Notes under the pieces: model-generated
What the model saw: the letters and a program-made list of their open reading frames with translations, nothing else
Databases searched by the model: none
What the model was told of the DNA's origin: nothing
Assembly: GCA_902624045.1 (NCBI GenBank)
Contig: CACNVX010000005.1
Span: forward strand, 1-62,743
DNA: 62,743 bases
Reading direction: 5' to 3'
From: an uncultured Pelagibacteraceae bacterium
GTDB lineage: Bacteria; Pseudomonadota; Alphaproteobacteria; Pelagibacterales; Pelagibacteraceae
Shown: piece after piece, positions 1-62,743 of the stretch
How positions within the stretch are numbered: the first letter of the stretch is position 1
Layout of the letters: each line of letters begins with the position of its first letter
Program-made: the position numbers and the translations under genes

Positions 1-322
1 TTTTAAAGTTTACCCGGTAAACCCAAGCGCAAAAGGAGAAAAAATATTAGGAGAAAAAGTTTATGCTAAAGTTACAGATATTAATAAAAATATAGATATA
101 GTAGATGTATTTAGACCATCTAGCGAGGTATATGGTATTGCAGAAGATGCGCTAAAAATAGGTGCGAAAGTCTTATGGCTTCAACTTGGTATTCGAGATC
201 AAAAGGCAAAAAAATTAGTTGAAGAAAATAAAATGGAATATATTGAAAACAAATGTACTAAAATGGAATATCAAAAATATTTTTTAAAAGTAAGACAAGC
301 ATTCCCAGTTCTAAGTGATTAA
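1..322 (+). CDS. CoA-binding domain protein (YccU type), C-terminal part
   Basis: The window opens inside this gene, and about 106 C-terminal residues are visible, ending at the TAA at 320-322. The readable part has the CoA_binding fold pattern: a VNP-type turn, the stretch VDVFRPSSEV, then KVLWLQLGIRD and a conserved Cys-Lys segment near the end. These match small NAD/CoA-binding Rossmann proteins of the YccU family. The family's biochemical role is poorly known; some members bind CoA. The next gene starts on the base after the stop, so the two are probably cotranscribed. The N-terminus lies outside the window. The family call is confident and the function is open. Confidence 0.85.
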   Translation, partial: FKVYPVNPSAKGEKILGEKVYAKVTDINKNIDIVDVFRPSSEVYGIAEDALKIGAKVLWLQLGIRDQKAKKLVEENKMEYIENKCTKMEYQKYFLKVRQAFPVLSD

Positions 323-1933
323 ATGAATAAAATAATTAAATTTTTAGATAATACTTTTTTGGATTTAGGTCGTCAGTTTAAATGGACTTATTTACCTCCA
401 TTAATGGTTTATATGGCTGCTGGGATTTCTGGATTAACAGGAATAGTTGGAACTTTTTTTGTTAAGGATTATTTAAATTTGTCTGCTGCTTTTCTCGCAG
501 GATTGGGTTTTTGGGCAGGAATTCCATGGGCTTTGAAAATGCCATTAGGCCATTTAGTTGATCTTATTTGGGAAAGAAAAAATTACATGGTTTACTTTGG
601 AGCATCGTTAATAGCTCTAAGCTTATTAATTATGTATGGGCTGATTATTCACACTGAAGATATGGCTCAAATTTTTTCAGTAGAAACTTGGTTCGTCATA
701 AGTGTGATTTTAGCCCCTATTGGTTATGTTGTTCAAGATGTTGTGGCAGATGCCATGACGGTCGAAGCTGTTCCTTTAGTTAATGAAACTGGGAATGAAT
801 ATACTAAAGATCAAATAAAAATAATGCATACGACAATGCAGACACTTGGAAGGTTTGCTATTATTGGTGGGACGGTACTTGTTGCATTAGCTAACGTAGT
901 TTTATTTAGAGACGTGGAAAGCTTAGAGGAAGCTGATAAGATAAATTTATATGGAACCATTTATATTTATGCTCTTGTAATACCTTTAGTTTCAATTTTA
1001 GGTGTAATTTTAGCAAATTATTTAAGACTGAAGAAAATACAAAACCTACAATCTAAGGGTTTAGAATTTAAAGAAGAAAGAGGTGACGAAAAAACAAAAG
1101 TTAATTGGTGGATTTTAGGTGGAAGTTTAGTTTTTGTAATTTTTACGTTATCAGTAGGTTCGTTCAAAGTACCTTTTGCACAAGAAATTGTGTTTATAGG
1201 GTCAGTCATAATCATTTTGTTTTTAATGTTTAAACTTATTAAGGAATTACCCAAGGAATTACGATTAACAATTGTAGGTACAGCTGTAATAATATTTATA
1301 TTTAGAGCCATGCCAGGTCCAGGTCCTGGTTTAACATGGTTCGAAATTGATGAACTAGGTTTCAATGAGCAATTTTTTTCTGTTCTATCTCTGCTTGCAT
1401 CAATTTTAACATTAGCTGGCATTGTTTTGTTAAGACCATTTATGGCCAAAAATTCAATTGCTAAAATAATAGTTGTTTTAAGTATTGCTGGTGCAATTTT
1501 ATTTTTACCAAGTGTAGGAATGTATTATGGTTTTCATAATTGGACAGCTTCGTTAACAGGTGGAGTGGTTGATGCTAAGTTTATTGCATTAATTAATACC
1601 GCGTTAGAGTCTCCTCTTGGTCAAGTATCGATGATACCTTTACTAGCTTGGATAGCAAAAAATGCTCCAGCACACTTAAAAGCAACTTTTTTTGCAGTTT
1701 TCGCATCTTTTACAAATCTTGCTTTATCTGCAAGTGCATTAGGAACTAAATATTTAAATGAAATATTTACTGTGACTAGAGAGGTTAAAGATAAAGTTTC
1801 TGGCGAAATTCAAAATACAGCAGATTATTCTGAACTTGGAATTTTATTAATTGTTGTAACGATATTAACCTTAGTTTTACCAATTCTTTTTGTATTTATT
1901 ATTAACAATAGTAAGTACAAAACTTCAGAATAG
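323..1933 (+). CDS. MFS transporter, BT1 (folate/biopterin)-like
   Basis: This is a 536-residue integral membrane protein with about 12 hydrophobic segments. The N-terminal third contains a GxxFWAGIPWALKMPLGHLVD stretch typical of BT1-type major facilitator proteins. BT1 relatives include cyanobacterial and protist folate/biopterin carriers, so a pteridine or similar substrate is possible but unproven. A polar loop around residues 240-260 is likely the central cytoplasmic loop. A proline-glycine rich motif (PGPGPG, near residue 333) lies in the second half. The start codon follows the upstream stop immediately and no Shine-Dalgarno is seen, which suggests translational coupling. The MFS call is firm and the substrate is not. 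Confidence 0.75.
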   Translation: MNKIIKFLDNTFLDLGRQFKWTYLPPLMVYMAAGISGLTGIVGTFFVKDYLNLSAAFLAGLGFWAGIPWALKMPLGHLVDLIWERKNYMVYFGASLIALSLLIMYGLIIHTEDMAQIFSVETWFVISVILAPIGYVVQDVVADAMTVEAVPLVNETGNEYTKDQIKIMHTTMQTLGRFAIIGGTVLVALANVVLFRDVESLEEADKINLYGTIYIYALVIPLVSILGVILANYLRLKKIQNLQSKGLEFKEERGDEKTKVNWWILGGSLVFVIFTLSVGSFKVPFAQEIVFIGSVIIILFLMFKLIKELPKELRLTIVGTAVIIFIFRAMPGPGPGLTWFEIDELGFNEQFFSVLSLLASILTLAGIVLLRPFMAKNSIAKIIVVLSIAGAILFLPSVGMYYGFHNWTASLTGGVVDAKFIALINTALESPLGQVSMIPLLAWIAKNAPAHLKATFFAVFASFTNLALSASALGTKYLNEIFTVTREVKDKVSGEIQNTADYSELGILLIVVTILTLVLPILFVFIINNSKYKTSE

Positions 1934-1963
1934 TACCTATATATATAATAACTAAAAAAATTT

Positions 1964-2533
1964 ATGAAAAAAATATTTATTGTTTATGGACACTATGATG
2001 AAAATTCTTTCAATGCTGCAATTCGAGATACTTTTATAAAATGTGTTGAGAAAAATGGTCACTCTGTAGATTTAATTGATTTATATAAAGATAAATTTGA
2101 TCCAGTATTCTCAGGTGAAAAACCAGATGAAAAAGTATTAAATCATAGAAAAAGAATAGATGACTCAGATGTAATAGTTATTATTGCACCGATTTGGAAT
2201 TTTAGAATGCCTGCAATAGTAGAAGGTTGGATTGATAAAGTTTTAGCACCTCCTTGGGCATTTAAATTTAAAAAACTTTTTGGAAATTATGGTTATCCAA
2301 TAGGAAACTTAAAAGGAAAAAAAGCAGTGGTATTTTGTACATATGGATCACCTCAATTTGCAGTGAGAACCTTTTTTCTTAATATGCCAACAAAAAGATT
2401 AAGAAGAGGAGTGTTTAATATATGCGGCATCACGGATGTTATATATAGGCGATACTTTGCTGTACCATTTGTTGAGAATAAAAAAAGAATTAAATTTTTA
2501 AAAGATGTTGAAAGTACTGCAAACAAAATTTGA
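1964..2533 (+). CDS. NAD(P)H-dependent quinone oxidoreductase, flavodoxin-2 fold
   Basis: This 189-residue protein has the Flavodoxin_2 (NQO1/KefF/YwrO) layout. It starts with a beta strand and an FMN phosphate loop (YGHYDENSF). The middle has the APIWNFRMPAIVEGWIDKV motif, which contacts the flavin and forms the substrate pocket, followed by a FCTYGSP loop. Family members use NAD(P)H to reduce quinones or act as flavin reductases, often in protection from redox stress. Its 3' end overlaps the next gene by 29 bases. A physiological substrate cannot be read from the sequence. Confidence 0.8.
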   Translation: MKKIFIVYGHYDENSFNAAIRDTFIKCVEKNGHSVDLIDLYKDKFDPVFSGEKPDEKVLNHRKRIDDSDVIVIIAPIWNFRMPAIVEGWIDKVLAPPWAFKFKKLFGNYGYPIGNLKGKKAVVFCTYGSPQFAVRTFFLNMPTKRLRRGVFNICGITDVIYRRYFAVPFVENKKRIKFLKDVESTANKI

Positions 2534-2978
2534 AATTATAGTAATTTTACTAATTTTTACCTCAATTTCAAAAGCCGATTTACTAAAGCCTAATAAAGAT
2601 ATTTTGCCCTCTGAAGTTGTTAAAATTCAACTTATAGGTCTTCAGAATAATGACTCAGATTTTAAAGATGGTGGTATAGAGCAAACTTGGAATTTTGCAC
2701 ACCCAAACAATAAAAGAGTAACAGGTCCATTAAGCAATTTTAAAATGATGATAAAAAGTGATTCTTATGGCATGATGATTAACCACCTAAGCCATACGAT
2801 AACTGAACTCGGAAGCAGTGACAAATGGGCTCAATTTGAAGTTATCATTCTTGATAAAAATAAGATTTATCATAAATTCAATTGGCAAGTTGAAAAGTAC
2901 ACCTTGGACGGAATTTTAAAGGACTGTTGGTTAACTACAATGGTATCCAGCCCTATCCCCCTTGGAAGCTCAATTTGA
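2505..2978 (+). CDS. Secreted DUF4864 protein
   Basis: The 157 residues begin with a Lys-containing n-region and a hydrophobic stretch (about residues 8-20) ending in SKA, a plausible signal peptide. The mature part contains the features I associate with DUF4864: an early PSEVVKIQL segment, then DGGIEQTWNFAHPNNKRVTGP, and a late CW pair. The function of this family is unknown. The start lies inside the preceding flavodoxin-fold gene (29-base overlap), so a slightly later start is possible, though a later one would remove the signal peptide. Export to the periplasm is inferred from the N-terminus. Confidence 0.65.
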   Translation: MLKVLQTKFEIIVILLIFTSISKADLLKPNKDILPSEVVKIQLIGLQNNDSDFKDGGIEQTWNFAHPNNKRVTGPLSNFKMMIKSDSYGMMINHLSHTITELGSSDKWAQFEVIILDKNKIYHKFNWQVEKYTLDGILKDCWLTTMVSSPIPLGSSI

Positions 2979-3035
2979 TTATTCTTAGATACATTTTTGT
3001 TTCGTTATAATTAAAAATTTAGTAGGAATTGCAGA

Positions 3036-5468
3036 ATGAAAACAAAAACTAAAGTTGTAGTAGTTGGTGGAGGAGTTGTAGGAGTTAGCGCTCTTTATCA
3101 TTTAGCAAAAAAGGGATGGTCCGATGTTGTCTTAGTTGAAAGAAAAGAATTAACTTCAGGATCTACTTGGCATGCTGCTGGTTTATTACCTTTATTTAAT
3201 ATGAGTTATTCAGTAGGGCAACTTCATAAGTATGCAGTTAATCTATACAAAACATTGGAAGAGGAAACAGGAAAAAATGTTGGCTTTAGTGTTGTTTCAA
3301 ATATTCGTTTAGCAAGCACTAAAGATAGAATGGATGAATACCATCAATACGCAGGTGTTGCTCGTACTATTGGTGTTGATGTAAAGTTTTTAACTCCGCA
3401 ACAAGTTAAAGAAATTTGGCCCTTGTGCCATACAGAAGATTTAGTTGGTGCAATCCAACATCCAGAGGATGGATATATTCAACCAGCAGATTTAACACAA
3501 GCCTTAGCTACAGGTGCAAGAAATAGAGGAGCTGAAATTTATAGAAACACAACAGTTCTATCTATGAGACAAACAAAAGATGGATGGGTTGTAGAAACAG
3601 ATAAAGGAACAATTGAGTGTGAACATGTAATTTCATGTTCAGGAAATTTTGCACGACAGACAGGTGAAATGGTAGGATTAGATATTCCAGTTATACCTGT
3701 TGAACATCAGTATATTGTTACAGAACCTCATCCTGAAATTCAAAAAAGAAAAAAAGACGGATTACCAGAAATGGGTGTCTTGAGAGATAGTGATAGTAGA
3801 TGGTACATGAGAGAAGAAGCAGGGGGATTAATTTTAGGTCCCTATGAAGATGGTGCACCAGCTTGTTATGTAGAAGGACCATCAAAAAATTCTGAATATG
3901 AATTATTTCAAGAAGACTTAGATAGATTGGCTCCACATATTGAGGGAGCAATTCATAGAGTTCCTGCATTTGGAGAAGTTGGGGTAAAAAAAGTTTATAA
4001 CGGAGCAATCTGTTATACACCTGATGGCAATCCAATTGTTGGACCTGCTTGGGGTCTTAAAAATTTTTGGATTAACGAAGGACATAGTTTTGGAATAACA
4101 GCTGCGGGCGGTGCAGGTTGGCAATTAGCAGAGTGGATCATTGATGGTGAGCCTACAATTGACATGTTAGGCGTTGAACCAAGACGTTACGGAAACTATG
4201 CAACCAAATCTTATTTGAAAGCAAAAAATGAGGAAGCATACAGTCATGTATTTATTGTGCACTATCCTGATGAAGAAAGGCCAGCAGCAAGACCATTAAG
4301 AACAGCTCCTTGTTATGAGCGAATGAAAAATTTAGGTGCAGTTTTTGGACAAAAATTTGGATGGGAGAGACCAAACTTTTTTGCAACAGATGGAATGGAG
4401 CAAAAAGATGATTGGTCATTTAGAAGATCAAAATGGTTTGATGCAATAAAAAAGGAATGTCAAAACGTTAAGCAAAATGTTGGTCTTCTAGATATGACAG
4501 CTTTTGCTAAATGTAGAGTTAGAGGACCAAAAGCTGAGGAATTTCTTGACTATTTAGTTGCAAATAAGCTTCCAAAAAAAATTGGAAGAATAAATTTATG
4601 TCATGCATTAAATACAAAAGGTGGAGTTCATTCAGAATTCACAATAATGAAAGAGGCAGAAAATAGTTATTATTTGGTTTCTGCAGGAGCAAATTTAAGA
4701 TTAGATCACGATTGGATCCAAAAATGGATGCCTGATGATGGAACTGTTATATTTGAAGATTTAACAAATAGTACAGGAGTTTTGGTTGTTGCTGGTCCTA
4801 AAGCAAGACAATTAATGCAAAAAGTTTCTACAGATGATTTTTCTAATGAGAATTTTAAATGGCTTACTGCCAAAAATGTAAACGTAGGTTACGCTCCAGT
4901 AAATGCGATGAGAGTAAACTTTGTTGGTGAGCTTGGTTGGGAATTACATCATCCAATTGAATATCAAAATCATATATTTGATAAATTAATGGAGGCTGGT
5001 AAAGATTTAGGAATAAAACCTTTTGGAATAAGAGCTATGAATAGTTTAAGGGTGGAAAAATCTTATAAATTAGTTGGTACAGAGCTATCAATTGAATATT
5101 CTCCATATGAGTCTGGTCTGGATAGATTTGTTCACCCAAATAAAGGTAACTTTATTGGATTAGAAGCTCTAAATAAATGGAGAGAAAAAGGATTTGATAA
5201 CAAATTAGTAACTCTGGAAGTTCATAATACTAAAAACGCTGATGTTTTAGGAAATAATCCAATTTTTAAAGATGGAAAAGTGGTTGGTAGAGCTACTGGT
5301 GGAGAATTTGGTTTTAGATTAGATAAATCAATAGCGTTGGCAATGGTCAAACCAGACTGTTCAAATGTGGGCGACAAATTACAAGTTGATATTTTAGGTG
5401 AAATGTATGACGCTACTGTTCTTGATGAAAGTCCGTATGATTCAGAAAATAATTTATTGAGAGCTTAA
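3036..5468 (+). CDS. FAD-dependent dimethylglycine/sarcosine dehydrogenase family
   Basis: This 810-residue two-part enzyme has an N-terminal DAO-type FAD domain and a C-terminal GcvT-like folate domain. The dinucleotide motif GGGVVG is at residues 11-16. The His in the STWHAAG motif (His46) aligns with the residue that carries covalent FAD in dimethylglycine and sarcosine dehydrogenases. The C-terminal half, from about residue 430, holds the aminomethyltransferase fold that captures formaldehyde as methylene-tetrahydrofolate. The stop overlaps the etfB start by one base, and etfA and ETF-quinone oxidoreductase follow. The context therefore supports oxidative demethylation of a methylated glycine with electrons passed to ETF. 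Which methylamine is the substrate (dimethylglycine, sarcosine or a relative) is undecided. Confidence 0.88.
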
Positions 5469-6217
5469 TGAAAATTTTAGTAGCTGTAAAAAGAGTAATT
5501 GATTACAATGTTCAAATTAGAGTTAAGGAAGACAATTCTGGAATAGTCACAGACAATGTTAAAATGTCAACAAATCCACCAGATGATAATGCGATAGAAG
5601 AGGCTGTAAAGATTAAAGAGTCTGGCAAAGCAACAGAGGTAGTTGCAATAACTGTTGGAGAAGAAAAAGCTCAAGAAACAGTAAGAAAAGCTTTAGCAGT
5701 TGGTGCAGATAGAGGAATTCATGTCAAAGCAGAAGGTATTCTTGAGCCGTTAGCGGTCTCAAAAATTTTGCAAAAAATTGTTGAAAAAGAAAAACCCGAT
5801 TTAGTTTTTATGGGAAAACAAGCTATTGATGACGATTGTAATCAGACAGGCCAAATGTTGAGTGCTTTATTAAACTGGCCTCAAGCAACATTTGCATCGA
5901 AAATTGACGTTAAAGATAATAAATTAGAAGTTACTAGAGAAATAGATGAGGGCCTTGAAACAATTGAGATAAATGTTCCAGCCATCGTAACTTGTGATCT
6001 TAGATTAAATGAACCCAGATACGCATCATTACCAAACATTATGAAGGCTAAGAAAAAACCTATTGAGGAAATGGCAGCTTCTGATTTAGGCGTAGATGTG
6101 TCACCAAGATTAGAACAATTAAAAGTAGAGGAGCCTCCAAAAAGAAAAGCAGGTATAAAAGTAGCAAATGTTGCTGAATTAGTTCAAAAATTAAAAAATG
6201 AGGCAAAGGTAATTTAA
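5468..6217 (+). CDS. etfB: Electron transfer flavoprotein beta subunit
   Basis: At 249 residues this is the normal size for EtfB. It starts with the conserved [18 protein letters not shown] stretch. It also has the [13 protein letters not shown] segment, the GADRGIHV loop of the AMP-binding region, and a [21 protein letters not shown] motif. The ETF heterodimer accepts electrons from FAD dehydrogenases and hands them to the membrane quinone oxidoreductase. One-base overlaps with both neighbours tie it into the dehydrogenase operon, so the dehydrogenase encoded just upstream is the most likely electron donor, perhaps among others. Confidence 0.95.
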
Positions 6218-7170
6218 TGGCAGTTTTACTTATAGCAGAACATAATAATAAAGAATTAAGACCATTCACTCTTAATGCGGCTACAGCAGCTTCTCAAATC
6301 GATACGGAAGTTCATGCTTTAATTATTGGTCATAATAGTGCAGATGCTGCAAAACAATTATCTGAGCTTCCAATAATTAAAAAAGTATTAACTGTAGAAG
6401 CAGCCCACTACGAAAACTTTACAGCAGAAAATTTTACACCTGTAATTGTTAAACTTGCAGAAAATTATTCTCATATTGTTTGTTCAGCAAATACATTTGG
6501 AAAAAATTTAATGCCAAGAATTGCTGCCCATCTTGATACCTCTCAGGTAAGCGATATTATTAAAGTAATATCACCAGATACTTTTTTAAGACCAATTTAT
6601 GCTGGAAACGCTTTTGCAACGATTAAAAGTAATGATGCTAAAAAATGTGTAACAATCAGACCCACCTCTTTTGATCCATGTGAAAGTACTGGAGGTTCAG
6701 CGTCTATTGAAAAGATTGAAGCTGGTGAAGAGTTTTTGAATACAAAATTTATTAAAAGAGAAGAAATAAAATCTGATAGACCTGAACTTGGAACTGCAAG
6801 AATTGTTGTCTCTGGTGGTAGAGGAATGCAAAGTGGAGATAATTTTAAATTGATTACAGAGGTAGCTGACAAACTTGGTGCAGCAATTGGAGCATCTAGA
6901 GCTGCAGTTGATGCTGGTTATATAAGTAATGACCACCAGGTAGGTCAAACAGGAAAAGTTGTTGTACCAGATCTATACATTGCAATTGGAATTTCAGGAG
7001 CAATTCAGCATTTAGCTGGGATGAAAGAGAGCAAAATTATCGTCGCAATTAACAAAGATGGTGAAGCCCCAATATTTAGTGTTGCAGATTATGGTCTTGA
7101 GGCCGATTTATTTGAAGCAATACCTCAGTTCATGGAAGAGCTGAACAAATTAAACACTATACAAAAATAA
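6217..7170 (+). CDS. etfA: Electron transfer flavoprotein alpha subunit
   Basis: These 317 residues fit EtfA well. The N-terminal half is the variable domain I. The C-terminal FAD domain runs from about residue 195, with SGGRGM, the GASRAAVDAGY segment, DHQVGQTGK, and the YIAIGISGAIQHLAGM motif that binds the FAD phosphates. It pairs with EtfB, whose stop overlaps its start by one base. The downstream gene encodes the matching quinone oxidoreductase after a 23-base gap. The family assignment is secure. Confidence 0.95.
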   Translation: MAVLLIAEHNNKELRPFTLNAATAASQIDTEVHALIIGHNSADAAKQLSELPIIKKVLTVEAAHYENFTAENFTPVIVKLAENYSHIVCSANTFGKNLMPRIAAHLDTSQVSDIIKVISPDTFLRPIYAGNAFATIKSNDAKKCVTIRPTSFDPCESTGGSASIEKIEAGEEFLNTKFIKREEIKSDRPELGTARIVVSGGRGMQSGDNFKLITEVADKLGAAIGASRAAVDAGYISNDHQVGQTGKVVVPDLYIAIGISGAIQHLAGMKESKIIVAINKDGEAPIFSVADYGLEADLFEAIPQFMEELNKLNTIQK

Positions 7171-7193
7171 TCCTTACAGTTAAAAACTAGAGT

Positions 7194-8813
7194 ATGTCTA
7201 GAGAATCCATGGAATATGATGTTGTAATTATTGGTGGTGGTCCATCAGGTTTATCAACAGCGATTAAATTAAAACAACTAGATCCAAATATTAATGTTTG
7301 CTTATTAGAAAAGGCATCAGAAATTGGTGCACATATTTTGAGCGGTAATGTTTTTGAAACTCGTGCGTTGGACGAATTGTTACCAAATTGGAAAGAATTA
7401 AATTCCCCAATTAAAACAAAAGTTAAAAAAGAAAAATTTTTATTTTTAGGAAAAACAAAATCTTTAAGTTGGCCAACGTGGCTTTTACCTAAAGTTCAAC
7501 AAAATCATAAAAACTATATTATAAGTTTAGCGAATTTATGCAGGTGGCTTGCAGAACAAGCTGAGGCATTAGGTGTTGAAATATTTCCAGGATTTCCTGC
7601 AAGCGAAATTTTATATAATGACGATGGATCTGTAAAAGGCGTTGCAACACAAGATATGGGAGTTGATAAACAAGGAAATAAAAAGGAGAGTTTCGAACCT
7701 GGAATTGAACTTTTAGGAAAAGTTACTGTTTTTGCAGAGGGTTGTAGAGGTCATTTAGGGAAACAATTAATAAAAAATTTTCAACTGAATAAAGGGAAAG
7801 ATCCTCAACAATACGGAATTGGTTTTAAAGAAATTTGGGAAATACAGGACAAAAATCATGAAGAGGGTTTAGTTATGCATACAGCTGGATGGCCACTCGA
7901 TAACAGTACCTATGGTGGAAGTTTTATGTATCATGCTGAGAATAAACAAATATTTTTAGGTTACGTAATTGGTTTAGATTATAAAAATCCTCATTTATCG
8001 CCATACGATGAATTTCAAAGATTTAAAACTCATCCTGATATTAAAAAAATAATTGAGGGAGGAAAAAGAATTTCTTATGGAGCAAGAGCACTTATTGAAG
8101 GCGGGTTTCAAAGCTTACCAAAAATGTTTATGCCTGGTGCTTTGTTAGTTGGCTGTGATGCCGGGACTTTAAATATGCCAAAGATAAAAGGGTCTCACAC
8201 AGCAATGAAAAGTGGAATGATTGCAGCTGAGACGATTAATGAACATTTAAAAGAAAATAAGAATTTATCTATTTATGAGGATAAATTCAAGAATAGCTGG
8301 TTATATAAAGAATTGTACGAAGCTCGAAATGTAAAACCAAGTTTTAGTTGGGGGTTAATTTTAGGAATAATCTTTACAGGAATAGATCAAATTTTATTTA
8401 GAGGTAAACTTCCGTTTACTTTAAGACACAAACACGCCGATCATGAAACATTAAAGCCAGCAAATGAAATGCCTAAAATTGATTATCCAAAATATGACAA
8501 TGTAATTACTTTTGATAAAACAAGCTCTGTTTATTTAACGGGTACAAATCACGCTGAAAATCAACCAGTTCACTTGAGACTTAAGGATCCGGATTTACCA
8601 ATTAGTTATACTTTAAAAAAATTTAATGAACCTGCTCAATTGTATTGTCCAGCAGGAGTATATGAGGTTCAAAGAGAAAATAATATTAATAAATTTGTTA
8701 TTAATTCTCAAAATTGTATTCATTGTAAAACTTGTGATATCAAGGAACCTTCTCAAAATATAACTTGGGTAACACCAGAGGGTAGTGGTGGCCCTAGATA
8801 TGGGAACATGTAA
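7194..8813 (+). CDS. Electron transfer flavoprotein-ubiquinone oxidoreductase
   Basis: This 539-residue protein has an N-terminal FAD motif (IIGGGPSGLS, about residues 12-21). Near the C-terminus is a ferredoxin-like cluster: a cysteine in the YCPAGVYEV segment and three more in the CIHCKTCD motif, together the four ligands of the [4Fe-4S] cluster. It is a monotopic membrane protein that oxidises reduced ETF and reduces ubiquinone, and it completes the path from the dehydrogenase to the respiratory chain. An in-frame ATG five codons downstream of the chosen start (MEYDVV) is an equally plausible start. The next gene is convergent and ends two bases away. Confidence 0.93.
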   Translation: MSRESMEYDVVIIGGGPSGLSTAIKLKQLDPNINVCLLEKASEIGAHILSGNVFETRALDELLPNWKELNSPIKTKVKKEKFLFLGKTKSLSWPTWLLPKVQQNHKNYIISLANLCRWLAEQAEALGVEIFPGFPASEILYNDDGSVKGVATQDMGVDKQGNKKESFEPGIELLGKVTVFAEGCRGHLGKQLIKNFQLNKGKDPQQYGIGFKEIWEIQDKNHEEGLVMHTAGWPLDNSTYGGSFMYHAENKQIFLGYVIGLDYKNPHLSPYDEFQRFKTHPDIKKIIEGGKRISYGARALIEGGFQSLPKMFMPGALLVGCDAGTLNMPKIKGSHTAMKSGMIAAETINEHLKENKNLSIYEDKFKNSWLYKELYEARNVKPSFSWGLILGIIFTGIDQILFRGKLPFTLRHKHADHETLKPANEMPKIDYPKYDNVITFDKTSSVYLTGTNHAENQPVHLRLKDPDLPISYTLKKFNEPAQLYCPAGVYEVQRENNINKFVINSQNCIHCKTCDIKEPSQNITWVTPEGSGGPRYGNM

Positions 8814-8814
8814 T

Positions 8815-9189
8815 TTAAGATAAATCTATTGCAAATTTTTTAAGAGTTTCGATGGGCAGGTGTTTTAAAGTATTCTTATGCGTTCTTTTTAAGAATATAG
8901 GACATCCTTTACCAGCCTCAACGGCTCGAGCATACCAACTTGCACACACACACCAACCGTCACCATCTTTTAAGCCAGGAAACCCAAATTCTGGATGCGG
9001 GGTTATTAAATCATTGCCCGCTTCTTTTAACCATTCTAAAAATTCAGCAGTTACTTTAGCACAAACAGTATGAACACCATGATCGTTTTTATCTGTATTA
9101 CAACAACCATCTCTGAACCAACCTGTTAAAGGGTCATTAGAACATTCTTCTAAATCTTCACCTAGTACATTTTTTTGTTTTTCTTTCAT
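8815..9189 (-). CDS. DUF2237 family protein
   Basis: This is a 124-residue soluble protein dense in conserved Cys and Trp. It has an NVLGEDLEECS opening, DPLTGWFRDGCCNT, HTVCAKVTAEFLEW, a PHPEFGFPGL turn, and a GDGWCVCASWYARA segment. These match the DUF2237 family, whose function is unknown; the spaced cysteines could bind metal or form redox pairs. Its start overlaps the stop of hisI by one base, so the two form a two-gene unit. No link to histidine synthesis is known to me. Confidence 0.85.
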   Translation of the reverse strand: MKEKQKNVLGEDLEECSNDPLTGWFRDGCCNTDKNDHGVHTVCAKVTAEFLEWLKEAGNDLITPHPEFGFPGLKDGDGWCVCASWYARAVEAGKGCPIFLKRTHKNTLKHLPIETLKKFAIDLS

Positions 9190-9656
9190 TATATTTTGGT
9201 TGGATTTGGTTGACCCTTGTAAACTTCCTTAGGATCAAACTTTTTTTCTTTTTCAAGGAATTTCATTTCTACTTTCCTACCATTATCTATTGGACCCATA
9301 GGAATAGATCTATAAAAGCAAGATCGATAACCTACATGACAACTCGAACCATCACCAATATCAACAGATAACCAAATTGAGTCTTGATCATCATCAATTC
9401 TTATTTCTGTAACTTTTTGGGTAAAACCACTTGTTTTGCCTTTATGCCAAATGGCTTTTCTAGATCTACTAAAATAATGGGCTTGTTTGGTTTCAATTGT
9501 CTTTCTTAAAGCCTCTACGTTCATGTAACCATGCATAAGAATATCTTTAGTTTTTGAACACATTGTGACAACTGGAATTAAGCCATCGTTATCAAATTTT
9601 GGCGATAGAAGGTTTCCTTCTTCAATTTCATAGATATTTTCTCTTTTTTTGAACAT
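9189..9656 (-). CDS. hisI: Phosphoribosyl-AMP cyclohydrolase
   Basis: HisI opens the purine ring of phosphoribosyl-AMP in the third step of histidine synthesis. These 155 residues carry the family core: VTMCSKTKDILMHGYMN, SRSRKAIWHKG, an Asp-rich metal site (DDDQDS) and the CHVGYRSCFYR Zn motif. The Asp in place of the first Zn-ligand cysteine found in other HisI proteins appears usual for alphaproteobacterial forms, so I do not read it as a defect. There is no fused HisE domain. The gene is separated from any his operon here and shares a short AT-rich intergenic region with divergent folE. Confidence 0.92.
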   Translation of the reverse strand: MFKKRENIYEIEEGNLLSPKFDNDGLIPVVTMCSKTKDILMHGYMNVEALRKTIETKQAHYFSRSRKAIWHKGKTSGFTQKVTEIRIDDDQDSIWLSVDIGDGSSCHVGYRSCFYRSIPMGPIDNGRKVEMKFLEKEKKFDPKEVYKGQPNPTKI

Positions 9657-9733
9657 ATGTGGTGATTATGTAGCACATATAAAAATATATTAAATATTTT
9701 TAAAATGAAGTAATTACTGTATAAAACACCGCT

Positions 9734-10354
9734 ATGAAATTAGTAAAAGATACAGATAATAAAGATTTAGTTTCTAAGGAAATATCTGACAAAGAAGCTG
9801 AAGACGCATTTCGAACTATTTTGACTTGGATGGGAGAAGATCCCAATAGAGAAGGATTATTAGAAACCCCAAAAAGAGTTATAAAAGCATTTAAAGAATA
9901 TTTTAAAGGGTACAAAGAAGATCCAACTAAAATATTAGATAAAACTTTTGGTGATGTAGAAGGTTACGATGACATGGTAGTACAAAAAAACATATCTGTA
10001 CAAAGCCATTGCGAACATCATATGGCACCAATAATTGGAAAAGCACATGTTGCATACATTCCAAAGGAAAGAGTTGTTGGTTTGAGTAAACTTGCAAGAG
10101 TAGTAGAAGTATTTTCAAAAAGATTACAGACCCAAGAAAGGTTGACTATGCAAATTGCGAATACTTTAATGGAATCTTTAGACGCTAAAGGTGTTGCAGT
10201 AACAATAGATTCAACTCATCAGTGTATGACAATGAGAGGAATTAAAAAAGAGCAAGCAACAACAGTTACTAATTATTATTTAGGTCAATTCAAAGAAGAT
10301 TTAAGCTATCAAAATAGGTATTTACGATTTATTAGCACTACGTTAAAAGATTAA
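9734..10354 (+). CDS. folE: GTP cyclohydrolase I
   Basis: FolE converts GTP to dihydroneopterin triphosphate, the first step of tetrahydrofolate synthesis. The 206-residue protein has the expected landmarks: EDPNREGLLETPKRV near the N-terminus, the Zn and catalytic motif HCEHHMAPI, the GLSKLARVVEVF helix, the DSTHQCMTMRG segment with the second Zn cysteine, and the C-terminal basic core. The length is typical for the bacterial type IA enzyme. It begins a rightward run with acuI starting two bases after its stop. Folate supply suits the one-carbon enzymes encoded nearby. Confidence 0.95.
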   Translation: MKLVKDTDNKDLVSKEISDKEAEDAFRTILTWMGEDPNREGLLETPKRVIKAFKEYFKGYKEDPTKILDKTFGDVEGYDDMVVQKNISVQSHCEHHMAPIIGKAHVAYIPKERVVGLSKLARVVEVFSKRLQTQERLTMQIANTLMESLDAKGVAVTIDSTHQCMTMRGIKKEQATTVTNYYLGQFKEDLSYQNRYLRFISTTLKD

Positions 10355-10355
10355 A

Positions 10356-11360
10356 GTGTCTGACCAATTTAAAGCTATTGTCCTTAATCAAGAAGGTGAG
10401 AGTTTTACAAGAGAAGTAAAATTTCTAAATAAAGATTTCCTAAAACATGGAGATGTTACAGTAAAAGTTGAATATTCAGGTCTAAATTATAAGGATGCTT
10501 TAATTTTAAAAAATGGTGCTAGGTTAGTAAAAGAATTTCCACATATTCCTGGAATTGATTTTTCTGGTGTAGTTGAGGAAAGTAATAGTGAGCAATTTAA
10601 AAATGGAGATGAAGTAATATTAACAGGATGGAGGGTTGGAGAAATTTATTATGGTGGTTATTCCCAATTTGCAAAAGTAGATAGTAAATTTTTAGTAAAA
10701 AAACCAAAAGAATTAACATTAAAACAATCAATGATAATGGGTACAGCAGGTTTTACAGCATTGCAAAGTGCATTTGTTACTAAATTAACCAGAGAAGAAT
10801 TATTGCTTGGAGAAAAAGTTAATGAAGTAATTGTAAGTGGTGCTTCAGGCGGTGTTGGTAGTATAGCAGTTATGATTTTAAATAAACTAGGATGCAATGT
10901 AACTGCAGTAACTGGAAAAAATGATAATAGTGAATATTTAAAATCAATAGGTGCTAAAAACGTTATAAATACTAGTGAATTGACTAAGGATGCAAGACCT
11001 TTAGATAAAGGATTGTGGGATGGAGCAGTTGACACTGTTGGTGGCAAAGTTTTGGAAAATATACTTGCCCAAACTAAAGAAGCGGGAATTGTTGCATCTT
11101 GTGGAAATGCTGCTGATATAAAATTAAATACAACCGTAATGCCATTTATTATTAGAGGAGTAAAGCTTTGGGGAATTAATTCTGTTACAGTTTCAAATGT
11201 AAGGAGAAAGTTTCTATGGAGTGAAGCATCAAAGTTAATTGATTTCGAGATATTAGAAAAATCGGTAAAAGAAATTAAGTTGGAAGATGTGCAAGAAATT
11301 TTTCCAAAAATGCTAAAAGGCGAAACCTCTGGAAGATATATAATTAATTTAAAAGATTAA
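10356..11360 (+). CDS. acuI: Acrylyl-CoA reductase-like zinc-free MDR (AcuI/YhdH)
   Basis: This is a 334-residue medium-chain reductase of the YhdH/YhfP/AcuI group. Its N-terminus has the EYSGLNYKDALILK and PGIDFSGVVEES segments, followed by GDEVILTGWRVGE and the NADPH motif SGASGGVGSIAVMIL. There is no structural zinc lobe, as expected for this group. AcuI reduces acryloyl-CoA to propionyl-CoA, a step in DMSP and 3-hydroxypropionate metabolism, and helps detoxify acrylate. The start is GTG two bases after the folE stop. No DMSP lyase or acrylate-CoA ligase is in the window, so the specific substrate is inferred from the family. The stop overlaps the LysR start by one base. Confidence 0.78.
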   Translation: MSDQFKAIVLNQEGESFTREVKFLNKDFLKHGDVTVKVEYSGLNYKDALILKNGARLVKEFPHIPGIDFSGVVEESNSEQFKNGDEVILTGWRVGEIYYGGYSQFAKVDSKFLVKKPKELTLKQSMIMGTAGFTALQSAFVTKLTREELLLGEKVNEVIVSGASGGVGSIAVMILNKLGCNVTAVTGKNDNSEYLKSIGAKNVINTSELTKDARPLDKGLWDGAVDTVGGKVLENILAQTKEAGIVASCGNAADIKLNTTVMPFIIRGVKLWGINSVTVSNVRRKFLWSEASKLIDFEILEKSVKEIKLEDVQEIFPKMLKGETSGRYIINLKD

Positions 11361-12247
11361 TGGATTGGGATAAATTAAAAATTTTTCATGCTGTAGCAGA
11401 AGCTGGTAGTTTTACAAATGCTACTGTTAACCTAAATCTTAGTCAATCAGCTATAAGTAGACAAATTCAATCGTTAGAACAAGATTTAAAAGTGCAGTTG
11501 TTTGAAAGACACGCAAGGGGCTTAACTCTTACAGAAAATGGAGAATATGTCTTTAAAACAGCTCATGAAGTAATAAGTAAACTAAAAGAGGTTGAAACCT
11601 CATTGGGAGATCAAAAAAATAAACCAACAGGCAAACTTACAATAACTACGGTTCGAAGTTTTGGAACACACTGGTTAACACCTAGAATTCAAGAGTTTAT
11701 GAGGCTTAACCCTGAAATTGAAATAGAATTAGTTTTTGACGATAAAGAATTAGATTTAAGCACAAGACAAGCTGATATAGGAATTTTTATGAGAAGACCA
11801 AAGCAGCTTAACTATATACAGAAAAAATTAGTAGACATTAAGTACTTCATTTATGGCTCAAATAAATATTTAGAAAAAAATGGAATGCCAAAAACAATTA
11901 ATGATTTAACTAAGCATAAGTTTATTTCATTTGGTAAAGGTGCTCCTTCGCCAGTTTATAATCCTGATTGGGCACTAAAAATTGGTATGCATGATGGAAA
12001 AAAAAGAAGAACAATTATGAAAGTAAATAGTGTAATGGGATTATTGTTAGCTGTAGAGTCTGGTGTGGGATTAGCAGCTCTTCCAGAATATTTGGTGTCA
12101 AATTCAAATAATATAATTAAAGTACTACCAAAAGTAGAAGGTCCAATAACAGAGGCACACTTTGTTTATCCTCAATCATTAAAGAACACAGCAAGGGTTC
12201 AGGCTTTTAGAAATTTCCTATTCAGTAAAATAGGCGATTGGAAGTAA
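11360..12247 (+). CDS. LysR-family transcriptional regulator
   Basis: These 295 residues have a classic LysR layout. An N-terminal winged helix-turn-helix occupies residues 1-62, with the FHAVAEAGSFTNAT and LNLSQSAISRQIQSLEQ helices and a FERHARGLTLTENG wing. A periplasmic-binding-protein-like effector domain follows from about residue 90. LysR proteins usually regulate an adjacent or divergent gene. Here the gene is translationally coupled to acuI (one-base overlap), so it may control acuI or the folE-acuI unit, but the operator is not evident. The effector is unknown. Confidence 0.9.
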   Translation: MDWDKLKIFHAVAEAGSFTNATVNLNLSQSAISRQIQSLEQDLKVQLFERHARGLTLTENGEYVFKTAHEVISKLKEVETSLGDQKNKPTGKLTITTVRSFGTHWLTPRIQEFMRLNPEIEIELVFDDKELDLSTRQADIGIFMRRPKQLNYIQKKLVDIKYFIYGSNKYLEKNGMPKTINDLTKHKFISFGKGAPSPVYNPDWALKIGMHDGKKRRTIMKVNSVMGLLLAVESGVGLAALPEYLVSNSNNIIKVLPKVEGPITEAHFVYPQSLKNTARVQAFRNFLFSKIGDWK

Positions 12248-12302
12248 AATACGTAAAAATCTGACAATTATTGTTAAAAATACTGATCTGCGACACTATT
12301 GC

Positions 12303-12341
12303 GATTGATAATCATTCTCATTGCGAATAGTTCTCATTATC
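12303..12341 (+). promoter_or_regulatory. Two Fur-like iron boxes upstream of the ferric transporter
   Basis: Two 17-base sites match the Fur consensus core TAATGATAATCATTATC. Positions 12303-12319 match at 14 of 17 bases by my count, and 12325-12341 match at 12 of 17. Their starts are 22 bases apart, about two helical turns, so two dimers could bind the same face. They lie 28-66 bases before the ferric-binding-protein start, as expected for iron-repressed transcription. Fur is the known regulator of such operons in many proteobacteria; whether Fur or another iron regulator acts here is inferred. No clear -10/-35 pair can be assigned. Confidence 0.75.
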
Positions 12342-12368
12342 AAAATAACGTTAATTTTAAGGATAAAT

Positions 12369-13397
12369 ATGAAAAAAATATCAATTTTAGCATTGATAAT
12401 GTCTTTATTTGTATCAGCTTTTGCTTTTGCAAATGAAGTCAATATATTCAATGCGAGACATTATAAGGCTGATGCTGAAATGTATGATAAATTTACTGCC
12501 GCTACAGGAATTAAAGTAAATTTAATTAATGGTAAATCAGGAGCCTTAGAAAAAAGAATACAGGAAGAAGGTGCGGACTCTTCAGCTGATCTTTATATCA
12601 CTGCGGATGCTGGAAGATGTGGCGCAATGGAAGCTAAAGGTTTGCTTCAAGGTGGGTTAACATCTGCAACAATCAAAGCATCTGTTCCAAGAAACTTTAG
12701 AACAAATAAATGGGTTGGAGTAGCAAAAAGAGCTAGAATTATTTATTACTCACCAGAAAGAGTAAGTGGAGCTGAATTATCTGGTTTAACTTATGAAGGT
12801 TTAGCTGATCCAAAATGGAAAGGTAGACTAGTTATTAGAAAATCAAGTAACATTTACAATAAATCTCTTGTAGCTTCATTAATTGAAAATAATGGAAAAA
12901 AAGCTACGGCTGATTGGGCTAAAGCTGTTGTAAGTAATATGGCAAGAACTCCAAAAGGTAACGACAGAGCGCAAATTATGGCAGTAGCTGCAGGAGAAGC
13001 AGACATTGCTGTAGCAAATACATATTATCTTGCTTTAATGCTATCTGGAAATAAAGGAGCAGAACAACAAGCGGCTGCAAAAAAAGTTAAAGCTTTTTTC
13101 CCTAACCAGCAAGGTAGAGGTACACACATGAATATTAGTTGCGCTGCCCTTGTAAAAGGCGCTCCTAACAAAGCAAATGCTATTGCACTTGTTGACTTTT
13201 TATTATCACCAGAATCTCAAGAGCACTTTACAAATAATACGTTTGAGTTTCCAATGATAGGTGGTGTTTCTCCAAATCCATTAGTAGTAAATAATTTAGG
13301 GTTAGATTTTAAACAAGATCTAGCAACTAAAGTTTCTAGTTATGGAAAAAATCAAGCTGCTGCATTAGAAGTCATGACAGCTGCTGGTTGGAAGTAA
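12369..13397 (+). CDS. fbpA: Ferric iron ABC transporter, periplasmic binding protein
   Basis: This is a 342-residue exported protein. I chose the ATG at 12369, which follows an AAGGA-type ribosome site and starts a clean signal peptide (KKISILALIMSLF, cleavage after AFA). A longer reading frame from a TTG runs through the Fur boxes and is rejected. The mature part begins with VNIFNARHY, typical of the FbpA/AfuA/FutA group. The adjacent tyrosines at 219-220 (NTYY) match the Fe3+-binding dityrosine of FbpA proteins. It delivers Fe3+ to the FbpB/FbpC complex encoded downstream. A small ORF and an RNA hairpin separate it from the permease gene. Confidence 0.92.
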   Translation: MKKISILALIMSLFVSAFAFANEVNIFNARHYKADAEMYDKFTAATGIKVNLINGKSGALEKRIQEEGADSSADLYITADAGRCGAMEAKGLLQGGLTSATIKASVPRNFRTNKWVGVAKRARIIYYSPERVSGAELSGLTYEGLADPKWKGRLVIRKSSNIYNKSLVASLIENNGKKATADWAKAVVSNMARTPKGNDRAQIMAVAAGEADIAVANTYYLALMLSGNKGAEQQAAAKKVKAFFPNQQGRGTHMNISCAALVKGAPNKANAIALVDFLLSPESQEHFTNNTFEFPMIGGVSPNPLVVNNLGLDFKQDLATKVSSYGKNQAAALEVMTAAGWK

Positions 13398-13403
13398 CAA
13401 AAA

Positions 13404-13589
13404 GTGAAAAAGAATTTATTTAACTCTGCTTTAAGTAATTCTTCTGATAAGAGCGGCTCACACGAGGGTCAGATAACTTGTGGGCCTTGCTCTTTAGAAG
13501 TCGAAAAAATGCATAGTAAAATAAATAATAGAAAATTATCAGAGATTAAAAAAGACGAGGCTCTAGACATCCTCACTCCTTTTAAATAA
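13404..13589 (+). CDS. Possible 61-residue CxxC small protein in the iron operon
   Basis: A GTG-initiated frame begins six bases after the fbpA stop, and a GGAAG sequence about 10 bases upstream (inside the fbpA end) could be its ribosome site. The protein is hydrophilic, Ser/Lys rich, without a signal peptide, and carries a CGPC motif at residues 26-29 with nearby His and Met. It resembles no family I know and is far too short for a thioredoxin fold. Its placement between fbpA and a hairpin suggests a small metal- or redox-linked protein, but it could be a chance frame. Conservation in related genomes would decide. Confidence 0.45.
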   Translation: MKKNLFNSALSNSSDKSGSHEGQITCGPCSLEVEKMHSKINNRKLSEIKKDEALDILTPFK

Positions 13590-13606
13590 TGATATATTTC
13601 TTTTTA

Positions 13607-13667
13607 GACAGTGCCCACGTCACTCTCCTCTAGGATCTTTACCCTTTCCTAGAAACTGTCGTGGGCA
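13607..13667 (+). terminator. Intercistronic hairpin element with two alternative stems
   Basis: The AT-rich gap before fbpB contains a GC-rich palindromic block. The outer stem pairs 13612-13619 (TGCCCACG) with 13660-13667, enclosing a second hairpin of 13629-13635 with 13647-13653 (TCTAGGA/TCCTAGA). A competing pairing joins GACAGT at 13607-13612 to ACTGTC at 13655-13660 and cannot coexist with the outer stem. Downstream is AT-rich with short T runs. It could act as a leaky terminator or mRNA-stabilising element that keeps fbpA expression above fbpBC. The alternative folds also allow a switch. The function is inferred. Confidence 0.6.
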
Positions 13668-13740
13668 TTAAAAATTTATTTTTCTCACAATACCACTTTG
13701 TCTTTCGAAATATATTTTTTTTTATATAATAAGCCCCAAA

Positions 13741-15360
13741 ATGTTAAAAAACTTAAATATTTGGGTTATATCTTCATTGTTAGTCTCTGTAGGCGTATTA
13801 ATTCCAATTTTAACAGTTTTTTTCAGTTTTTTTGAGGAGACCTCTAATTATTACCAAATATTAAAAGATACTTTTCTTCTAGAGTATATTTTTAATTCTT
13901 TCACACTATTAGTTTGTGTTTTGCTTCTTACTTTTCTAATAGGAACGGCTTGCGCATATATAGTCTCATTTTATAAATTTCCATTTAGCGATTTCTTTAA
14001 ATGGGCACTTATACTATCTTTTGCTGTTCCTCCATATATCTATGCATATTCTTTAACAGCTTTCTTTGAAAATTATGGAACAGCATTTACAATTTTAACC
14101 AACTTATTTGGAGAGGGGGAATATAACAAATATATTCCAAAGTTTGATGGTCGTTTGGGAGCAATATTATCTCTTTCTTTTTCTTTATATGCTTACGTTT
14201 ATATTCTTTCTCGTGCTTCTTTTTTATATCAGTCCCAGAATTTAATTGATCTAGGTAGAAGTTTAGGTTTTTCAAAATTTAAGTCATTATATTCTTTGAT
14301 ATTACCAGCTGCTAGACCAGCAATTGTTGCAGGTTTGTCTCTTGTTGCAATGGAGACTTTAGCTGAATTTGGGGCAGTTGATTTTTTTTCAATAAATACC
14401 TTAACAACCGGAATTTACAATTCTTGGATAACATTTGATGATTTAGCATTTTCAAATCGTTTGTCATTTTTCTTACTAATTTTTATATTTGCATGTTTTA
14501 TAATAGAAAATTTTTCCAGAAAAAAAGCGAGATATCATTTTAATTCAAAAGGTGGTTTTAAACAAAAAGAAAAAATTATTTTAAGAGGAAAGCAATCATT
14601 TTATGCGTTTAGTTTTTGTTTTATTATTTTCTTTTTAAGTTTTTTATTCCCTTTAAGTCAAATGTTATATTGGACTATTAAGTTTCCAGAAAATCTTTAT
14701 GATATTGATATAATCACTCTTACTTTGAATACTGTTTATTTAGTTGTTTTATCAAGTCTCATTCTAATTATATTTTCTCTACTTTCAAATTATGGAAATA
14801 GAGTTTCTAAAAATAAAATTTTAAATTTTTTATCTACAATATCAATTTCAGGTTATGCTATTCCAGGAGTAATTTTAGCAGTAGCATTTATTACTTTTGT
14901 TGCTTGGTTTGATAACAATATAATTAAAACACTTGGTTTTTTGTCTATTAAAAAATTTTTTATTGGTTCAATACTTGGCTTAGTTTTGGTTTACTTTGTT
15001 AGATTTTACTCTTTAGCTTTCAATGGAATAAAGTCAGGATATGAAAAAATTAATATATCTGTTGACGAAAGTTCTTATCTTCTTGGCTACTCAAAGAAAA
15101 AAACTTTTTTAAATATTCATATGCCTCTCTTAAGAAATTCATTGTTGTTTGTAGCTATATTAATCTCTATTGAAATAGTAAGAGAATTGCCAATAACTCT
15201 AATTTTAAGACCATTTAATTTTGAAACATTTGCAACAACAGCTTATATATCTGCTTCAGAGGACTTGTTAGAAGCAGCAGCTGTTCCATCACTTTTTTTG
15301 ATTTTAATTGCAGCAATTTTTATTATGTTTACATCTAAATATATTTTAAGAGAAAAATGA
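13741..15360 (+). CDS. fbpB: Ferric iron ABC transporter permease
   Basis: This 539-residue permease is a fused double unit, as usual for FbpB. It has about 12 membrane segments and two copies of the BPD_transp_1 fold, each with a cytoplasmic EAA-type loop: near residues 175-195 (the DLGRSLGFSKFKSLYSLILPAARP region) and near 435-460. It carries Fe3+ from FbpA across the inner membrane. It overlaps fbpC by four bases (ATGA). No Shine-Dalgarno is visible before the ATG, which follows a long T-rich leader and the hairpin element. Confidence 0.93.
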   Translation: MLKNLNIWVISSLLVSVGVLIPILTVFFSFFEETSNYYQILKDTFLLEYIFNSFTLLVCVLLLTFLIGTACAYIVSFYKFPFSDFFKWALILSFAVPPYIYAYSLTAFFENYGTAFTILTNLFGEGEYNKYIPKFDGRLGAILSLSFSLYAYVYILSRASFLYQSQNLIDLGRSLGFSKFKSLYSLILPAARPAIVAGLSLVAMETLAEFGAVDFFSINTLTTGIYNSWITFDDLAFSNRLSFFLLIFIFACFIIENFSRKKARYHFNSKGGFKQKEKIILRGKQSFYAFSFCFIIFFLSFLFPLSQMLYWTIKFPENLYDIDIITLTLNTVYLVVLSSLILIIFSLLSNYGNRVSKNKILNFLSTISISGYAIPGVILAVAFITFVAWFDNNIIKTLGFLSIKKFFIGSILGLVLVYFVRFYSLAFNGIKSGYEKINISVDESSYLLGYSKKKTFLNIHMPLLRNSLLFVAILISIEIVRELPITLILRPFNFETFATTAYISASEDLLEAAAVPSLFLILIAAIFIMFTSKYILREK

Positions 15361-16421
15361 AAAAAAATAATTTTTTAGAAATAAATAATGTAAATTTCAA
15401 AATTGGTGGAAACACAAAGGTTAAAAATGCTTCATTTTGTATAAAAAACGAAGGAGAAACTTTATGTCTATTGGGCCCTTCAGGAATTGGAAAAACAACA
15501 ATATTAAGAACAATAGCAGGTTTAGAAAAAGTAGACAAAGGTTCGATTTTTTTAAATGGTAAATTGTTATCCTCTAAAGATACCCATATTGAGCCTGAGC
15601 ACCGTAATATATCCCTAGCATTTCAAGATAATAGTCTGTTCCCTCATTTCACAGTTGAAAAAAATATATTATTAGGTGCTGAAAGAAATAAAAATTTAAA
15701 AAGAAAAAAACTTAGTTACAAAGAAATTATAAATTTACTTGATATTTCAAAGATACTTAAAAAGTACCCTCATGAAATTAGTGCAGGTGAAGCTCAAAGA
15801 GCTTCTCTTGCAAGATCTCTGTTAACACAACCTGATCTTTTATTGTTAGACGAGCCACTATCAAATGTTGATCAGAGTTTTAAAGAGGAAATACAAGAAA
15901 GATTAAAAAAAATATTAAGTAAATTAAAAATAACTACTATCATTGTTACTCATGACTCTTATGAAGCTTTTTATTTAGGTAATAAATGCGCAATTATCTT
16001 AGATGGTCAAATACAGCAATTTGACGATCCTTACAATGTTTACCATTTTCCAAATTCAGTTGAGGTGGTCAATTTCTTAAATAGAGGTATTTTAATACCC
16101 GCAAAAGTAACAGGAGAAAATTCACTTGAAAATGATGATCTAGGATTGATTGAAGGTAAATTTATTAAGCATTATCCTAAAGGTTCAAAAGTTCAATTAT
16201 TGTTACAGCCAGAAGATTTAGAGCATGATGATAATAGCAATCTAAAATTAGAGGTTGTTGATAGAAAATTTAGGGGTACAAATTTTATTTATACATTAAA
16301 AACCTTGAGTGAAAAACTTATACCTGTGCTTGTAAATACCCACCACCATGAAATTCACGAAATAAATGATAAGTTTGGGATAAGAAGACCCATCAGGCTA
16401 GAGCATATAGTTTGTTTTTAG
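15357..16421 (+). CDS. fbpC: Ferric iron ABC transporter ATP-binding protein
   Basis: This 354-residue ATPase has Walker A GPSGIGKTT near residue 42, a signature loop ISAGEAQRAS (a variant of LSGGQ), Walker B LLLLDEPLS, and the switch histidine in VTHD. A C-terminal extension of about 110 residues is the TOBE-like regulatory domain seen in FbpC/PotA/MalK proteins. It powers iron uptake through FbpB, with which it shares a four-base overlap. AzlC starts 15 bases downstream but is probably functionally unrelated. Confidence 0.93.
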   Translation: MKKNNFLEINNVNFKIGGNTKVKNASFCIKNEGETLCLLGPSGIGKTTILRTIAGLEKVDKGSIFLNGKLLSSKDTHIEPEHRNISLAFQDNSLFPHFTVEKNILLGAERNKNLKRKKLSYKEIINLLDISKILKKYPHEISAGEAQRASLARSLLTQPDLLLLDEPLSNVDQSFKEEIQERLKKILSKLKITTIIVTHDSYEAFYLGNKCAIILDGQIQQFDDPYNVYHFPNSVEVVNFLNRGILIPAKVTGENSLENDDLGLIEGKFIKHYPKGSKVQLLLQPEDLEHDDNSNLKLEVVDRKFRGTNFIYTLKTLSEKLIPVLVNTHHHEIHEINDKFGIRRPIRLEHIVCF

Positions 16422-16435
16422 TAAAAGGTAATTAG

Positions 16436-17122
16436 ATGTTATCAAAAAAAAAATTATTCACTAAAGGCATGTTAGATATTTTTCCACACATGCTTTCAGT
16501 AATTCCATTTGGGATGATTTGTGGAGCAGTTGGAGTTGAACTTGGTTTCAGCCCATACCTAGTCTATGGAATGTCAATATTAATTTTTGGAGGGGCATCG
16601 CAAATTGTATTTTTGCAGCTCTTATCAGGAGGCGCCTCTAACTTAGTTGCTATCGCATCAGTTGGAATTATTAATTCTAGACATTTACTGTATGGGGCTG
16701 TGTTGTCTGAATATTTAGAAAAATTATCTTTTTTTAAAAAGTTATTAATTTCATATTTTGTTGTAGACCAAGGATTTGCAGAGTCCAATAAATATTTTAA
16801 AAGAAATAAAACTGAAAAATTTTTACATTATCACTTACTTGGTACTGGATGCACTTTGTGGTTCTGCTGGCAAATTGCTACATTAACAGGAATTATATTG
16901 GGTTCATTAGTTCCTGAGGAACTTGGACTAAAATTTGCAATACCGTTGACTTTTATAGCTATTATTGTTCAGGATTTAAAAAAATTAGATCATGTAGTTG
17001 TAATGATAACTTGTGGCTTAAGCTCTTTATTATTTTTTGACGCTCCATTTAAATTATATATTATTATTGCTCCTTTGATTGCACTATTTGTGGCTGCATT
17101 AATATTGAGGTTTAAAAAATGA
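16436..17122 (+). CDS. azlC: AzlC-family amino acid exporter, large subunit
   Basis: This 228-residue membrane protein matches AzlC. It has an early FPHMLSVIPFGMICGAVG stretch, the FGGASQIVFLQLLSGGA segment, and an INSRHLLYGAVLSEYL motif. AzlC pairs with the small AzlD to export branched-chain or related amino acids. The AzlD gene overlaps by four bases, supporting a two-component transporter. It follows fbpC closely and might be read from the same transcript. The substrate is inferred only from the family. Confidence 0.9.
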   Translation: MLSKKKLFTKGMLDIFPHMLSVIPFGMICGAVGVELGFSPYLVYGMSILIFGGASQIVFLQLLSGGASNLVAIASVGIINSRHLLYGAVLSEYLEKLSFFKKLLISYFVVDQGFAESNKYFKRNKTEKFLHYHLLGTGCTLWFCWQIATLTGIILGSLVPEELGLKFAIPLTFIAIIVQDLKKLDHVVVMITCGLSSLLFFDAPFKLYIIIAPLIALFVAALILRFKK

Positions 17123-17436
17123 CCTGGACAACGATTATTATAGCTGGAATTCTAACATATTTAACTCGTATGACTATGATTGCGCTAGTTAGCAGAGATT
17201 TTTTAGGAAGTAGAATTAAAACAGTCTTAGAATACGTGCCTTCAGCAGTATTTCCAGCAATAATATTTCCTGGAATATTTATGAATGATTTTGGAGCATT
17301 TATAGAAATTAATGATCCTAAAATTTTTGGAGCATTAGTAGCTGTAATTGTGGGCTATTTTTCAAAAAATATTATTTCAACTATTTTGGCTGGACTATTC
17401 TCTTATTGGTTTTTAATATTTGTGATTTTCAGTTAG
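17119..17436 (+). CDS. azlD: AzlD-family exporter small subunit
   Basis: These 105 residues have three to four membrane segments, an N-terminal ILTYLTRMTMIAL stretch (the Arg after the first helix is conserved in AzlD) and an EYVPSAVFPAIIFP motif. It forms the small subunit of the AzlCD amino acid exporter, and its start overlaps azlC by four bases. Its 3' end overlaps the convergent beta-lactamase-fold gene by eight bases, leaving no room for a separate terminator. Confidence 0.9.
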   Translation: MTWTTIIIAGILTYLTRMTMIALVSRDFLGSRIKTVLEYVPSAVFPAIIFPGIFMNDFGAFIEINDPKIFGALVAVIVGYFSKNIISTILAGLFSYWFLIFVIFS

Positions 17437-18112
17437 CACCCAATCTTATATTACTACGTATGTTGCTATCCATTAATGCTGGTTTTGATAAATTAAGTTT
17501 TGACATTATTTCGGCATATTCATCAGCGCTATTTACTTGAAGCCTTGGATTTAATTTTTTTTCTTTTCCGATAGTACTGACTAATTTACCATTATAATCA
17601 TGACCTGGATAAAGCAACGTGTCATCTGGAAGTCTAAGTAATTTATTAAATAAAGAATTATAAGCATCTTCAGAGCTACCATTTTGAAAATCGGTTCTAC
17701 CTGTCCCATTAATTAAAAGAGTGTCTCCAGAAAATAAATATTTGTCCATTAGGAAACTATAGCTGTCAGATGTATGTCCTGGTGTATATATTGCTTTAAT
17801 TTCTATCTGATCAATTTTTACTTTTTCACCGTCTTTTACTTTAATTTCAACTGCATCAGCAGGTGTATGCTCTCCCATAATTGTTGAACAATTAGTCACT
17901 TTTTTTAACTTTGATGCACCAGTTATATGATCTGCATGGATATGCGTATCTATTACTTTAACAAGTTTAAGATCTAGTTCTTGAAGTAAACTTATATATT
18001 TTTCAACATTCTCAATCACAGGATCAATAATAACTGCTTCGCGACCTTTTGCCGATGCAATTAAATAAGTATATGTCGAAGATTTTTGATCAAATACTTG
18101 TTTAAAAATCAT
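17429..18112 (-). CDS. ETHE1-like persulfide dioxygenase (metallo-beta-lactamase fold)
   Basis: This 227-residue protein has the metallo-beta-lactamase motif THIHADHITG (about residues 56-65), further metal ligands in TPGHTSDS and FSGDTLL, and a late YPGHDY. The internal GTGRTDFQNGS loop and the NPRL segment near the end are typical of ETHE1-type sulfur dioxygenases. These oxidise glutathione persulfide to sulfite with a single Fe2+. A hydroxyacylglutathione hydrolase (GloB) is the main alternative, but the GTGRTDF loop favours ETHE1. It is a single leftward gene between azlD and the divergent DUF4396 gene. Confidence 0.85.
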   Translation of the reverse strand: MIFKQVFDQKSSTYTYLIASAKGREAVIIDPVIENVEKYISLLQELDLKLVKVIDTHIHADHITGASKLKKVTNCSTIMGEHTPADAVEIKVKDGEKVKIDQIEIKAIYTPGHTSDSYSFLMDKYLFSGDTLLINGTGRTDFQNGSSEDAYNSLFNKLLRLPDDTLLYPGHDYNGKLVSTIGKEKKLNPRLQVNSADEYAEIMSKLNLSKPALMDSNIRSNIRLGAN

Positions 18113-18134
18113 TTTTCATTAATATCAAATTATA

Positions 18135-18578
18135 GTGAATATCTCTACACCTACATTTCATTGGTCTTGCCAACATACTTGGAAAAGAAGTGCGAAAAAT
18201 ACAGCTTGGTGTGTTTTAGGTTGTGCTATAGGTGATTTTGGAACAATATTATTTTTTCAATTAACTGAAATTCCTTTTCCTGTTTTGGGAATTATGACTT
18301 TAGCAATAATAAATGGTTTAATAACAAGTGTTATTTTAGAAACAATAATTTTAATGACACAAAATTTTAATTTTATTAATGCATTAAAAACAGCTTGTGG
18401 AATGAGTCTAATTTCAATGATTAGCATGGAAATTATGATGAATTTAACGGACTATTTATTAACTGGTGGAGCTATATTAACTTGGTGGGTAGTTCCAATA
18501 ATGTTACTTGTAGGTTTTTTAACTCCTTGGCCATATAATTACTGGAGATTAAAAAAATTTGGGATCGCTTGTCATTAA
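18135..18578 (+). CDS. DUF4396 membrane protein
   Basis: This 147-residue membrane protein with four predicted helices starts at GTG, 22 bases from the divergent sulfur dioxygenase. The N-terminus has FHWSCQHTWKRSAKN. The C-terminus ends in a PWPYNYWRLKKFGIACH segment, a recognisable DUF4396 signature. Conserved His and Cys at both ends could bind metal. DUF4396 proteins are of unknown function and often sit near metal-handling genes. Here it is followed by DoxX and cupredoxin genes, which suggests a copper or redox role, but this is inference. Confidence 0.75.
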   Translation: MNISTPTFHWSCQHTWKRSAKNTAWCVLGCAIGDFGTILFFQLTEIPFPVLGIMTLAIINGLITSVILETIILMTQNFNFINALKTACGMSLISMISMEIMMNLTDYLLTGGAILTWWVVPIMLLVGFLTPWPYNYWRLKKFGIACH

Positions 18579-18599
18579 AAATATATGATTAATAGATAA

Positions 18600-19010
18600 A
18601 TGAAAAATTTTTTTGAAAGATTTAATAACTTTTTTTTAAATTTTGAGGCAATCGCATCACTTTTTTTTAGATTAACAGTTGGCATAGCTTTTATTTTATA
18701 TGGAACTGGTAAACTTCCACTACCTCCAGAAGGATTAATAACGAACTATGGGTTATCACCATTTATTGCGAGTTTAGTTGCTATTTCTGAGATTTCTTCA
18801 GGGGTTGTTTTGATAATTGCAAATTTCTTAAAAAATCCAATAGGACATACACTGACAAGATTGGCAGGACTTAATATTGTTATACTGATGTTTGGTATAC
18901 TTTTAGTCGCACATAAAGATTGGTTTGTAACTAAACAGTTATTTATGGGTGTTCAAATATTTCTTTTAGTAGGTGGGTTTTATTTTTTAATAAAAGGTAA
19001 TAGAAACTAA
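18600..19010 (+). CDS. DoxX-family membrane protein
   Basis: The 136 residues contain four hydrophobic segments. The first is FFRLTVGIAFILYGTGKL, typical of the DoxX family, followed by SLVAISEISSGVVLIIANF. DoxX proteins are small quinone- or redox-associated membrane proteins, and most have no assigned biochemical role. It lies 22 bases after the DUF4396 gene and 4 bases before a cupredoxin gene, so the three are probably one operon. Confidence 0.8.
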   Translation: MKNFFERFNNFFLNFEAIASLFFRLTVGIAFILYGTGKLPLPPEGLITNYGLSPFIASLVAISEISSGVVLIIANFLKNPIGHTLTRLAGLNIVILMFGILLVAHKDWFVTKQLFMGVQIFLLVGGFYFLIKGNRN

Positions 19011-19013
19011 TCT

Positions 19014-19523
19014 ATGAGTATAAAAAAATTATTTTTAGTAATAATATTATTTTTTGTCTCTACATCATCATATTCTGCATCAATGAATATGATTGGTGAA
19101 AAAGGTGATCCTTCCAAAATTGATAGAACTATAGAAATAGAGATGTATGACAATTATTATTATCCAACTCAAATAGAAGTAAAAAAAGGTGAAACAATTA
19201 AATTCATAGTAAAGAATTTAGGCGAACTTGTTCATGAATATAATATTGGAACTAAAGAAATGCATATTAAACATCAGCCCGAAATGGCAAAACTAGTTGA
19301 ACATGAAATTCTTCTTGCTGATAAAATAGATCATGAAAAGATGAAAAAAATGTCAAAAAAAGATCATTCTTTAGGTCACTCTCATGCAAATAGTGTATTA
19401 TTAGAACCAAATCAAACAGGAGAAATAATTTGGAGATTTTCAAAAGATATTTCTTTAGAAATGGCTTGCAATATGCCAGGTCATTACGAGACTGGTATGG
19501 TTGGTAAAATAAATATTAAATAG
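19014..19523 (+). CDS. Exported cupredoxin with His/Met-rich insert
   Basis: This 169-residue protein has an N-terminal signal peptide (hydrophobic to about residue 21). The cupredoxin copper site is visible: a His in the GELVHEYNIG segment and the C-terminal Cys-x4-His-x4-Met arrangement in CNMPGHYETGM. Between them, residues about 78-120 form an insert rich in His, Met, Lys and Asp that could hold additional copper or zinc. It is likely periplasmic. It ends the DUF4396-DoxX-cupredoxin group. The role may be electron transfer or copper sequestration. The fold is confident and the role is not. Confidence 0.88.
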   Translation: MSIKKLFLVIILFFVSTSSYSASMNMIGEKGDPSKIDRTIEIEMYDNYYYPTQIEVKKGETIKFIVKNLGELVHEYNIGTKEMHIKHQPEMAKLVEHEILLADKIDHEKMKKMSKKDHSLGHSHANSVLLEPNQTGEIIWRFSKDISLEMACNMPGHYETGMVGKINIK

Positions 19524-19540
19524 TAGATTATTTCAGAATT

Positions 19541-19586
19541 AGAGGTTCGCTCTTTTAGTTTAAATTTATACCAAAAGAGCTCCTCT
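19541..19586 (+). terminator. Long imperfect hairpin downstream of the cupredoxin gene
   Basis: An inner stem of eight pairs joins GCTCTTTT (19549-19556) to AAAAGAGC (19573-19580) across a 16-base loop. An outer stem of five pairs joins AGAGG (19541-19545) to CCTCT (19582-19586) through a small internal loop. It begins 18 bases after the cupredoxin stop. No clean T tract follows, so it may protect the mRNA 3' end rather than terminate on its own. Confidence 0.55.
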
Positions 19587-19607
19587 ATAAATTGCCTTCC
19601 TGGCATT

Positions 19608-19632
19608 AAATCCTAATGGATTTTATTTTTTA
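19608..19632 (+). terminator. Probable weak intrinsic terminator
   Basis: A six-pair stem of AAATCC (19608-19613) and GGATTT (19618-19623) has a TAAT loop and is followed by a T-rich stretch. Together with the larger hairpin just upstream it could end transcription from the DUF4396-DoxX-cupredoxin operon. The stem is short and AT-rich, so the call is tentative. Confidence 0.45.
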
Positions 19633-19827
19633 TTAAGTTTTTAGATATTTAAAAGACTTTAGCTAAGTATCAGGTGGTGAAAGTATTAACATAAACCTCC
19701 TTATATAAAAAAGGTAATTAAAATTCATATAAATTCAATAAATTTATTTGTATTTTATTAAAATATAATTCTTGAATACAACCAACCGCTTTAGTAGAAT
19801 CCCGATAACTTATCTAACACCTCAAAA

Positions 19828-20685
19828 TTATTTTTTATTTATTAATTCACTAATAAAATTTTCACCATAGCCATCGTTTACAGCTTTTTGAAAATAATTT
19901 TTATTAATTTCAGCAACTTTTTCTGCCTCAGGAAAATCTTTTAATAAGTCTTGAATATAAGTTAAATCTTTTACTGAGTTGCTTGCAGTAAATTTGAATC
20001 CAGTAAAATCTCCTTTTAATAAATTATCAAAAACTCTATTAAGAGCTGCAGAATTACCAGAACCAAGTTTAGCAACATCAAAAACTTTTTTTAAATCTAA
20101 GCCCATTTCTTTTGCACTTTTAGCTAGATGGTTAACTAACGCCGCATTTCCAAGAGATAAAAAATTATTTAAAAGTTTTGATTTTGCTCCCATTCCAACA
20201 GGTCCAAAATGAAAATATTCTTTACAGAAAAATTTTAAATAAGTTTCAGCACTTTTAAAATTTTCATCTGATGCCCCAACTATTCCACCCAAAACTCCTT
20301 CTTCGGCTTGAATAGGACCACCCATTACAGGACATTCTACATATTTAATATTATTTTGTTTAAAAATAGACTCGGTTTCGATTGAACCTGTTTTATTATG
20401 TGTAGTGATGTCAATAATAAGAGTTTTACTATTTAAAATTTTTGAAATCTTCTCAGATATTGATTTTGCAATTGGGGTATTTGTTACGCACATAAATAAA
20501 GCGTCAAGACTTTTATTTGCAAAATCCTCAAATGATTTTACCTCTTCTGCACCATCACTAACAATTTTTTCAATTGGCTTTCTATTTTTGTTTGCAATTA
20601 CGAAAAGTTTATTTTTATGTTTTAAAATATTCTTAGCTATTCCATAGCCCATATATCCCACACCAATAAATCCAATATTTTTCAT
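19828..20685 (-). CDS. 3-hydroxyisobutyrate dehydrogenase-like oxidoreductase
   Basis: This 285-residue beta-hydroxyacid dehydrogenase has an N-terminal Rossmann motif GFIGVGYMGYGIAKN, the substrate-loop motif VECPVMGGPIQAEEG near residue 120, and the catalytic lysine in GAKSKLLNNFL near residue 170. Relatives include tartronate semialdehyde reductase, 3-hydroxyisobutyrate dehydrogenase and succinic semialdehyde reductase. It lies downstream of a DMT transporter and a UxaA-type dehydratase on the same strand, so a sugar-acid product is a plausible substrate. A second, clearly different member is encoded at 28961-29830. Confidence 0.85.
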   Translation of the reverse strand: MKNIGFIGVGYMGYGIAKNILKHKNKLFVIANKNRKPIEKIVSDGAEEVKSFEDFANKSLDALFMCVTNTPIAKSISEKISKILNSKTLIIDITTHNKTGSIETESIFKQNNIKYVECPVMGGPIQAEEGVLGGIVGASDENFKSAETYLKFFCKEYFHFGPVGMGAKSKLLNNFLSLGNAALVNHLAKSAKEMGLDLKKVFDVAKLGSGNSAALNRVFDNLLKGDFTGFKFTASNSVKDLTYIQDLLKDFPEAEKVAEINKNYFQKAVNDGYGENFISELINKK

Positions 20686-20699
20686 TTTTTTATCGATAA

Positions 20700-21566
20700 T
20701 TAACTTTTTTTTGTTCCTTCAGTTCTTATAAACATTATACCAAAAACAATTATTCCTACTACACCAACAATTTTGTTATAATCAAAAGGTACACCAAAAA
20801 TTAAGAAATTGATAATTGTTGACCAAATTAATTGTGAATATTGAAAGTTTGTCACAAAAGATAAATTGGAGAGTTGGATTGCATAAATAATTAGGGAATG
20901 ACTAACAAAACCTGCCACACCTAGTAACAATAAATAAAGCCAGAAAATATTTTTTTCTAATGGTACCCAATTAAAAAATATAAATATACTAAAAATAATT
21001 GCACCTAAAATTGATGTATAAAAAATTGCAGCAAAGGGGTCATTATCACCTGACACAAGTTTGGTGAAAAACTGATATAGAGCCCAACAAATTGGTGGAA
21101 TTATTGGGAATATTAAATCTATACTAAATATTCTCATGCTTGGCCCCAAGGAGTAGATAATTGAAGCAAAGCTAAGTAACATTAAAACTATTCCCTTAAG
21201 TGTTAAAATATCTTTTAAAAAATAAGCAGAAAGTAATGAAACTATTAAAGGAGCTGTGAAAAAAACAACATATATATCTACTAAGTCAAATTTTTGTAAA
21301 GAATAAAACATAAACGAAGTAGCAGTAACCATTAATATTGATCTAATTATTTGAACTTTAAAATTTTTTTTTAAATTAACCTTTGGCTTAAAAACTAAAA
21401 AAAATATTATTAAAGAAACTAGGTGAAAAAAAAATCTACCCCAAATTGCTTGTGTGACCGGCATAACTGTTCCAAGGTACTTTGCAGTCGAGTCCATACA
21501 AACAAACATGAAAAAGCCGCCCGCAGCCAGTAAAATTACATTTATTAATGATATTTGTTTATGCAC
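20700..21566 (-). CDS. EamA/DMT-superfamily transporter
   Basis: This membrane protein has about ten helices arranged as two EamA repeats. The stretch MFVCMDSTAKYLG, with the QAIWGRFFFHL segment that follows, is typical of the group. DMT proteins export metabolites or import small organic solutes, and the substrate here is unknown. I place the start at a GTG (VHKQIS) at 21566, 12 bases after the upstream stop. The longer frame begins at a TTG at 21602 inside the preceding dehydratase gene and is less likely. The gene sits in a leftward run with uxaA-like and HIBADH-like genes. Confidence 0.8.
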   Translation of the reverse strand: MHKQISLINVILLAAGGFFMFVCMDSTAKYLGTVMPVTQAIWGRFFFHLVSLIIFFLVFKPKVNLKKNFKVQIIRSILMVTATSFMFYSLQKFDLVDIYVVFFTAPLIVSLLSAYFLKDILTLKGIVLMLLSFASIIYSLGPSMRIFSIDLIFPIIPPICWALYQFFTKLVSGDNDPFAAIFYTSILGAIIFSIFIFFNWVPLEKNIFWLYLLLLGVAGFVSHSLIIYAIQLSNLSFVTNFQYSQLIWSTIINFLIFGVPFDYNKIVGVVGIIVFGIMFIRTEGTKKS

Positions 21567-21577
21567 AGAAATATTAA

Positions 21578-23083
21578 TTACATCACAACGCCAACTTGCC
21601 AAGGATTAAACTCTTCGTCACCATAGCCATTGATTTCACTTTTTGATTTATTTCCTGAAGCAGTATTAATAATTAATTCAAATATTTTTTGACCGACCTC
21701 TTCAACTTTTTCTTTTCCTTCGGCAATTGTGCCACAATTGATATCCATGTCTTCAGACATTCTTTCAAACATATTTGAGTTTGTTGAAAGTTTTAAACTT
21801 GGAACTGGTTTGCAACCAAAACATGATCCACGTCCTGTTGTAAAACAAATTACGTTAGCACCTGATGCAACTTGACCAGTTACAGATACAGGATCATAAC
21901 CAGGCGAATCCATAAAATTAAAACCTTTGTTTTTTAAAGGTTCTGCATACTGTAATACATCTTGGAGTATAGAATTTCCTCCTTTAGCAACAGCGCCTAA
22001 AGATTTTTCCAAGATAGTTGTAAGACCACCTTTTTTATTTCCTGGCGCAGGATTGTTATCCATTGAACTGTTATTGATCGAGGTGTAATTTCTCCACCAT
22101 TCGATTCTTTTAATAAGTTTATCAGCAGTTTCTTGTGAGCAAGCCCTATTAATTAACAAATGTTCAGCTCCGTAGATTTCTGGAGTTTCAGATAGAATTG
22201 AACTACCTCCTTTTTTAACCAAAAGATCTGCTGCAACACCTAATGCTGGATTTGCTGTTATTCCTGAATATCCATCTGATCCACCGCATTGAAGAGCTAA
22301 AGTTAAATGACTAACAGGTTGTGAAGTTCTTTGAACCTTATTAGCTTCTGAGAGCAAATTTTTAATTTGAGATAATACTTTATCTACTATCTTTTTAGTT
22401 CCACCTTCATCCTGGATTGTTAGAAAATGAATTCGATTATGTTTTTTTATAGAATCATCAAATAAACTTACTTGCGCACATTCACACCCTAGTCCAATTA
22501 CAAAAACGTGAGAAAAATTAGGATGGTTTTTGAAACCATCTATTGTTCTTTGAAATATTTGCATTCCTTCACTATCCGTATTCATTCCGCAACCGGTTGA
22601 GTGAGTAATTGGAACTACACCATCAATATTTGGATAATCTTTAAGAATATTTGAATATTTTACATTTTCAACAATCATTTTAGTGACTGTTGCAGAACAA
22701 TTTACTGTGCTAACTATTCCAATATAATTTCGAGTTGCTACTTGTCCGTTGTCTCTTAATATTCCATTAAAATAAGTGTCTGTTTTTTCATTTATTACAT
22801 ATTTTTTGTCTGTGACCTTAAAGTCTCTTTTGAAATCTCTAAATTCTAGATTGTGGGAATGAACGTGCTCTCCAGGTTTAATTTCATCAAGTGCAAAACC
22901 AATAATTTGATCATATTTGATGACTGGATCACCTTTTTTTATTGTTTTTAAACAAACTTTATGTCCGAAAGGGATCGGATCAATAGTACTAATCTCGTGG
23001 CCTTGAATTTTTGTTTTTTCTGGAATTATGAATTGGCTAACACCCACATTGTCATTCTTGTTTAAAACAATTAGATTATTCAT
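21578..23083 (-). CDS. UxaA/GarD-family sugar-acid dehydratase (altronate/galactarate type)
   Basis: At 501 residues this matches the UxaA family. An N-terminal SAF-like domain (about residues 1-95, with the KIKPGEHVHSHNLEF-like turn) is followed by the large dehydratase domain. Landmarks include GYVR-like ATRNYIGIVSTVNCSATV, THSTGCGM, and a Cys-rich GRGSCFGCKPVPS stretch. Members dehydrate altronate, galactarate or related aldonic/aldaric acids and need Fe2+. The exact substrate cannot be fixed. It is divergent from the IlvD/Edd dehydratase with a 46-base shared promoter region, so the two are probably co-regulated. Confidence 0.85.
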   Translation of the reverse strand: MNNLIVLNKNDNVGVSQFIIPEKTKIQGHEISTIDPIPFGHKVCLKTIKKGDPVIKYDQIIGFALDEIKPGEHVHSHNLEFRDFKRDFKVTDKKYVINEKTDTYFNGILRDNGQVATRNYIGIVSTVNCSATVTKMIVENVKYSNILKDYPNIDGVVPITHSTGCGMNTDSEGMQIFQRTIDGFKNHPNFSHVFVIGLGCECAQVSLFDDSIKKHNRIHFLTIQDEGGTKKIVDKVLSQIKNLLSEANKVQRTSQPVSHLTLALQCGGSDGYSGITANPALGVAADLLVKKGGSSILSETPEIYGAEHLLINRACSQETADKLIKRIEWWRNYTSINNSSMDNNPAPGNKKGGLTTILEKSLGAVAKGGNSILQDVLQYAEPLKNKGFNFMDSPGYDPVSVTGQVASGANVICFTTGRGSCFGCKPVPSLKLSTNSNMFERMSEDMDINCGTIAEGKEKVEEVGQKIFELIINTASGNKSKSEINGYGDEEFNPWQVGVVM

Positions 23084-23129
23084 AAAATTATTATATAACT
23101 AATAATCTAAACAGACCATTATATTAATT

Positions 23130-24914
23130 ATGCTTAAAAAAAGAAAAAAGAGTTTTCGAAGTCAACTTTGGTTTAATAATCCAAAAAATCCGGAAATGAC
23201 AGCTCTATATCTTGAAAGATATTTAAACTATGGTCTTACAAGAAAAGAATTGCAATCTGGAAATCCAATTATAGGAATTGCCCAATCTGGAAGTGATCTT
23301 TCTCCGTGCAACCGGCATTTTTTATCTTTGAGTAAAAGGATCAAAGATGGGGTTAGAAGAGCTGGTGGTATACCTATGGAATTTCCAACACATCCTATTC
23401 AAGAAACAGGAAAAAGACCTACTGCAATGTTAGATAGGAATTTATCTTATTTATCATTAGTTGAGGTTATGTACGGATATCCATTAGATGGAGTAATATT
23501 AACAACTGGTTGCGATAAAACTACACCTGCAGCTTTAATGGCAGCTGCTACTGTAAACATTCCAGCAATAATTTTATCAGGTGGTCCAATGTTAGATGGA
23601 ATGTATAAAGGAAAATTAGCAGGATCCGGAATGGTTGTTTGGGAAGCAAGAAAGCTCTTAGCTAAAGGTGAAATAAACTATGAAGAATTTATGGAAATGG
23701 TTGCATCTTCAGCACCAAGCGCTGGTCATTGTAACACAATGGGTACAGCTTCTTCTATGAACTCAGTAGCTGAAGCTTTGGGCATGTCATTACCTGGTGG
23801 AGCTGTTATACCAGCACCTTACAGAGAAAGGGAACAGATATCTTATGAAACTGGGAAAAGAATTGTTGAAATGGTTTATGAAGATTTAACCCCTTCAAAA
23901 ATTATGACACGCAAAGCTTTTGAAAATGCTGTAATAGTTGCAAGTGCTATAGGTGGTTCAAGTAACTGCACAACTCACCTAAGTGCAATCGCAAAGCATA
24001 TGGGTGTAAAATTTGATTTATCTGACTGGCAAAAGTTAGGTCATAATATTCCTTTACTTGTTAACTGTCAGCCAGCAGGCGAGTATTTAATGGAAAGTTT
24101 TCATAGAGCTGGAGCAATCCCAGCTGTTATGAAAGAACTTATAAAAAATAAAAAAATTCACACAAATATTAAAACTGTAACTGGAAAAACGGTAGGTGAA
24201 AATTTAAGAAAAAAAATTGATGTTGATGACAAAGTTATTAAATCATATAAAAACTCTTTAGCAGAAAATGCAGGTTTTTTAGTCATGAAAAGTAATTTTT
24301 TTTCTTCTGCAATAATGAAAACATCAGTTATAAGCAAAGAATTTAGAGAAAGATATCTATCTAATCCCAAACATTTAAATGTATTTAATGGTAAAGCAGT
24401 TGTATTTGAGGGACCCGAAGATTATCATAAAAGGTTAAACGATAAAAAACTTAAAATTGATGAAAATTCTATCTTAATTGTAAGGGGATGTGGACCAGTT
24501 GGATACCCGGGATCTGCAGAGGTGGTAAATATGCAACCACCAGATAGACTATTAAAAAAAGGCATCAGGCATTTACCAACTCTTGGAGACGGAAGACAGA
24601 GTGGGACCTCAGAAAGTCCGTCAATTCTTCACGTTTCACCAGAATCAGCTGTTGGGGGAGACCTGGGTATTGTTAAAACAGGTGATAAAATGAAGATTGA
24701 TTTAAATAAAAGAAGGGTAGATTTGATAATTTCCAAAACAGAATTTATAAAAAGAAGAAAGAATAGAAAAGTATTTAAATTTAATAATCAAACTCCTTGG
24801 CAAGAAATATTTAGAAATACAGTTGGTCAGCTGGAGGATGGAGCTTGTATCAATTCAAGAGGACAATATTTAGACGTATCACATACAAAAGGTCTTCCTC
24901 GAGATTCTCATTGA
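23130..24914 (+). CDS. IlvD/Edd-family aldonic acid dehydratase
   Basis: This 594-residue protein belongs to the IlvD/Edd superfamily. The three cluster cysteines are visible in LSPCNRH, TTGCDKT and SAGHCNTMGT, the pattern of the [2Fe-2S] sugar-acid dehydratases. Its opening (SQLWFNNPKN, then RYLNYGLTRKEL) resembles L-arabinonate/D-xylonate/D-galactonate dehydratases rather than the amino acid enzyme IlvD. The product would be a 2-keto-3-deoxy acid. It leads a rightward run with a 2-hydroxyacid dehydrogenase and then the TRAP genes. The specific acid is not determined. Confidence 0.88.
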   Translation: MLKKRKKSFRSQLWFNNPKNPEMTALYLERYLNYGLTRKELQSGNPIIGIAQSGSDLSPCNRHFLSLSKRIKDGVRRAGGIPMEFPTHPIQETGKRPTAMLDRNLSYLSLVEVMYGYPLDGVILTTGCDKTTPAALMAAATVNIPAIILSGGPMLDGMYKGKLAGSGMVVWEARKLLAKGEINYEEFMEMVASSAPSAGHCNTMGTASSMNSVAEALGMSLPGGAVIPAPYREREQISYETGKRIVEMVYEDLTPSKIMTRKAFENAVIVASAIGGSSNCTTHLSAIAKHMGVKFDLSDWQKLGHNIPLLVNCQPAGEYLMESFHRAGAIPAVMKELIKNKKIHTNIKTVTGKTVGENLRKKIDVDDKVIKSYKNSLAENAGFLVMKSNFFSSAIMKTSVISKEFRERYLSNPKHLNVFNGKAVVFEGPEDYHKRLNDKKLKIDENSILIVRGCGPVGYPGSAEVVNMQPPDRLLKKGIRHLPTLGDGRQSGTSESPSILHVSPESAVGGDLGIVKTGDKMKIDLNKRRVDLIISKTEFIKRRKNRKVFKFNNQTPWQEIFRNTVGQLEDGACINSRGQYLDVSHTKGLPRDSH

Positions 24915-24915
24915 T

Positions 24916-25884
24916 ATGAAGCCAAAAATATTTGTTACTAGAAAAATTTCTGATTCTGCTGAAGATAAATTAAAAAAGGATTTTGATATTACTTTAAATC
25001 TAAATGATGAGCCAGTACCTAGTTCTGAATTAAGTAAAATAGCAAACGATTATGATGGATTTATTTCTACAGGTTTTGATAATATTGGAGAAGATTTTTT
25101 TTCTAATATTAACGGAAGATTAAAAATAATTGCTCAAGTGGGTGTTGGATATGACAATATATCAATAGATACTGCAAAGAAAAAAAAAATTAAAGTAACA
25201 AATACACCCGATGTATTAAATGAATCAGTAGCTGAAATAACAATTTTATTGATACTAGCAACTTCAAGAAGAATTGGAGAGGCTTTCTCAATTGTTAAGT
25301 CAGGAAAATGGAAATATCAAAAACCTGATTTAACAAAATTTATGGTAGGAAATGCAGTCATTGGTAAGAAATTGGGAATAATAGGAATGGGCCGAATTGG
25401 AAGAGAAGTTGCTAAATGTGCAAAAGCATTAGGTATGCAAATAATTTATCATAATAGAAAAAAATTAAGTAATGAATTAGAAAATGGTGCTAAATATTAT
25501 TCAAATTTAGATACTATGATGCAAAATTGTGATTTTTTGAGTATCCACACACCTGCAACTAACGAAACAAAAAATATTTTAAATAAATTAAATATTGGTT
25601 TATTACCCAAACATGGTGTTGTTATTAATACATCAAGAGGATCAGTAATTGAAGATGATGCATTGATTGATGCTTTAGAAAATAAAAAAATATTTGCAGC
25701 TGGTCTAGATGTTTTCAACAATGAACCTGACTTAGATATGAGATATCTTGCTCTAGATAATTGTTTTGTGTTACCTCATATTGGAAGCTCAACACATGAG
25801 ACAAGATTAGCTATGAGTATGATGGCAGTTGATAACATATACTGTTTCTTTAACGGGAAACCTCTCATCTCAGAAGTAGTTTAG
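24916..25884 (+). CDS. D-isomer-specific 2-hydroxyacid dehydrogenase (glyoxylate reductase-like)
   Basis: This 322-residue enzyme has the NAD(P) motif GIIGMGRIGREVA near residue 155, the substrate-binding VGVGYDNIS segment, the Arg in NTSRGSVI, the Glu in FNNEP, and the catalytic His in LPHIGSST. Such enzymes reduce glyoxylate, hydroxypyruvate or 2-keto sugar acids. The start lies one base after the IlvD/Edd stop, so the two are coupled and may act in sequence on sugar-acid products. A short palindrome follows immediately after its stop. Confidence 0.88.
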   Translation: MKPKIFVTRKISDSAEDKLKKDFDITLNLNDEPVPSSELSKIANDYDGFISTGFDNIGEDFFSNINGRLKIIAQVGVGYDNISIDTAKKKKIKVTNTPDVLNESVAEITILLILATSRRIGEAFSIVKSGKWKYQKPDLTKFMVGNAVIGKKLGIIGMGRIGREVAKCAKALGMQIIYHNRKKLSNELENGAKYYSNLDTMMQNCDFLSIHTPATNETKNILNKLNIGLLPKHGVVINTSRGSVIEDDALIDALENKKIFAAGLDVFNNEPDLDMRYLALDNCFVLPHIGSSTHETRLAMSMMAVDNIYCFFNGKPLISEVV

Positions 25885-25901
25885 AACAACTTCAAGTTGT
25901 T
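25885..25901. promoter_or_regulatory. 17-base perfect palindrome between hydroxyacid dehydrogenase and TRAP genes
   Basis: AACAACTT and AAGTTGTT flank a single central C directly after the 2-hydroxyacid dehydrogenase stop. The odd-centred symmetry and its place about 100 bases before the TRAP binding-protein start suit a regulator operator (GntR or similar). As RNA it could also form a small hairpin (six pairs, five-base loop) ending the upstream transcript. TATAAT-like hexamers follow at 25903-25920. No regulator gene is adjacent. The role is uncertain. Confidence 0.5.
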
Positions 25902-26003
25902 TGTATAATATGTATAATTTCTAAATATAAAATTAAACGATAATGTTGATCTCAAAATTCATATATGATTAAATTTCAAAAAAACATAAACGAGAGGAAG
26001 ATA

Positions 26004-27020
26004 ATGTTTAAACTTATATCTAAAACTATAGCAGCTGTAGCTATTGTTTCAGTTGCTTTATTTGGCTCTGCAAATGCAAAGACTTTAAAGATTGAAACTC
26101 ACTTTACAGCTAGTTCACCAAATGGTGAAGTTGCTGCTCAATTCGCTAAAAACGTGGAAATGTTTTCTGGTGGAAGCTTAAAAGTAGAAATGTTCTACTC
26201 ATCATCAGTAACAGGAAAATCTGCTGAGGTGTTTAACTCTGCACAAACTGGAATTATCGATTGTGATATGACTGGTGCTGGTTACCAAACAGGTAAAAAT
26301 GCAGCGTTCCAATTCGCAGGTGATGTAATGGGTGGATACGATAACCCATATCAACAATATGAATTCTTGAATTACCCAGGAGCTCAAGAGGCTGTTGATG
26401 CACTTTATAACAAATATGGTATGACTTTAATTGGTTGGTGGATACCAGGACATGAGTCTCTAATTTCTAGCAAACCAATTCCAGATGTTGCATCTATAAA
26501 AGACTTTAAATTTAGATCACCTCCAGGAATGGAAAGTATGATCTTTACTGCACTGGGTGCTAAGCCAATCGTAATGGACTTTGGTGAAGTTCCAACTGCT
26601 TTACAAACAGGTCTAATTGATGGTGCTGACTATTCATCTCTAGCAACTAACTATGCAGGTGGACACTATGAGCAAAATAAATATGCTACATACCCAGGTT
26701 TCCATTCTATGCCAGCTGACCACTTAGCTTGTAATACTAAAGTATGGAAAAAGCTAAAACCTCATGAAAGAGGAGCAATGAAAGCAGGTATTGAGATTGC
26801 TGGAAGAACTATCACTAGCTTAGTAGAGAGAAAAAACGCTGAAGCGGTTAAAGCTTTAAATGAAATGGGCGTAACTCTTCACGACTGGTCTAGAGAAGAT
26901 AGACTTAAATTCAGACAAGCTGCGCTTGCTGCTTGGGAAGAATGGAAGACTAAATCTCCAGAAGCTGCAGCACTTATTGAGATACACAAAGCTTATATGA
27001 AAGCTAACGGTATCATGTAA
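26004..27020 (+). CDS. dctP: TRAP transporter solute-binding protein (DctP type)
   Basis: This is a 338-residue exported protein. The ATG at 26004 follows a strong GAGAGGAAG ribosome site and opens a typical signal peptide ending SANA before KTLKI, so a longer upstream frame is rejected. The mature part shows the DctP fold: an early HFTASSPNGEVAAQFAKN, the PDVASIKDFKFRSPPG segment with the conserved Arg for a carboxylate, and DFGEVPTALQTGLIDGADY. TRAP ligands are usually organic acids. The sugar-acid enzymes on both sides make a sugar acid or its lactone the likely ligand. A strong hairpin separates it from dctQ. Confidence 0.9.
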   Translation: MFKLISKTIAAVAIVSVALFGSANAKTLKIETHFTASSPNGEVAAQFAKNVEMFSGGSLKVEMFYSSSVTGKSAEVFNSAQTGIIDCDMTGAGYQTGKNAAFQFAGDVMGGYDNPYQQYEFLNYPGAQEAVDALYNKYGMTLIGWWIPGHESLISSKPIPDVASIKDFKFRSPPGMESMIFTALGAKPIVMDFGEVPTALQTGLIDGADYSSLATNYAGGHYEQNKYATYPGFHSMPADHLACNTKVWKKLKPHERGAMKAGIEIAGRTITSLVERKNAEAVKALNEMGVTLHDWSREDRLKFRQAALAAWEEWKTKSPEAAALIEIHKAYMKANGIM

Positions 27021-27033
27021 TAAAAAAATTTTG

Positions 27034-27053
27034 AAGGGCCTGAAAAGGCCCTT
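27034..27053 (+). terminator. GC-rich hairpin between TRAP binding protein and membrane genes
   Basis: Seven pairs, AAGGGCC (27034-27040) with GGCCCTT (27047-27053), enclose a six-base loop. A short AT-rich stretch ending in TTTTT (27066-27070) follows, and the dctQ start comes soon after. The position suits partial termination or 3'-end protection that raises dctP mRNA above dctQM. Confidence 0.75.
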
Positions 27054-27076
27054 TGAATTAGTTAAATTTTTACTCA

Positions 27077-27646
27077 ATGATCGATAAAGAATTACAAGAA
27101 CAAAATGAAAAAGTTGCGAGTAAAGATGATTTTCCAATAAATTGGATTGATAGAATTTCCTTATTTTTAAGCCATACAATCAAATATTTAATTCCCGTAA
27201 TTGTACTTGTAATGATGTACGAAATTTTTATGAGGTATATATTATTTAAACCAACCTTGTGGGCTAATGAATTATGTTTATGGTTGGCAGGGGTTTGTTA
27301 TTTAGTAGGTGGAATATACGCTACTAGATTAAGAAGCCATATTAGAATAGTGTTATTGTATGATTGGGTCAGTAGACCGACACAGAGAATATTTGATTTA
27401 ATAAGTACCATCATTATTGTTCTTTTTGCAGCAGCTGTAATTTATGGAGGTATGGAAGATGCATACAGATCATTCATAAATTGGGAGAGATTTGCTACTT
27501 ATTGGGATCCACCAATTCCTGCAACTATGAAGCCACTTACACTTATATGTGTATTTCTTATTGCCGTTCAATCTGTAAATAATTTGATTATTGATTGGAG
27601 AAATCCTAAAGAAAAACAATACGACCCTTCTAAAGAATTGAAATAA
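27077..27646 (+). CDS. dctQ: TRAP transporter small membrane subunit
   Basis: These 189 residues include four hydrophobic segments after a polar N-terminus of about 30 residues. The motif ANELCLWLAGVCYLVGGIYATR (split over helix 2) and the following SHIRI are hallmarks of DctQ. It forms the membrane complex with DctM, whose start is two bases after its stop. No Shine-Dalgarno precedes the ATG, and the gene follows the intercistronic hairpin, consistent with lower expression than the binding protein. Confidence 0.9.
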   Translation: MIDKELQEQNEKVASKDDFPINWIDRISLFLSHTIKYLIPVIVLVMMYEIFMRYILFKPTLWANELCLWLAGVCYLVGGIYATRLRSHIRIVLLYDWVSRPTQRIFDLISTIIIVLFAAAVIYGGMEDAYRSFINWERFATYWDPPIPATMKPLTLICVFLIAVQSVNNLIIDWRNPKEKQYDPSKELK

Positions 27647-27647
27647 A

Positions 27648-28964
27648 ATGGAAATAGGATCACTTTCACTAATACTTATAGTAGGATTATTACTTCTTAT
27701 ATCTATTGGTGTTCCAATGGGTTTTGCATCTGGTTTTATGGGTGCTGTACTAGTATTTTTATACATAGGTGAGCATGCGTTAGGCATATTGCTTTCAAGA
27801 TACTATTCTCTTGTTGTAACTTATTCTTTTTTGTCGGTGCCTTTATTTATTTTTATGGCCTCCTTACTCGAACGTTCGAACATAGCTAGAGATTTATATG
27901 ATGCCTTGAATGCGTGGCTAAGAAAAACTAGAGGAGGAGTAGGTGTTGTAACTGCCATCATGGCAACAATTATGGCTGCTATGAGTGGAATTATTGGAGG
28001 AGAAATAGTTTTATTAGGATTGATTGCACTACCTCAAATGTTGAGATTAAAATATGATCAAGATATGTCGATTGGTATTATCTGTGCATCAGGTTCATTA
28101 GGAACCATGATACCTCCCTCTATTGTTTTAATTATCTATGGATTGACAACAGAAACTTCAATTACAATGTTATTTCAAGAAGCAATAGTTCCAGGTTTGA
28201 TGATTTCAGGTTTGATAATCACTTACATTTTAATTAGAACAAGATTGCAGCCACATCTTGCACCATTAAGTGATGAGCCGCCATTAACTTTTAAAGAAAA
28301 AATTTCTTATCTACCAGGTCTTTTGCCACCAATTGGGATAGTGATAATTGTTTTGGGTTCAATCTATTCAGGAATAACAGGTATTACAGAAGCTGCTGGT
28401 ATGGGTGTTGTTGCTACATTAATTATAATTTTTGCTAGAAAGGAATTAACATGGTTCTTGTTTAAAGATGCATTAACTAGAACATTTAAAGCTTCAGGAA
28501 CTATTTTAACAATTACTTTTGGTGCAACAGTTTTAGCAGGCGCTTATTCTCTTGCCGGTGGTCCAAAATATGTAGCAGAAACTATTTTGGCTTATGATTT
28601 AAAACCAATGTATTTAATTTTCATGATGCAGATAATGTTTTTGATAATGGGAGCATTTATGGATTGGGTTGGAATTGTATTATTAGCAATGCCAGTATTT
28701 TTACCAATAGTTATAGCTCTTGGTTTTGATCCTATTTGGTTTGGAATATTATTTTGCGTAAATATGCAAGTTTCATTTTTAAGTCCACCCTTTGGACCCG
28801 CCGCTTTTTATTTAAAATCCGTTGCACCCCCACATATTTCTTTAACAGATATATTTAGAGGCTTTGCTCCATTTATAGTAATACAATTAATTGTATTAGC
28901 ATGTGTTATGTTCTTCCCAGAAGCAATGACACAAAACTTCCACGAGTTTAAACCTAAACCATGA
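27648..28964 (+). CDS. dctM: TRAP transporter large membrane subunit
   Basis: These 438 residues form about 12 membrane segments. Family marks include the IGVPMGFASGFMGA start, SVPLFIFMASLLERSNIARDLY, and the TMIPPSIVLIIYG and LSPPFGPAAFYLK loops, which correspond to the two repeat halves of the transport domain. It works with DctQ and the binding protein in sodium-driven uptake. The stop overlaps the following dehydrogenase by four bases, which ties uptake to the catabolic genes. Confidence 0.93.
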   Translation: MEIGSLSLILIVGLLLLISIGVPMGFASGFMGAVLVFLYIGEHALGILLSRYYSLVVTYSFLSVPLFIFMASLLERSNIARDLYDALNAWLRKTRGGVGVVTAIMATIMAAMSGIIGGEIVLLGLIALPQMLRLKYDQDMSIGIICASGSLGTMIPPSIVLIIYGLTTETSITMLFQEAIVPGLMISGLIITYILIRTRLQPHLAPLSDEPPLTFKEKISYLPGLLPPIGIVIIVLGSIYSGITGITEAAGMGVVATLIIIFARKELTWFLFKDALTRTFKASGTILTITFGATVLAGAYSLAGGPKYVAETILAYDLKPMYLIFMMQIMFLIMGAFMDWVGIVLLAMPVFLPIVIALGFDPIWFGILFCVNMQVSFLSPPFGPAAFYLKSVAPPHISLTDIFRGFAPFIVIQLIVLACVMFFPEAMTQNFHEFKPKP

Positions 28965-29830
28965 TGAAAATAGGTTTTATTGGTACAGGTCTTATGGGCC
29001 TACCAATGGCTAAAAATTTACTAAAATCAGGTTTTAATCTAAAAGCATTTAATCGTTCAATTAATAAAGCAGAACCTTTGAAAGAGTTTGGTGCTAAAAT
29101 ATCAAAAACTTTAAGCGAAGTTGTTAAAGATAATGATTTTATTATTACAATGTTAACAGATGATGGCGCTGTAGATGCAATAATGAATAATTCAGATTTG
29201 TTAAATAACTTAAAATCTGGATCAACTGTTATTGATATGAGTTCTGTTAAACCAACAACAGCAACAAAATATGGAAAAAGTCTAAAATCAAAAAATGTGA
29301 ACTATTTAGATGCACCGGTTTCAGGAGGAACTATTGGAGCTGAAGAAGCCTCTTTAGCTATAATGGTTGGTGGAGAACAAAGTATTTTTGATAACTCTAT
29401 AAATATTTTAAAAGCAATGGGAAATCCAACTTTGGTAGGCCCTATTGGCAGTGGACAAGTTTCAAAGTTAGCAAATCAAATTATAGTAGGAGTTACAATA
29501 GGAGCGGTTGCTGAGGCGATAACCTTATGTGAAAAAGCAGGCGCTGACCCAGTAAAATTAATTAAAGCTCTTTCTGGAGGTTGGGCAGATAGTAAAATTT
29601 TACAGACTCATGGAAAAAGAATGATTGATAAAGATTTTAGTCCAAAAGGTAAAACTTCTACTCATTTAAAAGATATGAATAACATTTTAGAGTGTGCAAA
29701 TTCATATAATACACATTTACCTATTTCAAATTTGGTGAAAGAAATGTATAAAACCCTTGTCGATAATGGTCTTGGAAACACTGATCATAGTTCACTTTAT
29801 AATGAAATCGAAAGGATAAATAAAAAATGA
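28961..29830 (+). CDS. Beta-hydroxyacid dehydrogenase (tartronate semialdehyde reductase-like)
   Basis: This 289-residue enzyme begins with the Rossmann motif IGFIGTGLMGLPMAKN. It has DAPVSGGTIGAEEASLAIMVGG (substrate loop, about residue 118 on) and the catalytic Lys in GQVSKLANQI. The sequence is closer to GarR/GlxR tartronate semialdehyde reductases than its neighbour at 19828-20685, though 3-hydroxyisobutyrate or other short hydroxyacids are possible. Four-base overlaps with dctM and with the next SDR place it firmly in a transport-catabolism operon. Confidence 0.87.
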   Translation: MMKIGFIGTGLMGLPMAKNLLKSGFNLKAFNRSINKAEPLKEFGAKISKTLSEVVKDNDFIITMLTDDGAVDAIMNNSDLLNNLKSGSTVIDMSSVKPTTATKYGKSLKSKNVNYLDAPVSGGTIGAEEASLAIMVGGEQSIFDNSINILKAMGNPTLVGPIGSGQVSKLANQIIVGVTIGAVAEAITLCEKAGADPVKLIKALSGGWADSKILQTHGKRMIDKDFSPKGKTSTHLKDMNNILECANSYNTHLPISNLVKEMYKTLVDNGLGNTDHSSLYNEIERINKK

Positions 29831-30570
29831 GTGGAAGATTAGAAGGAAAAAAAATTGTTGTAACAGCTGCAGGCCAGGGAATTGGAAAAGCAACAGCAAT
29901 TGCATTTCATAAAGAAGGCGCTCATGTCACTGCAACCGATTTAAATGATAAAACTTTAGCGGATTTAAATAAAGAATATCCTGAGATAAAAGTACAAAAG
30001 TTAGACTCGACAGACAATAATGTAATTATAGAATTTACTAAAACTTTAGATAAAGTTGATGTTTTGTTAAATGCTGTTGGATTTGTACATCATGGAACAA
30101 TATTAGAATGTGATGAAAAAGATTGGGATTTTTCTTCTAATGTAAACGTAAAGTCGATGTACTTTATGTGTAAAGCTATTTTACCTTTAATGATCAAACA
30201 AAATGGTGGAAGTATTATTAATATATCTTCATGTGCATCTAGTTTTAAAGGTTTTCCAAATAGATTTGTTTATGGAACAACAAAGGGAGCAGTTATTGGT
30301 TTAACAAAAGCGATTGCAGCAGATTTTGTTAAACAAAATATTAGATGTAATTCAATTGCTCCAGGAACGGTATTTTCACCTTCTTGGCAAGATAGGGTTA
30401 ATCAAAGCCCAGATCCTGTTCAGGCCAAAAAAGATTTTATAGCAAGACAACCCATGGGAAGATTAGGCACAGCAGAAGAAATAGCAGCTGTGGCTGTTTA
30501 TTTAGCTAGCGATGATGCAACATTTACAACAGGAAGTACAATTCATGTTGATGGTGGAATTTCAATATAA
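29827..30570 (+). CDS. SDR dehydrogenase, 2-keto-3-deoxy-L-fuconate dehydrogenase-like
   Basis: This 247-residue short-chain dehydrogenase has cofactor motif TAAGQGIGKA (residues 13-22), an NAVGF loop, the catalytic Ser in NISSCAS, and the YGTTK pair. The TAA variant of the usual TG motif and the overall pattern match the DHRS6/BDH2 branch. In bacteria that branch includes the enzyme oxidising 2-keto-3-deoxy-L-fuconate at C4. The FAH-type hydrolase next door is the known next step in that route. Substrate assignment rests on family and neighbours, and other 2-keto-3-deoxy acids are possible. Confidence 0.85.
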   Translation: MSGRLEGKKIVVTAAGQGIGKATAIAFHKEGAHVTATDLNDKTLADLNKEYPEIKVQKLDSTDNNVIIEFTKTLDKVDVLLNAVGFVHHGTILECDEKDWDFSSNVNVKSMYFMCKAILPLMIKQNGGSIINISSCASSFKGFPNRFVYGTTKGAVIGLTKAIAADFVKQNIRCNSIAPGTVFSPSWQDRVNQSPDPVQAKKDFIARQPMGRLGTAEEIAAVAVYLASDDATFTTGSTIHVDGGISI

Positions 30571-30591
30571 TTAAACAACAAAAGGATAAAT

Positions 30592-31434
30592 ATGAAATTA
30601 TTACGAGTAGGACAAAAAGGAAGCGAAAAGCCAGGTGTTTTAGATAAAGATGGCAAAATCAGAGATATAAGTTCTCATGTTAAAGATTTAAATCCTGATC
30701 ATTTAAATTTTGAAACTATTTCTAAATTACAAAGTGCTGATTTAACTTCTTTACCAGAATTATCTGCAAGTGATCGAATAGGATCTTGTATTACTAAACC
30801 AGGTAAATTTGTAGCTATCGGATTAAATTATTCTGATCATGCTGCCGAAACCGGAGCTGATGTTCCTTCTGAACCAATAGTTTTTATGAAAGCAACTAGT
30901 TGTATAGTTGGACCTAATGATGATGTTGAAATAGTTTCTGGATCTAAAAAATTAGACTGGGAAGTTGAACTTGGGATTATTATAGGTAAAGAAACAAAAC
31001 ATATTTCTGAAAATCAAGCTCAAGATCATATTCTAGGCTATTGTTTGGTTAATGATGTAAGTGAAAGAGAATGGCAAATTGAAAAAATGGGTCAATGGGT
31101 TAAAGGAAAATCTCATGATACCTATGGACCTATTGGCCCTTACTTTGTTACAAAAGATGAAATTGCAGATGTTAATAATTTAAAAATGAGTTTAGATGTT
31201 AATGGAAAAAGAATGCAAACAGGTAATACAAGCACAATGATATTTAACGTCGATGTGATTGTCTCTTATTTAAGTAAATACATGTCTCTTCAAGCAGGAG
31301 ATATAATTACAACTGGAACACCTCCAGGAGTTGGTATGGGAATGAAACCTCAACAGTTTTTAAAAGCAGGTGATACTATGAAATTATCAATTGAAAATCT
31401 AGGAGAGCAAAACTCTAAGGTAGTTGCTTTATAA
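30592..31434 (+). CDS. FAH-family hydrolase, 2,4-diketo-3-deoxy-L-fuconate hydrolase-like
   Basis: This 280-residue fumarylacetoacetate-hydrolase-fold protein has a short N-terminal domain and a core starting at FVAIGLNYSDHAAE. Metal ligands are seen in DWEVELG (two Glu) and in CLVNDVSERE (Asp). The substrate loop GKSHDTYGPIGP and the TTGTPPGVGMGM turn follow. Close relatives are annotated as ureidoglycolate lyase or 2,4-diketo-3-deoxy-L-fuconate hydrolase, which cleaves to pyruvate and lactate. The adjacent SDR favours the latter. An AAAGGATAA ribosome site precedes the ATG. Confidence 0.87.
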   Translation: MKLLRVGQKGSEKPGVLDKDGKIRDISSHVKDLNPDHLNFETISKLQSADLTSLPELSASDRIGSCITKPGKFVAIGLNYSDHAAETGADVPSEPIVFMKATSCIVGPNDDVEIVSGSKKLDWEVELGIIIGKETKHISENQAQDHILGYCLVNDVSEREWQIEKMGQWVKGKSHDTYGPIGPYFVTKDEIADVNNLKMSLDVNGKRMQTGNTSTMIFNVDVIVSYLSKYMSLQAGDIITTGTPPGVGMGMKPQQFLKAGDTMKLSIENLGEQNSKVVAL

Positions 31435-31440
31435 TTAATT

Positions 31441-32613
31441 GTGAAAATAACTTCTATTAAAAGTCATGTGCTTAGATATGAGTTAGAAAAAGAGCTTGGT
31501 TATTCACAACAATATTACAAACATCGTACAGCCCATCTAGTTGAAGTCCAAACGGACGAAGGAATAACGGGTTGGGGTGAATGTTTTGGTCCAGGAAATA
31601 TAGCATTAGCTAACAAGTTTATCGTGGAAAAGGTTATACAGCCTTTAGTAATTGGTGAAGACCCTTTAAATAAAGAACATATCTGGCAAAAAGTTTACAA
31701 TCTTTTAAGAGATAGTGGTCAAAAGGGCATGCCAATTCAAGCATTATCAGGAGTGGATATTGCTTTATGGGATATTCTTGGAAAGAAAACAAACTCTCCT
31801 CTTTATCAACTTGTTGGTGGTAAATGTAACAATGAAGTTCCAGTTTATGGATATGGAATGATGTTACAAAAAAAAACAGTTGATGAATTGATTGACCTGT
31901 TCAAAGAAGAGTCTAAGCAAATAAAATTAAAAAATTTTAAAGCTATGAAAATGAAAGTTGGATTAGGTCCGAAAGAAGATTTAAAGCTAGTTCAAGCTGT
32001 AAGAGACTCTATTGGAAAAGATTTTAAATTAATGGTCGATGCAAATCATGCTTATAATTTAAAAGATGCTCTTTATGTCGGAAAAGGTTTAGATGAACTC
32101 GATATTTATTGGTTTGAAGAACCTGTTGCCCCTGAAGATTATGGTGGTTATAGGGAATTAAAGCAAAACATCTCTACTAGTATTGCAGGAGGGGAGGCTG
32201 AATTTACCAAATATGGTTGGAATAAATTGATATCAAGCAAATGCATAGATATAGCTCAACCAGAGGTTTGTGGACTTGGGGGTATTACCGAGTATTTGAA
32301 AGTTGCAGCATTAGCTCAAGCAAATTTTGTTCCAGTAGTTAATCATGTATGGGGCTCTGCAATTAGTATTGCTGTTAACCTACATTTGCTAACAGCTCAG
32401 CCAGATATGCCTGGTGGCTTATTTCCATCTAAATCAATGCTCGAGTTTGATACAACAGAAAACAATATTTTTATCACAGATTTGCCAAAAGAAGAATTTT
32501 CAATTTTAGATCAAGTTAAAAACAATAACGGTTTTGCATCAATAACAGACAATATAGGTATTGGTATTAATCCTGATGAAGATTTTATTAAAGAGTTTGG
32601 TGTAAATGAATAA
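31441..32613 (+). CDS. Mandelate racemase/enolase-superfamily enzyme
   Basis: This 390-residue enolase-superfamily member has the basic residues in MKMKVG near residue 178, metal ligands in VDANH, WFEEPV and AGGEAE, and a catalytic His in VNHVWG. This pattern fits acid-sugar dehydratases and also galactarolactone cycloisomerases, which have a similar HVWG site. It starts at GTG six bases after the FAH hydrolase and overlaps the lactonase by eight bases, so it belongs to the same pathway. The precise substrate is open: an aldonate, or a sugar lactone. Confidence 0.85.
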   Translation: MKITSIKSHVLRYELEKELGYSQQYYKHRTAHLVEVQTDEGITGWGECFGPGNIALANKFIVEKVIQPLVIGEDPLNKEHIWQKVYNLLRDSGQKGMPIQALSGVDIALWDILGKKTNSPLYQLVGGKCNNEVPVYGYGMMLQKKTVDELIDLFKEESKQIKLKNFKAMKMKVGLGPKEDLKLVQAVRDSIGKDFKLMVDANHAYNLKDALYVGKGLDELDIYWFEEPVAPEDYGGYRELKQNISTSIAGGEAEFTKYGWNKLISSKCIDIAQPEVCGLGGITEYLKVAALAQANFVPVVNHVWGSAISIAVNLHLLTAQPDMPGGLFPSKSMLEFDTTENNIFITDLPKEEFSILDQVKNNNGFASITDNIGIGINPDEDFIKEFGVNE

Positions 32614-33517
32614 AATAGAAACCTCTGAACCAAAACCTCTTTGGAAAATAAGATGCACTCTTGGTGAAGGAACATTGTGGGTAAGAGAGCATAACTCGAT
32701 TTACTTTGTAGATATTAAAAAAAAGAAAATTTGTTCTTTAAATATTAAGAGCAAAAAGAAGAAAATATTTAGAGTAAATAAAGAAATAGGTTTTATTGCT
32801 CATATTAAAGATCATATTTTTATTCTAGGTCTTCAGGGAGAATTAAGAATTCAAAATTTAAAATCAAAAAAAATTTTTAAATCAATAAAGATAGAACCAA
32901 ATTTGAAATTAAATAGAATTAACGATGGAAAAACAGACCCTGCTGGCAATCTTTGGTTTGGTACGATGGATAACCTCGAAAGAAAAATTGAAAATGGATC
33001 CTTATATAAATTAGATAAAAATTTAAAATTAATAAAAGTAGACAAAAATTATAGAATAACTAATGGACCAGCTTTTATTGACTCATATAATTTTTATCAT
33101 ACAGATAGTCCAAAAAAAAAGATTTATAAAATTAGGATAAACAAACAAAACAAAATAGTTAGTAAAAAAATATTTAAAAAATTTTCCCCTGAGGAAGGTT
33201 CACCCGATGGAATGACTTTAGATAAATATAAAAATTTGTGGGTAGCTCATTTTCATGGTGCTTGTATTTCTGTATTTGACAAAACTGCAAAATTAATTCA
33301 TAGAATTAAATTTCCAGCAAAAAATATTACTAATTGCGCATTTGGCGGTAAAAATACTAAAGAACTTTACGTTTCGACTGCCACAAAAGGGATGAACAAA
33401 GCAGATTTGGAAAAATTTAGATATTCTGGCTTCTTTTTTAGTGTAAAAACTAACTCGAGAGGAATTTTACAGAAAAAATTTATTTTAAGTAATGAAGAAA
33501 AAAGATCTTTACTATGA
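32606..33517 (+). CDS. SMP-30/gluconolactonase-family lactonase
   Basis: This 303-residue six-bladed beta-propeller protein has divalent-metal ligands of the SMP-30 family in LGEGTLW (Glu), in the NDGKTDPAGNLWFGTM segment (Asn), and in SPDGMTLD (Asp). It would open a sugar 1,4- or 1,5-lactone to the free acid, the substrate of the neighbouring dehydratases. No signal peptide is present, so the action is cytoplasmic. It overlaps the enolase-type gene by eight bases and the ppc gene by 26 bases. It is unusually Lys-rich even for this AT-rich genome. Confidence 0.88.
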   Translation: MNKIETSEPKPLWKIRCTLGEGTLWVREHNSIYFVDIKKKKICSLNIKSKKKKIFRVNKEIGFIAHIKDHIFILGLQGELRIQNLKSKKIFKSIKIEPNLKLNRINDGKTDPAGNLWFGTMDNLERKIENGSLYKLDKNLKLIKVDKNYRITNGPAFIDSYNFYHTDSPKKKIYKIRINKQNKIVSKKIFKKFSPEEGSPDGMTLDKYKNLWVAHFHGACISVFDKTAKLIHRIKFPAKNITNCAFGGKNTKELYVSTATKGMNKADLEKFRYSGFFFSVKTNSRGILQKKFILSNEEKRSLL

Positions 33518-36179
33518 GCGAATACCCACAAAACTTTTAAGAGAAGACATAAGGTATCTTGGAAATATATTAGGCAGTGTTATAAAAAAACAAGAGGGTA
33601 AAAAATTTTTTAATTTAGTTGAAAAAATAAGAAAATTATCTAAAGCAAATAAATCAAATAATACTAGCAAACATTCTAATAATAAAATCATTAAAGAAAT
33701 TAAGAAATTAAACCCAAGAAATACTCTTAAACTTACAAGAGCTTTTACTCATTTTATGAATTTTATTAACCTTGCAGAATCGATTGATGCATCAAGAAGT
33801 CTTAATATTTATGAAAATGACAGAAAAAATATTTCAAACAAAAATATATTCATCGAGGAAATTTTTGAAGAACTATTTAAAAACAAAAAGATATCAGATA
33901 CTAAAATATACAATCTTGCTAAAAATTTGAATATAGGAATTGTTCTAACTGCGCATCCAACAGAGGTCAAAAGAAGAACTTTAATTCAGAAATATCATAC
34001 GATTACAGAAATACTAGAGCAAAGAGAACTCTTAAAGAATTTTCCTACGAAATTAAAATTACTTGATAAAAAACTTTATGATGAGTTTACCATCATATGG
34101 AATACGGATGATCTTAAGAGGGTGAGGCCAACACCGTTTGATGAAGCTAGGTGGGGCTTAGCAATTATCGAGGATAGTTTGTGGGATACAATACCAAAAG
34201 TCTATCGAAGACTTAATTCAATATTTCTTCAAAACATGGGAAAAGGATTACCAAAAAATTTTAATCCAATTGAGTTCGGCTCATGGATGGGCGGAGATAG
34301 AGATGGGAATCCTTATGTAACCTCTAAAGTAACCAAAGAAGTTATTCTTTTATCTCGCTGGGAAGCTGCGAAACTTTATGAAAAAGCTCTTACTAAAATT
34401 ATAAGATCATACTCAATGCAAAATTGCTCTAAAAAAATTCTTAACAAAGTAGGGGTTACTTTTGAACCTTACAGAGTTTTTCTAAGACCTTTAAGAGATA
34501 AGATGAGAAATACACATAGATTGATTGAACAACATTTAATACATAAAAAACCACTAGATCAAAGCAAGTTATTGAATACTAAGGAGGAAATTTTAAAGCC
34601 TCTTAGAATTGTGAGGGAGTCTTTAGAGGAAAATCAAAACGAGAATATTGCAAACGGTGAATTACTTGATTTGATGAGAAGAGCAAAATGCTTTGGCATA
34701 AATTTAGCTAGGCTAGATATTAGACAAGAGTCTTCTAGACATACTCAATTAATGAATGAAATAATTAAGAAAAAATATAATAAAAACTATGATAAATTAT
34801 CTGAAGATAAAAAAGTTAACCTTCTAAAAAAATTAATTTTATCTAAAAAAAATATTATTAATAAATTTAATTTTAAAAATATGGAGAACAGGGAAGTATG
34901 GTCTACTTTTCAAGCTCTAGCTGAAGAGCCTGCAGAGTGTTTGGGTGCATATGTAATTTCCATGACGACATCTGCATCTGATATTTTATCAATTTTATTT
35001 TTACAAAAAGAAGCAAAAATTAAAGAAAAGCTAAGGGTTGTTCCTCTATTTGAAACTTTAGATGATTTAATAAATGCTAAATCAATTATGGAAAACTTAT
35101 TTTCAAGACCTTGGTACCGGAAGCTAATAAAAAATAAACAGGAAGTTATGATTGGTTACTCAGACTCAAGTAAAGATGCTGGAAAAATGTGTGCAAGTTG
35201 GCATCAGTATAAGGCTCAAGAACAAATTGTAAAATTAGCAAAAAAATTTGGTATAAATATCGTTTTTTTCCATGGTAGAGGTGGTTCGGCTGGAAGAGGT
35301 GGAGGACCCATACAGGCAACTTTAAGATCACAACCTCCTAACTCCGTGAATGGAAAAATCAGAATTACAGATCAAGGAGAAGTAATTCAGCAAAAATATG
35401 GATATGAACCTTTAGCTAATTATAATTTGTGTAGCTATATTGGTGCTGTAACTGAAGCAACTCTAAATCCACCACCTGTCCCAAAAAACACCTGGAGAAA
35501 CTTAATTGAAAGAATGTCAGATATTTCAAAGAATTCTTATAGAAAAAATATTAATCAAAGCTCAGAATTTATAAAGTATTTCAAAACTGTTACTCCACAT
35601 GTTGCTTTGGGAAAATTATCTATAGGCTCAAGACCATCAAAGAGGAAAAATGTTGATAATATAAAAAGTTTAAGGGCAATTCCTTGGGTATTTGCTTGGA
35701 CACAAATACGTTTAATGTTACCAGCTTGGCTAGGAAGTGCTGAAGCATTGAGATATGCTAACATAAAACAATTTAGAAAAACTCTTTACGACATGGAAAA
35801 AAATTGGCCATTTTTTAATTCAATGCTTGATATGTTAGATATGGTAATTTCAAAAGCTGATCCTGATATATCTAAAATTTATGAAGAATATTTAGCTGAT
35901 GAAAAATTAAAAAGAGTTGGTCAAAAACTTAGATATCAATTCAAAGCAATAAAGGAGCTTAATAAAAATATTACACCTAGAGAAATTATTAAATTAAGAA
36001 AAGAATTTAGAACCTCAGTAATAGTTAGAAATATTTACTCAGAAGTATTAAATATTATTCAGCCAATAGTAATAAGTAAAATTAAAAAAAATAAAAATAA
36101 TAATAATAAAAAATATCTCAACGACTCCCTCCTTACATCAATTGCTGGCATTTCTGCTGCTATGAAAAATACTGGTTAA
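33492..36179 (+). CDS. ppc: Phosphoenolpyruvate carboxylase
   Basis: This 895-residue enzyme, normal length for bacterial PEPC, fixes bicarbonate onto PEP to give oxaloacetate. The catalytic His is in TAHPTEVKRRT near residue 152. Later motifs include GSWMGGDRDGNPYVT, the GYSDSSKDAG loop, FHGRGGSAGRGGGP, and the invariant C-terminal NTG. The start overlaps the upstream lactonase by 26 bases, and CcdA starts directly after the stop. It replenishes the TCA cycle and would balance growth on C2 or C3 products. The assignment is secure. Confidence 0.97.
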   Translation: MKKKDLYYERIPTKLLREDIRYLGNILGSVIKKQEGKKFFNLVEKIRKLSKANKSNNTSKHSNNKIIKEIKKLNPRNTLKLTRAFTHFMNFINLAESIDASRSLNIYENDRKNISNKNIFIEEIFEELFKNKKISDTKIYNLAKNLNIGIVLTAHPTEVKRRTLIQKYHTITEILEQRELLKNFPTKLKLLDKKLYDEFTIIWNTDDLKRVRPTPFDEARWGLAIIEDSLWDTIPKVYRRLNSIFLQNMGKGLPKNFNPIEFGSWMGGDRDGNPYVTSKVTKEVILLSRWEAAKLYEKALTKIIRSYSMQNCSKKILNKVGVTFEPYRVFLRPLRDKMRNTHRLIEQHLIHKKPLDQSKLLNTKEEILKPLRIVRESLEENQNENIANGELLDLMRRAKCFGINLARLDIRQESSRHTQLMNEIIKKKYNKNYDKLSEDKKVNLLKKLILSKKNIINKFNFKNMENREVWSTFQALAEEPAECLGAYVISMTTSASDILSILFLQKEAKIKEKLRVVPLFETLDDLINAKSIMENLFSRPWYRKLIKNKQEVMIGYSDSSKDAGKMCASWHQYKAQEQIVKLAKKFGINIVFFHGRGGSAGRGGGPIQATLRSQPPNSVNGKIRITDQGEVIQQKYGYEPLANYNLCSYIGAVTEATLNPPPVPKNTWRNLIERMSDISKNSYRKNINQSSEFIKYFKTVTPHVALGKLSIGSRPSKRKNVDNIKSLRAIPWVFAWTQIRLMLPAWLGSAEALRYANIKQFRKTLYDMEKNWPFFNSMLDMLDMVISKADPDISKIYEEYLADEKLKRVGQKLRYQFKAIKELNKNITPREIIKLRKEFRTSVIVRNIYSEVLNIIQPIVISKIKKNKNNNNKKYLNDSLLTSIAGISAAMKNTG

Positions 36180-36887
36180 ATGATAGAATTTTTAATTGCA
36201 TTCGGAGCTGGGCTTATTAGTTTTTTGTCTCCATGCGTATTACCTTTAATACCTGGTTACATTTCTTATATCTCAGGTCAGTCTTTGCAAAATATATTAG
36301 AGACTAAAAAAATTAATTTATTTTCTTTAATTCTATTTTGTTTGGGATTTTCAAGTGTCTTTGTAATTTTAGGAGCTTCTGCATCATTTTTAGGAAATAT
36401 ACTTTTACAAAATTCAGAGTTTTTAAGAATAATTGCAGGTATTATAATAATTATTTTTTCACTTCAATTAATTGGGATATTAAATTTACCATATTTAAAT
36501 TTTGAAAAAAGATTTGATGCTAAAGAATCAAGAAATATTCTTTTTCCATATGTGATTGGATTAGCTTTTGGTTTTGGTTGGACACCATGTATTGGTCCAA
36601 TCTTAGGTTCAATTTTGGCTTTAGCATCTATTGAAGAAACTTTATCTAGAGCAATAATGTTGTTAATTTTTTATTCATTAGGTCTTGCTATTCCGTTTAT
36701 TTTGTCTGGATATTTAATTCAGAGATTTTTGCTATTTTCTAAAAATTTTAAGAAAAATATTAATTTGATCTCAAAAATTGGAGGAATAACTCTGTTAGTT
36801 ACAGGTATTTTAATTTTAACCAATCAATTACAAGCTATTGGTTTTTATATTATTGAAATCTTTCCTTTTATGCAAAAATTCGGATAA
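36180..36887 (+). CDS. ccdA: Cytochrome c biogenesis / thiol-disulfide transporter, CcdA type
   Basis: This 235-residue membrane protein has six helices. The conserved Cys residues sit in SPCVLPLIPGYISY (helix 1) and GWTPCIGPILG (helix 4). CcdA moves electrons from cytoplasmic thioredoxin to periplasmic apocytochrome or other thiol proteins. No other cytochrome maturation genes are adjacent. It begins on the base after the ppc stop. Confidence 0.93.
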   Translation: MIEFLIAFGAGLISFLSPCVLPLIPGYISYISGQSLQNILETKKINLFSLILFCLGFSSVFVILGASASFLGNILLQNSEFLRIIAGIIIIIFSLQLIGILNLPYLNFEKRFDAKESRNILFPYVIGLAFGFGWTPCIGPILGSILALASIEETLSRAIMLLIFYSLGLAIPFILSGYLIQRFLLFSKNFKKNINLISKIGGITLLVTGILILTNQLQAIGFYIIEIFPFMQKFG

Positions 36888-36896
36888 AAGGTATTC

Positions 36897-37484
36897 ATGA
36901 AAATCTATCAAATAGACTCTAGTGCTAGAAAAAAAGGCTCTACATCTAGAGCTTTAGCAAAAAAACTATTAAATAAAATCAAAAAACCAGAGGATGAAGT
37001 AATTTATAGAGATTTAGATAATGAAATGCTTTTTGTAAGTGGACTTACAGAATCTGGAATGAAAATAGATGAAAAAGATCAAACAGAAGAACACAAAAAA
37101 ATGTTTGAACTTTCTAACAAACTTGTAAAAGAATTAAAAGAAAGCGATATCATTATAATTTCAGCACCAATTTATAATTATGGTCCTCCAGCTACACTTA
37201 AAGCTTGGTCTGATTTAGCTGCTCGTATAGGTGAAACCTTTAGATTTAAACCAAATGGAAGAAGAGAGGGATTGTTAAAAAACAAACATGCGTATTTAGT
37301 TATTACTTCTGGAGGAACAAAGTTAAATAGCTCAGAGGATTTTTTAACTCCTTGGTTAAAATTTATTCTTAACTTCTTTGGTATAGAAAAAGTAGATATA
37401 ATTAGTGCCGACCAAATGGCACTAAACTATGAAAAATCAATCAAAGAAGCTGAAGCGCAAATAGAAAATTTATTTAAAGATTAA
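36897..37484 (+). CDS. FMN-dependent NADH-azoreductase-like protein
   Basis: This 195-residue flavodoxin-fold protein has a phosphate loop SSARKKGSTSRALAKK near the N-terminus, the APIYNYGPPATLKAWSD flavin/substrate motif near residue 93, and a VITSGG loop. It matches the AzoR/AcpD group, which reduces quinones and azo compounds with NADH. An AAAAGG ribosome site lies upstream. It ends convergent with the next gene, overlapping by 11 bases. Its physiological substrate is probably a quinone. Confidence 0.85.
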   Translation: MKIYQIDSSARKKGSTSRALAKKLLNKIKKPEDEVIYRDLDNEMLFVSGLTESGMKIDEKDQTEEHKKMFELSNKLVKELKESDIIIISAPIYNYGPPATLKAWSDLAARIGETFRFKPNGRREGLLKNKHAYLVITSGGTKLNSSEDFLTPWLKFILNFFGIEKVDIISADQMALNYEKSIKEAEAQIENLFKD

Positions 37485-38577
37485 ATTTTCTTTTTAGATG
37501 TCTGAGTTTTCCTTCGGTACTATCGTAATCAATATAACACCCTTGTAAAAATCTCTCACCTTCTTTTGTTTCATAGGCTGTTCTTCCATGAAGAAGTCTG
37601 TGATTGTCCATCATCATTAAGTCTTTTGGCTCGAGTTTAAATTCAATTCTATATTTTTCTGAATTATACATTTCAGATATTTTTCTTCTCGCTTGATAAT
37701 AAAGATCTAATTTTTCTTTTTCTAATATTGGAACATAGTCTAATCTTGGACTAAATCTTACTTGCTTGAAACTTTTATCATCATTTAATTCAATTAAAGG
37801 AGAAATTGTTTCTAAAATAACTTCTTTATCGATAAATCTAAATCTTACTTTTACTTCTGTTAATATTTTATAAAACTCTGGGTACTCACTTTTTAAATCT
37901 TCAGTAACTGTATAACCATCTACTAAAGTTGATAATCCACCTGAAACTTTACTTTCAATACAATGTAAAAGTTGAATACATGGTACAGGATTTCTGTAAG
38001 GATTATCTGTATGAGGTGCCAAAGCTAACGATGTATAAGCAAGATCATTAGGATCAGGTTTAGATTTTACATCAAAATATTCACCAAAATTTGTTCTTCG
38101 AACACTTCCTATAGAATTTGCAAATTCTACGATGTAATTTTTTAATGTTGGTATATTTTTTACTATAACAAATCCATATTTGTAAAATGAAACAAGTAAA
38201 TCATACATTTCTTTACTCTCATAAAAATTTTCCTGGTACTCAAAATTTTTAATATTTTTTAGTGAAGAGTCCCATTTGGTTTTTTCTATAGAACTAATTA
38301 CAATATCCTCTTTAGAAAACTCAGAAGCGATTTTATCTATTTCTAGTTTTGAGTTAACACCATCATTAAAATCAACTTCCAAATATTTTTCATTAATATT
38401 TGCTTTATTTATTGAAACATCATTACTTAGAAAGGTAGGATCAAAAAGCCTTTGCTGAGTTCCTTTGTCTAGATATTCCTCACCATTTACTCTTTCACGT
38501 AGCCAGAATGGGTGAATTTCTTTTTTTTCAGACCCATTATCAAAATAAACTTTGTTTTTAATTAGCTCAATTTTCAT
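37474..38577 (-). CDS. Gamma-butyrobetaine hydroxylase-like Fe(II)/2-oxoglutarate oxygenase
   Basis: These 367 residues have two domains. An N-terminal BBOX-type domain (residues 1-90, with HPFWLRERV and TQQRLFDP) precedes a TauD-fold catalytic domain. The Fe ligands are His189 and Asp191 (APHTDNP) and His330 (LLHGRTAY), and the Arg for 2-oxoglutarate is nearby. In carnitine-pathway enzymes the N-terminal domain binds zinc through three Cys and one His. Here the cysteines expected after the WLR motif are absent, so the zinc site is probably lost. The substrate could be a trimethylated amino acid or another quaternary amine. Confidence 0.82.
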   Translation of the reverse strand: MKIELIKNKVYFDNGSEKKEIHPFWLRERVNGEEYLDKGTQQRLFDPTFLSNDVSINKANINEKYLEVDFNDGVNSKLEIDKIASEFSKEDIVISSIEKTKWDSSLKNIKNFEYQENFYESKEMYDLLVSFYKYGFVIVKNIPTLKNYIVEFANSIGSVRRTNFGEYFDVKSKPDPNDLAYTSLALAPHTDNPYRNPVPCIQLLHCIESKVSGGLSTLVDGYTVTEDLKSEYPEFYKILTEVKVRFRFIDKEVILETISPLIELNDDKSFKQVRFSPRLDYVPILEKEKLDLYYQARRKISEMYNSEKYRIEFKLEPKDLMMMDNHRLLHGRTAYETKEGERFLQGCYIDYDSTEGKLRHLKRKFNL

Positions 38578-38644
38578 ACTACTTAGCCAAGGTTTATTTA
38601 AAATTTAACTTTAATCAACATAAATTAAATAGTATGAGTTCTCT

Positions 38645-39451
38645 GTGAAAAAATTTGATACAAAAAAATATCCAATATATGCAAGCTTTTTAAACCAATT
38701 AGCAAAAGATTTAACAAGATTTTATTATTCTAAGTTAGATAAACCATTCAAAGTATCTAATAAAATGAAAGGTAAAGGTTATGACCCTGTTACAACGTCT
38801 GATAAAGCATTTGAAAAATTTATAAGATCTAAAATTTCAAAAAAATTTCCAAATCACCAAATTATTGGTGAAGAGTATGGTCACAAAAACACTAAAAGTG
38901 AATTTTCCTGGGTAATAGACCCAATTGATGGAACCAGATCATATGTCGTAGGCAATCCAAGTTGGAGCAACCTTATTTCATTAAATTATAATGGAGAACC
39001 AATTTTAGGATTAGCTAATTTTCCTAAGATGAAAAAATATTATTTAAATTTTAACAAAAATACTGCATATGTTTTTGAAAATAATAAAAAAAGAAAACTT
39101 AAAGTTAACAAAAAATTAAATTTCGCTAATGCAAAATTAGCCGCTGCTTTTCATAATCAATTAACATTAAAACAACAATCAAAAATTAAAAAATTTATTA
39201 AGCGAATGCAGTTTCCTTGTTTTGATGCATTGACATATTGCCAGCTAGCAGAAGGAAGACTTGAAATAGTTTCACAATGTGCAAATAAAATTTGGGATAT
39301 TCATCCAATTATGCCAATAGTAAGAGCAAGTGGAGCAATAGTAACGACTTGGGGAAATAAAAATCCTGTTGTAGGAGGAAATATTGTTGTTTCAAATAAT
39401 ATCAGTAACCATAAAAAGATTTTAAAATTATTAAAACCACTAGCTGAATGA
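38645..39451 (+). CDS. Inositol monophosphatase family, histidinol-phosphatase-like
   Basis: This 268-residue protein starts at GTG. Metal-binding motifs of the IMPase family are seen: IIGEEYG near residue 79, DPIDGTRSYVVG near residue 97, and the late IWDIHPIMPIVRASG. The alphaproteobacterial HisN enzymes, which dephosphorylate histidinol phosphate, have this sequence style. Inositol-phosphate or 3'-phosphoadenosine phosphatase activity remains possible. The stop overlaps the DUF924 start by four bases. Confidence 0.83.
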   Translation: MKKFDTKKYPIYASFLNQLAKDLTRFYYSKLDKPFKVSNKMKGKGYDPVTTSDKAFEKFIRSKISKKFPNHQIIGEEYGHKNTKSEFSWVIDPIDGTRSYVVGNPSWSNLISLNYNGEPILGLANFPKMKKYYLNFNKNTAYVFENNKKRKLKVNKKLNFANAKLAAAFHNQLTLKQQSKIKKFIKRMQFPCFDALTYCQLAEGRLEIVSQCANKIWDIHPIMPIVRASGAIVTTWGNKNPVVGGNIVVSNNISNHKKILKLLKPLAE

Positions 39452-40011
39452 TTCCAGAAAGAGCACAAGTAATTTTAGATTTCTGGTTTAAAGAAACTCC
39501 TTCTGAATTCCGTTTCAAAAAAGATGAAAAGTTTGATCAAAAAATTAAAGATAATTTTTTAAAAGATTATGAATTAGCTTTTCAAAATGAATATGATGAT
39601 TGGCAGGATAACCCTATGAGTTGTCTAGCGTTAGTTATTTTATTTGATCAGTTTTCTAGAAATATGTTTAGAAATAGTAAAAAAGCTTTTGCTCAAGATC
39701 AAAAAACTAGATTGATTGTAAATGATGCAGTTTATTCTGGTTATTTAGAGGCTATGAATGTGAATCAAAGATTTTTTATGTTGTTACCACTTATTCATAG
39801 CGAAGAAATTAGTGATCATGAAATGGCATATTACTTGTTAAATAAATATTTAAGAGAACACGAGGGATACAATAAAATTAAAAAATTTTGGCAAGATCAC
39901 ACTAGAGTAATTAGACTATTTCATAGATATCCTCATAGAAATGAAATTTTAGGACGTGAGTCAACGGAAGAGGAAATAGAATTTTTAAAAGGCCCACATT
40001 CATCTTGGTAG
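39448..40011 (+). CDS. DUF924 family protein
   Basis: This 187-residue helical protein has the family marks VILDFWFKETP near the start, LALVILFDQFSRNMFR near residue 60, FFMLLPLIHSE and the late FHRYPHRNEILGRESTEEE segment. DUF924 has a TPR-like all-alpha fold and no known biochemical activity. It is translationally coupled to the phosphatase upstream (four-base overlap) and sits one base before the DUF952 gene. The family is confident and the function unknown. Confidence 0.9.
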   Translation: MIPERAQVILDFWFKETPSEFRFKKDEKFDQKIKDNFLKDYELAFQNEYDDWQDNPMSCLALVILFDQFSRNMFRNSKKAFAQDQKTRLIVNDAVYSGYLEAMNVNQRFFMLLPLIHSEEISDHEMAYYLLNKYLREHEGYNKIKKFWQDHTRVIRLFHRYPHRNEILGRESTEEEIEFLKGPHSSW

Positions 40012-40012
40012 T

Positions 40013-40384
40013 ATGAATTTAGAATTCATTTTTAAAATATTAGATAAAGAAGAATGGCAAAAAGCTAAACAAGCTGGAACTTATAATGGTTCTGATAAAG
40101 ATAAAAAAGATGGTTATATTCATTTCTCAGAAGAAGATCAGATACCTGAAACTCTTAAAAAGCATTACTCAAATAAATCAAATCTTATTTTATTAAAAGT
40201 TAATGCATTTAAACTTGAGCATTTACTTTGGGAACAAGCATCAAATGGAGATATGTACCCTCATTTATATTCACCACTTGATATTAAAAATGTTGTAGAT
40301 GAGTTTGACTTATTTTTAGATGATGATGGAACGCATATACTTCCAGAGATTTTAAAAAAATATCAGTTTAGTCGACCAAGGTAA
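40013..40384 (+). CDS. DUF952 family protein
   Basis: These 123 residues match DUF952: FKILDKEEWQKAK at the start, DGYIHFSEEDQIPETL, and a late LYSPLDIKNVV segment. The fold resembles ADP-ribosyltransferase-like small domains, but no activity is established. It is the third gene of a coupled phosphatase-DUF924-DUF952 run. It ends convergent with an SMR transporter, overlapping by 22 bases. Confidence 0.88.
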   Translation: MNLEFIFKILDKEEWQKAKQAGTYNGSDKDKKDGYIHFSEEDQIPETLKKHYSNKSNLILLKVNAFKLEHLLWEQASNGDMYPHLYSPLDIKNVVDEFDLFLDDDGTHILPEILKKYQFSRPR

Positions 40385-40698
40385 TTAACCATTATTACAC
40401 CAATAATAATTAAGATGATACCAATAGTTCCATAAATATTCGGAATTTGGTTAAATTTTAAGATAGCAAAAAGTACAACTCCAGTAACAGTCAAACCACT
40501 ATAAGTTGAATATGCAAATCCAACTGGAAGAGCTGACATTGCTTTTGCAATTGAAAACATTGTTATACACATAAACAAAATGCATAAAACTGATGGAGTA
40601 AGCTTTGTAAATCCCTCAGAAACTTTAGCAAAACTATTAGATGCAATTCCAAAAATAATTCCATTAGCTAAAAATAAATATCCAAAAAATGGTTTCAT
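40363..40698 (-). CDS. Small multidrug resistance (EmrE/SMR) protein
   Basis: This 111-residue protein has four membrane helices and the SMR pattern: a short YLFLANGIIFGIASNSFAK start in place of the usual Glu-containing helix 1, then PVGFAYSTYSGLTVTG and a FNQIPN loop. The Glu14 of EmrE, needed for proton-coupled drug export, does not appear in helix 1 here. It lies in a three-gene set with a DUF2798 protein and a second SMR protein, so a heteromeric transporter is likely. The substrate is unknown. Confidence 0.8.
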   Translation of the reverse strand: MKPFFGYLFLANGIIFGIASNSFAKVSEGFTKLTPSVLCILFMCITMFSIAKAMSALPVGFAYSTYSGLTVTGVVLFAILKFNQIPNIYGTIGIILIIIGVIMVNYLGRLN

Positions 40699-40700
40699 AA

Positions 40701-40928
40701 TTATTCTTTTGAAGCAATTTTATTAACTAAAGGTCTCATTAAAGGAGCCAAAGTAAATGCAGCTATTAAAGCAATAGGATATGCAAATATTAAAGAATAT
40801 CCCCATCTAAAAAAGAAACCATCTGAAACGCCTGTATTGACTGCCACAACAACTCCACTCATAATAACACTCATACCCAAGGACATTAAAATCATAAATA
40901 AGGGTTGAGCATATTTTTTATTAATCAT
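40701..40928 (-). CDS. DUF2798 two-helix membrane protein
   Basis: This 75-residue protein has two helices, the sequence PLFMILMSLGMSVIMSG near the start, WGYSLIFAYPIALIAAF in the second helix, and a PLMRPLVNKI tail. These fit DUF2798, a small bacterial membrane family without assigned function. It is sandwiched between two SMR genes with two-base spacers, so the three are one transcript and probably one complex. Confidence 0.82.
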   Translation of the reverse strand: MINKKYAQPLFMILMSLGMSVIMSGVVVAVNTGVSDGFFFRWGYSLIFAYPIALIAAFTLAPLMRPLVNKIASKE

Positions 40929-40930
40929 AA

Positions 40931-41263
40931 TTAATTATTACCTAACAGGTTGACCATTAAAACACCAACAATAATGAACACTAAACCAATTAATGAAAAT
41001 AAATTAGGTATTTGATTAAATCTAATTACCCCAACAACTACTGTTGCTATAATTGTTAGACCCGCAAAGGAGGCATAGGTTATTCCCATTGGAATATTTT
41101 TCATTACCAATGAAAGAGCGTACATGCATAAAACAATTGTGATTGCAGTGATTATACTTGGAAATAAAAGTGTAAATCCTTCAGCACTTTTTGCATAACT
41201 ATTTGAGGTCACTCCTAACAACACAGCTATACCTAGGAACAAATATGAAGTGGCAAGACTCAT
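40931..41263 (-). CDS. Second SMR-family protein
   Basis: This 110-residue four-helix protein is paralogous to the one at 40363-40698. It shares the GVTSNSYAKSAEGFTLLFPS, ITYASFAGLTIIATVVVG and FNQIPN segments. As in its partner, the usual helix-1 Glu is not evident. Paired SMR genes commonly make asymmetric heterodimers with opposite topology. The intervening DUF2798 gene is unusual. Confidence 0.82.
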   Translation of the reverse strand: MSLATSYLFLGIAVLLGVTSNSYAKSAEGFTLLFPSIITAITIVLCMYALSLVMKNIPMGITYASFAGLTIIATVVVGVIRFNQIPNLFSLIGLVFIIVGVLMVNLLGNN

Positions 41264-41301
41264 TTAATAATCATAAATGAAATCTCGCCAAATTAATATA
41301 A

Positions 41302-41622
41302 CTATTTTGGCATTGGAGTAGCACCAGTTTCTAAACTTATGATTTTACCGTTATCATATTTATAAACTGCCATTACCGCCTCAACATTTCCGTCATCAAA
41401 AGTTACAATTGAATGATGAACACCAACCTCATCATTTTCATAAACAATTCTAACCTTATCTTGATTAATGTCACCGCTCATTGCCCATTTGATAACATCA
41501 CCTTTTGTTAAAACATTTCCTGACTTATGCATTGTAAACTTAAAATCGTCATGCAAAAGATCATTCATTACCGCCTCATCTTTATTTTTTAATGCAGCAC
41601 TATATTTTTCTAGTATAGACAT
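41302..41622 (-). CDS. Small NTF2/SnoaL-like protein
   Basis: This 106-residue protein has a cone-shaped NTF2-like pattern: an N-terminal helix (YSAALKNKDEAVMNDLLHDDF), then alternating strands ending VEAVMAVYKYDNGKI. The fold serves as a small-molecule binding or isomerising scaffold. A GAAAGGG ribosome site is visible upstream. It lies 35 bases downstream of the fuconate dehydratase gene on the same strand. The function is unknown. Confidence 0.7.
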   Translation of the reverse strand: MSILEKYSAALKNKDEAVMNDLLHDDFKFTMHKSGNVLTKGDVIKWAMSGDINQDKVRIVYENDEVGVHHSIVTFDDGNVEAVMAVYKYDNGKIISLETGATPMPK

Positions 41623-41657
41623 TTTTTCCCTTTCTTCTTTTGTTTATTTTTTTTGTA

Positions 41658-42944
41658 TTAATTCCAATATGTACCATTATTGTAATCAAATTCTTTTAAT
41701 GAACTATCTTTTATCTTAACAGAATAGCCTGGAGATGTAGGTGTTACATATCCGCCATTATTTATAATTGCAGGATTTTCAAAGTGTTCAGAGCAACTTT
41801 CAGCGTATTCACTTAAGCTTAGATTATTTTTTGTAATGATAAATTTATTAATTAAATTTAAATGTTGAACGTATTCGCATAGTCCAACTCCACCAGCATG
41901 TGGAATTACAGGTATATCAAATTTACTTGCAATTAACAAAACTGGTAAAATTTCATTTATACTAGCTATCCTGCAGCTATCTATTTGACAATAGTCTAAA
42001 GATTTATTTTCAATAAATTGTTTAAACATTACTGCATTTTGTATCATTTCTCCTGTTGCTAATTTTACATCAGGATGTGCATTTTTTATTTTTTTAAATC
42101 CTAAAATATCATCAGGATTGGTTGGTTCCTCGTAAAACATAATATCAAATTCTTTTAACCTATCGATATATTGAATTGTTTCATTAACACTCCAAATTTG
42201 ATTTGAGTCGACCATTAATTTTTTATCGTTACCAATAATGCTTCGAATTAATTTACATCTGTGGATATCTCTTTCTATATCTTGACCAACTTTCATTTTA
42301 AAATGTGTCCAACCTTTATCAAGATTCTCTTTTGCTAGTTTTGACATTTTATCATCAGAATATCCAAGCCATCCGACTGCTGTTGTGTAGGCTGGAAATA
42401 TTGTTGAATTTAATTCAGAAGTATCTTTAGGAAGTTTCTCTTTATTTTTATTAATGATTTTTTTTGCTTCCTCTATAGTGATAACGTCATCTAAATAATT
42501 AAAAGATAATTTATTAATTAAAGCATCTGTATCTAAATCCACAATATACTGCCATAAAGGTTTTTTATGTTTTTTTGAAATTAAATCCCATATTGCGTTA
42601 AAAAAAGCAGCCGCCGCAAGGTGCGTCACACCTTTGTTAGGACCTACCCAACGTAGTTGGCTATGGTTTGTAATTTTTTGCCAAATTTCCAGAACATTTT
42701 CTTCGATATCGGCTATATTTTTATTAATTATAAATTCTTTAAAATATTTTATAGCTTTACAACATAAATCGTTTCCTTTGCCGATTGTAAAAGATAGTCC
42801 TATACCTGTAAGATTTTTATTATCAGTTGTTATAGTTACATAGGTAGCAGAATAATCACAGTCAACATGGACGGCGTCTGTCCCAAGGTTTTCTTTAGAT
42901 GTTGGAAAGCGAATATCTTGAGCTCTAATATCGGTTACTTTCAC
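41658..42944 (-). CDS. L-fuconate dehydratase
   Basis: This 428-residue enolase-superfamily enzyme closely matches bacterial FucD and vertebrate ENOSF1. It has an opening of DIRAQDIRFPTS, the SFTIGKGND loop, SQLRWVGPNKGVTHLAAAAF, and a TTAVGWLGYSDDKM segment. The catalytic residues are the Lys of FKMKVG, the metal ligands in VDSNQ, YEEPT and ATGEM, and the His in PHAGGVGLCE. It dehydrates L-fuconate (or a similar 6-deoxy or pentonic acid) to the 2-keto-3-deoxy acid. The start is GTG. The matching later steps (SDR, FAH-hydrolase) are encoded about 11 kb away at 29.8-31.4 kb. Confidence 0.92.
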   Translation of the reverse strand: MKVTDIRAQDIRFPTSKENLGTDAVHVDCDYSATYVTITTDNKNLTGIGLSFTIGKGNDLCCKAIKYFKEFIINKNIADIEENVLEIWQKITNHSQLRWVGPNKGVTHLAAAAFFNAIWDLISKKHKKPLWQYIVDLDTDALINKLSFNYLDDVITIEEAKKIINKNKEKLPKDTSELNSTIFPAYTTAVGWLGYSDDKMSKLAKENLDKGWTHFKMKVGQDIERDIHRCKLIRSIIGNDKKLMVDSNQIWSVNETIQYIDRLKEFDIMFYEEPTNPDDILGFKKIKNAHPDVKLATGEMIQNAVMFKQFIENKSLDYCQIDSCRIASINEILPVLLIASKFDIPVIPHAGGVGLCEYVQHLNLINKFIITKNNLSLSEYAESCSEHFENPAIINNGGYVTPTSPGYSVKIKDSSLKEFDYNNGTYWN

Positions 42945-42952
42945 AACTGATA

Positions 42953-43276
42953 TTATTCACCAGGCTTTTTAAAATTTTTTCCTGCACTAGCAGCTTTATT
43001 GAAAGTTTTATTATAATCAAACACTTCATGAATCATAATATCTTCCATTAATCCTGCATTCATAATTGCAACTTTCATTCCAAGAACACTCTCATAATCA
43101 CCTTCAATTACATTGATTACATCAAATCTTCCTCGAACCCATTCATAACTATGAAATTTAACTCCAACAGTTTCACATATAGCTTTTATAGCTGCGCCTC
43201 TATCAGCGTCTGGGTCACTTTGCATTCTTTTAGCAAGATCACGACTTATTTTACCAATGATATAAAATTTAGACAC
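42953..43276 (-). CDS. GYD-like small alpha-beta barrel protein
   Basis: These 107 residues have the GYD-domain feel: a YIIGKISRDLAKR start, a central GRFDVINVIEGDYESVLGMKVAIMN stretch, and a late EDIMIHEVFDY strand. Such ferredoxin-like proteins form dimeric barrels and usually bind small ligands or act as isomerases. The gene overlaps the cupin by one base and precedes fuconate dehydratase by eight bases on the same strand, so cotranscription is likely. The true function is unknown. Confidence 0.6.
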   Translation of the reverse strand: MSKFYIIGKISRDLAKRMQSDPDADRGAAIKAICETVGVKFHSYEWVRGRFDVINVIEGDYESVLGMKVAIMNAGLMEDIMIHEVFDYNKTFNKAASAGKNFKKPGE

Positions 43277-43626
43277 TATTCACCCCACATTCCATGAAAC
43301 TCATATGCAATTGCTGGCTCATCTCCAACAACCCATCCATCATGTCCAGGTTGAATTGAATATGCATCTCCAGCTTTATAAGTTTTTTCAGTTCCATCAT
43401 TATGTTTTGCGCAAACCGCACCAGAAACAATTATGCCAAGATGTGTTGCCTGACAACTATCACCACCAACTGTAGGCTTTATATCTTTTGACCATTGCCA
43501 ACCAGGTTGCAAGGTAAGTCTCATAACCCTTTGATTTCCAACTTTTACTGCTTCAATTTTAGCGTTTTGAAAGTTATTATTCACCTCATCTGCATTATTA
43601 AAGCTTTTTACTTCGACTCCAGCCAT
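43276..43626 (-). CDS. Small cupin-domain protein
   Basis: This 116-residue single-domain cupin has RLTLQPGWQWSKD, the THLGIIVSGAVCAKHNDG strands, a YKAGDAYSIQPGHDGWVVGDEP segment (the second cupin motif), and a late YEFHGMW. Metal-binding His residues are present. A perfect AGGAGG ribosome site lies 5-7 bases before the ATG, the strongest in this region. It heads a leftward run with the GYD-like protein and fuconate dehydratase. A sugar-acid binding or isomerase role is possible. Confidence 0.78.
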   Translation of the reverse strand: MAGVEVKSFNNADEVNNNFQNAKIEAVKVGNQRVMRLTLQPGWQWSKDIKPTVGGDSCQATHLGIIVSGAVCAKHNDGTEKTYKAGDAYSIQPGHDGWVVGDEPAIAYEFHGMWGE

Positions 43627-43693
43627 TATATCCTCCTAATTATAATTTATTCTAAGAAGTTAATCATAAAATCTTCACTCATTACAGTTATTT

Positions 43694-43975
43694 TTAAACT
43701 TTTGATAACTCATAAATTTCATAACTTTCCATAACTTCATCAAATATAGGTTTTGAAACAGGGTTTGATCCATCCATAAAGGAGTGTAGCGCGCTCATGT
43801 CATGTACAGCAATTTTAAACATTACTGTACTTTTATCAGGCGATACGCTTGCTATTGTTTTAGTAACATCTGCTACTTTCTTTCTTTCAGCCATACCTTC
43901 GTCTGACTGCATAAAACCCATAAATTTTTCAAATGTTCCTTCTTTTAATTTACCAACAACCAATATATCTTTCAT
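43694..43975 (-). CDS. Small alpha-beta protein, DUF3764-like
   Basis: This 93-residue protein opens with a strand (DILVVGKLKEG), then a helix containing MQSDEGMAERKKVA, and later strands and a helix (AVHDMSALHSFMDG). Its layout parallels the next gene and suggests a dimeric alpha-beta barrel of DUF3764 type. An AAAGGAAAA ribosome site precedes the start. The function is unknown. Confidence 0.6.
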   Translation of the reverse strand: MKDILVVGKLKEGTFEKFMGFMQSDEGMAERKKVADVTKTIASVSPDKSTVMFKIAVHDMSALHSFMDGSNPVSKPIFDEVMESYEIYELSKV

Positions 43976-43991
43976 TTTTTTTCCTTTTTTT

Positions 43992-44261
43992 TTAATCAGA
44001 GCAAACAGCCATTACTGTTGTCTCTTGTTTATGTCCAGATTGCTCTATTACTTTTGCGTTTTCTGGATTTTGCATAAATTTTTGCATTGTATCAGCCGCA
44101 GGAGTTTCCATTACAACATGAACTTTGTTAGGGTTCTCTATTTCATTTCCAACATAGATTGTTTTAATCCCGGCAGCTTCTCTTGGTCCAGAATGTTCAT
44201 CAAACATTTTTTTCCAGTGAGCCCAATCATTAACCTCAAATGATCCAACCATTTTTACCAT
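43992..44261 (-). CDS. Small alpha-beta protein, DUF3764-like paralogue
   Basis: This 89-residue protein has a MVGSFEVNDWAHWKKMFDEH start, a GIKTIYVGNEIENPNKVHVVMETP middle and a DTMQKFMQNPENAKVI helix. It has the same strand-helix-strand order as the neighbour at 43694-43975, and the two may be distant paralogues. A G-rich ribosome site (GGGGGGAAAA) precedes the start. I cannot assign a role. Confidence 0.6.
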   Translation of the reverse strand: MVKMVGSFEVNDWAHWKKMFDEHSGPREAAGIKTIYVGNEIENPNKVHVVMETPAADTMQKFMQNPENAKVIEQSGHKQETTVMAVCSD

Positions 44262-44276
44262 TTTCCCCCCTTTTTT

Positions 44277-44651
44277 TTAGTATATCCCTGATTTGATTAG
44301 TTTATCAATCTCATTTTTTGAATTAGGGATTAATTTATAAATAAAACCATCACATTCTTTTGTAATATTTTCTTCGTATGGTTTTCCGTAACGTTCATCA
44401 ACAACCTTTATTAATTCTTTATTGAGATTATCTTCGTTAACACCTTCATTTATTAAATATGAGCTTAAAAATTTCTTAGCAGCAAAAGAGTGTACAATCT
44501 TTTCTAACTCAAGTTCTCCCTGAGGAATCATGCTATTAGAATAGTAAATTCCAGCACATTCAATTGTTTTCTTTTTATTTTCATCACTCATACCTGCATA
44601 AGCTGATGTTACAAATAGAACACTAAACAAAGTTATTATTATTTTTTTCAT
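44277..44651 (-). CDS. Hypothetical exported protein
   Basis: This 124-residue protein has a clear signal peptide (KKIIITLFSVLFVTSAYA, cleavage before GMSDE). The mature part is small and helical, with two cysteines (in TIECAG and TKECDG) that could form a disulfide. An AGGGAA ribosome site precedes the ATG. No family is recognised. It begins the leftward run that includes the small barrel proteins and fuconate dehydratase. Confidence 0.65.
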   Translation of the reverse strand: MKKIIITLFSVLFVTSAYAGMSDENKKKTIECAGIYYSNSMIPQGELELEKIVHSFAAKKFLSSYLINEGVNEDNLNKELIKVVDERYGKPYEENITKECDGFIYKLIPNSKNEIDKLIKSGIY

Positions 44652-44780
44652 ATATTCCCTTATGTTAAATTTTTTTATAAAGATCAGATTTAAAATTTGA
44701 CTATATAGGGTATAGATATTTTCTTAGCGTGACAGATATGCACTTTATATTTAATCAAATAAAACAAGTGTTTTGAGTTG

Positions 44781-44805
44781 TATCAATTTTATTTTAAAAT
44801 TGATA
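44781..44805. promoter_or_regulatory. 25-base perfect inverted repeat before a membrane-protein gene
   Basis: Arms of 11 bases (TATCAATTTTA and TAAAATTGATA) flank TTT. The repeat ends ten bases before the ATG at 44816, where a ribosome site would be expected and none is seen. It also sits in the 164-base gap between two divergent genes. As DNA it could be an operator; as RNA it forms a hairpin that could mask translation initiation. The length of perfect symmetry is unlikely to be chance. Confidence 0.6.
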
Positions 44806-44815
44806 ATATCCACTT

Positions 44816-45229
44816 ATGATTGAAAAATTTGGAAGTATTATTTATTTAATAATATTCATTATTCATTTTTTAATTTTTGCTGCATATGCATATCAATGTG
44901 TATTCGCTACTAAAAAATTTTTAGATAAATTTCAGATAGACGATACCGGTGCAGGTATGACTAGATTTTTTGGATCGTTATTCATAGGCGCAATTGTTAT
45001 GGCTGTATGGATAGGGTTTATAAGACCTGAAGGTTTACAGGGAACTTGGGGTTTTTTTAATTTAGTATTTGCTCAAAACGTATGTGCATTCTTAGTTGGA
45101 ATTTATACAATTAAAATTAATAAATTAGGTCATACGGAAAAAACTTCAAATGAAGGGATAATCGCTCCAGGTGTCTTAACACTTCTTAGCGGAATACTTT
45201 GTTACGGTTTAGCAGATAAAATTTATTAA
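44816..45229 (+). CDS. Hypothetical four-helix membrane protein
   Basis: These 137 residues contain four hydrophobic segments. The first is LIIFIIHFLIFAAYAYQC, and others span MTRFFGSLFIGAIVMAVW and NVCAFLVGIYTIKI. I recognise no family. It is a single rightward gene behind a perfect inverted repeat and ends convergent with cysK (four-base overlap). Confidence 0.7.
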   Translation: MIEKFGSIIYLIIFIIHFLIFAAYAYQCVFATKKFLDKFQIDDTGAGMTRFFGSLFIGAIVMAVWIGFIRPEGLQGTWGFFNLVFAQNVCAFLVGIYTIKINKLGHTEKTSNEGIIAPGVLTLLSGILCYGLADKIY

Positions 45230-46227
45230 AACCAATTAGGTATTGGCAAACCTTTTTCTTCTAGAAATTTTTTATTAAACATTTTTGTTGCGTATTTATC
45301 ACTTCTATCACAAAGAATTGTAACTATTGTTTTACCTGGGCCTAGTTCTTTACCCATTCTTATTGCTCCTGCAATATTAATTCCACAACTAGTCCCAAGA
45401 CTTAATCCCTCATTTTGTATTAAGTCATATAAAATTGGTAGAGCTTCATGATCATCGATTGAATAAGCATCATCTATCTTTGCTTCTTTAAAATTTGCTG
45501 TAACTCTACTTGATCCAATTCCTTCAGTAATAGAACCTCCATCAGATTTTAGTTCACCATGTTTAATATAATTATAAAGCGCAGATCCTTTTGGATCAGA
45601 TAAATAAATTTTTATGTTTTTATTTTTTTCTTTAAGTGCATTACTAACACCAGATATTGTTCCACCAGTCCCAGAGGAGCAAACAAATCCATCTACTTTA
45701 CCATCGGTTTGATTCCAAATTTCTCGACCAGTACCTTCGTAATGACCTCTTGCATTGGCTGTATTATCAAATTGATTGGCCCAAATAACACCATTGTTGT
45801 TAGTTGGTCTTAGTTCGTCGGCTAGCCTTGCTGCTACTTTTACAAAATTATTATCATCTTTGTAAGGTTTTGGTGGCACTAGTTTTAGTTCAGCCCCAAG
45901 ATTTGTTAATAAATCTTTTTTCTCTTGAGTTTGATTGTCATTCATTACAATAATAGTTTTGTAACCTAGAGAGTTACCTAATAAACCAAGCCCTATACCA
46001 GTATTTCCTGCAGTTCCTTCAACAACTGTTCCACCTTTAGCAATTAATTTTTTTTCTTGAGCATCTTTTATTAGAGCAAGTGCTGCTCTATCTTTTACGG
46101 ATCCACCTGGATTTAAAAATTCTGCTTTTCCGTAAATATTACATCCTGTAATTTCTGAAGCTGCTCTTAATTTAATTAAAGGTGTATTACCTATCCCAGA
46201 TATAAAATCATTTTGTATGTTATTCAT
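45226..46227 (-). CDS. cysK: Cysteine synthase A (O-acetylserine sulfhydrylase)
   Basis: This 333-residue PLP enzyme has the PLP lysine in NPGGSVKDRAA, the phosphate loop GTGGTISG, and the ligand loop EGTAGNTGIGLG. It joins sulfide and O-acetylserine to cysteine. A C-terminal extension with LCDRSDKYATKMFNKKF is typical of alphaproteobacterial forms. Serine acetyltransferase is encoded directly upstream (one-base overlap), so both steps are in one operon. A cystathionine beta-synthase-like substrate preference is a minor alternative. Confidence 0.9.
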   Translation of the reverse strand: MNNIQNDFISGIGNTPLIKLRAASEITGCNIYGKAEFLNPGGSVKDRAALALIKDAQEKKLIAKGGTVVEGTAGNTGIGLGLLGNSLGYKTIIVMNDNQTQEKKDLLTNLGAELKLVPPKPYKDDNNFVKVAARLADELRPTNNNGVIWANQFDNTANARGHYEGTGREIWNQTDGKVDGFVCSSGTGGTISGVSNALKEKNKNIKIYLSDPKGSALYNYIKHGELKSDGGSITEGIGSSRVTANFKEAKIDDAYSIDDHEALPILYDLIQNEGLSLGTSCGINIAGAIRMGKELGPGKTIVTILCDRSDKYATKMFNKKFLEEKGLPIPNWF

Positions 46228-46805
46228 TAATCTGATTTTTTATCACTATCAGACGTAATGCCATAAGGTTTAAATTCACTGTCAGCAATTCCAACAGTTC
46301 TTGCAGGTATTCCAACCATTACTGAATTTTCAGCAACGTCTTTTGTAATTACTGCGTTGGCTCCAATTCTTGCCCCTCTACCAACTACAACTGGACCTAA
46401 TACTTGTGCACCAGAACCGATTACGACATCTTCTCTTATAGTAGGATGTCTTTTTATATTACGTTGATTATCTGAGTTTATACTAGGCGCAATTCCACCT
46501 AAGGTAACCATATGATAGATAGTAACATTATCGCCAATATCCGATGTTTCTCCAATGACAACACCCATTCCATGATCAATAAATAGATTTTTCCCAATTT
46601 TTGCATTTGGATGAATTTCAATACCAGTTAAAAATCTTGAAAGTTGAGATATGATTCTTGCAAAAAGATGGAATTTAGCTGTACTAAAAAAATTTGCTAT
46701 TCTATGAAAGAATACAGCTTTTACACCCGGGTAAGTTAAGATTAAACTCAACTTAGATTTTGCGGCTGGATCTCTATCAATTATTGATTGTAAAAAATCA
46801 TTCAT
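46227..46805 (-). CDS. cysE: Serine O-acetyltransferase
   Basis: These 192 residues are the short (EpsC-type) form of CysE, with a brief helical N-terminus and a left-handed beta-helix. The active-site stretch [18 protein letters not shown] and the downstream YHMVTLGG are conserved. Acetyl-CoA acetylates serine to feed CysK, whose start overlaps this stop by one base. The cysE-cysK pair is divergent from the VOC protein gene. Confidence 0.92.
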
Positions 46806-46887
46806 TTTTTCAATTATTTTTGTGCCTGTTGATTAAAAAATAATATGCTTTATATAGTAAGTAATTACTCAAATTAAAGAGGTTTAA

Positions 46888-47298
46888 ATGTATAAAAATA
46901 CCAATTGTTTTCATTTAGCTATTCCATGTGGTGATCTAGAACTTGCAAAAAAGTTTTATAGCGAAACTCTAGGATGTAGACTTGATAATTCAGCTCAAGA
47001 ATGGGCTGATGTTGATTTTTGGGGCAATGAGCTTACGCTTCATAAAAGTGAGCATAAATTAGACAGTGAAAGACATGACGTTGATATGGGTAATGTGTCT
47101 GTCCCTCACTTTGGTGTTCATTTATCAAGAAAAGATTTTGATGCTTTAAAACAAAGATTAAAAGATAGCGGTACTAAATATTATGATGAGCCTTATTTAA
47201 GATTTAAAGGTACAAAATATGAGCAAGAGACTTTCTTTGTAAAAGATCCAAATGAAAATATATTAGAAATAAAGACGCTCACTTCTAATCCTGATTAA
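46888..47298 (+). CDS. VOC-family (glyoxalase/dioxygenase-fold) protein
   Basis: This 136-residue protein has the two beta-alpha-beta modules of the vicinal oxygen chelate fold: an N-terminal FHLAIPCGDLELAKKFYSETLGC and a central HFGVHLSRKDFDALKQRL. Metal ligands are probably the His in FHLA, the Glu in NELTLH, the His in HFGVH and the Glu in ILEIK. Members act as glyoxalases, dioxygenases or resistance proteins. The substrate is unknown. It is preceded by an AAAGAGG ribosome site. Confidence 0.85.
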   Translation: MYKNTNCFHLAIPCGDLELAKKFYSETLGCRLDNSAQEWADVDFWGNELTLHKSEHKLDSERHDVDMGNVSVPHFGVHLSRKDFDALKQRLKDSGTKYYDEPYLRFKGTKYEQETFFVKDPNENILEIKTLTSNPD

Positions 47299-47378
47299 AT
47301 CTTGTTGATAACTAGATAGACTAAAGATTTTCAATTAATAATATTTGGATTAATGAAACATAAGTATATACTTCTGTA

Positions 47379-48413
47379 ATGGATTTTAATCATTTCTTAA
47401 CAAGTTATATGCCAGATCCTAACGTAGGATCCAAAATTCATTTTCAAAATATGGTTGATCAATCTATTTTAGCCGAGAAACTTGGCTACAAAACTGTTTC
47501 TATTCCTGAACACCATCTAATAAATTTACTTATGATGCCATCACCATTACAAATGGCAGTTAAAATAGCTACTTTAACAAAAAATATTTCAGTATCAACA
47601 AGTGTAGCAGTTTTACCTTTACATGATATGAGAACATACGCTGGAGAGGTTTCAACTGCAGACATCTTAACAGATGGAAGACTGATTTTAGGAGTAGCCA
47701 GAGGTGCTTTCCCTTGGGAAATGGAAAGATTGGGCACACCTATAGAGCAATCAAAAGAAAAATTTATTGAGTCATTGGAGGTGCTTCAAAAATTGTTAGC
47801 TGAGGAGGAAGTGTCTTTCAAAGGTAAATATTACAATTTTGATACATTAACAATTATGCCTAGACCTATTACCCAGCCTGTTCCTATAATGATAGCAGCA
47901 ATGGATCCTAAAAGCATAAAAAATGCAGCATCAAGAGGTTTTCACGTACAGTCAACTGTTTTATCAGGTACTAAAGAACTTTTAATGGAGCGAGTAAATG
48001 CTTTTAAAGAAGGATGTGAAGAATTGGGAGAAAAAGGAAAATTATTAAAACTCTCGATGCAAAGAATGATGTTTGTTGCAAAAGATCAAGACGATGTAGA
48101 AAAAAAAAATAGACTTGCTTACGAATATTATAAACGGTTTGACAATATGTTTATGGGACCTGGTAAAGTTAAAAATGGAAATATTTTACCATTACCTAGA
48201 AAACAAAGTTATAAAGAAATGAAAGAAAATTTACTTATATGCACTGTAAACGAATTAATTGATAAGTTAAGTATTTATGCAGAGGCTGGTGTAGATGAAT
48301 TTATTATCAGCTCAAGCTTTGGTCAGGAACAAAATGAAACTTTAGAGTCAATGCATAAAATAAGTGAAGAGATAATCCCATATTTTAAAAATTCAAAATA
48401 TCAAGTTGCTTAA
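47379..48413 (+). CDS. Luciferase-like (LLM) flavin-dependent oxidoreductase
   Basis: This 344-residue TIM-barrel flavoprotein of the bacterial luciferase family has KLGYKTVSIPEHH, an SVAVLPLHDMRTYAGEVSTADILTDGRLILGVARG stretch that spans the flavin site, and the MPRPITQPVPIMIAA motif. LLM enzymes use FMNH2 (or F420) to oxygenate or desulfonate substrates. It leads a rightward run with two alpha/beta hydrolases and a LysE exporter, with gaps of 6 bases or less. This arrangement suggests a degradation route in which oxidation is followed by hydrolysis. Confidence 0.87.
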   Translation: MDFNHFLTSYMPDPNVGSKIHFQNMVDQSILAEKLGYKTVSIPEHHLINLLMMPSPLQMAVKIATLTKNISVSTSVAVLPLHDMRTYAGEVSTADILTDGRLILGVARGAFPWEMERLGTPIEQSKEKFIESLEVLQKLLAEEEVSFKGKYYNFDTLTIMPRPITQPVPIMIAAMDPKSIKNAASRGFHVQSTVLSGTKELLMERVNAFKEGCEELGEKGKLLKLSMQRMMFVAKDQDDVEKKNRLAYEYYKRFDNMFMGPGKVKNGNILPLPRKQSYKEMKENLLICTVNELIDKLSIYAEAGVDEFIISSSFGQEQNETLESMHKISEEIIPYFKNSKYQVA

Positions 48414-48419
48414 TTTTAT

Positions 48420-49196
48420 ATGTCTAACGCAATTGATTGTGATTTTTCTATTCAAGGATCAGGTCCTCCTTTATTTTTAACTCATGGAATAGGAGCAGCG
48501 AAGAATGCTTGGCGTTTCATGATATCTGAACTATCTAAACATTTTACAGTAGTTACATACGACTTACGTGGTCATGGAAATTCTCCTGTTACAAACAAAA
48601 ATTTTACTTTAGAGGATTTAGTTTTGGACCTTGAAAAAATAAGAGAAAAAACAAATATTGAAAAAGCTCATTTTATGGGCCATTCTTTAGGAGGAATGAT
48701 AGCACCAGCTTATGCAAAAAAATTTCCAAATAGAGTATTATCAGTGGGTTTACTCTCAACTGTTGCTGGTCGCTCTGAAGAGGATAGAAATAATGTATTG
48801 AAAATAATTAGCGAAATGGAGAGTAGTGGAATTGAGCGTACACTACAAAAACTTACTACAAGATGGTTCACAGATAAATTTATTAGTGAAAATCCTGATT
48901 TAGTTAAAAACAGGTTAAAACAAGTTGTTGATACAGATCCTGAGGTTTTTCTAAATGTTTTTAAAATTTATGCAAATACCGAAATGATTTCCTGGTTGAA
49001 AAATTTGTCATCACCATGTTTGCTAATGACCGGAGAGAATGATGCTGGTTGTAGTCCAGAGCATAATAAAAAAATGGCAAATGAACTTAAAAACTCAAAA
49101 CTAGTTGTTTTACCTAAATATAAGCACTCTTTTCTTATTGAGGCACCAGCTGAAGTATCGAAAAATATCATACAATTTATTAAAAATATTAAATAA
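48420..49196 (+). CDS. Alpha/beta hydrolase (enol-lactonase-like)
   Basis: This 258-residue protein has the nucleophile elbow GHSLGGM near residue 87, the oxyanion loop LTHGIGAAKNAW, the acid in TGENDAG and the catalytic His in YKHSFLIEAP. The DLRGHGNSP motif is typical of esterase, lactonase or haloperoxidase-type relatives. The substrate is unknown. It starts six bases after the LLM oxidoreductase, so it may hydrolyse its product. Confidence 0.87.
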   Translation: MSNAIDCDFSIQGSGPPLFLTHGIGAAKNAWRFMISELSKHFTVVTYDLRGHGNSPVTNKNFTLEDLVLDLEKIREKTNIEKAHFMGHSLGGMIAPAYAKKFPNRVLSVGLLSTVAGRSEEDRNNVLKIISEMESSGIERTLQKLTTRWFTDKFISENPDLVKNRLKQVVDTDPEVFLNVFKIYANTEMISWLKNLSSPCLLMTGENDAGCSPEHNKKMANELKNSKLVVLPKYKHSFLIEAPAEVSKNIIQFIKNIK

Positions 49197-49201
49197 TCTT
49201 A

Positions 49202-49804
49202 ATGGAATATGTATTACTAGGTTTTTTAACAGGAATAAGTTTAATTTTAGCTTTAGGTGCTCAAAACATATTTGTTATTGAGCAAGGACTAAAAAAACAA
49301 CATGTTTTTTTAGTTTGTTTAATATGTTCGATATCAGATTTAATATTAATATGTTTAGGAATTTTTTTATTTCATTATTTTAATCAATTTTTCAATCAAA
49401 CTGTAGAATTAATTTTAAATGTACTTCTTATAATATTTTTACTGCATTTTATTTATACAAAAATAAAAACACATTATTCAGAAATAAATTTTCATAATAA
49501 AATAATTAATATTTCAAAAATAAATATATTTATTAAAACATTAGGGTTTACATATCTTAATCCACATGTCTATTCAGACACGGTTTTTTTCTTAGGAAAT
49601 TTTTCTAAAAATTATCTGTTAAATCAGAAAATATCTTTTGGTATTGGTGCGGCTGTTGCTTCATTTTTATTTTTTTTTATCTTAGGATATTTATCTAATT
49701 ATTTATCGAAGTATGCTAAAAGTGAAAAAATTTGGAAAATAATTAATATTTTTATTATATGTTTTATGTCTATCTTGATTTTATTTATTATTAAGGAAAT
49801 GTAA
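49202..49804 (+). CDS. LysE/ArgO-family exporter
   Basis: This 200-residue protein has about six hydrophobic segments. The start contains LTGISLILALGAQNIFVIEQGLKK, the signature of LysE-type amino acid exporters, and LNPHVYSDTVFF matches the second conserved loop of the ArgO subgroup. Basic amino acids are the usual substrates. It lies between two alpha/beta hydrolase genes and overlaps the second by one base. Confidence 0.88.
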   Translation: MEYVLLGFLTGISLILALGAQNIFVIEQGLKKQHVFLVCLICSISDLILICLGIFLFHYFNQFFNQTVELILNVLLIIFLLHFIYTKIKTHYSEINFHNKIINISKINIFIKTLGFTYLNPHVYSDTVFFLGNFSKNYLLNQKISFGIGAAVASFLFFFILGYLSNYLSKYAKSEKIWKIINIFIICFMSILILFIIKEM

Positions 49805-50559
49805 TGAGCAATATTTATGTAGATGATATAGGCGAAGGTTTTCCTTTTGTTTTAGTTCATGGATATCTTGGTTCATCTGAAATGTGGTCATTTCAAAAAG
49901 AATTTTTTTCAAAAGATTATCGTGTAATTATCCCAGCTCTCCCAGGGTTTGGTGAAAGTCATAATGTAAAATCTTTAGATTCTATTAATAAAATGGCTAA
50001 AAAAATTATAAATGTCCTAGATCAAAAAAAAATAGATAAATTTAACTTAATTGGTCATTCGATGGGTGGAATGATAGTTCAGGAAATTACAAAATTGATT
50101 GGAGATAGAGTTAACAAATTAATTTGTTTTGCTACAGGATCTATTGGAGATATTCCAGGAAGATTTGAAACTATGGATGAAACAAGAGAAAAACTAAAAA
50201 AAGAAGGTTCACAAATATCTTTTTCCAGAGTACCTCTCAAATGGTTTGTAAAAGGTGAGAAGGATAAAAATTATTTTCTTTGTGAAAATGCGGTTAAAAA
50301 TGTTTCATTAGAAACTGCTGATAATGCATTGCTAGCAATGAAAAATTGGAAAGGGATAGATAATCTAAAAAAGATTAAAAATGAAACCCTTATTATATGG
50401 GGTGACAAAGATACCTCTTATAATTTTGATCAAGTCGATACATTAAATAAAAACATAAAAAATAGTCGTTTAGAAATTTTTAAAAATTGTGCTCACAATG
50501 TTCATCTAGAACAACCTGATAAATTTAATAACATAGTAAAAAAATTTATCGCAAAATAA
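49804..50559 (+). CDS. Alpha/beta hydrolase
   Basis: This 251-residue hydrolase has oxyanion-loop region LVHGYLGSSEMW, the nucleophile elbow GHSMGGM near residue 88, the acid in WGDKDTSY and the His in CAHNVHLEQP. It is a distant paralogue of the one at 48420-49196. Its start overlaps the LysE stop by one base and its end overlaps the convergent HAD-like gene by 14 bases. The substrate is unknown. Confidence 0.87.
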   Translation: MSNIYVDDIGEGFPFVLVHGYLGSSEMWSFQKEFFSKDYRVIIPALPGFGESHNVKSLDSINKMAKKIINVLDQKKIDKFNLIGHSMGGMIVQEITKLIGDRVNKLICFATGSIGDIPGRFETMDETREKLKKEGSQISFSRVPLKWFVKGEKDKNYFLCENAVKNVSLETADNALLAMKNWKGIDNLKKIKNETLIIWGDKDTSYNFDQVDTLNKNIKNSRLEIFKNCAHNVHLEQPDKFNNIVKKFIAK

Positions 50560-51208
50560 TATTTTTATTAAGTCTATAAACCTTTTTATAAGCACCATTA
50601 AATTTTTTTGAAGCATGAAATTTTCCAGGAAAAATTATACATTTTATTTTAGCTCGCCTAGCTGAATCTAGACTTTCTTGAGTATCCTCAATAGCCACAC
50701 AATCATTAGCTTTAAGCTTTAGTTTTTTAAGAGCTAATAGGTATATATCAGGATTTGGTTTAAATTTTTTTATTAATTTTGAATTTCCTATAAAGCTAAA
50801 ATCTCTTTTATTAATTGAATTTCTTAAAGAATATAAAATTGCATTTATATTGTTTGAGGATGTAGATGAAACAAATGCAATTTTTATTTTTTCTTTTTTG
50901 CAAAGAGAAATTAAATTCTTAACACCTGGTCTTAATTTAAGCTGATTATTTTTAAGATAATTATTAAATATTTTAGTTTTTAAATTTCTTACATATGCTG
51001 AGTCTACGACATTTTTTTTCTTTTTTGCATATCTTGATATTCTATCTTTACCTCCAGATTTACTTAATAAATTTATATACTCACGTTTGGTCCAATTCCA
51101 TTCGAGTCCATATTTTTTGAATGCTTCATTGAATGACCTTCTTTGAATTTCAGAAGTTTCAACAATAGAACCAATAGAACCAAAAAGTAAAGCTTTGTAA
51201 TATCTCAA
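50546..51208 (-). CDS. HAD-superfamily protein lacking catalytic motif I
   Basis: This 220-residue protein has the fold of beta-phosphoglucomutase/phosphoglycolate phosphatase relatives: a four-helix cap and a Rossmann core. Motif II (VSSTSS), motif III (KKFKPNPDIY) and motif IV (CVAIEDTQES) are present. In motif I, where active HAD proteins have Asp-x-Asp-Gly-Thr, residues 10-14 read Gly-Ser-Ile-Gly-Ser, so both catalytic aspartates are missing. Phosphoryl transfer is therefore not expected. It may be a binding or regulatory protein. The start overlaps the preceding permease gene by four bases, which ties it to the ABC operon. Confidence 0.85.
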   Translation of the reverse strand: MRYYKALLFGSIGSIVETSEIQRRSFNEAFKKYGLEWNWTKREYINLLSKSGGKDRISRYAKKKKNVVDSAYVRNLKTKIFNNYLKNNQLKLRPGVKNLISLCKKEKIKIAFVSSTSSNNINAILYSLRNSINKRDFSFIGNSKLIKKFKPNPDIYLLALKKLKLKANDCVAIEDTQESLDSARRAKIKCIIFPGKFHASKKFNGAYKKVYRLNKNIILR

Positions 51209-52086
51209 CCTTTTACCGCTCCAGCAGTTAAACCACTAATAACCTGTCTTTGGAAAAACATTACAAGCATAAATAAAGGAGCTGTTGCAGAAACAACAGC
51301 AGATACTGCCCACATTAAATTACCTTCATGTTGGTTTGTTCCTAAATAACTTTGAATTTTTGGAACCATTGTATGATTTTCTTGATTAAGAAGTAATGCA
51401 GTTACAGTAAAGTCATTATAAGCTAGCATTAAACTAAATAAACCTGCAGTAATTACCCCCGGCCACATCACAGGCATAATTATATGTCTGAAAGCTTGAA
51501 AATATGTACAACCGTCAATTAAAGCACTTTCATCAAGTTCTTTTGGAACTGTTTTAAAAAACGAGTAAAGCAACCAAAGTGTAAATGGTTGATTAATCGC
51601 CACCAACACAACAATGGTAGTTGGAAGAATTCCCCAAATCTGCAATTCAAAAAAAGGAAATAAATATCCTGATACTAAAGTTATATGCGGCATAGCTCTA
51701 AAAATTAAAGCAATCATTAAAATCCAAAATGCATATTTTTCAGTTGATCTTGAAAGAGCATATGCACCCAAAGTTCCTAAAAATAATGAAATGCTAACAA
51801 CAAATACGGTAACTATGATTGTATTTTTTGATGCTTTCCAAAACTCTCCTTCAGTCCACGCTTCTGTGTAGGCATTACTTGTAAATTTACCCCCTGTTTC
51901 GACCAATGTATTAAATGCAGATATGGCATACCACCAGTCAGATCTAGAAAAGAAGTCTGCTCTTACCTTAAAAGATCCCCAAAAAGTCCAAATAAAAGGA
52001 AAGCAAGCAATTAATAACCAGGTTATAATAAAAATAGTATTGAACGTTTTTAAACGTGTTGATTTTGTATCTAATCCATAATCCAT
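51205..52086 (-). CDS. ABC sugar-type transporter permease, MalG class
   Basis: This 293-residue membrane protein has about six helices and the EAA loop ELDESALIDGCTYFQAFRHIIMP near residue 190. The C-terminal SGLTAGAVKG tail is a usual feature of MalG-class permeases. It forms the inner-membrane complex with the MalF-like protein encoded upstream. No ATPase lies in this operon, so it may use the one at 58647-59702. A HAD-like gene is coupled downstream. Confidence 0.92.
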   Translation of the reverse strand: MDYGLDTKSTRLKTFNTIFIITWLLIACFPFIWTFWGSFKVRADFFSRSDWWYAISAFNTLVETGGKFTSNAYTEAWTEGEFWKASKNTIIVTVFVVSISLFLGTLGAYALSRSTEKYAFWILMIALIFRAMPHITLVSGYLFPFFELQIWGILPTTIVVLVAINQPFTLWLLYSFFKTVPKELDESALIDGCTYFQAFRHIIMPVMWPGVITAGLFSLMLAYNDFTVTALLLNQENHTMVPKIQSYLGTNQHEGNLMWAVSAVVSATAPLFMLVMFFQRQVISGLTAGAVKG

Positions 52087-52088
52087 AA

Positions 52089-53117
52089 TTATCTCGCGGT
52101 TTTAAATTCTTTCCAAGTTCTTATCAAGACAGGTGCTAGTAGAATAGCTATACCAATAATTGTCATCATTGAAGTAGCTGCAGCAGAACCAAATAATATC
52201 ACTTCTTCGTTAACTAAATTGTCGTATATTAACCACGAAAGAGACTGCGCGCTCCCTTCAGCACTGAACCCTATTATTGGTTCAAAAACTCTGAAATTAT
52301 CCATTAAAGAAATTAAAGCTACAAAAGTAACTACTGGATAAATATGTGGTAAAACAATATGTTTAATTCTCTGCAATCTTGATGCTCCATCAATAATTGC
52401 TGCTTCAATAGGTTCTTGAGGTACCGTTTGAAGCGCTGCATAGAAAACAACAAAAGCGAATGGGGAATGATGCCAGATTCCATAAATTATGATGGTTATC
52501 CATGTCAATGTTTTAGAAGATTTTAGTGATAAATAGGGATCATTCATTAAGTTTTGGATGTTTGCACCAATTATACCTTGAGAATCAATCATCCAAAATA
52601 ATACTAACGATCCTACCAATGGTGTCACAATCATTGGTAAAATTGTACCAAAGATTAGAGGTCCTCTAATTTTTCTAGCAACTGCATTTAAACTTAATGC
52701 AATAATAAATCCTAACAGGAGTACATTTGGAGTAACAAATAAACAGTAAGTTAAAGTAAATATTAGAGCTTTGTAAAAGGGGAGATTAGTCACTTGATCT
52801 ACAAATGCCCCAAAACTTTCAGTTTCATTCCAAAATTTTTTTATTTCATCAACTGCTAGATGATTTCTGTCTGTATAAGTCCCAAAGCCATTGAATTTTC
52901 CAAGAGGTTTTGCATCTCTTATTTTTGTAGTTTCTTCATTATCAACTACAATTGAAACAGTGCATCCAAAAGGATCACACTTTTTAACTTCTTTTACAAC
53001 TTGATCATGTTGTGCGTAAAAAGATTGAATCCCGGTTGATATGATTGGTAGCCCAATAAATAGGATCATGGCTAAACCTGTCGGTAAAAAAAACCAAAAA
53101 AATGTTTTATTAGGCAT
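52089..53117 (-). CDS. ABC sugar-type transporter permease, MalF class
   Basis: I place the start at the ATG at 53117 (PNKTFFWFFLPTG), giving 342 residues. A GTG further up, at 53150, lies inside the intercistronic hairpin and is rejected. The protein has about six helices and an EAA loop (PIEAAIIDGASRLQRIKHIVLP). A periplasmic loop of about 75 residues after the first helix contains two cysteines (CDPFGC) and is longer than in most MalF-class permeases of this size. It pairs with the MalG-class protein two bases downstream. Confidence 0.9.
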   Translation of the reverse strand: MPNKTFFWFFLPTGLAMILFIGLPIISTGIQSFYAQHDQVVKEVKKCDPFGCTVSIVVDNEETTKIRDAKPLGKFNGFGTYTDRNHLAVDEIKKFWNETESFGAFVDQVTNLPFYKALIFTLTYCLFVTPNVLLLGFIIALSLNAVARKIRGPLIFGTILPMIVTPLVGSLVLFWMIDSQGIIGANIQNLMNDPYLSLKSSKTLTWITIIIYGIWHHSPFAFVVFYAALQTVPQEPIEAAIIDGASRLQRIKHIVLPHIYPVVTFVALISLMDNFRVFEPIIGFSAEGSAQSLSWLIYDNLVNEEVILFGSAAATSMMTIIGIAILLAPVLIRTWKEFKTAR

Positions 53118-53130
53118 TAGAAATATAGTT

Positions 53131-53152
53131 AAGTGGGGAAAAATCCCCACTT
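53131..53152 (-). terminator. Intercistronic hairpin between binding-protein and permease genes
   Basis: AAGTGGGG (53131-53138) and CCCCACTT (53145-53152) pair perfectly around a six-base loop. On the coding (minus) strand it begins 14 bases after the binding-protein stop and ends 13 bases before the permease ATG. The loop is T-rich on that strand, and no long T tract follows. It probably protects the upstream mRNA end or causes partial termination so that the binding protein is made in excess. Confidence 0.7.
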
Positions 53153-53166
53153 AGAAGTTTTAGATT

Positions 53167-54387
53167 TTATAGAAAGCCTTGTTCTTTAGCTTTACTGATA
53201 TAAGCAGCCTCAACATCTTTCAATGCTTGTTCAGCCGATTCTTTACCTTGTAAAAACTCAACAATTTCACTTCCTAATGCACCATGCATCAAACCCATTT
53301 GTGGTAACATAGGATATGGTTTTGCTCCCATTTTTACAGCTTCAATTACACCAATAGATTTTGGACCTGGTACAAATCCTTCTACTAACCAAACAGCTTG
53401 ATCAGCAGCATCAGCAACCATTTTCTTATTTGATGCTGCATGCGCTAAAGCTCTAAATGTTGCTTCTGCATCAGCATCAGATCTATTTTTTGCAAGTGTA
53501 AAACCATCCCACCATAAAGTTGCTGCTGGAATATTTCCACCCCCAACAGTTGCAGGACCAGTTAATTTCGTTGCAGCAGTTATTTTAGCATCTCCTTCAT
53601 CATCTAAAAGAGTACCAGATCTTGAAGCCCATAATGTCATCAAAGCAACATTACCAGACTCCCATTCAACTTTAATTGCTTCACTATCATGAGTTAAATA
53701 ATCCGGGTTACTTAGTTCAGATAACTTTTTTAACATGTTTAAAGTAGCAACGCCTTTTGCATTATTAATATTAGGTTGTGCACTTCCAGCTTTAAAGAAT
53801 TCTCCACCATGCCCAATAAACATATTTACAAATTCTTCTGCTAGGTTCCAACCAGCTTTGTATGCAGCTGCATAAGGGTATTTCATTTTTCCTGAAGCTC
53901 TAATTTTTTCAGATGCTGCAACAACTTCTTCGTATGTTTTTGGTACAGCTATACCCATATCTTTCAAGACATCTTCTCTGTAGTACAAGTGTTGAGTATT
54001 AGCCATAAATGCTACAGCCATTACTTTTCCATCAATTGTAATTAATTGAGAGTCTTGTATTCCTTTTCCATATTTTTTTACAAGATCATCTAATGGTCTA
54101 ATTAAATCTTGGTTCATCAAAGGAACAATGGAACTGTTTGCTGCAATTCTAGCTGAGAATTCAGAAGGGTTTGCAGTTAGCGCTGGCACAGCGATTTTAT
54201 TGTGCTCTGATGAATGTGTCACTTTAAAATCAGCACTTCCTTTACATTGTTTAGAAGTTTCAACGAAAGTTCTTAATGCAGGAAAATCATTAGCCAAAAT
54301 ATTTATTGAACCACTTTTAATGTTACAATCTGCATATGCAGAAGTTCCAAAAAGTAGAAACAATAAAGTAACTAGTATTTTTCTCAT
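53167..54387 (-). CDS. ABC transporter solute-binding protein (sugar-type)
   Basis: This 406-residue exported protein has a signal peptide ending TSAYA before DCNIK. It is a family 1 extracellular binding protein, with a SINILANDFPALRTFVE start, VKVEWESG-like and LWASRSG segments in the middle, and an aromatic TLWWDGF stretch typical of sugar or polyol sites. The ligand is unknown. The operon order is binding protein, hairpin, MalF, MalG and HAD-like. Confidence 0.9.
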   Translation of the reverse strand: MRKILVTLLFLLFGTSAYADCNIKSGSINILANDFPALRTFVETSKQCKGSADFKVTHSSEHNKIAVPALTANPSEFSARIAANSSIVPLMNQDLIRPLDDLVKKYGKGIQDSQLITIDGKVMAVAFMANTQHLYYREDVLKDMGIAVPKTYEEVVAASEKIRASGKMKYPYAAAYKAGWNLAEEFVNMFIGHGGEFFKAGSAQPNINNAKGVATLNMLKKLSELSNPDYLTHDSEAIKVEWESGNVALMTLWASRSGTLLDDEGDAKITAATKLTGPATVGGGNIPAATLWWDGFTLAKNRSDADAEATFRALAHAASNKKMVADAADQAVWLVEGFVPGPKSIGVIEAVKMGAKPYPMLPQMGLMHGALGSEIVEFLQGKESAEQALKDVEAAYISKAKEQGFL

Positions 54388-54471
54388 ATTTTATCTCTCT
54401 ATATTTGTTTGTTAAATTATAATTTAAGTATGAAAACTATATCTACTACTGAAGTGAATTCAAAGTGATAA

Positions 54472-55599
54472 TTAAATCAGTTTTGACGCAATTTCTGCTC
54501 CTGCAACGAGCGCTTCAAGCTTTTTATAAACTATGTTTTCATCTACATTTCCAAATCCAGCAAAGGTACTAAATCCACAATCAGTACCAGCCATTAATTG
54601 GTCTTTATTGATTACTTTTGAATATGTTAAAATTCTTTGTTTTACAACTTCTGGATGTTCAACAAAATTAGTTGTAGAGTCTATTACTCCTGGAACAATA
54701 ATTTTATCTGACGGAATTTTTAAGTTTTCAAAAATTTGCCATTCATGAGAATGTCTCGGATTAGATGACTCAATCAAGTAAGTTTGTACATTTGCTTTAA
54801 GAGCAATTGGCATAATTTTTTCAAGTGAAATATCATATAAATGAGGCCCTTCATAATTACCCCAGCAAATGTGCATTCTTATTTTAGAACTATCTATATT
54901 TTGAATTGCGTTATTAAGACACTCAATCTGTTTCTCTGCTCTTTTAAGAAATTCTTTTTCTGAAAGGTCTTTAAATGTCATATGTCTCGCTAAAGCAAGA
55001 TCGGGACAATCTAATTGTAATTGAATATCATTAGAGGTTATTTCTTCATATTCATCTTTCATTAATTTAGACAAATTTTCTAAATATTCATCGTCATCTT
55101 TATAAAATTTATTTGGCAAAAATGCTGATATTACTCCTGGTGATGCTGCGTTCATAAATCCACCTGAATGATTGTTAGCATTTAAACAATCTTTAAAATT
55201 TTTTATATCTTTAGTAAGTGAAGTTTTATCTTTAATTTTAAGTTCACTAGTACAACAAGGTCTTGTATAAGTTGGTGTACCACCAGTTCTTGCTATTCTT
55301 TCTTTAAAAGAAGGAAAGTCGTCTAAATCTTTTGGTGCTTTCCTTTCACTCTCGCCTGAAAATCCATCAAGTCTATCCTTAACATATGTTGCATAACTTA
55401 TTTTTGACATTTCCCCATCACTGACAAAATCAATTCCAATATTAATTTGTTTTTTTACAATATTGTTTACATCTTTTTTTACTATTTCATCAAATGCATT
55501 AGAATCTATTTCTTCCTTTTTATCTTTTTTGAATAAAAGTTCAGATAAATCATTAGATCTAGGTAAGCTTCCAACGTGTGTAGTTTTAATTTTACTCAT
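54472..55599 (-). CDS. MetE-like zinc methyltransferase (C-terminal domain type)
   Basis: This 375-residue protein matches the single-domain relatives of cobalamin-independent methionine synthase. The TTHVGSLPRS start is the family signature. The zinc ligands are visible as His243 and Cys245 (HICWGN), a Glu near 277 (LIESSNP) and Cys341 (GTDCGF). The second MetE half is absent, as in this group, whose members transfer methyl groups or activate thiols. The acceptor and donor are unknown. It lies four bases from a double-NTF2 gene on the same strand. Confidence 0.85.
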   Translation of the reverse strand: MSKIKTTHVGSLPRSNDLSELLFKKDKKEEIDSNAFDEIVKKDVNNIVKKQINIGIDFVSDGEMSKISYATYVKDRLDGFSGESERKAPKDLDDFPSFKERIARTGGTPTYTRPCCTSELKIKDKTSLTKDIKNFKDCLNANNHSGGFMNAASPGVISAFLPNKFYKDDDEYLENLSKLMKDEYEEITSNDIQLQLDCPDLALARHMTFKDLSEKEFLKRAEKQIECLNNAIQNIDSSKIRMHICWGNYEGPHLYDISLEKIMPIALKANVQTYLIESSNPRHSHEWQIFENLKIPSDKIIVPGVIDSTTNFVEHPEVVKQRILTYSKVINKDQLMAGTDCGFSTFAGFGNVDENIVYKKLEALVAGAEIASKLI

Positions 55600-55603
55600 T
55601 TTA

Positions 55604-56566
55604 TTATTTCATTAATAATTGTTTCCAAATAGCAACTTCATCAAATAACACCCATTCTCTAATAATATTTCCATCAACAATTTCAGCATGATTAATTCCC
55701 ATTATAAAAATATTTTTATTAGTTGCTTGCTCATATTCATTGGTATTATTAGCGTGCAATCCATTTAAAAACCATCTTATTGATACTTTGCTATTTTTAC
55801 CTTCTTCCTCTAGCCAGCCAACGTGTTCAATAGAAAAATTAATATTTTTGAGTGCATTTTTTATAGAATTCCAAAATTTTGAGATATCCTCCCTTCCATG
55901 ACCTATTTTATTACCTGGCCAGAAAATACTTGCAGCTCTTGCATAATTAGCAAAATTATAATCTTCTAAAAAAATATTTTTTAAAATTTGAGAATATTTT
56001 TCACCTACACTATTTTTTTCAAAACTAAATGGCGTATATTTAGATTTCATATCGGAATTTAAATCAAATATTTTTTTTGCTTTGGTTTCTCCACCTTCTT
56101 TTTCTATTATCTGTTTAGCAAATTCTTTAGGTGTGTATCCTAGTTGTCTTACCATTGCACCTTGATCTCTTACAATCCATTCATCATAAACTTGATTGTT
56201 TTTGCAAGCACAATCTGCAATTACTCTATAATAAATATCTTTTTTGGTTGGCTTTCCGTAAAAGCCATCTCCTAAGTGAGTACCTTTACTAAGTATTCTG
56301 TGAGATGAATGATAACCTTCTTCATCATTTCCATTCCAAATAACTTCTTCTCCTAAAAGTTGACGATTTGGAAATTCTTTTAGTGTTGCAAAAGTTGCTT
56401 CTATTACAGGTTTATTTCCATAAGTTACTCCAAAGGGAGATCTCACTGGTATATCTTTAGTGTAAAATTCTGATATTGAGTTAACATCCTTTCCCTCCCA
56501 AATTTGCTTTGTAATTTTTAGAATGTAATCTGGAAAGTCCTTATATTTATTGTCAAAGCCCCTCAT
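55604..56566 (-). CDS. Double NTF2/SnoaL-like protein
   Basis: I place the start at the ATG at 56566 (MRGFDNKYKDF), which overlaps the stop of the upstream bicupin by one base. A longer frame begins ten codons earlier, inside that gene. The resulting 320 residues contain two SnoaL-like domains in tandem: roughly residues 15-150 (WEGKDVNSISEFYTKDI region) and 190-315 (ASIFWPGNKIGHGREDI region). Relatives are called ester cyclases or polyketide cyclases, but most are uncharacterised. Its partner at 57561-58646 has the same two-domain plan. Confidence 0.78.
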   Translation of the reverse strand: MRGFDNKYKDFPDYILKITKQIWEGKDVNSISEFYTKDIPVRSPFGVTYGNKPVIEATFATLKEFPNRQLLGEEVIWNGNDEEGYHSSHRILSKGTHLGDGFYGKPTKKDIYYRVIADCACKNNQVYDEWIVRDQGAMVRQLGYTPKEFAKQIIEKEGGETKAKKIFDLNSDMKSKYTPFSFEKNSVGEKYSQILKNIFLEDYNFANYARAASIFWPGNKIGHGREDISKFWNSIKNALKNINFSIEHVGWLEEEGKNSKVSIRWFLNGLHANNTNEYEQATNKNIFIMGINHAEIVDGNIIREWVLFDEVAIWKQLLMK

Positions 56567-57510
56567 TAAATTTGGGAGACACAATTTAAAAAACAATCTT
56601 GCTGTTCATTAATTTTTATACCTAAGTTTGAATTTATAGGAACTGAAAAAGTATCTTTTGGTTTTAAATATATTTCAGTATTATTTATTGTCACTTTCCA
56701 ATCTCCAGTTTGTGAAAATAATATTGTGGGTTTATTAAATTTTATATTTTTGACATTACAATTTTTTGCCCTTAGTAAACTTAAATTAAAACCAGTATTT
56801 TGATTAATTATTGGTTTAAAATTTTGATTATTAAAGCTATTTCCGAGCACTTGAGCTAAAAACAATCCTGGCAAGATTTCTTGCTCAAAATTTTTTCTAT
56901 TTTCAAATTTACAAATAAATTTTGAGAGCTCATCTAACTTATAATCATCAAACTTTTTAATTTCCTCTAAGTCTATTGGTTTTAAAAGTTCTTTACCATC
57001 AGGTATTTTTTCATTTGATAAATCAATTAAAGAATTATCATCAAGTAATGCCATTCCAGTTTCTTTTGCTTTTTCCAAGACACTAGGCACCCAAGTAATT
57101 ATTCCTGGATCATCACCCCCAAGCACAACAAACATTAATCCCTCTTTATCACCTGCATTTTCAAATCCTCTGAACATATTTGTTGGCATCGAAATTATAT
57201 CTCCAGCACTTAATATGGTTTGATCTTTTCCATTCGCACCCCAATAAAATTTCCATTTACCTGAATAAATCAAAAAAACTTCTGCAGTAGTGTGACTATG
57301 CAATCCAGATCCATTTTTTGGCATGGCAGAAACAGCACCTAAATTAAAACTATGCGGCATTGCAATTTTGACGGATTGTCCTGTATCTTCTGCAACACCG
57401 GGACCTACAATTGAATAATTTTTTCTATCTCTGTGACCCTTAAGCTTACCTTCTACAAAGGGTAGGGTGCTTGGGACTAGATCTTCAAATTTTGCTAAAC
57501 GATTATTCAT
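56566..57510 (-). CDS. Bicupin protein
   Basis: This 314-residue protein has two cupin folds. The N-terminal one has HSHTTAEVFLIYSG followed by GDIISMPTNMFRGFENAG. The C-terminal one is shorter, with a DTFSVPINSNLGI segment. Metal-binding His residues are obvious only in the first. Bicupins include dioxygenases, isomerases and sugar-binding proteins. It is coupled by a one-base overlap to the SnoaL-like gene downstream and lies 50 bases from a divergent SnoaL-like gene. Confidence 0.8.
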   Translation of the reverse strand: MNNRLAKFEDLVPSTLPFVEGKLKGHRDRKNYSIVGPGVAEDTGQSVKIAMPHSFNLGAVSAMPKNGSGLHSHTTAEVFLIYSGKWKFYWGANGKDQTILSAGDIISMPTNMFRGFENAGDKEGLMFVVLGGDDPGIITWVPSVLEKAKETGMALLDDNSLIDLSNEKIPDGKELLKPIDLEEIKKFDDYKLDELSKFICKFENRKNFEQEILPGLFLAQVLGNSFNNQNFKPIINQNTGFNLSLLRAKNCNVKNIKFNKPTILFSQTGDWKVTINNTEIYLKPKDTFSVPINSNLGIKINEQQDCFLNCVSQI

Positions 57511-57560
57511 ATTTTTTTACAGTATATTTTGTGATACTAGATTTAAACAATTAATTATAT

Positions 57561-58646
57561 ATGCAAATAGAACAATTTGATACAGGCCTAAAGGGTCAAG
57601 AGAAAGTAGAGAAATTAGTAATAACTCCTAATGAAAATTATAAATATAAACAACTAGTAAGAGGTTATTTAAGCAAGATAGTAAACGAAGGTATTTCAAA
57701 GCTTGATGAAAATTTAGAAAATACGTTTTCCAAAAATGTTAGACTGAATTGTTTCTATCCTTTAAATGAATTTTCTGGAATTGAAAAATATAAAGAAAAA
57801 TTTTGGAAACCATTATTAAATTCATTTCCCGACCTAGAAAGAAGAGAACAATTAGTAATTGGTGGAACTTTTAGAGATAAAATTCAAATTGGCTCAATTT
57901 CTATTTTATCTGGAATATTCAAAAACTCTTGGCTAGGTATTAAGCCTAATAATAAAATGGTAAATTTAAAATGTTGTGAAATTCACGAAATAAAGAATAA
58001 TAAAATTATTGAGAGTTATATTTTAATAGATTTAATAGATTTATTAATTCAAACAGGAGAAAATCCATTAAATACCTCAAGAGGATCTGAAGGTAATTGG
58101 TTGAATCCAATTAATACAGATGGTGTAAATTTTTTTGAAAAAAATATGGAAATTTCACAAGCTAGTTTAGAGCAATCTCTAATTATGCAGAGAAGCCTAA
58201 ATATAAAGCCTGAATTAGAAATTTCTTCTGATACGGAACTTAAAGAAAAATTATTAAATCATCCACAAAGTGATTATTGGCACAATAAAATGATTTGGTA
58301 TGGACCAAGTGGAATTGGTACAGCAAGATCCTTGGAGGGATTTGTGGATAATCATCAATTACCTTTTAGAAAAACTTTTAAAGAAAGAAATTATTGGAAA
58401 CTTGGTCACTATTGTGAGTTAGGAGATGGTAAATTTTCATTAACAGCTGGTTGGAATAGCATTCAGGCAGTTTATGGATCAGATGATTGGCTTGGTTATA
58501 AATCGGAAAATCAAAAAGTAACAATGAGAGTTATGGATTTTTATCATCATGATGAAGGAAAAATTCGTGAAAATTGGGTGCCAATTGATATAATTCATAT
58601 ACTAAAACAAATTGGAGTAGATGTTCTTAAAAACATAAAAAATTAA
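57561..58646 (+). CDS. Double NTF2/SnoaL-like protein (divergent partner)
   Basis: This 361-residue protein has two SnoaL-like domains, about residues 30-180 (ending YILIDLIDLLIQTG) and 240-355 (starting WHNKMIWYGPSGIGTA and ending WVPIDIIHILKQIG). Both close with the helix-strand pattern of polyketide-cyclase-like NTF2 folds. It resembles the 55604-56566 protein in layout but is only distantly similar in sequence. It is followed directly by the ABC ATPase, so it is probably made with the transporter. The enzyme activity is unknown. Confidence 0.78.
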   Translation: MQIEQFDTGLKGQEKVEKLVITPNENYKYKQLVRGYLSKIVNEGISKLDENLENTFSKNVRLNCFYPLNEFSGIEKYKEKFWKPLLNSFPDLERREQLVIGGTFRDKIQIGSISILSGIFKNSWLGIKPNNKMVNLKCCEIHEIKNNKIIESYILIDLIDLLIQTGENPLNTSRGSEGNWLNPINTDGVNFFEKNMEISQASLEQSLIMQRSLNIKPELEISSDTELKEKLLNHPQSDYWHNKMIWYGPSGIGTARSLEGFVDNHQLPFRKTFKERNYWKLGHYCELGDGKFSLTAGWNSIQAVYGSDDWLGYKSENQKVTMRVMDFYHHDEGKIRENWVPIDIIHILKQIGVDVLKNIKN

Positions 58647-59702
58647 ATGGCTAATATAAAATTTACAGGGGTGCACAAATCATTTGGATCTAACAAGATT
58701 ATAACTGATTTTAATCTTTTAGGAAAAGAAGATGAGTTTCTTGTTTTGGTAGGACCATCAGGTTGTGGAAAATCAACTTTACTAAGAATGATTGCAGGAT
58801 TAGAAAAAATAGATGAAGGTGAAATATTTATTAATGATCAAAAAATAAATGAACTACACCCCTCAAAACGTCAGACAGCAATGGTTTTTCAATCTTACGC
58901 GCTTTATCCCCATATGAATGTATATGAGAACATGTCTTTTGGATTAAAAATTGAAAAAAGACCAAAAGAAGAAATTAATACAAAAGTAATGCAAGCAGCA
59001 AAAATTCTTAAAATCGAAGAACTACTTGAAAGAAAACCAAAACAATTATCTGGAGGTCAAAGACAAAGAGTGGCAATAGGACGGGCTATAACAAGAAATC
59101 CGAAAATATTTTTATTTGACGAACCTTTGTCTAATTTAGATGCAGCTTTAAGAGCTGAAATGAGAGTAGAAATATCAAAATTACATAATCAAATTAAAAC
59201 TAATATGATTTACGTTACTCACGACCAGGTAGAGGCAATGACATTAGCAGATAGGATAGTTATTTTAAATCAGGGAAATATTGAGCAAGTTGGAACTCCT
59301 GAGGAAATTTATAATGATCCAGCTAATATTTTTGTGGCTCAATTTATAGGTACACCAAAAATGAATATTTTGGAAATTGACGAAAAAAATATAATCTCTG
59401 AAAACACAATTAAATTATTAGGAAATGATATCAAATTTGATAAATTTAAACTTAAAAAATCAAAACACTTTGTTGGTATCAGACCAGAGCATTTAAAACC
59501 AAGTCAAAGTAGTCAATTTACTTTCAATCCCGAGATAGAGTTAATAGAAAATTTAGGGAATGAGAAAATTACTTATATGAAAAAAGATGAATATCAATTA
59601 AGTGCAAAAATACCAAGCAACATTGAGATTAGTGACACAATGGGTTTTGATATGAATGATATTTTTGTTTTTGACATAGATGGAAAGAGAGTTAATTCCT
59701 AG
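58647..59702 (+). CDS. ABC transporter ATP-binding protein, MalK/UgpC class
   Basis: This 351-residue ATPase has Walker A GPSGCGKST near residue 38, signature LSGGQRQR, Walker B IFLFDEPLS and the switch His in YVTHD. A C-terminal TOBE/MalK-type regulatory domain starts near residue 240. It starts on the base after the SnoaL-like stop. It is the only sugar-type ABC ATPase in the window and may drive both this system (58.6-62.7 kb) and the minus-strand system lacking its own ATPase (51-54 kb). Confidence 0.93.
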   Translation: MANIKFTGVHKSFGSNKIITDFNLLGKEDEFLVLVGPSGCGKSTLLRMIAGLEKIDEGEIFINDQKINELHPSKRQTAMVFQSYALYPHMNVYENMSFGLKIEKRPKEEINTKVMQAAKILKIEELLERKPKQLSGGQRQRVAIGRAITRNPKIFLFDEPLSNLDAALRAEMRVEISKLHNQIKTNMIYVTHDQVEAMTLADRIVILNQGNIEQVGTPEEIYNDPANIFVAQFIGTPKMNILEIDEKNIISENTIKLLGNDIKFDKFKLKKSKHFVGIRPEHLKPSQSSQFTFNPEIELIENLGNEKITYMKKDEYQLSAKIPSNIEISDTMGFDMNDIFVFDIDGKRVNS

Positions 59703-59782
59703 TACAACTTATAATTGTTAAATATAATTTATTCAAACTTATTAAATAAGAAATTCTATGTTTTGTGGTCATAGCTGATATG

Positions 59783-59812
59783 TGCGAGTTTTCACTTTGC
59801 GAAACAATCGCA
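59783..59812. promoter_or_regulatory. Leader hairpin or operator before a binding-protein gene
   Basis: In the 149-base gap before a solute-binding-protein gene, TGCGA (59783-59787) and TCGCA (59808-59812) pair outside an inner pairing of GTTTTC with GAAAC. The result is a hairpin of about ten pairs with a seven-base loop in an otherwise very AT-rich leader. Centred CG dinucleotides would also suit a LacI-type operator. Two copies of ATATTTAAAT follow at 59820-59829 and 59833-59842, and then a GGGGGAAA ribosome site. A regulatory role is inferred. Confidence 0.5.
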
Positions 59813-59851
59813 ATTCAATATATTTAAATAAAATATTTAAATGGGGGAAAT

Positions 59852-61183
59852 ATGAAGAATATAATTAAGTTTTTCTGCGTAATATCATTTTTTATAACAA
59901 ATGTTGTTTATGCAGATATAAAGTTTTGGACTACAGAAGTTCAGCCTGCCCGAATGGCTAAGCAAGAGGAAATGGCAAAAGCTTTTGAAGCTAAAACAGG
60001 AATAAAAGTAGAGGTGATTCCTGTAGAAGAAAAAGATTTGGGAACTAGAGCTACAGCAGCTGCTGCTGCAGGTGATTTACCAGATGTGATCTATCATACT
60101 TTACAATATGTGCTACCATGGGCTGAAGCAGGAATTTTAGATGTGGACGCTAACAATGATGTTGTTAAAGACCTAGGTAAAGACACATTTGCACCAGGTG
60201 CACTTAATATGGCAAAAAAAGGCTCAAAGATTGCAGCAGTTCCAGTTGATGGATGGACACAAATGGTTGTTTATAGAAAAGACCTTTTTGATAATGCAGA
60301 TCTAGCACCACCAACAAGTTATGCAAACATTGTTGCTGCAGTTGAAAAATTATCTAAACAAAATGGTATGTTTGGTTTTGTTGCTGCAACAAAAACTGAC
60401 GAAAATTTTATGAGTCAGGTCCTAGAGCATGTTCTTTTAGCAAACGGTGTTAATATTGTTAAAAAGGGTGGTATTAAAAAACAAGGTAAGAAATTAAAAG
60501 AAGCATTAGAGTTTTACAAAGTAATTGCTAAAGCAAGTCCTCCAGGAGAACTTTACTGGAAACAATCTAGAGCACTTTACTTTGCGGGTAAAACGCCAAT
60601 GATTATTTGGTCTCCATTCATTATGGATGAGCTTGCTGGTTTAAGAGACTCAGCACCACCAACGATTAACAGTGATCCAACATCACCTGAACTAGCATCT
60701 AAAACTGGTTTCATTACTAATTTTAGTGGTCCTAGTAATAAAAAAGGTGCTGCATGGGCAGACGTTAGATATTTTGGTATAACAGCTGATGCTGATACTG
60801 ATGAAGCTAAACAATTTATCATGTACTCAATGGATGAAGGTTACACAAGTACCCTGTCTATTGCTCCAGAGGGTAAGTTTCCTGTAAGAAGAGGAAATTC
60901 AAGTGACCCTGAGGCTTTTACAAAAGCTTGGAGCAAACTGCCAGTTGGAGTTGATAGAAAAGCTCCTCTGTCAGATCTTTATGACCCAGACGTTATAAAC
61001 AACATCGTAGCTGGTTTAGATACAGCAAACAGATGGGGTGTAAAAGAAGGGGAATTATCAAGGGCATCAAAAGTCATAAATTCTCAATTTTTAAACAGAA
61101 TTACTAGACTTTATATTGATGATCAAATTGACGTTGATGAAGCAGTTGATATGATTAACAAAGCGTTAGCTAAGTTCAATTAA
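59852..61183 (+). CDS. ABC transporter solute-binding protein (sugar-type)
   Basis: This 443-residue exported protein has a signal peptide of about 21 residues ending NVVYA, and a GGGGGAAA ribosome site. The mature part starts with IKFWTTEVQPARM. It contains GIKVEVIPVEEKDLGTRATAAAAAGDLPDV-type features of family 1 binding proteins, and aromatic residues in VDGWTQMVVYRKDLF near the ligand site. The ligand is probably a sugar or polyol but is not determined. A strong terminator-like hairpin follows its stop. Confidence 0.92.
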   Translation: MKNIIKFFCVISFFITNVVYADIKFWTTEVQPARMAKQEEMAKAFEAKTGIKVEVIPVEEKDLGTRATAAAAAGDLPDVIYHTLQYVLPWAEAGILDVDANNDVVKDLGKDTFAPGALNMAKKGSKIAAVPVDGWTQMVVYRKDLFDNADLAPPTSYANIVAAVEKLSKQNGMFGFVAATKTDENFMSQVLEHVLLANGVNIVKKGGIKKQGKKLKEALEFYKVIAKASPPGELYWKQSRALYFAGKTPMIIWSPFIMDELAGLRDSAPPTINSDPTSPELASKTGFITNFSGPSNKKGAAWADVRYFGITADADTDEAKQFIMYSMDEGYTSTLSIAPEGKFPVRRGNSSDPEAFTKAWSKLPVGVDRKAPLSDLYDPDVINNIVAGLDTANRWGVKEGELSRASKVINSQFLNRITRLYIDDQIDVDEAVDMINKALAKFN

Positions 61184-61195
61184 TTTAAATTTTTT

Positions 61196-61229
61196 AAAAA
61201 AGCGGATAGTATGAATTATCCGCTTTTTT
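61196..61229 (+). terminator. Strong terminator hairpin ending at the permease start codon
   Basis: A 13-pair stem joins 61196-61208 (five A then AGCGGATA) with 61217-61229 (TATCCGCT then five T), and two further T residues sit at 61229-61230. This is the strongest intrinsic-terminator pattern in the window. It begins 13 bases after the binding-protein stop, and its T tract runs to the base before the permease ATG at 61231. Read-through transcripts would carry the hairpin over the ribosome-binding region. Confidence 0.85.
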
Positions 61230-61230
61230 T

Positions 61231-62490
61231 ATGAATGACACTTTAGCAAATACAGAAAAAAAAACTGCATACATATTAACTTTACCTGCAGTCCTTCTGG
61301 TTTTTTCAATAATTTTATTTCCAATTTTTGCAAATATTTGGATTAGTTTTAAGGAAGTTGAATTAAAGGATATTAGAATTCCTGAACCAAGAGCAAAAAA
61401 AATTATAAAATCTATTACTGATGAGCCTTTCAAAATAAAAATATTATATAAGTTAAGAAATAGCTCATTAATTCAGGGAATAAGAAATGTTTCTTTTCAA
61501 GATAATTTCCCTAAAAATTTTGAAATTGAAAATTTAGACTCAAGATGTTCTTACAACAAGCATAAATTAAAATGTAACTTTGGAAATTGGCCAGCTAAAT
61601 ACAAGGAAAATTTTCAGGTAATATTTTCAACAAATGATGGATCAAAAATAGATAAAAAAAGCATAAAATATATTAAACCAAAACTAGATGGAAAATCTGA
61701 TAATATATTACTTAACACTAACTTTACCCTAAAAAACTTCAAAAAAGTCTTATATGAAAATGAGTTTATAGATTTACTACTTACAACTTTTTATTACACA
61801 TTTTTTGGGACTGTAGGATCGATAATTTTTGGTATTTTAACAGCTCAAATGGTTAATCAAAAGTTTTATGGAAGAACATTCATGAGAAGTGTTCTACTTT
61901 TCCCTTATGTTGCACCAGTAGTTGCATTAGCTTATACTTGGGAACTTCTGCTAGACCCGAATAGTGGAACATTAAATAGTTTATTATTAAATTATCAAAT
62001 TATAGAAACTCCAATAAACCTACTTGGACAAAAATATATTGAAATTAGTATTTTAGGTTTTGATTTTAAATTAAGGTTAGCACTTACAACAGTTATAATG
62101 TTTGAAATTTGGAGGTATTTCCCTTTAGCTTTTTTGTTTATTCTTGCAAGACTTCAAGCTATTCCAAAAGAATTATATGAGGCTGCCGATGTTGATGGAG
62201 CAAGTCCTTTTCAAAAATTTTTTAATATTACACTTCCTCAAATTACTGCAGTAATTTCAATCTTATTTATGATTAGATTTATATGGAATTTTAATAAATT
62301 TGAGGATGTATTTTTATTAACCGGAGGCGCATCAGGAACAAGAACTTTACCAATAAACGTTTATCAACAAGGTTTTGCAATATCAGACATTGGAATGGGC
62401 TCAGCTGTTTCAATAGTAATTGTTGTATTACTTTTAATGTTTATGTTTTTTTATTTTAAACTTTTAGGAAAGAGAGTAGATGAGAACTAA
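61231..62490 (+). CDS. ABC sugar-type permease with DUF11-like periplasmic insert
   Basis: This 419-residue MalF-class permease has helix 1 at about residues 13-40, five more helices after residue 180, and an EAA loop ELYEAADVDGASPFQKFFNITLP. Between helices 1 and 2 is an extra periplasmic region (about residues 45-165). Residues 68-135 resemble a DUF11 repeat: a hydrophobic strand pair, NVSFQDNFP, then Cys106 and Cys115 flanking a short segment, a KCNFGNWPA turn and a final strand. DUF11 normally occurs in surface adhesins. No ribosome site is visible because the terminator abuts the ATG. Confidence 0.88.
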   Translation: MNDTLANTEKKTAYILTLPAVLLVFSIILFPIFANIWISFKEVELKDIRIPEPRAKKIIKSITDEPFKIKILYKLRNSSLIQGIRNVSFQDNFPKNFEIENLDSRCSYNKHKLKCNFGNWPAKYKENFQVIFSTNDGSKIDKKSIKYIKPKLDGKSDNILLNTNFTLKNFKKVLYENEFIDLLLTTFYYTFFGTVGSIIFGILTAQMVNQKFYGRTFMRSVLLFPYVAPVVALAYTWELLLDPNSGTLNSLLLNYQIIETPINLLGQKYIEISILGFDFKLRLALTTVIMFEIWRYFPLAFLFILARLQAIPKELYEAADVDGASPFQKFFNITLPQITAVISILFMIRFIWNFNKFEDVFLLTGGASGTRTLPINVYQQGFAISDIGMGSAVSIVIVVLLLMFMFFYFKLLGKRVDEN

Positions 62491-62743
62491 AAATACAATA
62501 ATATTTTCATTGATCTCAACTTTTTTCTTAATTTCTCTTATTTCGATTTGGAAAATATTAGCAACATTGCAAGGTTTAAGTATTACTAACTTTAACGTTG
62601 AAACAATATTTATTTTTGGTTTTTTATTTTCATTAGCTCACTTAGGGATAGGTGAAAGAGTTAAACCACTTTATAAATCAATTATTTTTTCTTCTATATT
62701 CGTTTTTTGTGATGGTTACTTAATACAAAAATTACCAATTTGG
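62480..62743 (+). CDS. Membrane protein, N-terminal part (window edge)
   Basis: A frame opens at the ATG at 62480, overlapping the permease stop by 11 bases, and runs open to the end of the window (88 residues). It is hydrophobic, with segments near residues 7-32, 43-56 and 66-82 and a KPLYKS loop. It does not look like the MalG permease that should follow MalF, so it is either a small accessory subunit or an unrelated protein. Only the N-terminus is visible. Confidence 0.6.
   Translation, partial: MRTKNTIIFSLISTFFLISLISIWKILATLQGLSITNFNVETIFIFGFLFSLAHLGIGERVKPLYKSIIFSSIFVFCDGYLIQKLPIW

Follow-up and report, generated by a model that had tools for sequence, protein, structure and literature searches.

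Hairpins behind solute-binding-protein genes in a Pelagibacteraceae genome and their probable role in transporter stoichiometry

In four transporter operons within a 62,743-nt stretch of DNA from an uncultured Pelagibacteraceae bacterium (the window, which here means that whole stretch), a strong hairpin lies between the solute-binding-protein (SBP) gene and the genes for the membrane components. This raises the question of whether such hairpins follow SBP genes as a rule and what they might do there. SAR11 bacteria rank among the most abundant cells on Earth, and much of what they express is binding protein.

We located all four hairpins at or near the positions given in the preliminary description. 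The TRAP SBP gene dctP (25965..27020, plus strand; Pfam DctP) is followed by hairpin 2 (27030..27057, plus strand; ΔG −17.8) and then by dctQ, encoding the small membrane subunit (27077..27646, plus strand; Pfam DctQ). In the minus-strand ABC importer, hairpin 3 (53131..53152, GC core 53150-53133; ΔG −17.0) separates the SBP gene (53167..54387; SBP_bac_1) from the permease gene (52089..53117; BPD_transp_1), whose start is most likely the ATG at 53117 and not that of a longer GTG ORF; this hairpin lacks a U-tract (4 U in 9 nt). In the plus-strand ABC importer, the SBP gene (59852..61183; SBP_bac_8) is followed by hairpin 4 (61196..61229, plus strand, GC core 61202-61223; ΔG −17.4), which has T7 behind its core (8 U in 9 nt) and is thus shaped like an intrinsic terminator; the permease gene (61231..62490, plus strand; BPD_transp_1) starts with an ATG at 61231, right after the T-tract. 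The fourth locus is built differently. Directly behind fbpA, the FbpA-type SBP gene of an ABC importer (12321..13397, plus strand; SBP_bac_8 and SBP_bac_6), lies a 61-aa ORF with a CxxC motif (13404..13589, plus strand), and only then come hairpin 1 (13605..13674, plus strand; ΔG −26.4) and the permease gene (13741..15360, plus strand; BPD_transp_1). The hairpin directly follows the binding-protein gene at dctP and in the minus- and plus-strand ABC importers, but not at fbpA. Across the window, 4 of 54 co-directional junctions had a fold of ≤ −16 in the first 80 nt after the stop, three of them behind SBP genes; the fbpA hairpin lies beyond the 80-nt zone of the fbpA stop and is not among these three. 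The fourth, behind 41302, follows a non-SBP gene, so that the claimed absence of comparable hairpins from the other tight intercistronic gaps is very nearly, but not entirely, correct; this fold pairs across the start codon of the next gene.

We then scored a 30% sample of the genome by folding from −10 to +80 around each stop, a window that is independent of gene-start calls, which came from a simple gene caller. A hairpin of ≤ −16 kcal/mol within 80 nt was present at 20 of 21 co-directional SBP genes and at 4 of 224 other junctions (Fisher p = 2e-24). These counts include a reassignment: the first tally was 15/16 SBP genes and 9/229 controls, and five of the nine hairpin-bearing controls, missed by the initial SBP family list, were moved to the SBP set via Pfam, a step that was not blind because they were inspected for bearing a hairpin. 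The sole exception among the 21 was fbpA, with its conserved 61-aa ORF ahead of the hairpin. The pattern spans both ABC and TRAP importers, and SBP genes at convergent gene ends carried the hairpin as well (L050, L055, and L062). One further ORF (L061 9454-10500), with a downstream fold of −12.1, showed a Peripla_BP_6 match in the genome search and no Pfam family as first delimited. In whole form it encodes 394 aa and is convergent to its neighbour, with a gene read as rsmI on the other side; this setting suggests an LpoA-type protein, and it was left out of the SBP set. With it counted, 23 of 25 SBP-fold genes in the sample bear the hairpin.

Hairpins of this strength were not restricted to SBP genes. 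A GYD gene and a GcvT-like gene of the same genome carry equal hairpins, and so do three genes in a congener sample, encoding HU, Amt, and a porin, which weakens the idea of an element exclusive to SBP genes. None of 29 junctions in a ribosomal-protein gene stretch (gene identities read by eye) reached −16.

The congener, a complete genome sampled in evenly spaced stretches, gave a similar picture. Among 375 gene ends, 8 of the 13 strongest hairpins sit behind SBP genes. All seven SBPs found by phmmer with a non-self query have the hairpin and none lacks it; all eight SBPs of this sample had first been noticed through the strong-hairpin list, the query set included six of the eight, and one of the seven, at a stretch edge, was scored afterwards. 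Together with the genome sample, in which hairpin frequencies at SBP and other junctions were far from equal, this supports the suggestion that the placement is a genome-wide rule and not chance. Individual loci were then followed through relatives, using best-scoring matches and not a random draw. Same-family dctP genes had a hairpin of ≤ −16 at 24 of 27 loci (29 loci, less L081 and L083, which held no whole ORF); the three weaker folds were −14.3 (L073), −15.1 (L087), and −13.0 (L090), and L088 gave −17.4. Of 30 loci with a potD-like SBP gene, two did not extend far enough to be scored, and the other 28 genomes all had the hairpin. In the 26 of these where the next gene end could be compared, its fold was never stronger than −8.8. 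Both hairpins examined for covariation, hairpin 1 among them, kept their pairing while the sequence changed. No such hairpin was found at dctP in four AT-rich small alphaproteobacterial genomes (L293, L295, L297, and L299, from families f8 and f40, with loci of 32–34% GC; in the small-genome set, 2 of 30 loci yielded no ORF), which rules out AT-rich composition as the cause.

Hairpin 1 scored 91.6 bits with the covariance model of the potC RNA (RF01751), whose gathering score is 44, and is a member by score. The match begins 15 nt behind the end of the 61-aa ORF. It is the only match of the model in the genome; the other SBP hairpins of this genome gave none. The stems also differ among the transporters of this one genome, and a single repeat family is thereby ruled out. 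An ORF orthologous to the 61-aa ORF, for which no Pfam family was matched, was read in 78 of 80 related fbpA loci by a search pattern that included its CxxC, and the hairpin was present in 78 of 78 (two of the 80 loci were unread because the gap was taken to end at the first permease match). Transporter or peroxiredoxin genes have been described as carrying the potC RNA in their 5′ leaders. The motif is listed in PMC2864571, and its Rfam type is cis-regulatory. Here, in contrast to a leader, it lies behind the same SBP gene and small ORF in all 18 genomes in which it scored above the cut-off. The described placement also holds in the downstream direction: the gene 3′ of the RNA is a permease gene in the window, and a redoxin gene lies directly behind it in L151. 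We infer that the potC RNA is the version of the SBP hairpin at fbpA, where the small partner ORF comes first; an orphan Rfam motif would then be explained as an instance of a wider pattern.

We next considered how the hairpins are built. Of 32 hairpins, 18 resembled intrinsic terminators in having 7 or more U in the 9 nt that follow, a density reached by 21 of 948 background 9-mers. Eleven of the 32 were U-poor (≤ 4 U in 9 nt), two of these being unsure because the simple hairpin finder picked an inner or weaker stem at fbpA and at L056 742; because of these 11, a single mechanism does not fit all hairpins. The distance from SBP stop to hairpin was narrow (interquartile range 15–25 nt). From hairpin to next start it ranged from 7 to 205 nt over 19 co-directional SBP genes, the full set of 21 less fbpA and L056 742.

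The position, strength, SBP preference, and, in two cases, kept pairing of the hairpin point to a role in expression. We regard it as likely, with a probability of about three in four, that the excess of SBP over pump is set by partial termination and/or 3′-end protection at the hairpin. The short GC-rich hairpin, typically 15–25 nt behind the stop, would close the SBP message at its 3′ end. Where a U-tract is present, RNA polymerase may stop part of the time and otherwise read through; where it is absent, the long message may be cut downstream and trimmed by 3′ exonucleases until the hairpin blocks them. By either route, a stable SBP-only mRNA would accumulate, and the pump genes, most of which start too close to the hairpin to leave much space for a promoter, would be expressed at a lower level. 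The outcome would be a hard-wired excess of binding protein, and the near-universal hairpin would probably let the cell make far more binding protein than membrane pump. Several findings count against this view: the U-poor hairpins, the hairpins at non-SBP genes, the room of at least 60 nt behind the hairpin in 6 of 19 operons, and the hairpin-less dctP genes.

The same room could hold a separate promoter, as it would if the hairpins were full terminators that made SBP genes separate transcription units and left the pump genes to their own promoters. The U-tracts and the occurrence of the same hairpin at convergent-end SBP genes fit that arrangement, but 13 of 19 operons have ≤ 35 nt between the end of the core and the next start, where a promoter and leader would not fit unless the promoter overlapped the hairpin or the SBP gene, and about a third of the hairpins have no U-tract. 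We therefore consider full termination unlikely. Somewhat less probable still is that the hairpin marks abundant mRNAs in general, SBP messages being merely the most abundant. HU, Amt, and the porin are likely abundant proteins, and their genes carry it in the congener; against this stand the ribosomal-protein junctions and the presence of the hairpin behind SBP genes of many transporters, whatever their likely expression.

Hiding of the downstream ribosome binding site is suggested by several cores that end 7–9 nt before a start codon and by hairpin 4, which runs into the ATG. This is very improbable, given that the spacing is narrow relative to the SBP stop but variable relative to the next start, and that SBP genes without a co-directional downstream gene also bear the hairpin. 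Chance has next to no probability. Gaps behind SBP genes are indeed longer than those behind other genes, but among gaps of ≥ 40 nt in the 30% sample the hairpin was present at 19 of 20 SBP junctions versus 2 of 57 others (p = 8e-15), which rules out gap length as the cause, and covariation also argues against chance.

Partial termination or 3′-end protection has precedents. In cellulolytic clostridia, internal intrinsic terminators lie downstream of ABC-importer SBP genes, and in a clostridium the stem-loops behind SBP genes terminate 20.7–96.1% of transcripts (PMC9045158). The likeness extends to the placement between the SBP gene and its transporter genes, to similar energies, and to the expected excess of SBP message; U-tracts range from full to nearly absent in both, with 18 of 32 hairpins U-rich and 11 U-poor here. 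The clostridial work covered ABC importers only, by Northern blot and reporters, whereas ours covers TRAP importers too and nearly every sampled SBP gene, from sequence. In E. coli, malE is stabilised by a hairpin through differential mRNA decay (PMC5927463). As at malE-malF, the SBP cistron here has a stable hairpin at its 3′ end, but the lack of a U-tract seen there applies to the U-poor hairpins only and not to the whole class; the malE study omitted junctions with a terminator motif, whereas 18 of our 32 have a U-tract. Among 18 hand-chosen E. coli SBP genes, nine were followed by a strong fold, and not nearly all, with at least the osmF and artI folds lying inside the next gene. In Rhodobacter capsulatus, too, dctP and dctQ are separated by a stem-loop; our literature search, which took in few subscription journals, found no paper on it. 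In Clostridium and Bacillus systems, stem-loops at selected cistron 3′ ends set stoichiometry, with ABC transporters among the predicted cases, and maps of processing sites are reported (PMC4423207); our own case is built on genome sequence.

An SBP excess set by hairpins is thus an already published principle (PMC9045158 for clostridia; PMC5927463 for malE). As far as searches show, mostly outside subscription journals, what is new is that in SAR11 the hairpin is near-obligate, together with the reinterpretation of the potC RNA. Such an element offers a sequence-level handle on transporter stoichiometry in a regulator-poor genome and predicts 3′-end positions in existing metatranscriptomes. 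More tentatively, SAR11 may possess a hard-wired stoichiometry code, in which each importer has its own hairpin, selection acts on pairing and strength and not on sequence, and stem plus U-tract fix the SBP-to-pump ratio. In that scheme, the potC form might be the version of an iron-type importer that gained a binding partner, the co-conserved CxxC protein of 55–66 aa, and became regulated. The inner stem and loop of the potC form are near-invariant.

The window, contig C5 of a 1.15-Mb genome (53 contigs, 83% complete), has 31% GC and contains four solute-binding protein (SBP) genes, one each from a TRAP importer and three ABC importers, one of the latter being of the FbpA type. Among named relatives, the ten that best matched the FbpA protein were Pelagibacteraceae records (94-97% identity), which places the sequence in SAR11. 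A preliminary description had placed a hairpin after the binding-protein gene in each of the four operons, and all four hairpins were present. Three of them (27030-27057, plus strand, TRAP dctP; 53131-53152, minus strand, ABC; 61196-61229, plus strand, ABC) lay directly 3' of the SBP stop codon, with ΔG values of -17.0 to -17.8. The direct placement did not hold for fbpA, where a 61-aa small ORF with a CxxC motif (13404-13589, plus strand) comes between the gene and the hairpin (13605-13674, plus strand), which begins 15 nt 3' of this ORF. Four of the 54 co-directional junctions in the window reached -16 kcal/mol, our threshold for a strong hairpin, within 80 nt, and three of these four followed SBP genes. 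The claim that no comparable hairpin exists at other gaps was therefore nearly correct, the exception being one non-SBP junction at about 41252-41290 (minus strand, ΔG -18.3), behind a DUF4440/SnoaL-like gene at 41302. There, pairing extends over the following ORF's start codon; this hairpin looks like another kind of element, perhaps one of translational control.

For a count beyond the window, SBP genes were found by family (DctP, SBP_bac_1, 3, 5 and 8, Peripla_BP_6, OpuAC, NMT1 and Bmp), and the surrounding stretches were taken, which together with the window amount to 30% of the genome. Genes were called by a simple scheme, and folds were computed from -10 to +80 of each stop codon. In this 30% sample, 20 of 21 co-directional SBP junctions had a fold of -16 kcal/mol or lower, versus 4 of 224 other co-directional junctions (Fisher p = 2e-24). 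The initial tally had been 15/16 versus 9/229, and five controls were later recognised as SBPs. The single SBP failure was fbpA, whose hairpin comes after the small ORF. When only gaps of at least 40 nt were considered, a strong hairpin was found at 19/20 SBP versus 2/57 other junctions. Three SBP genes at convergent ends (stretches L050, L055 and L062) also had a hairpin, and the fold was in the lowest 2% of 1,744 same-sequence windows for 23 of 24 SBP genes. Of the four strong non-SBP junctions, one was that of the 41302 gene, two others followed a GYD and a GcvT-like gene, and the fourth followed an S-methyltransferase gene that overlaps its downstream neighbour at its end. Only 2 of 82 convergent gene ends without an SBP reached -16 in this sample, one of them being an SBP hairpin read from the opposite strand, so intrinsic terminators of this strength seem to be uncommon at other genes.

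We also sampled G035, a complete congener genome, in twenty stretches (one per 70 kb) with 375 testable gene ends. Thirteen ends were at -16 or lower, and eight of these belonged to SBPs, including PBP_like_2 and NMT1_3 proteins. Queries from the SBP set matched seven SBPs in this sample through a non-self query, one at a stretch edge, and all seven had the hairpin. The other five strong ends followed HU, Amt, a porin, a gene convergent to amt that we take to encode a redoxin-like protein, and a presumed COX15-like gene, which overlaps its neighbour and is followed by a palindrome. HU and amt are consecutive in G035 (L141, 7715-9432, minus strand), with a strong hairpin behind each. None of the 29 junctions in a stretch that includes presumed ribosomal-protein genes reached -16 (lowest, -15.7), indicating that high expression alone is insufficient to bring the element.

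Among dctP loci of the same family, 24 of 27 evaluable loci reached -16 and all 27 were at -13.0 or lower. For the potD-like SBP (30 of 80 matching genomes fetched), a hairpin of -16.8 or lower was present in 28/28 genus genomes, our own included, and the next gene end was at -8.8 or weaker in 26/26. Behind fbpA and its small ORF, 60-nt windows gave folds at or below -18.5 in 78/78 loci. The proposed genome-wide rule was thus supported in the 30% own-genome sample, a 27% congener sample and three SBP families across relatives. Pairing reached 100% of cells in the potD set, where 15 cells were altered on both sides, and 99.0% in the potC-like set, where 28 were; shuffles, which left relatedness among sequences uncorrected, were as high in 0/500 cases for either measure in the potD set and in 0/500 for the potC-like set. 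When partners were slid, 28-65% of cells paired. For further pair types neither set exceeded its shuffles, of which 419 of 500 (potD) and 104 of 500 (potC-like) were as high. As judged from these alignments, the stems vary in sequence with pairing maintained.

Outside the family, the dctP fold was in the lowest 5% of its own locus in 19/30 loci from other families of the class and in 10/28 from class members whose genomes do not exceed 2.0 Mb; in E. coli K-12 this applied to 9/18 SBP genes. By these counts, the element is common in bacteria and near-obligatory in Pelagibacteraceae.

Across 32 SBP hairpins from two genomes, the GC core began a median of 20 nt after the stop codon (IQR 15-25), a spacing that exceeds the footprint of a terminating ribosome. 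At least seven of the nine nucleotides following the core were U in 18/32, versus 21/948 background 9-mers, which by sequence is intrinsic-terminator anatomy. Eleven of the 32 had four or fewer, which makes them improbable as classical terminators. The distance from the core to the next start codon was at most 35 nt in 13 of 19 own-genome operons, leaving little room for a promoter, so the pump genes there most likely depend on read-through; the remaining six had room for a promoter. What all cases would share is protection of the 3' end that follows the SBP message, with SBP excess as its outcome. The mechanism put forward in the preliminary description, 5' message stabilisation or partial termination, is plausible and known in principle. 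In a clostridium, 20.7-96.1% of transcripts have been shown to end at stem-loops located behind SBP genes, and the same is suggested for E. coli (PMC9045158); another paper recounts the malE case and reports protective hairpins in E. coli operons (PMC5927463). Our literature search did not find the pattern reported in SAR11, and the accessible portion of a screen of GC-rich intergenic regions in P. ubique does not describe it (PMC2704228).

The small ORF directly behind fbpA was read in 78/80 orthologous loci, with 55-66 aa among related loci and GTG as its commonest start (59/79). Its pN/pS was 0.51 by a crude count, with most variation at third codon positions, and Pfam contained no family for it. 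Its product may be a small protein partner for the iron-type SBP.

The fbpA hairpin matched the Rfam family potC RNA (RF01751; 91.6 bits), typed there as cis-regulatory and entered in a published table as "Marine only" (PMC2864571). Of 297 genomes of the order, 18, our own among them, had a potC match above the cut-off; all 18 had an FbpA-type SBP upstream and its permease downstream, and a sub-threshold nineteenth match had neither. Relatives carry hairpins with different stems at this position. A simpler reading is that potC is the 3'-end element of the fbpA-small ORF unit, in a subclade with a near-invariant inner stem and loop. Among 36 aligned sequences (13605-13674 and fbpA loci L145-L213), the inner stem and loop (AGGAU-n-UUUACCCUUUCCU) were almost invariant and the outer stem covaried; this invariance may point to a binding partner. 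potC has been described upstream of transporters and peroxiredoxins, and the arrangement in the fbpA locus L151, where a redoxin gene (PF08534; 4356-4901) separates the potC hairpin from the permease, agrees with this. Gaps of similar size (~865 nt) in other fbpA loci suggest that a redoxin gene may lie there too.
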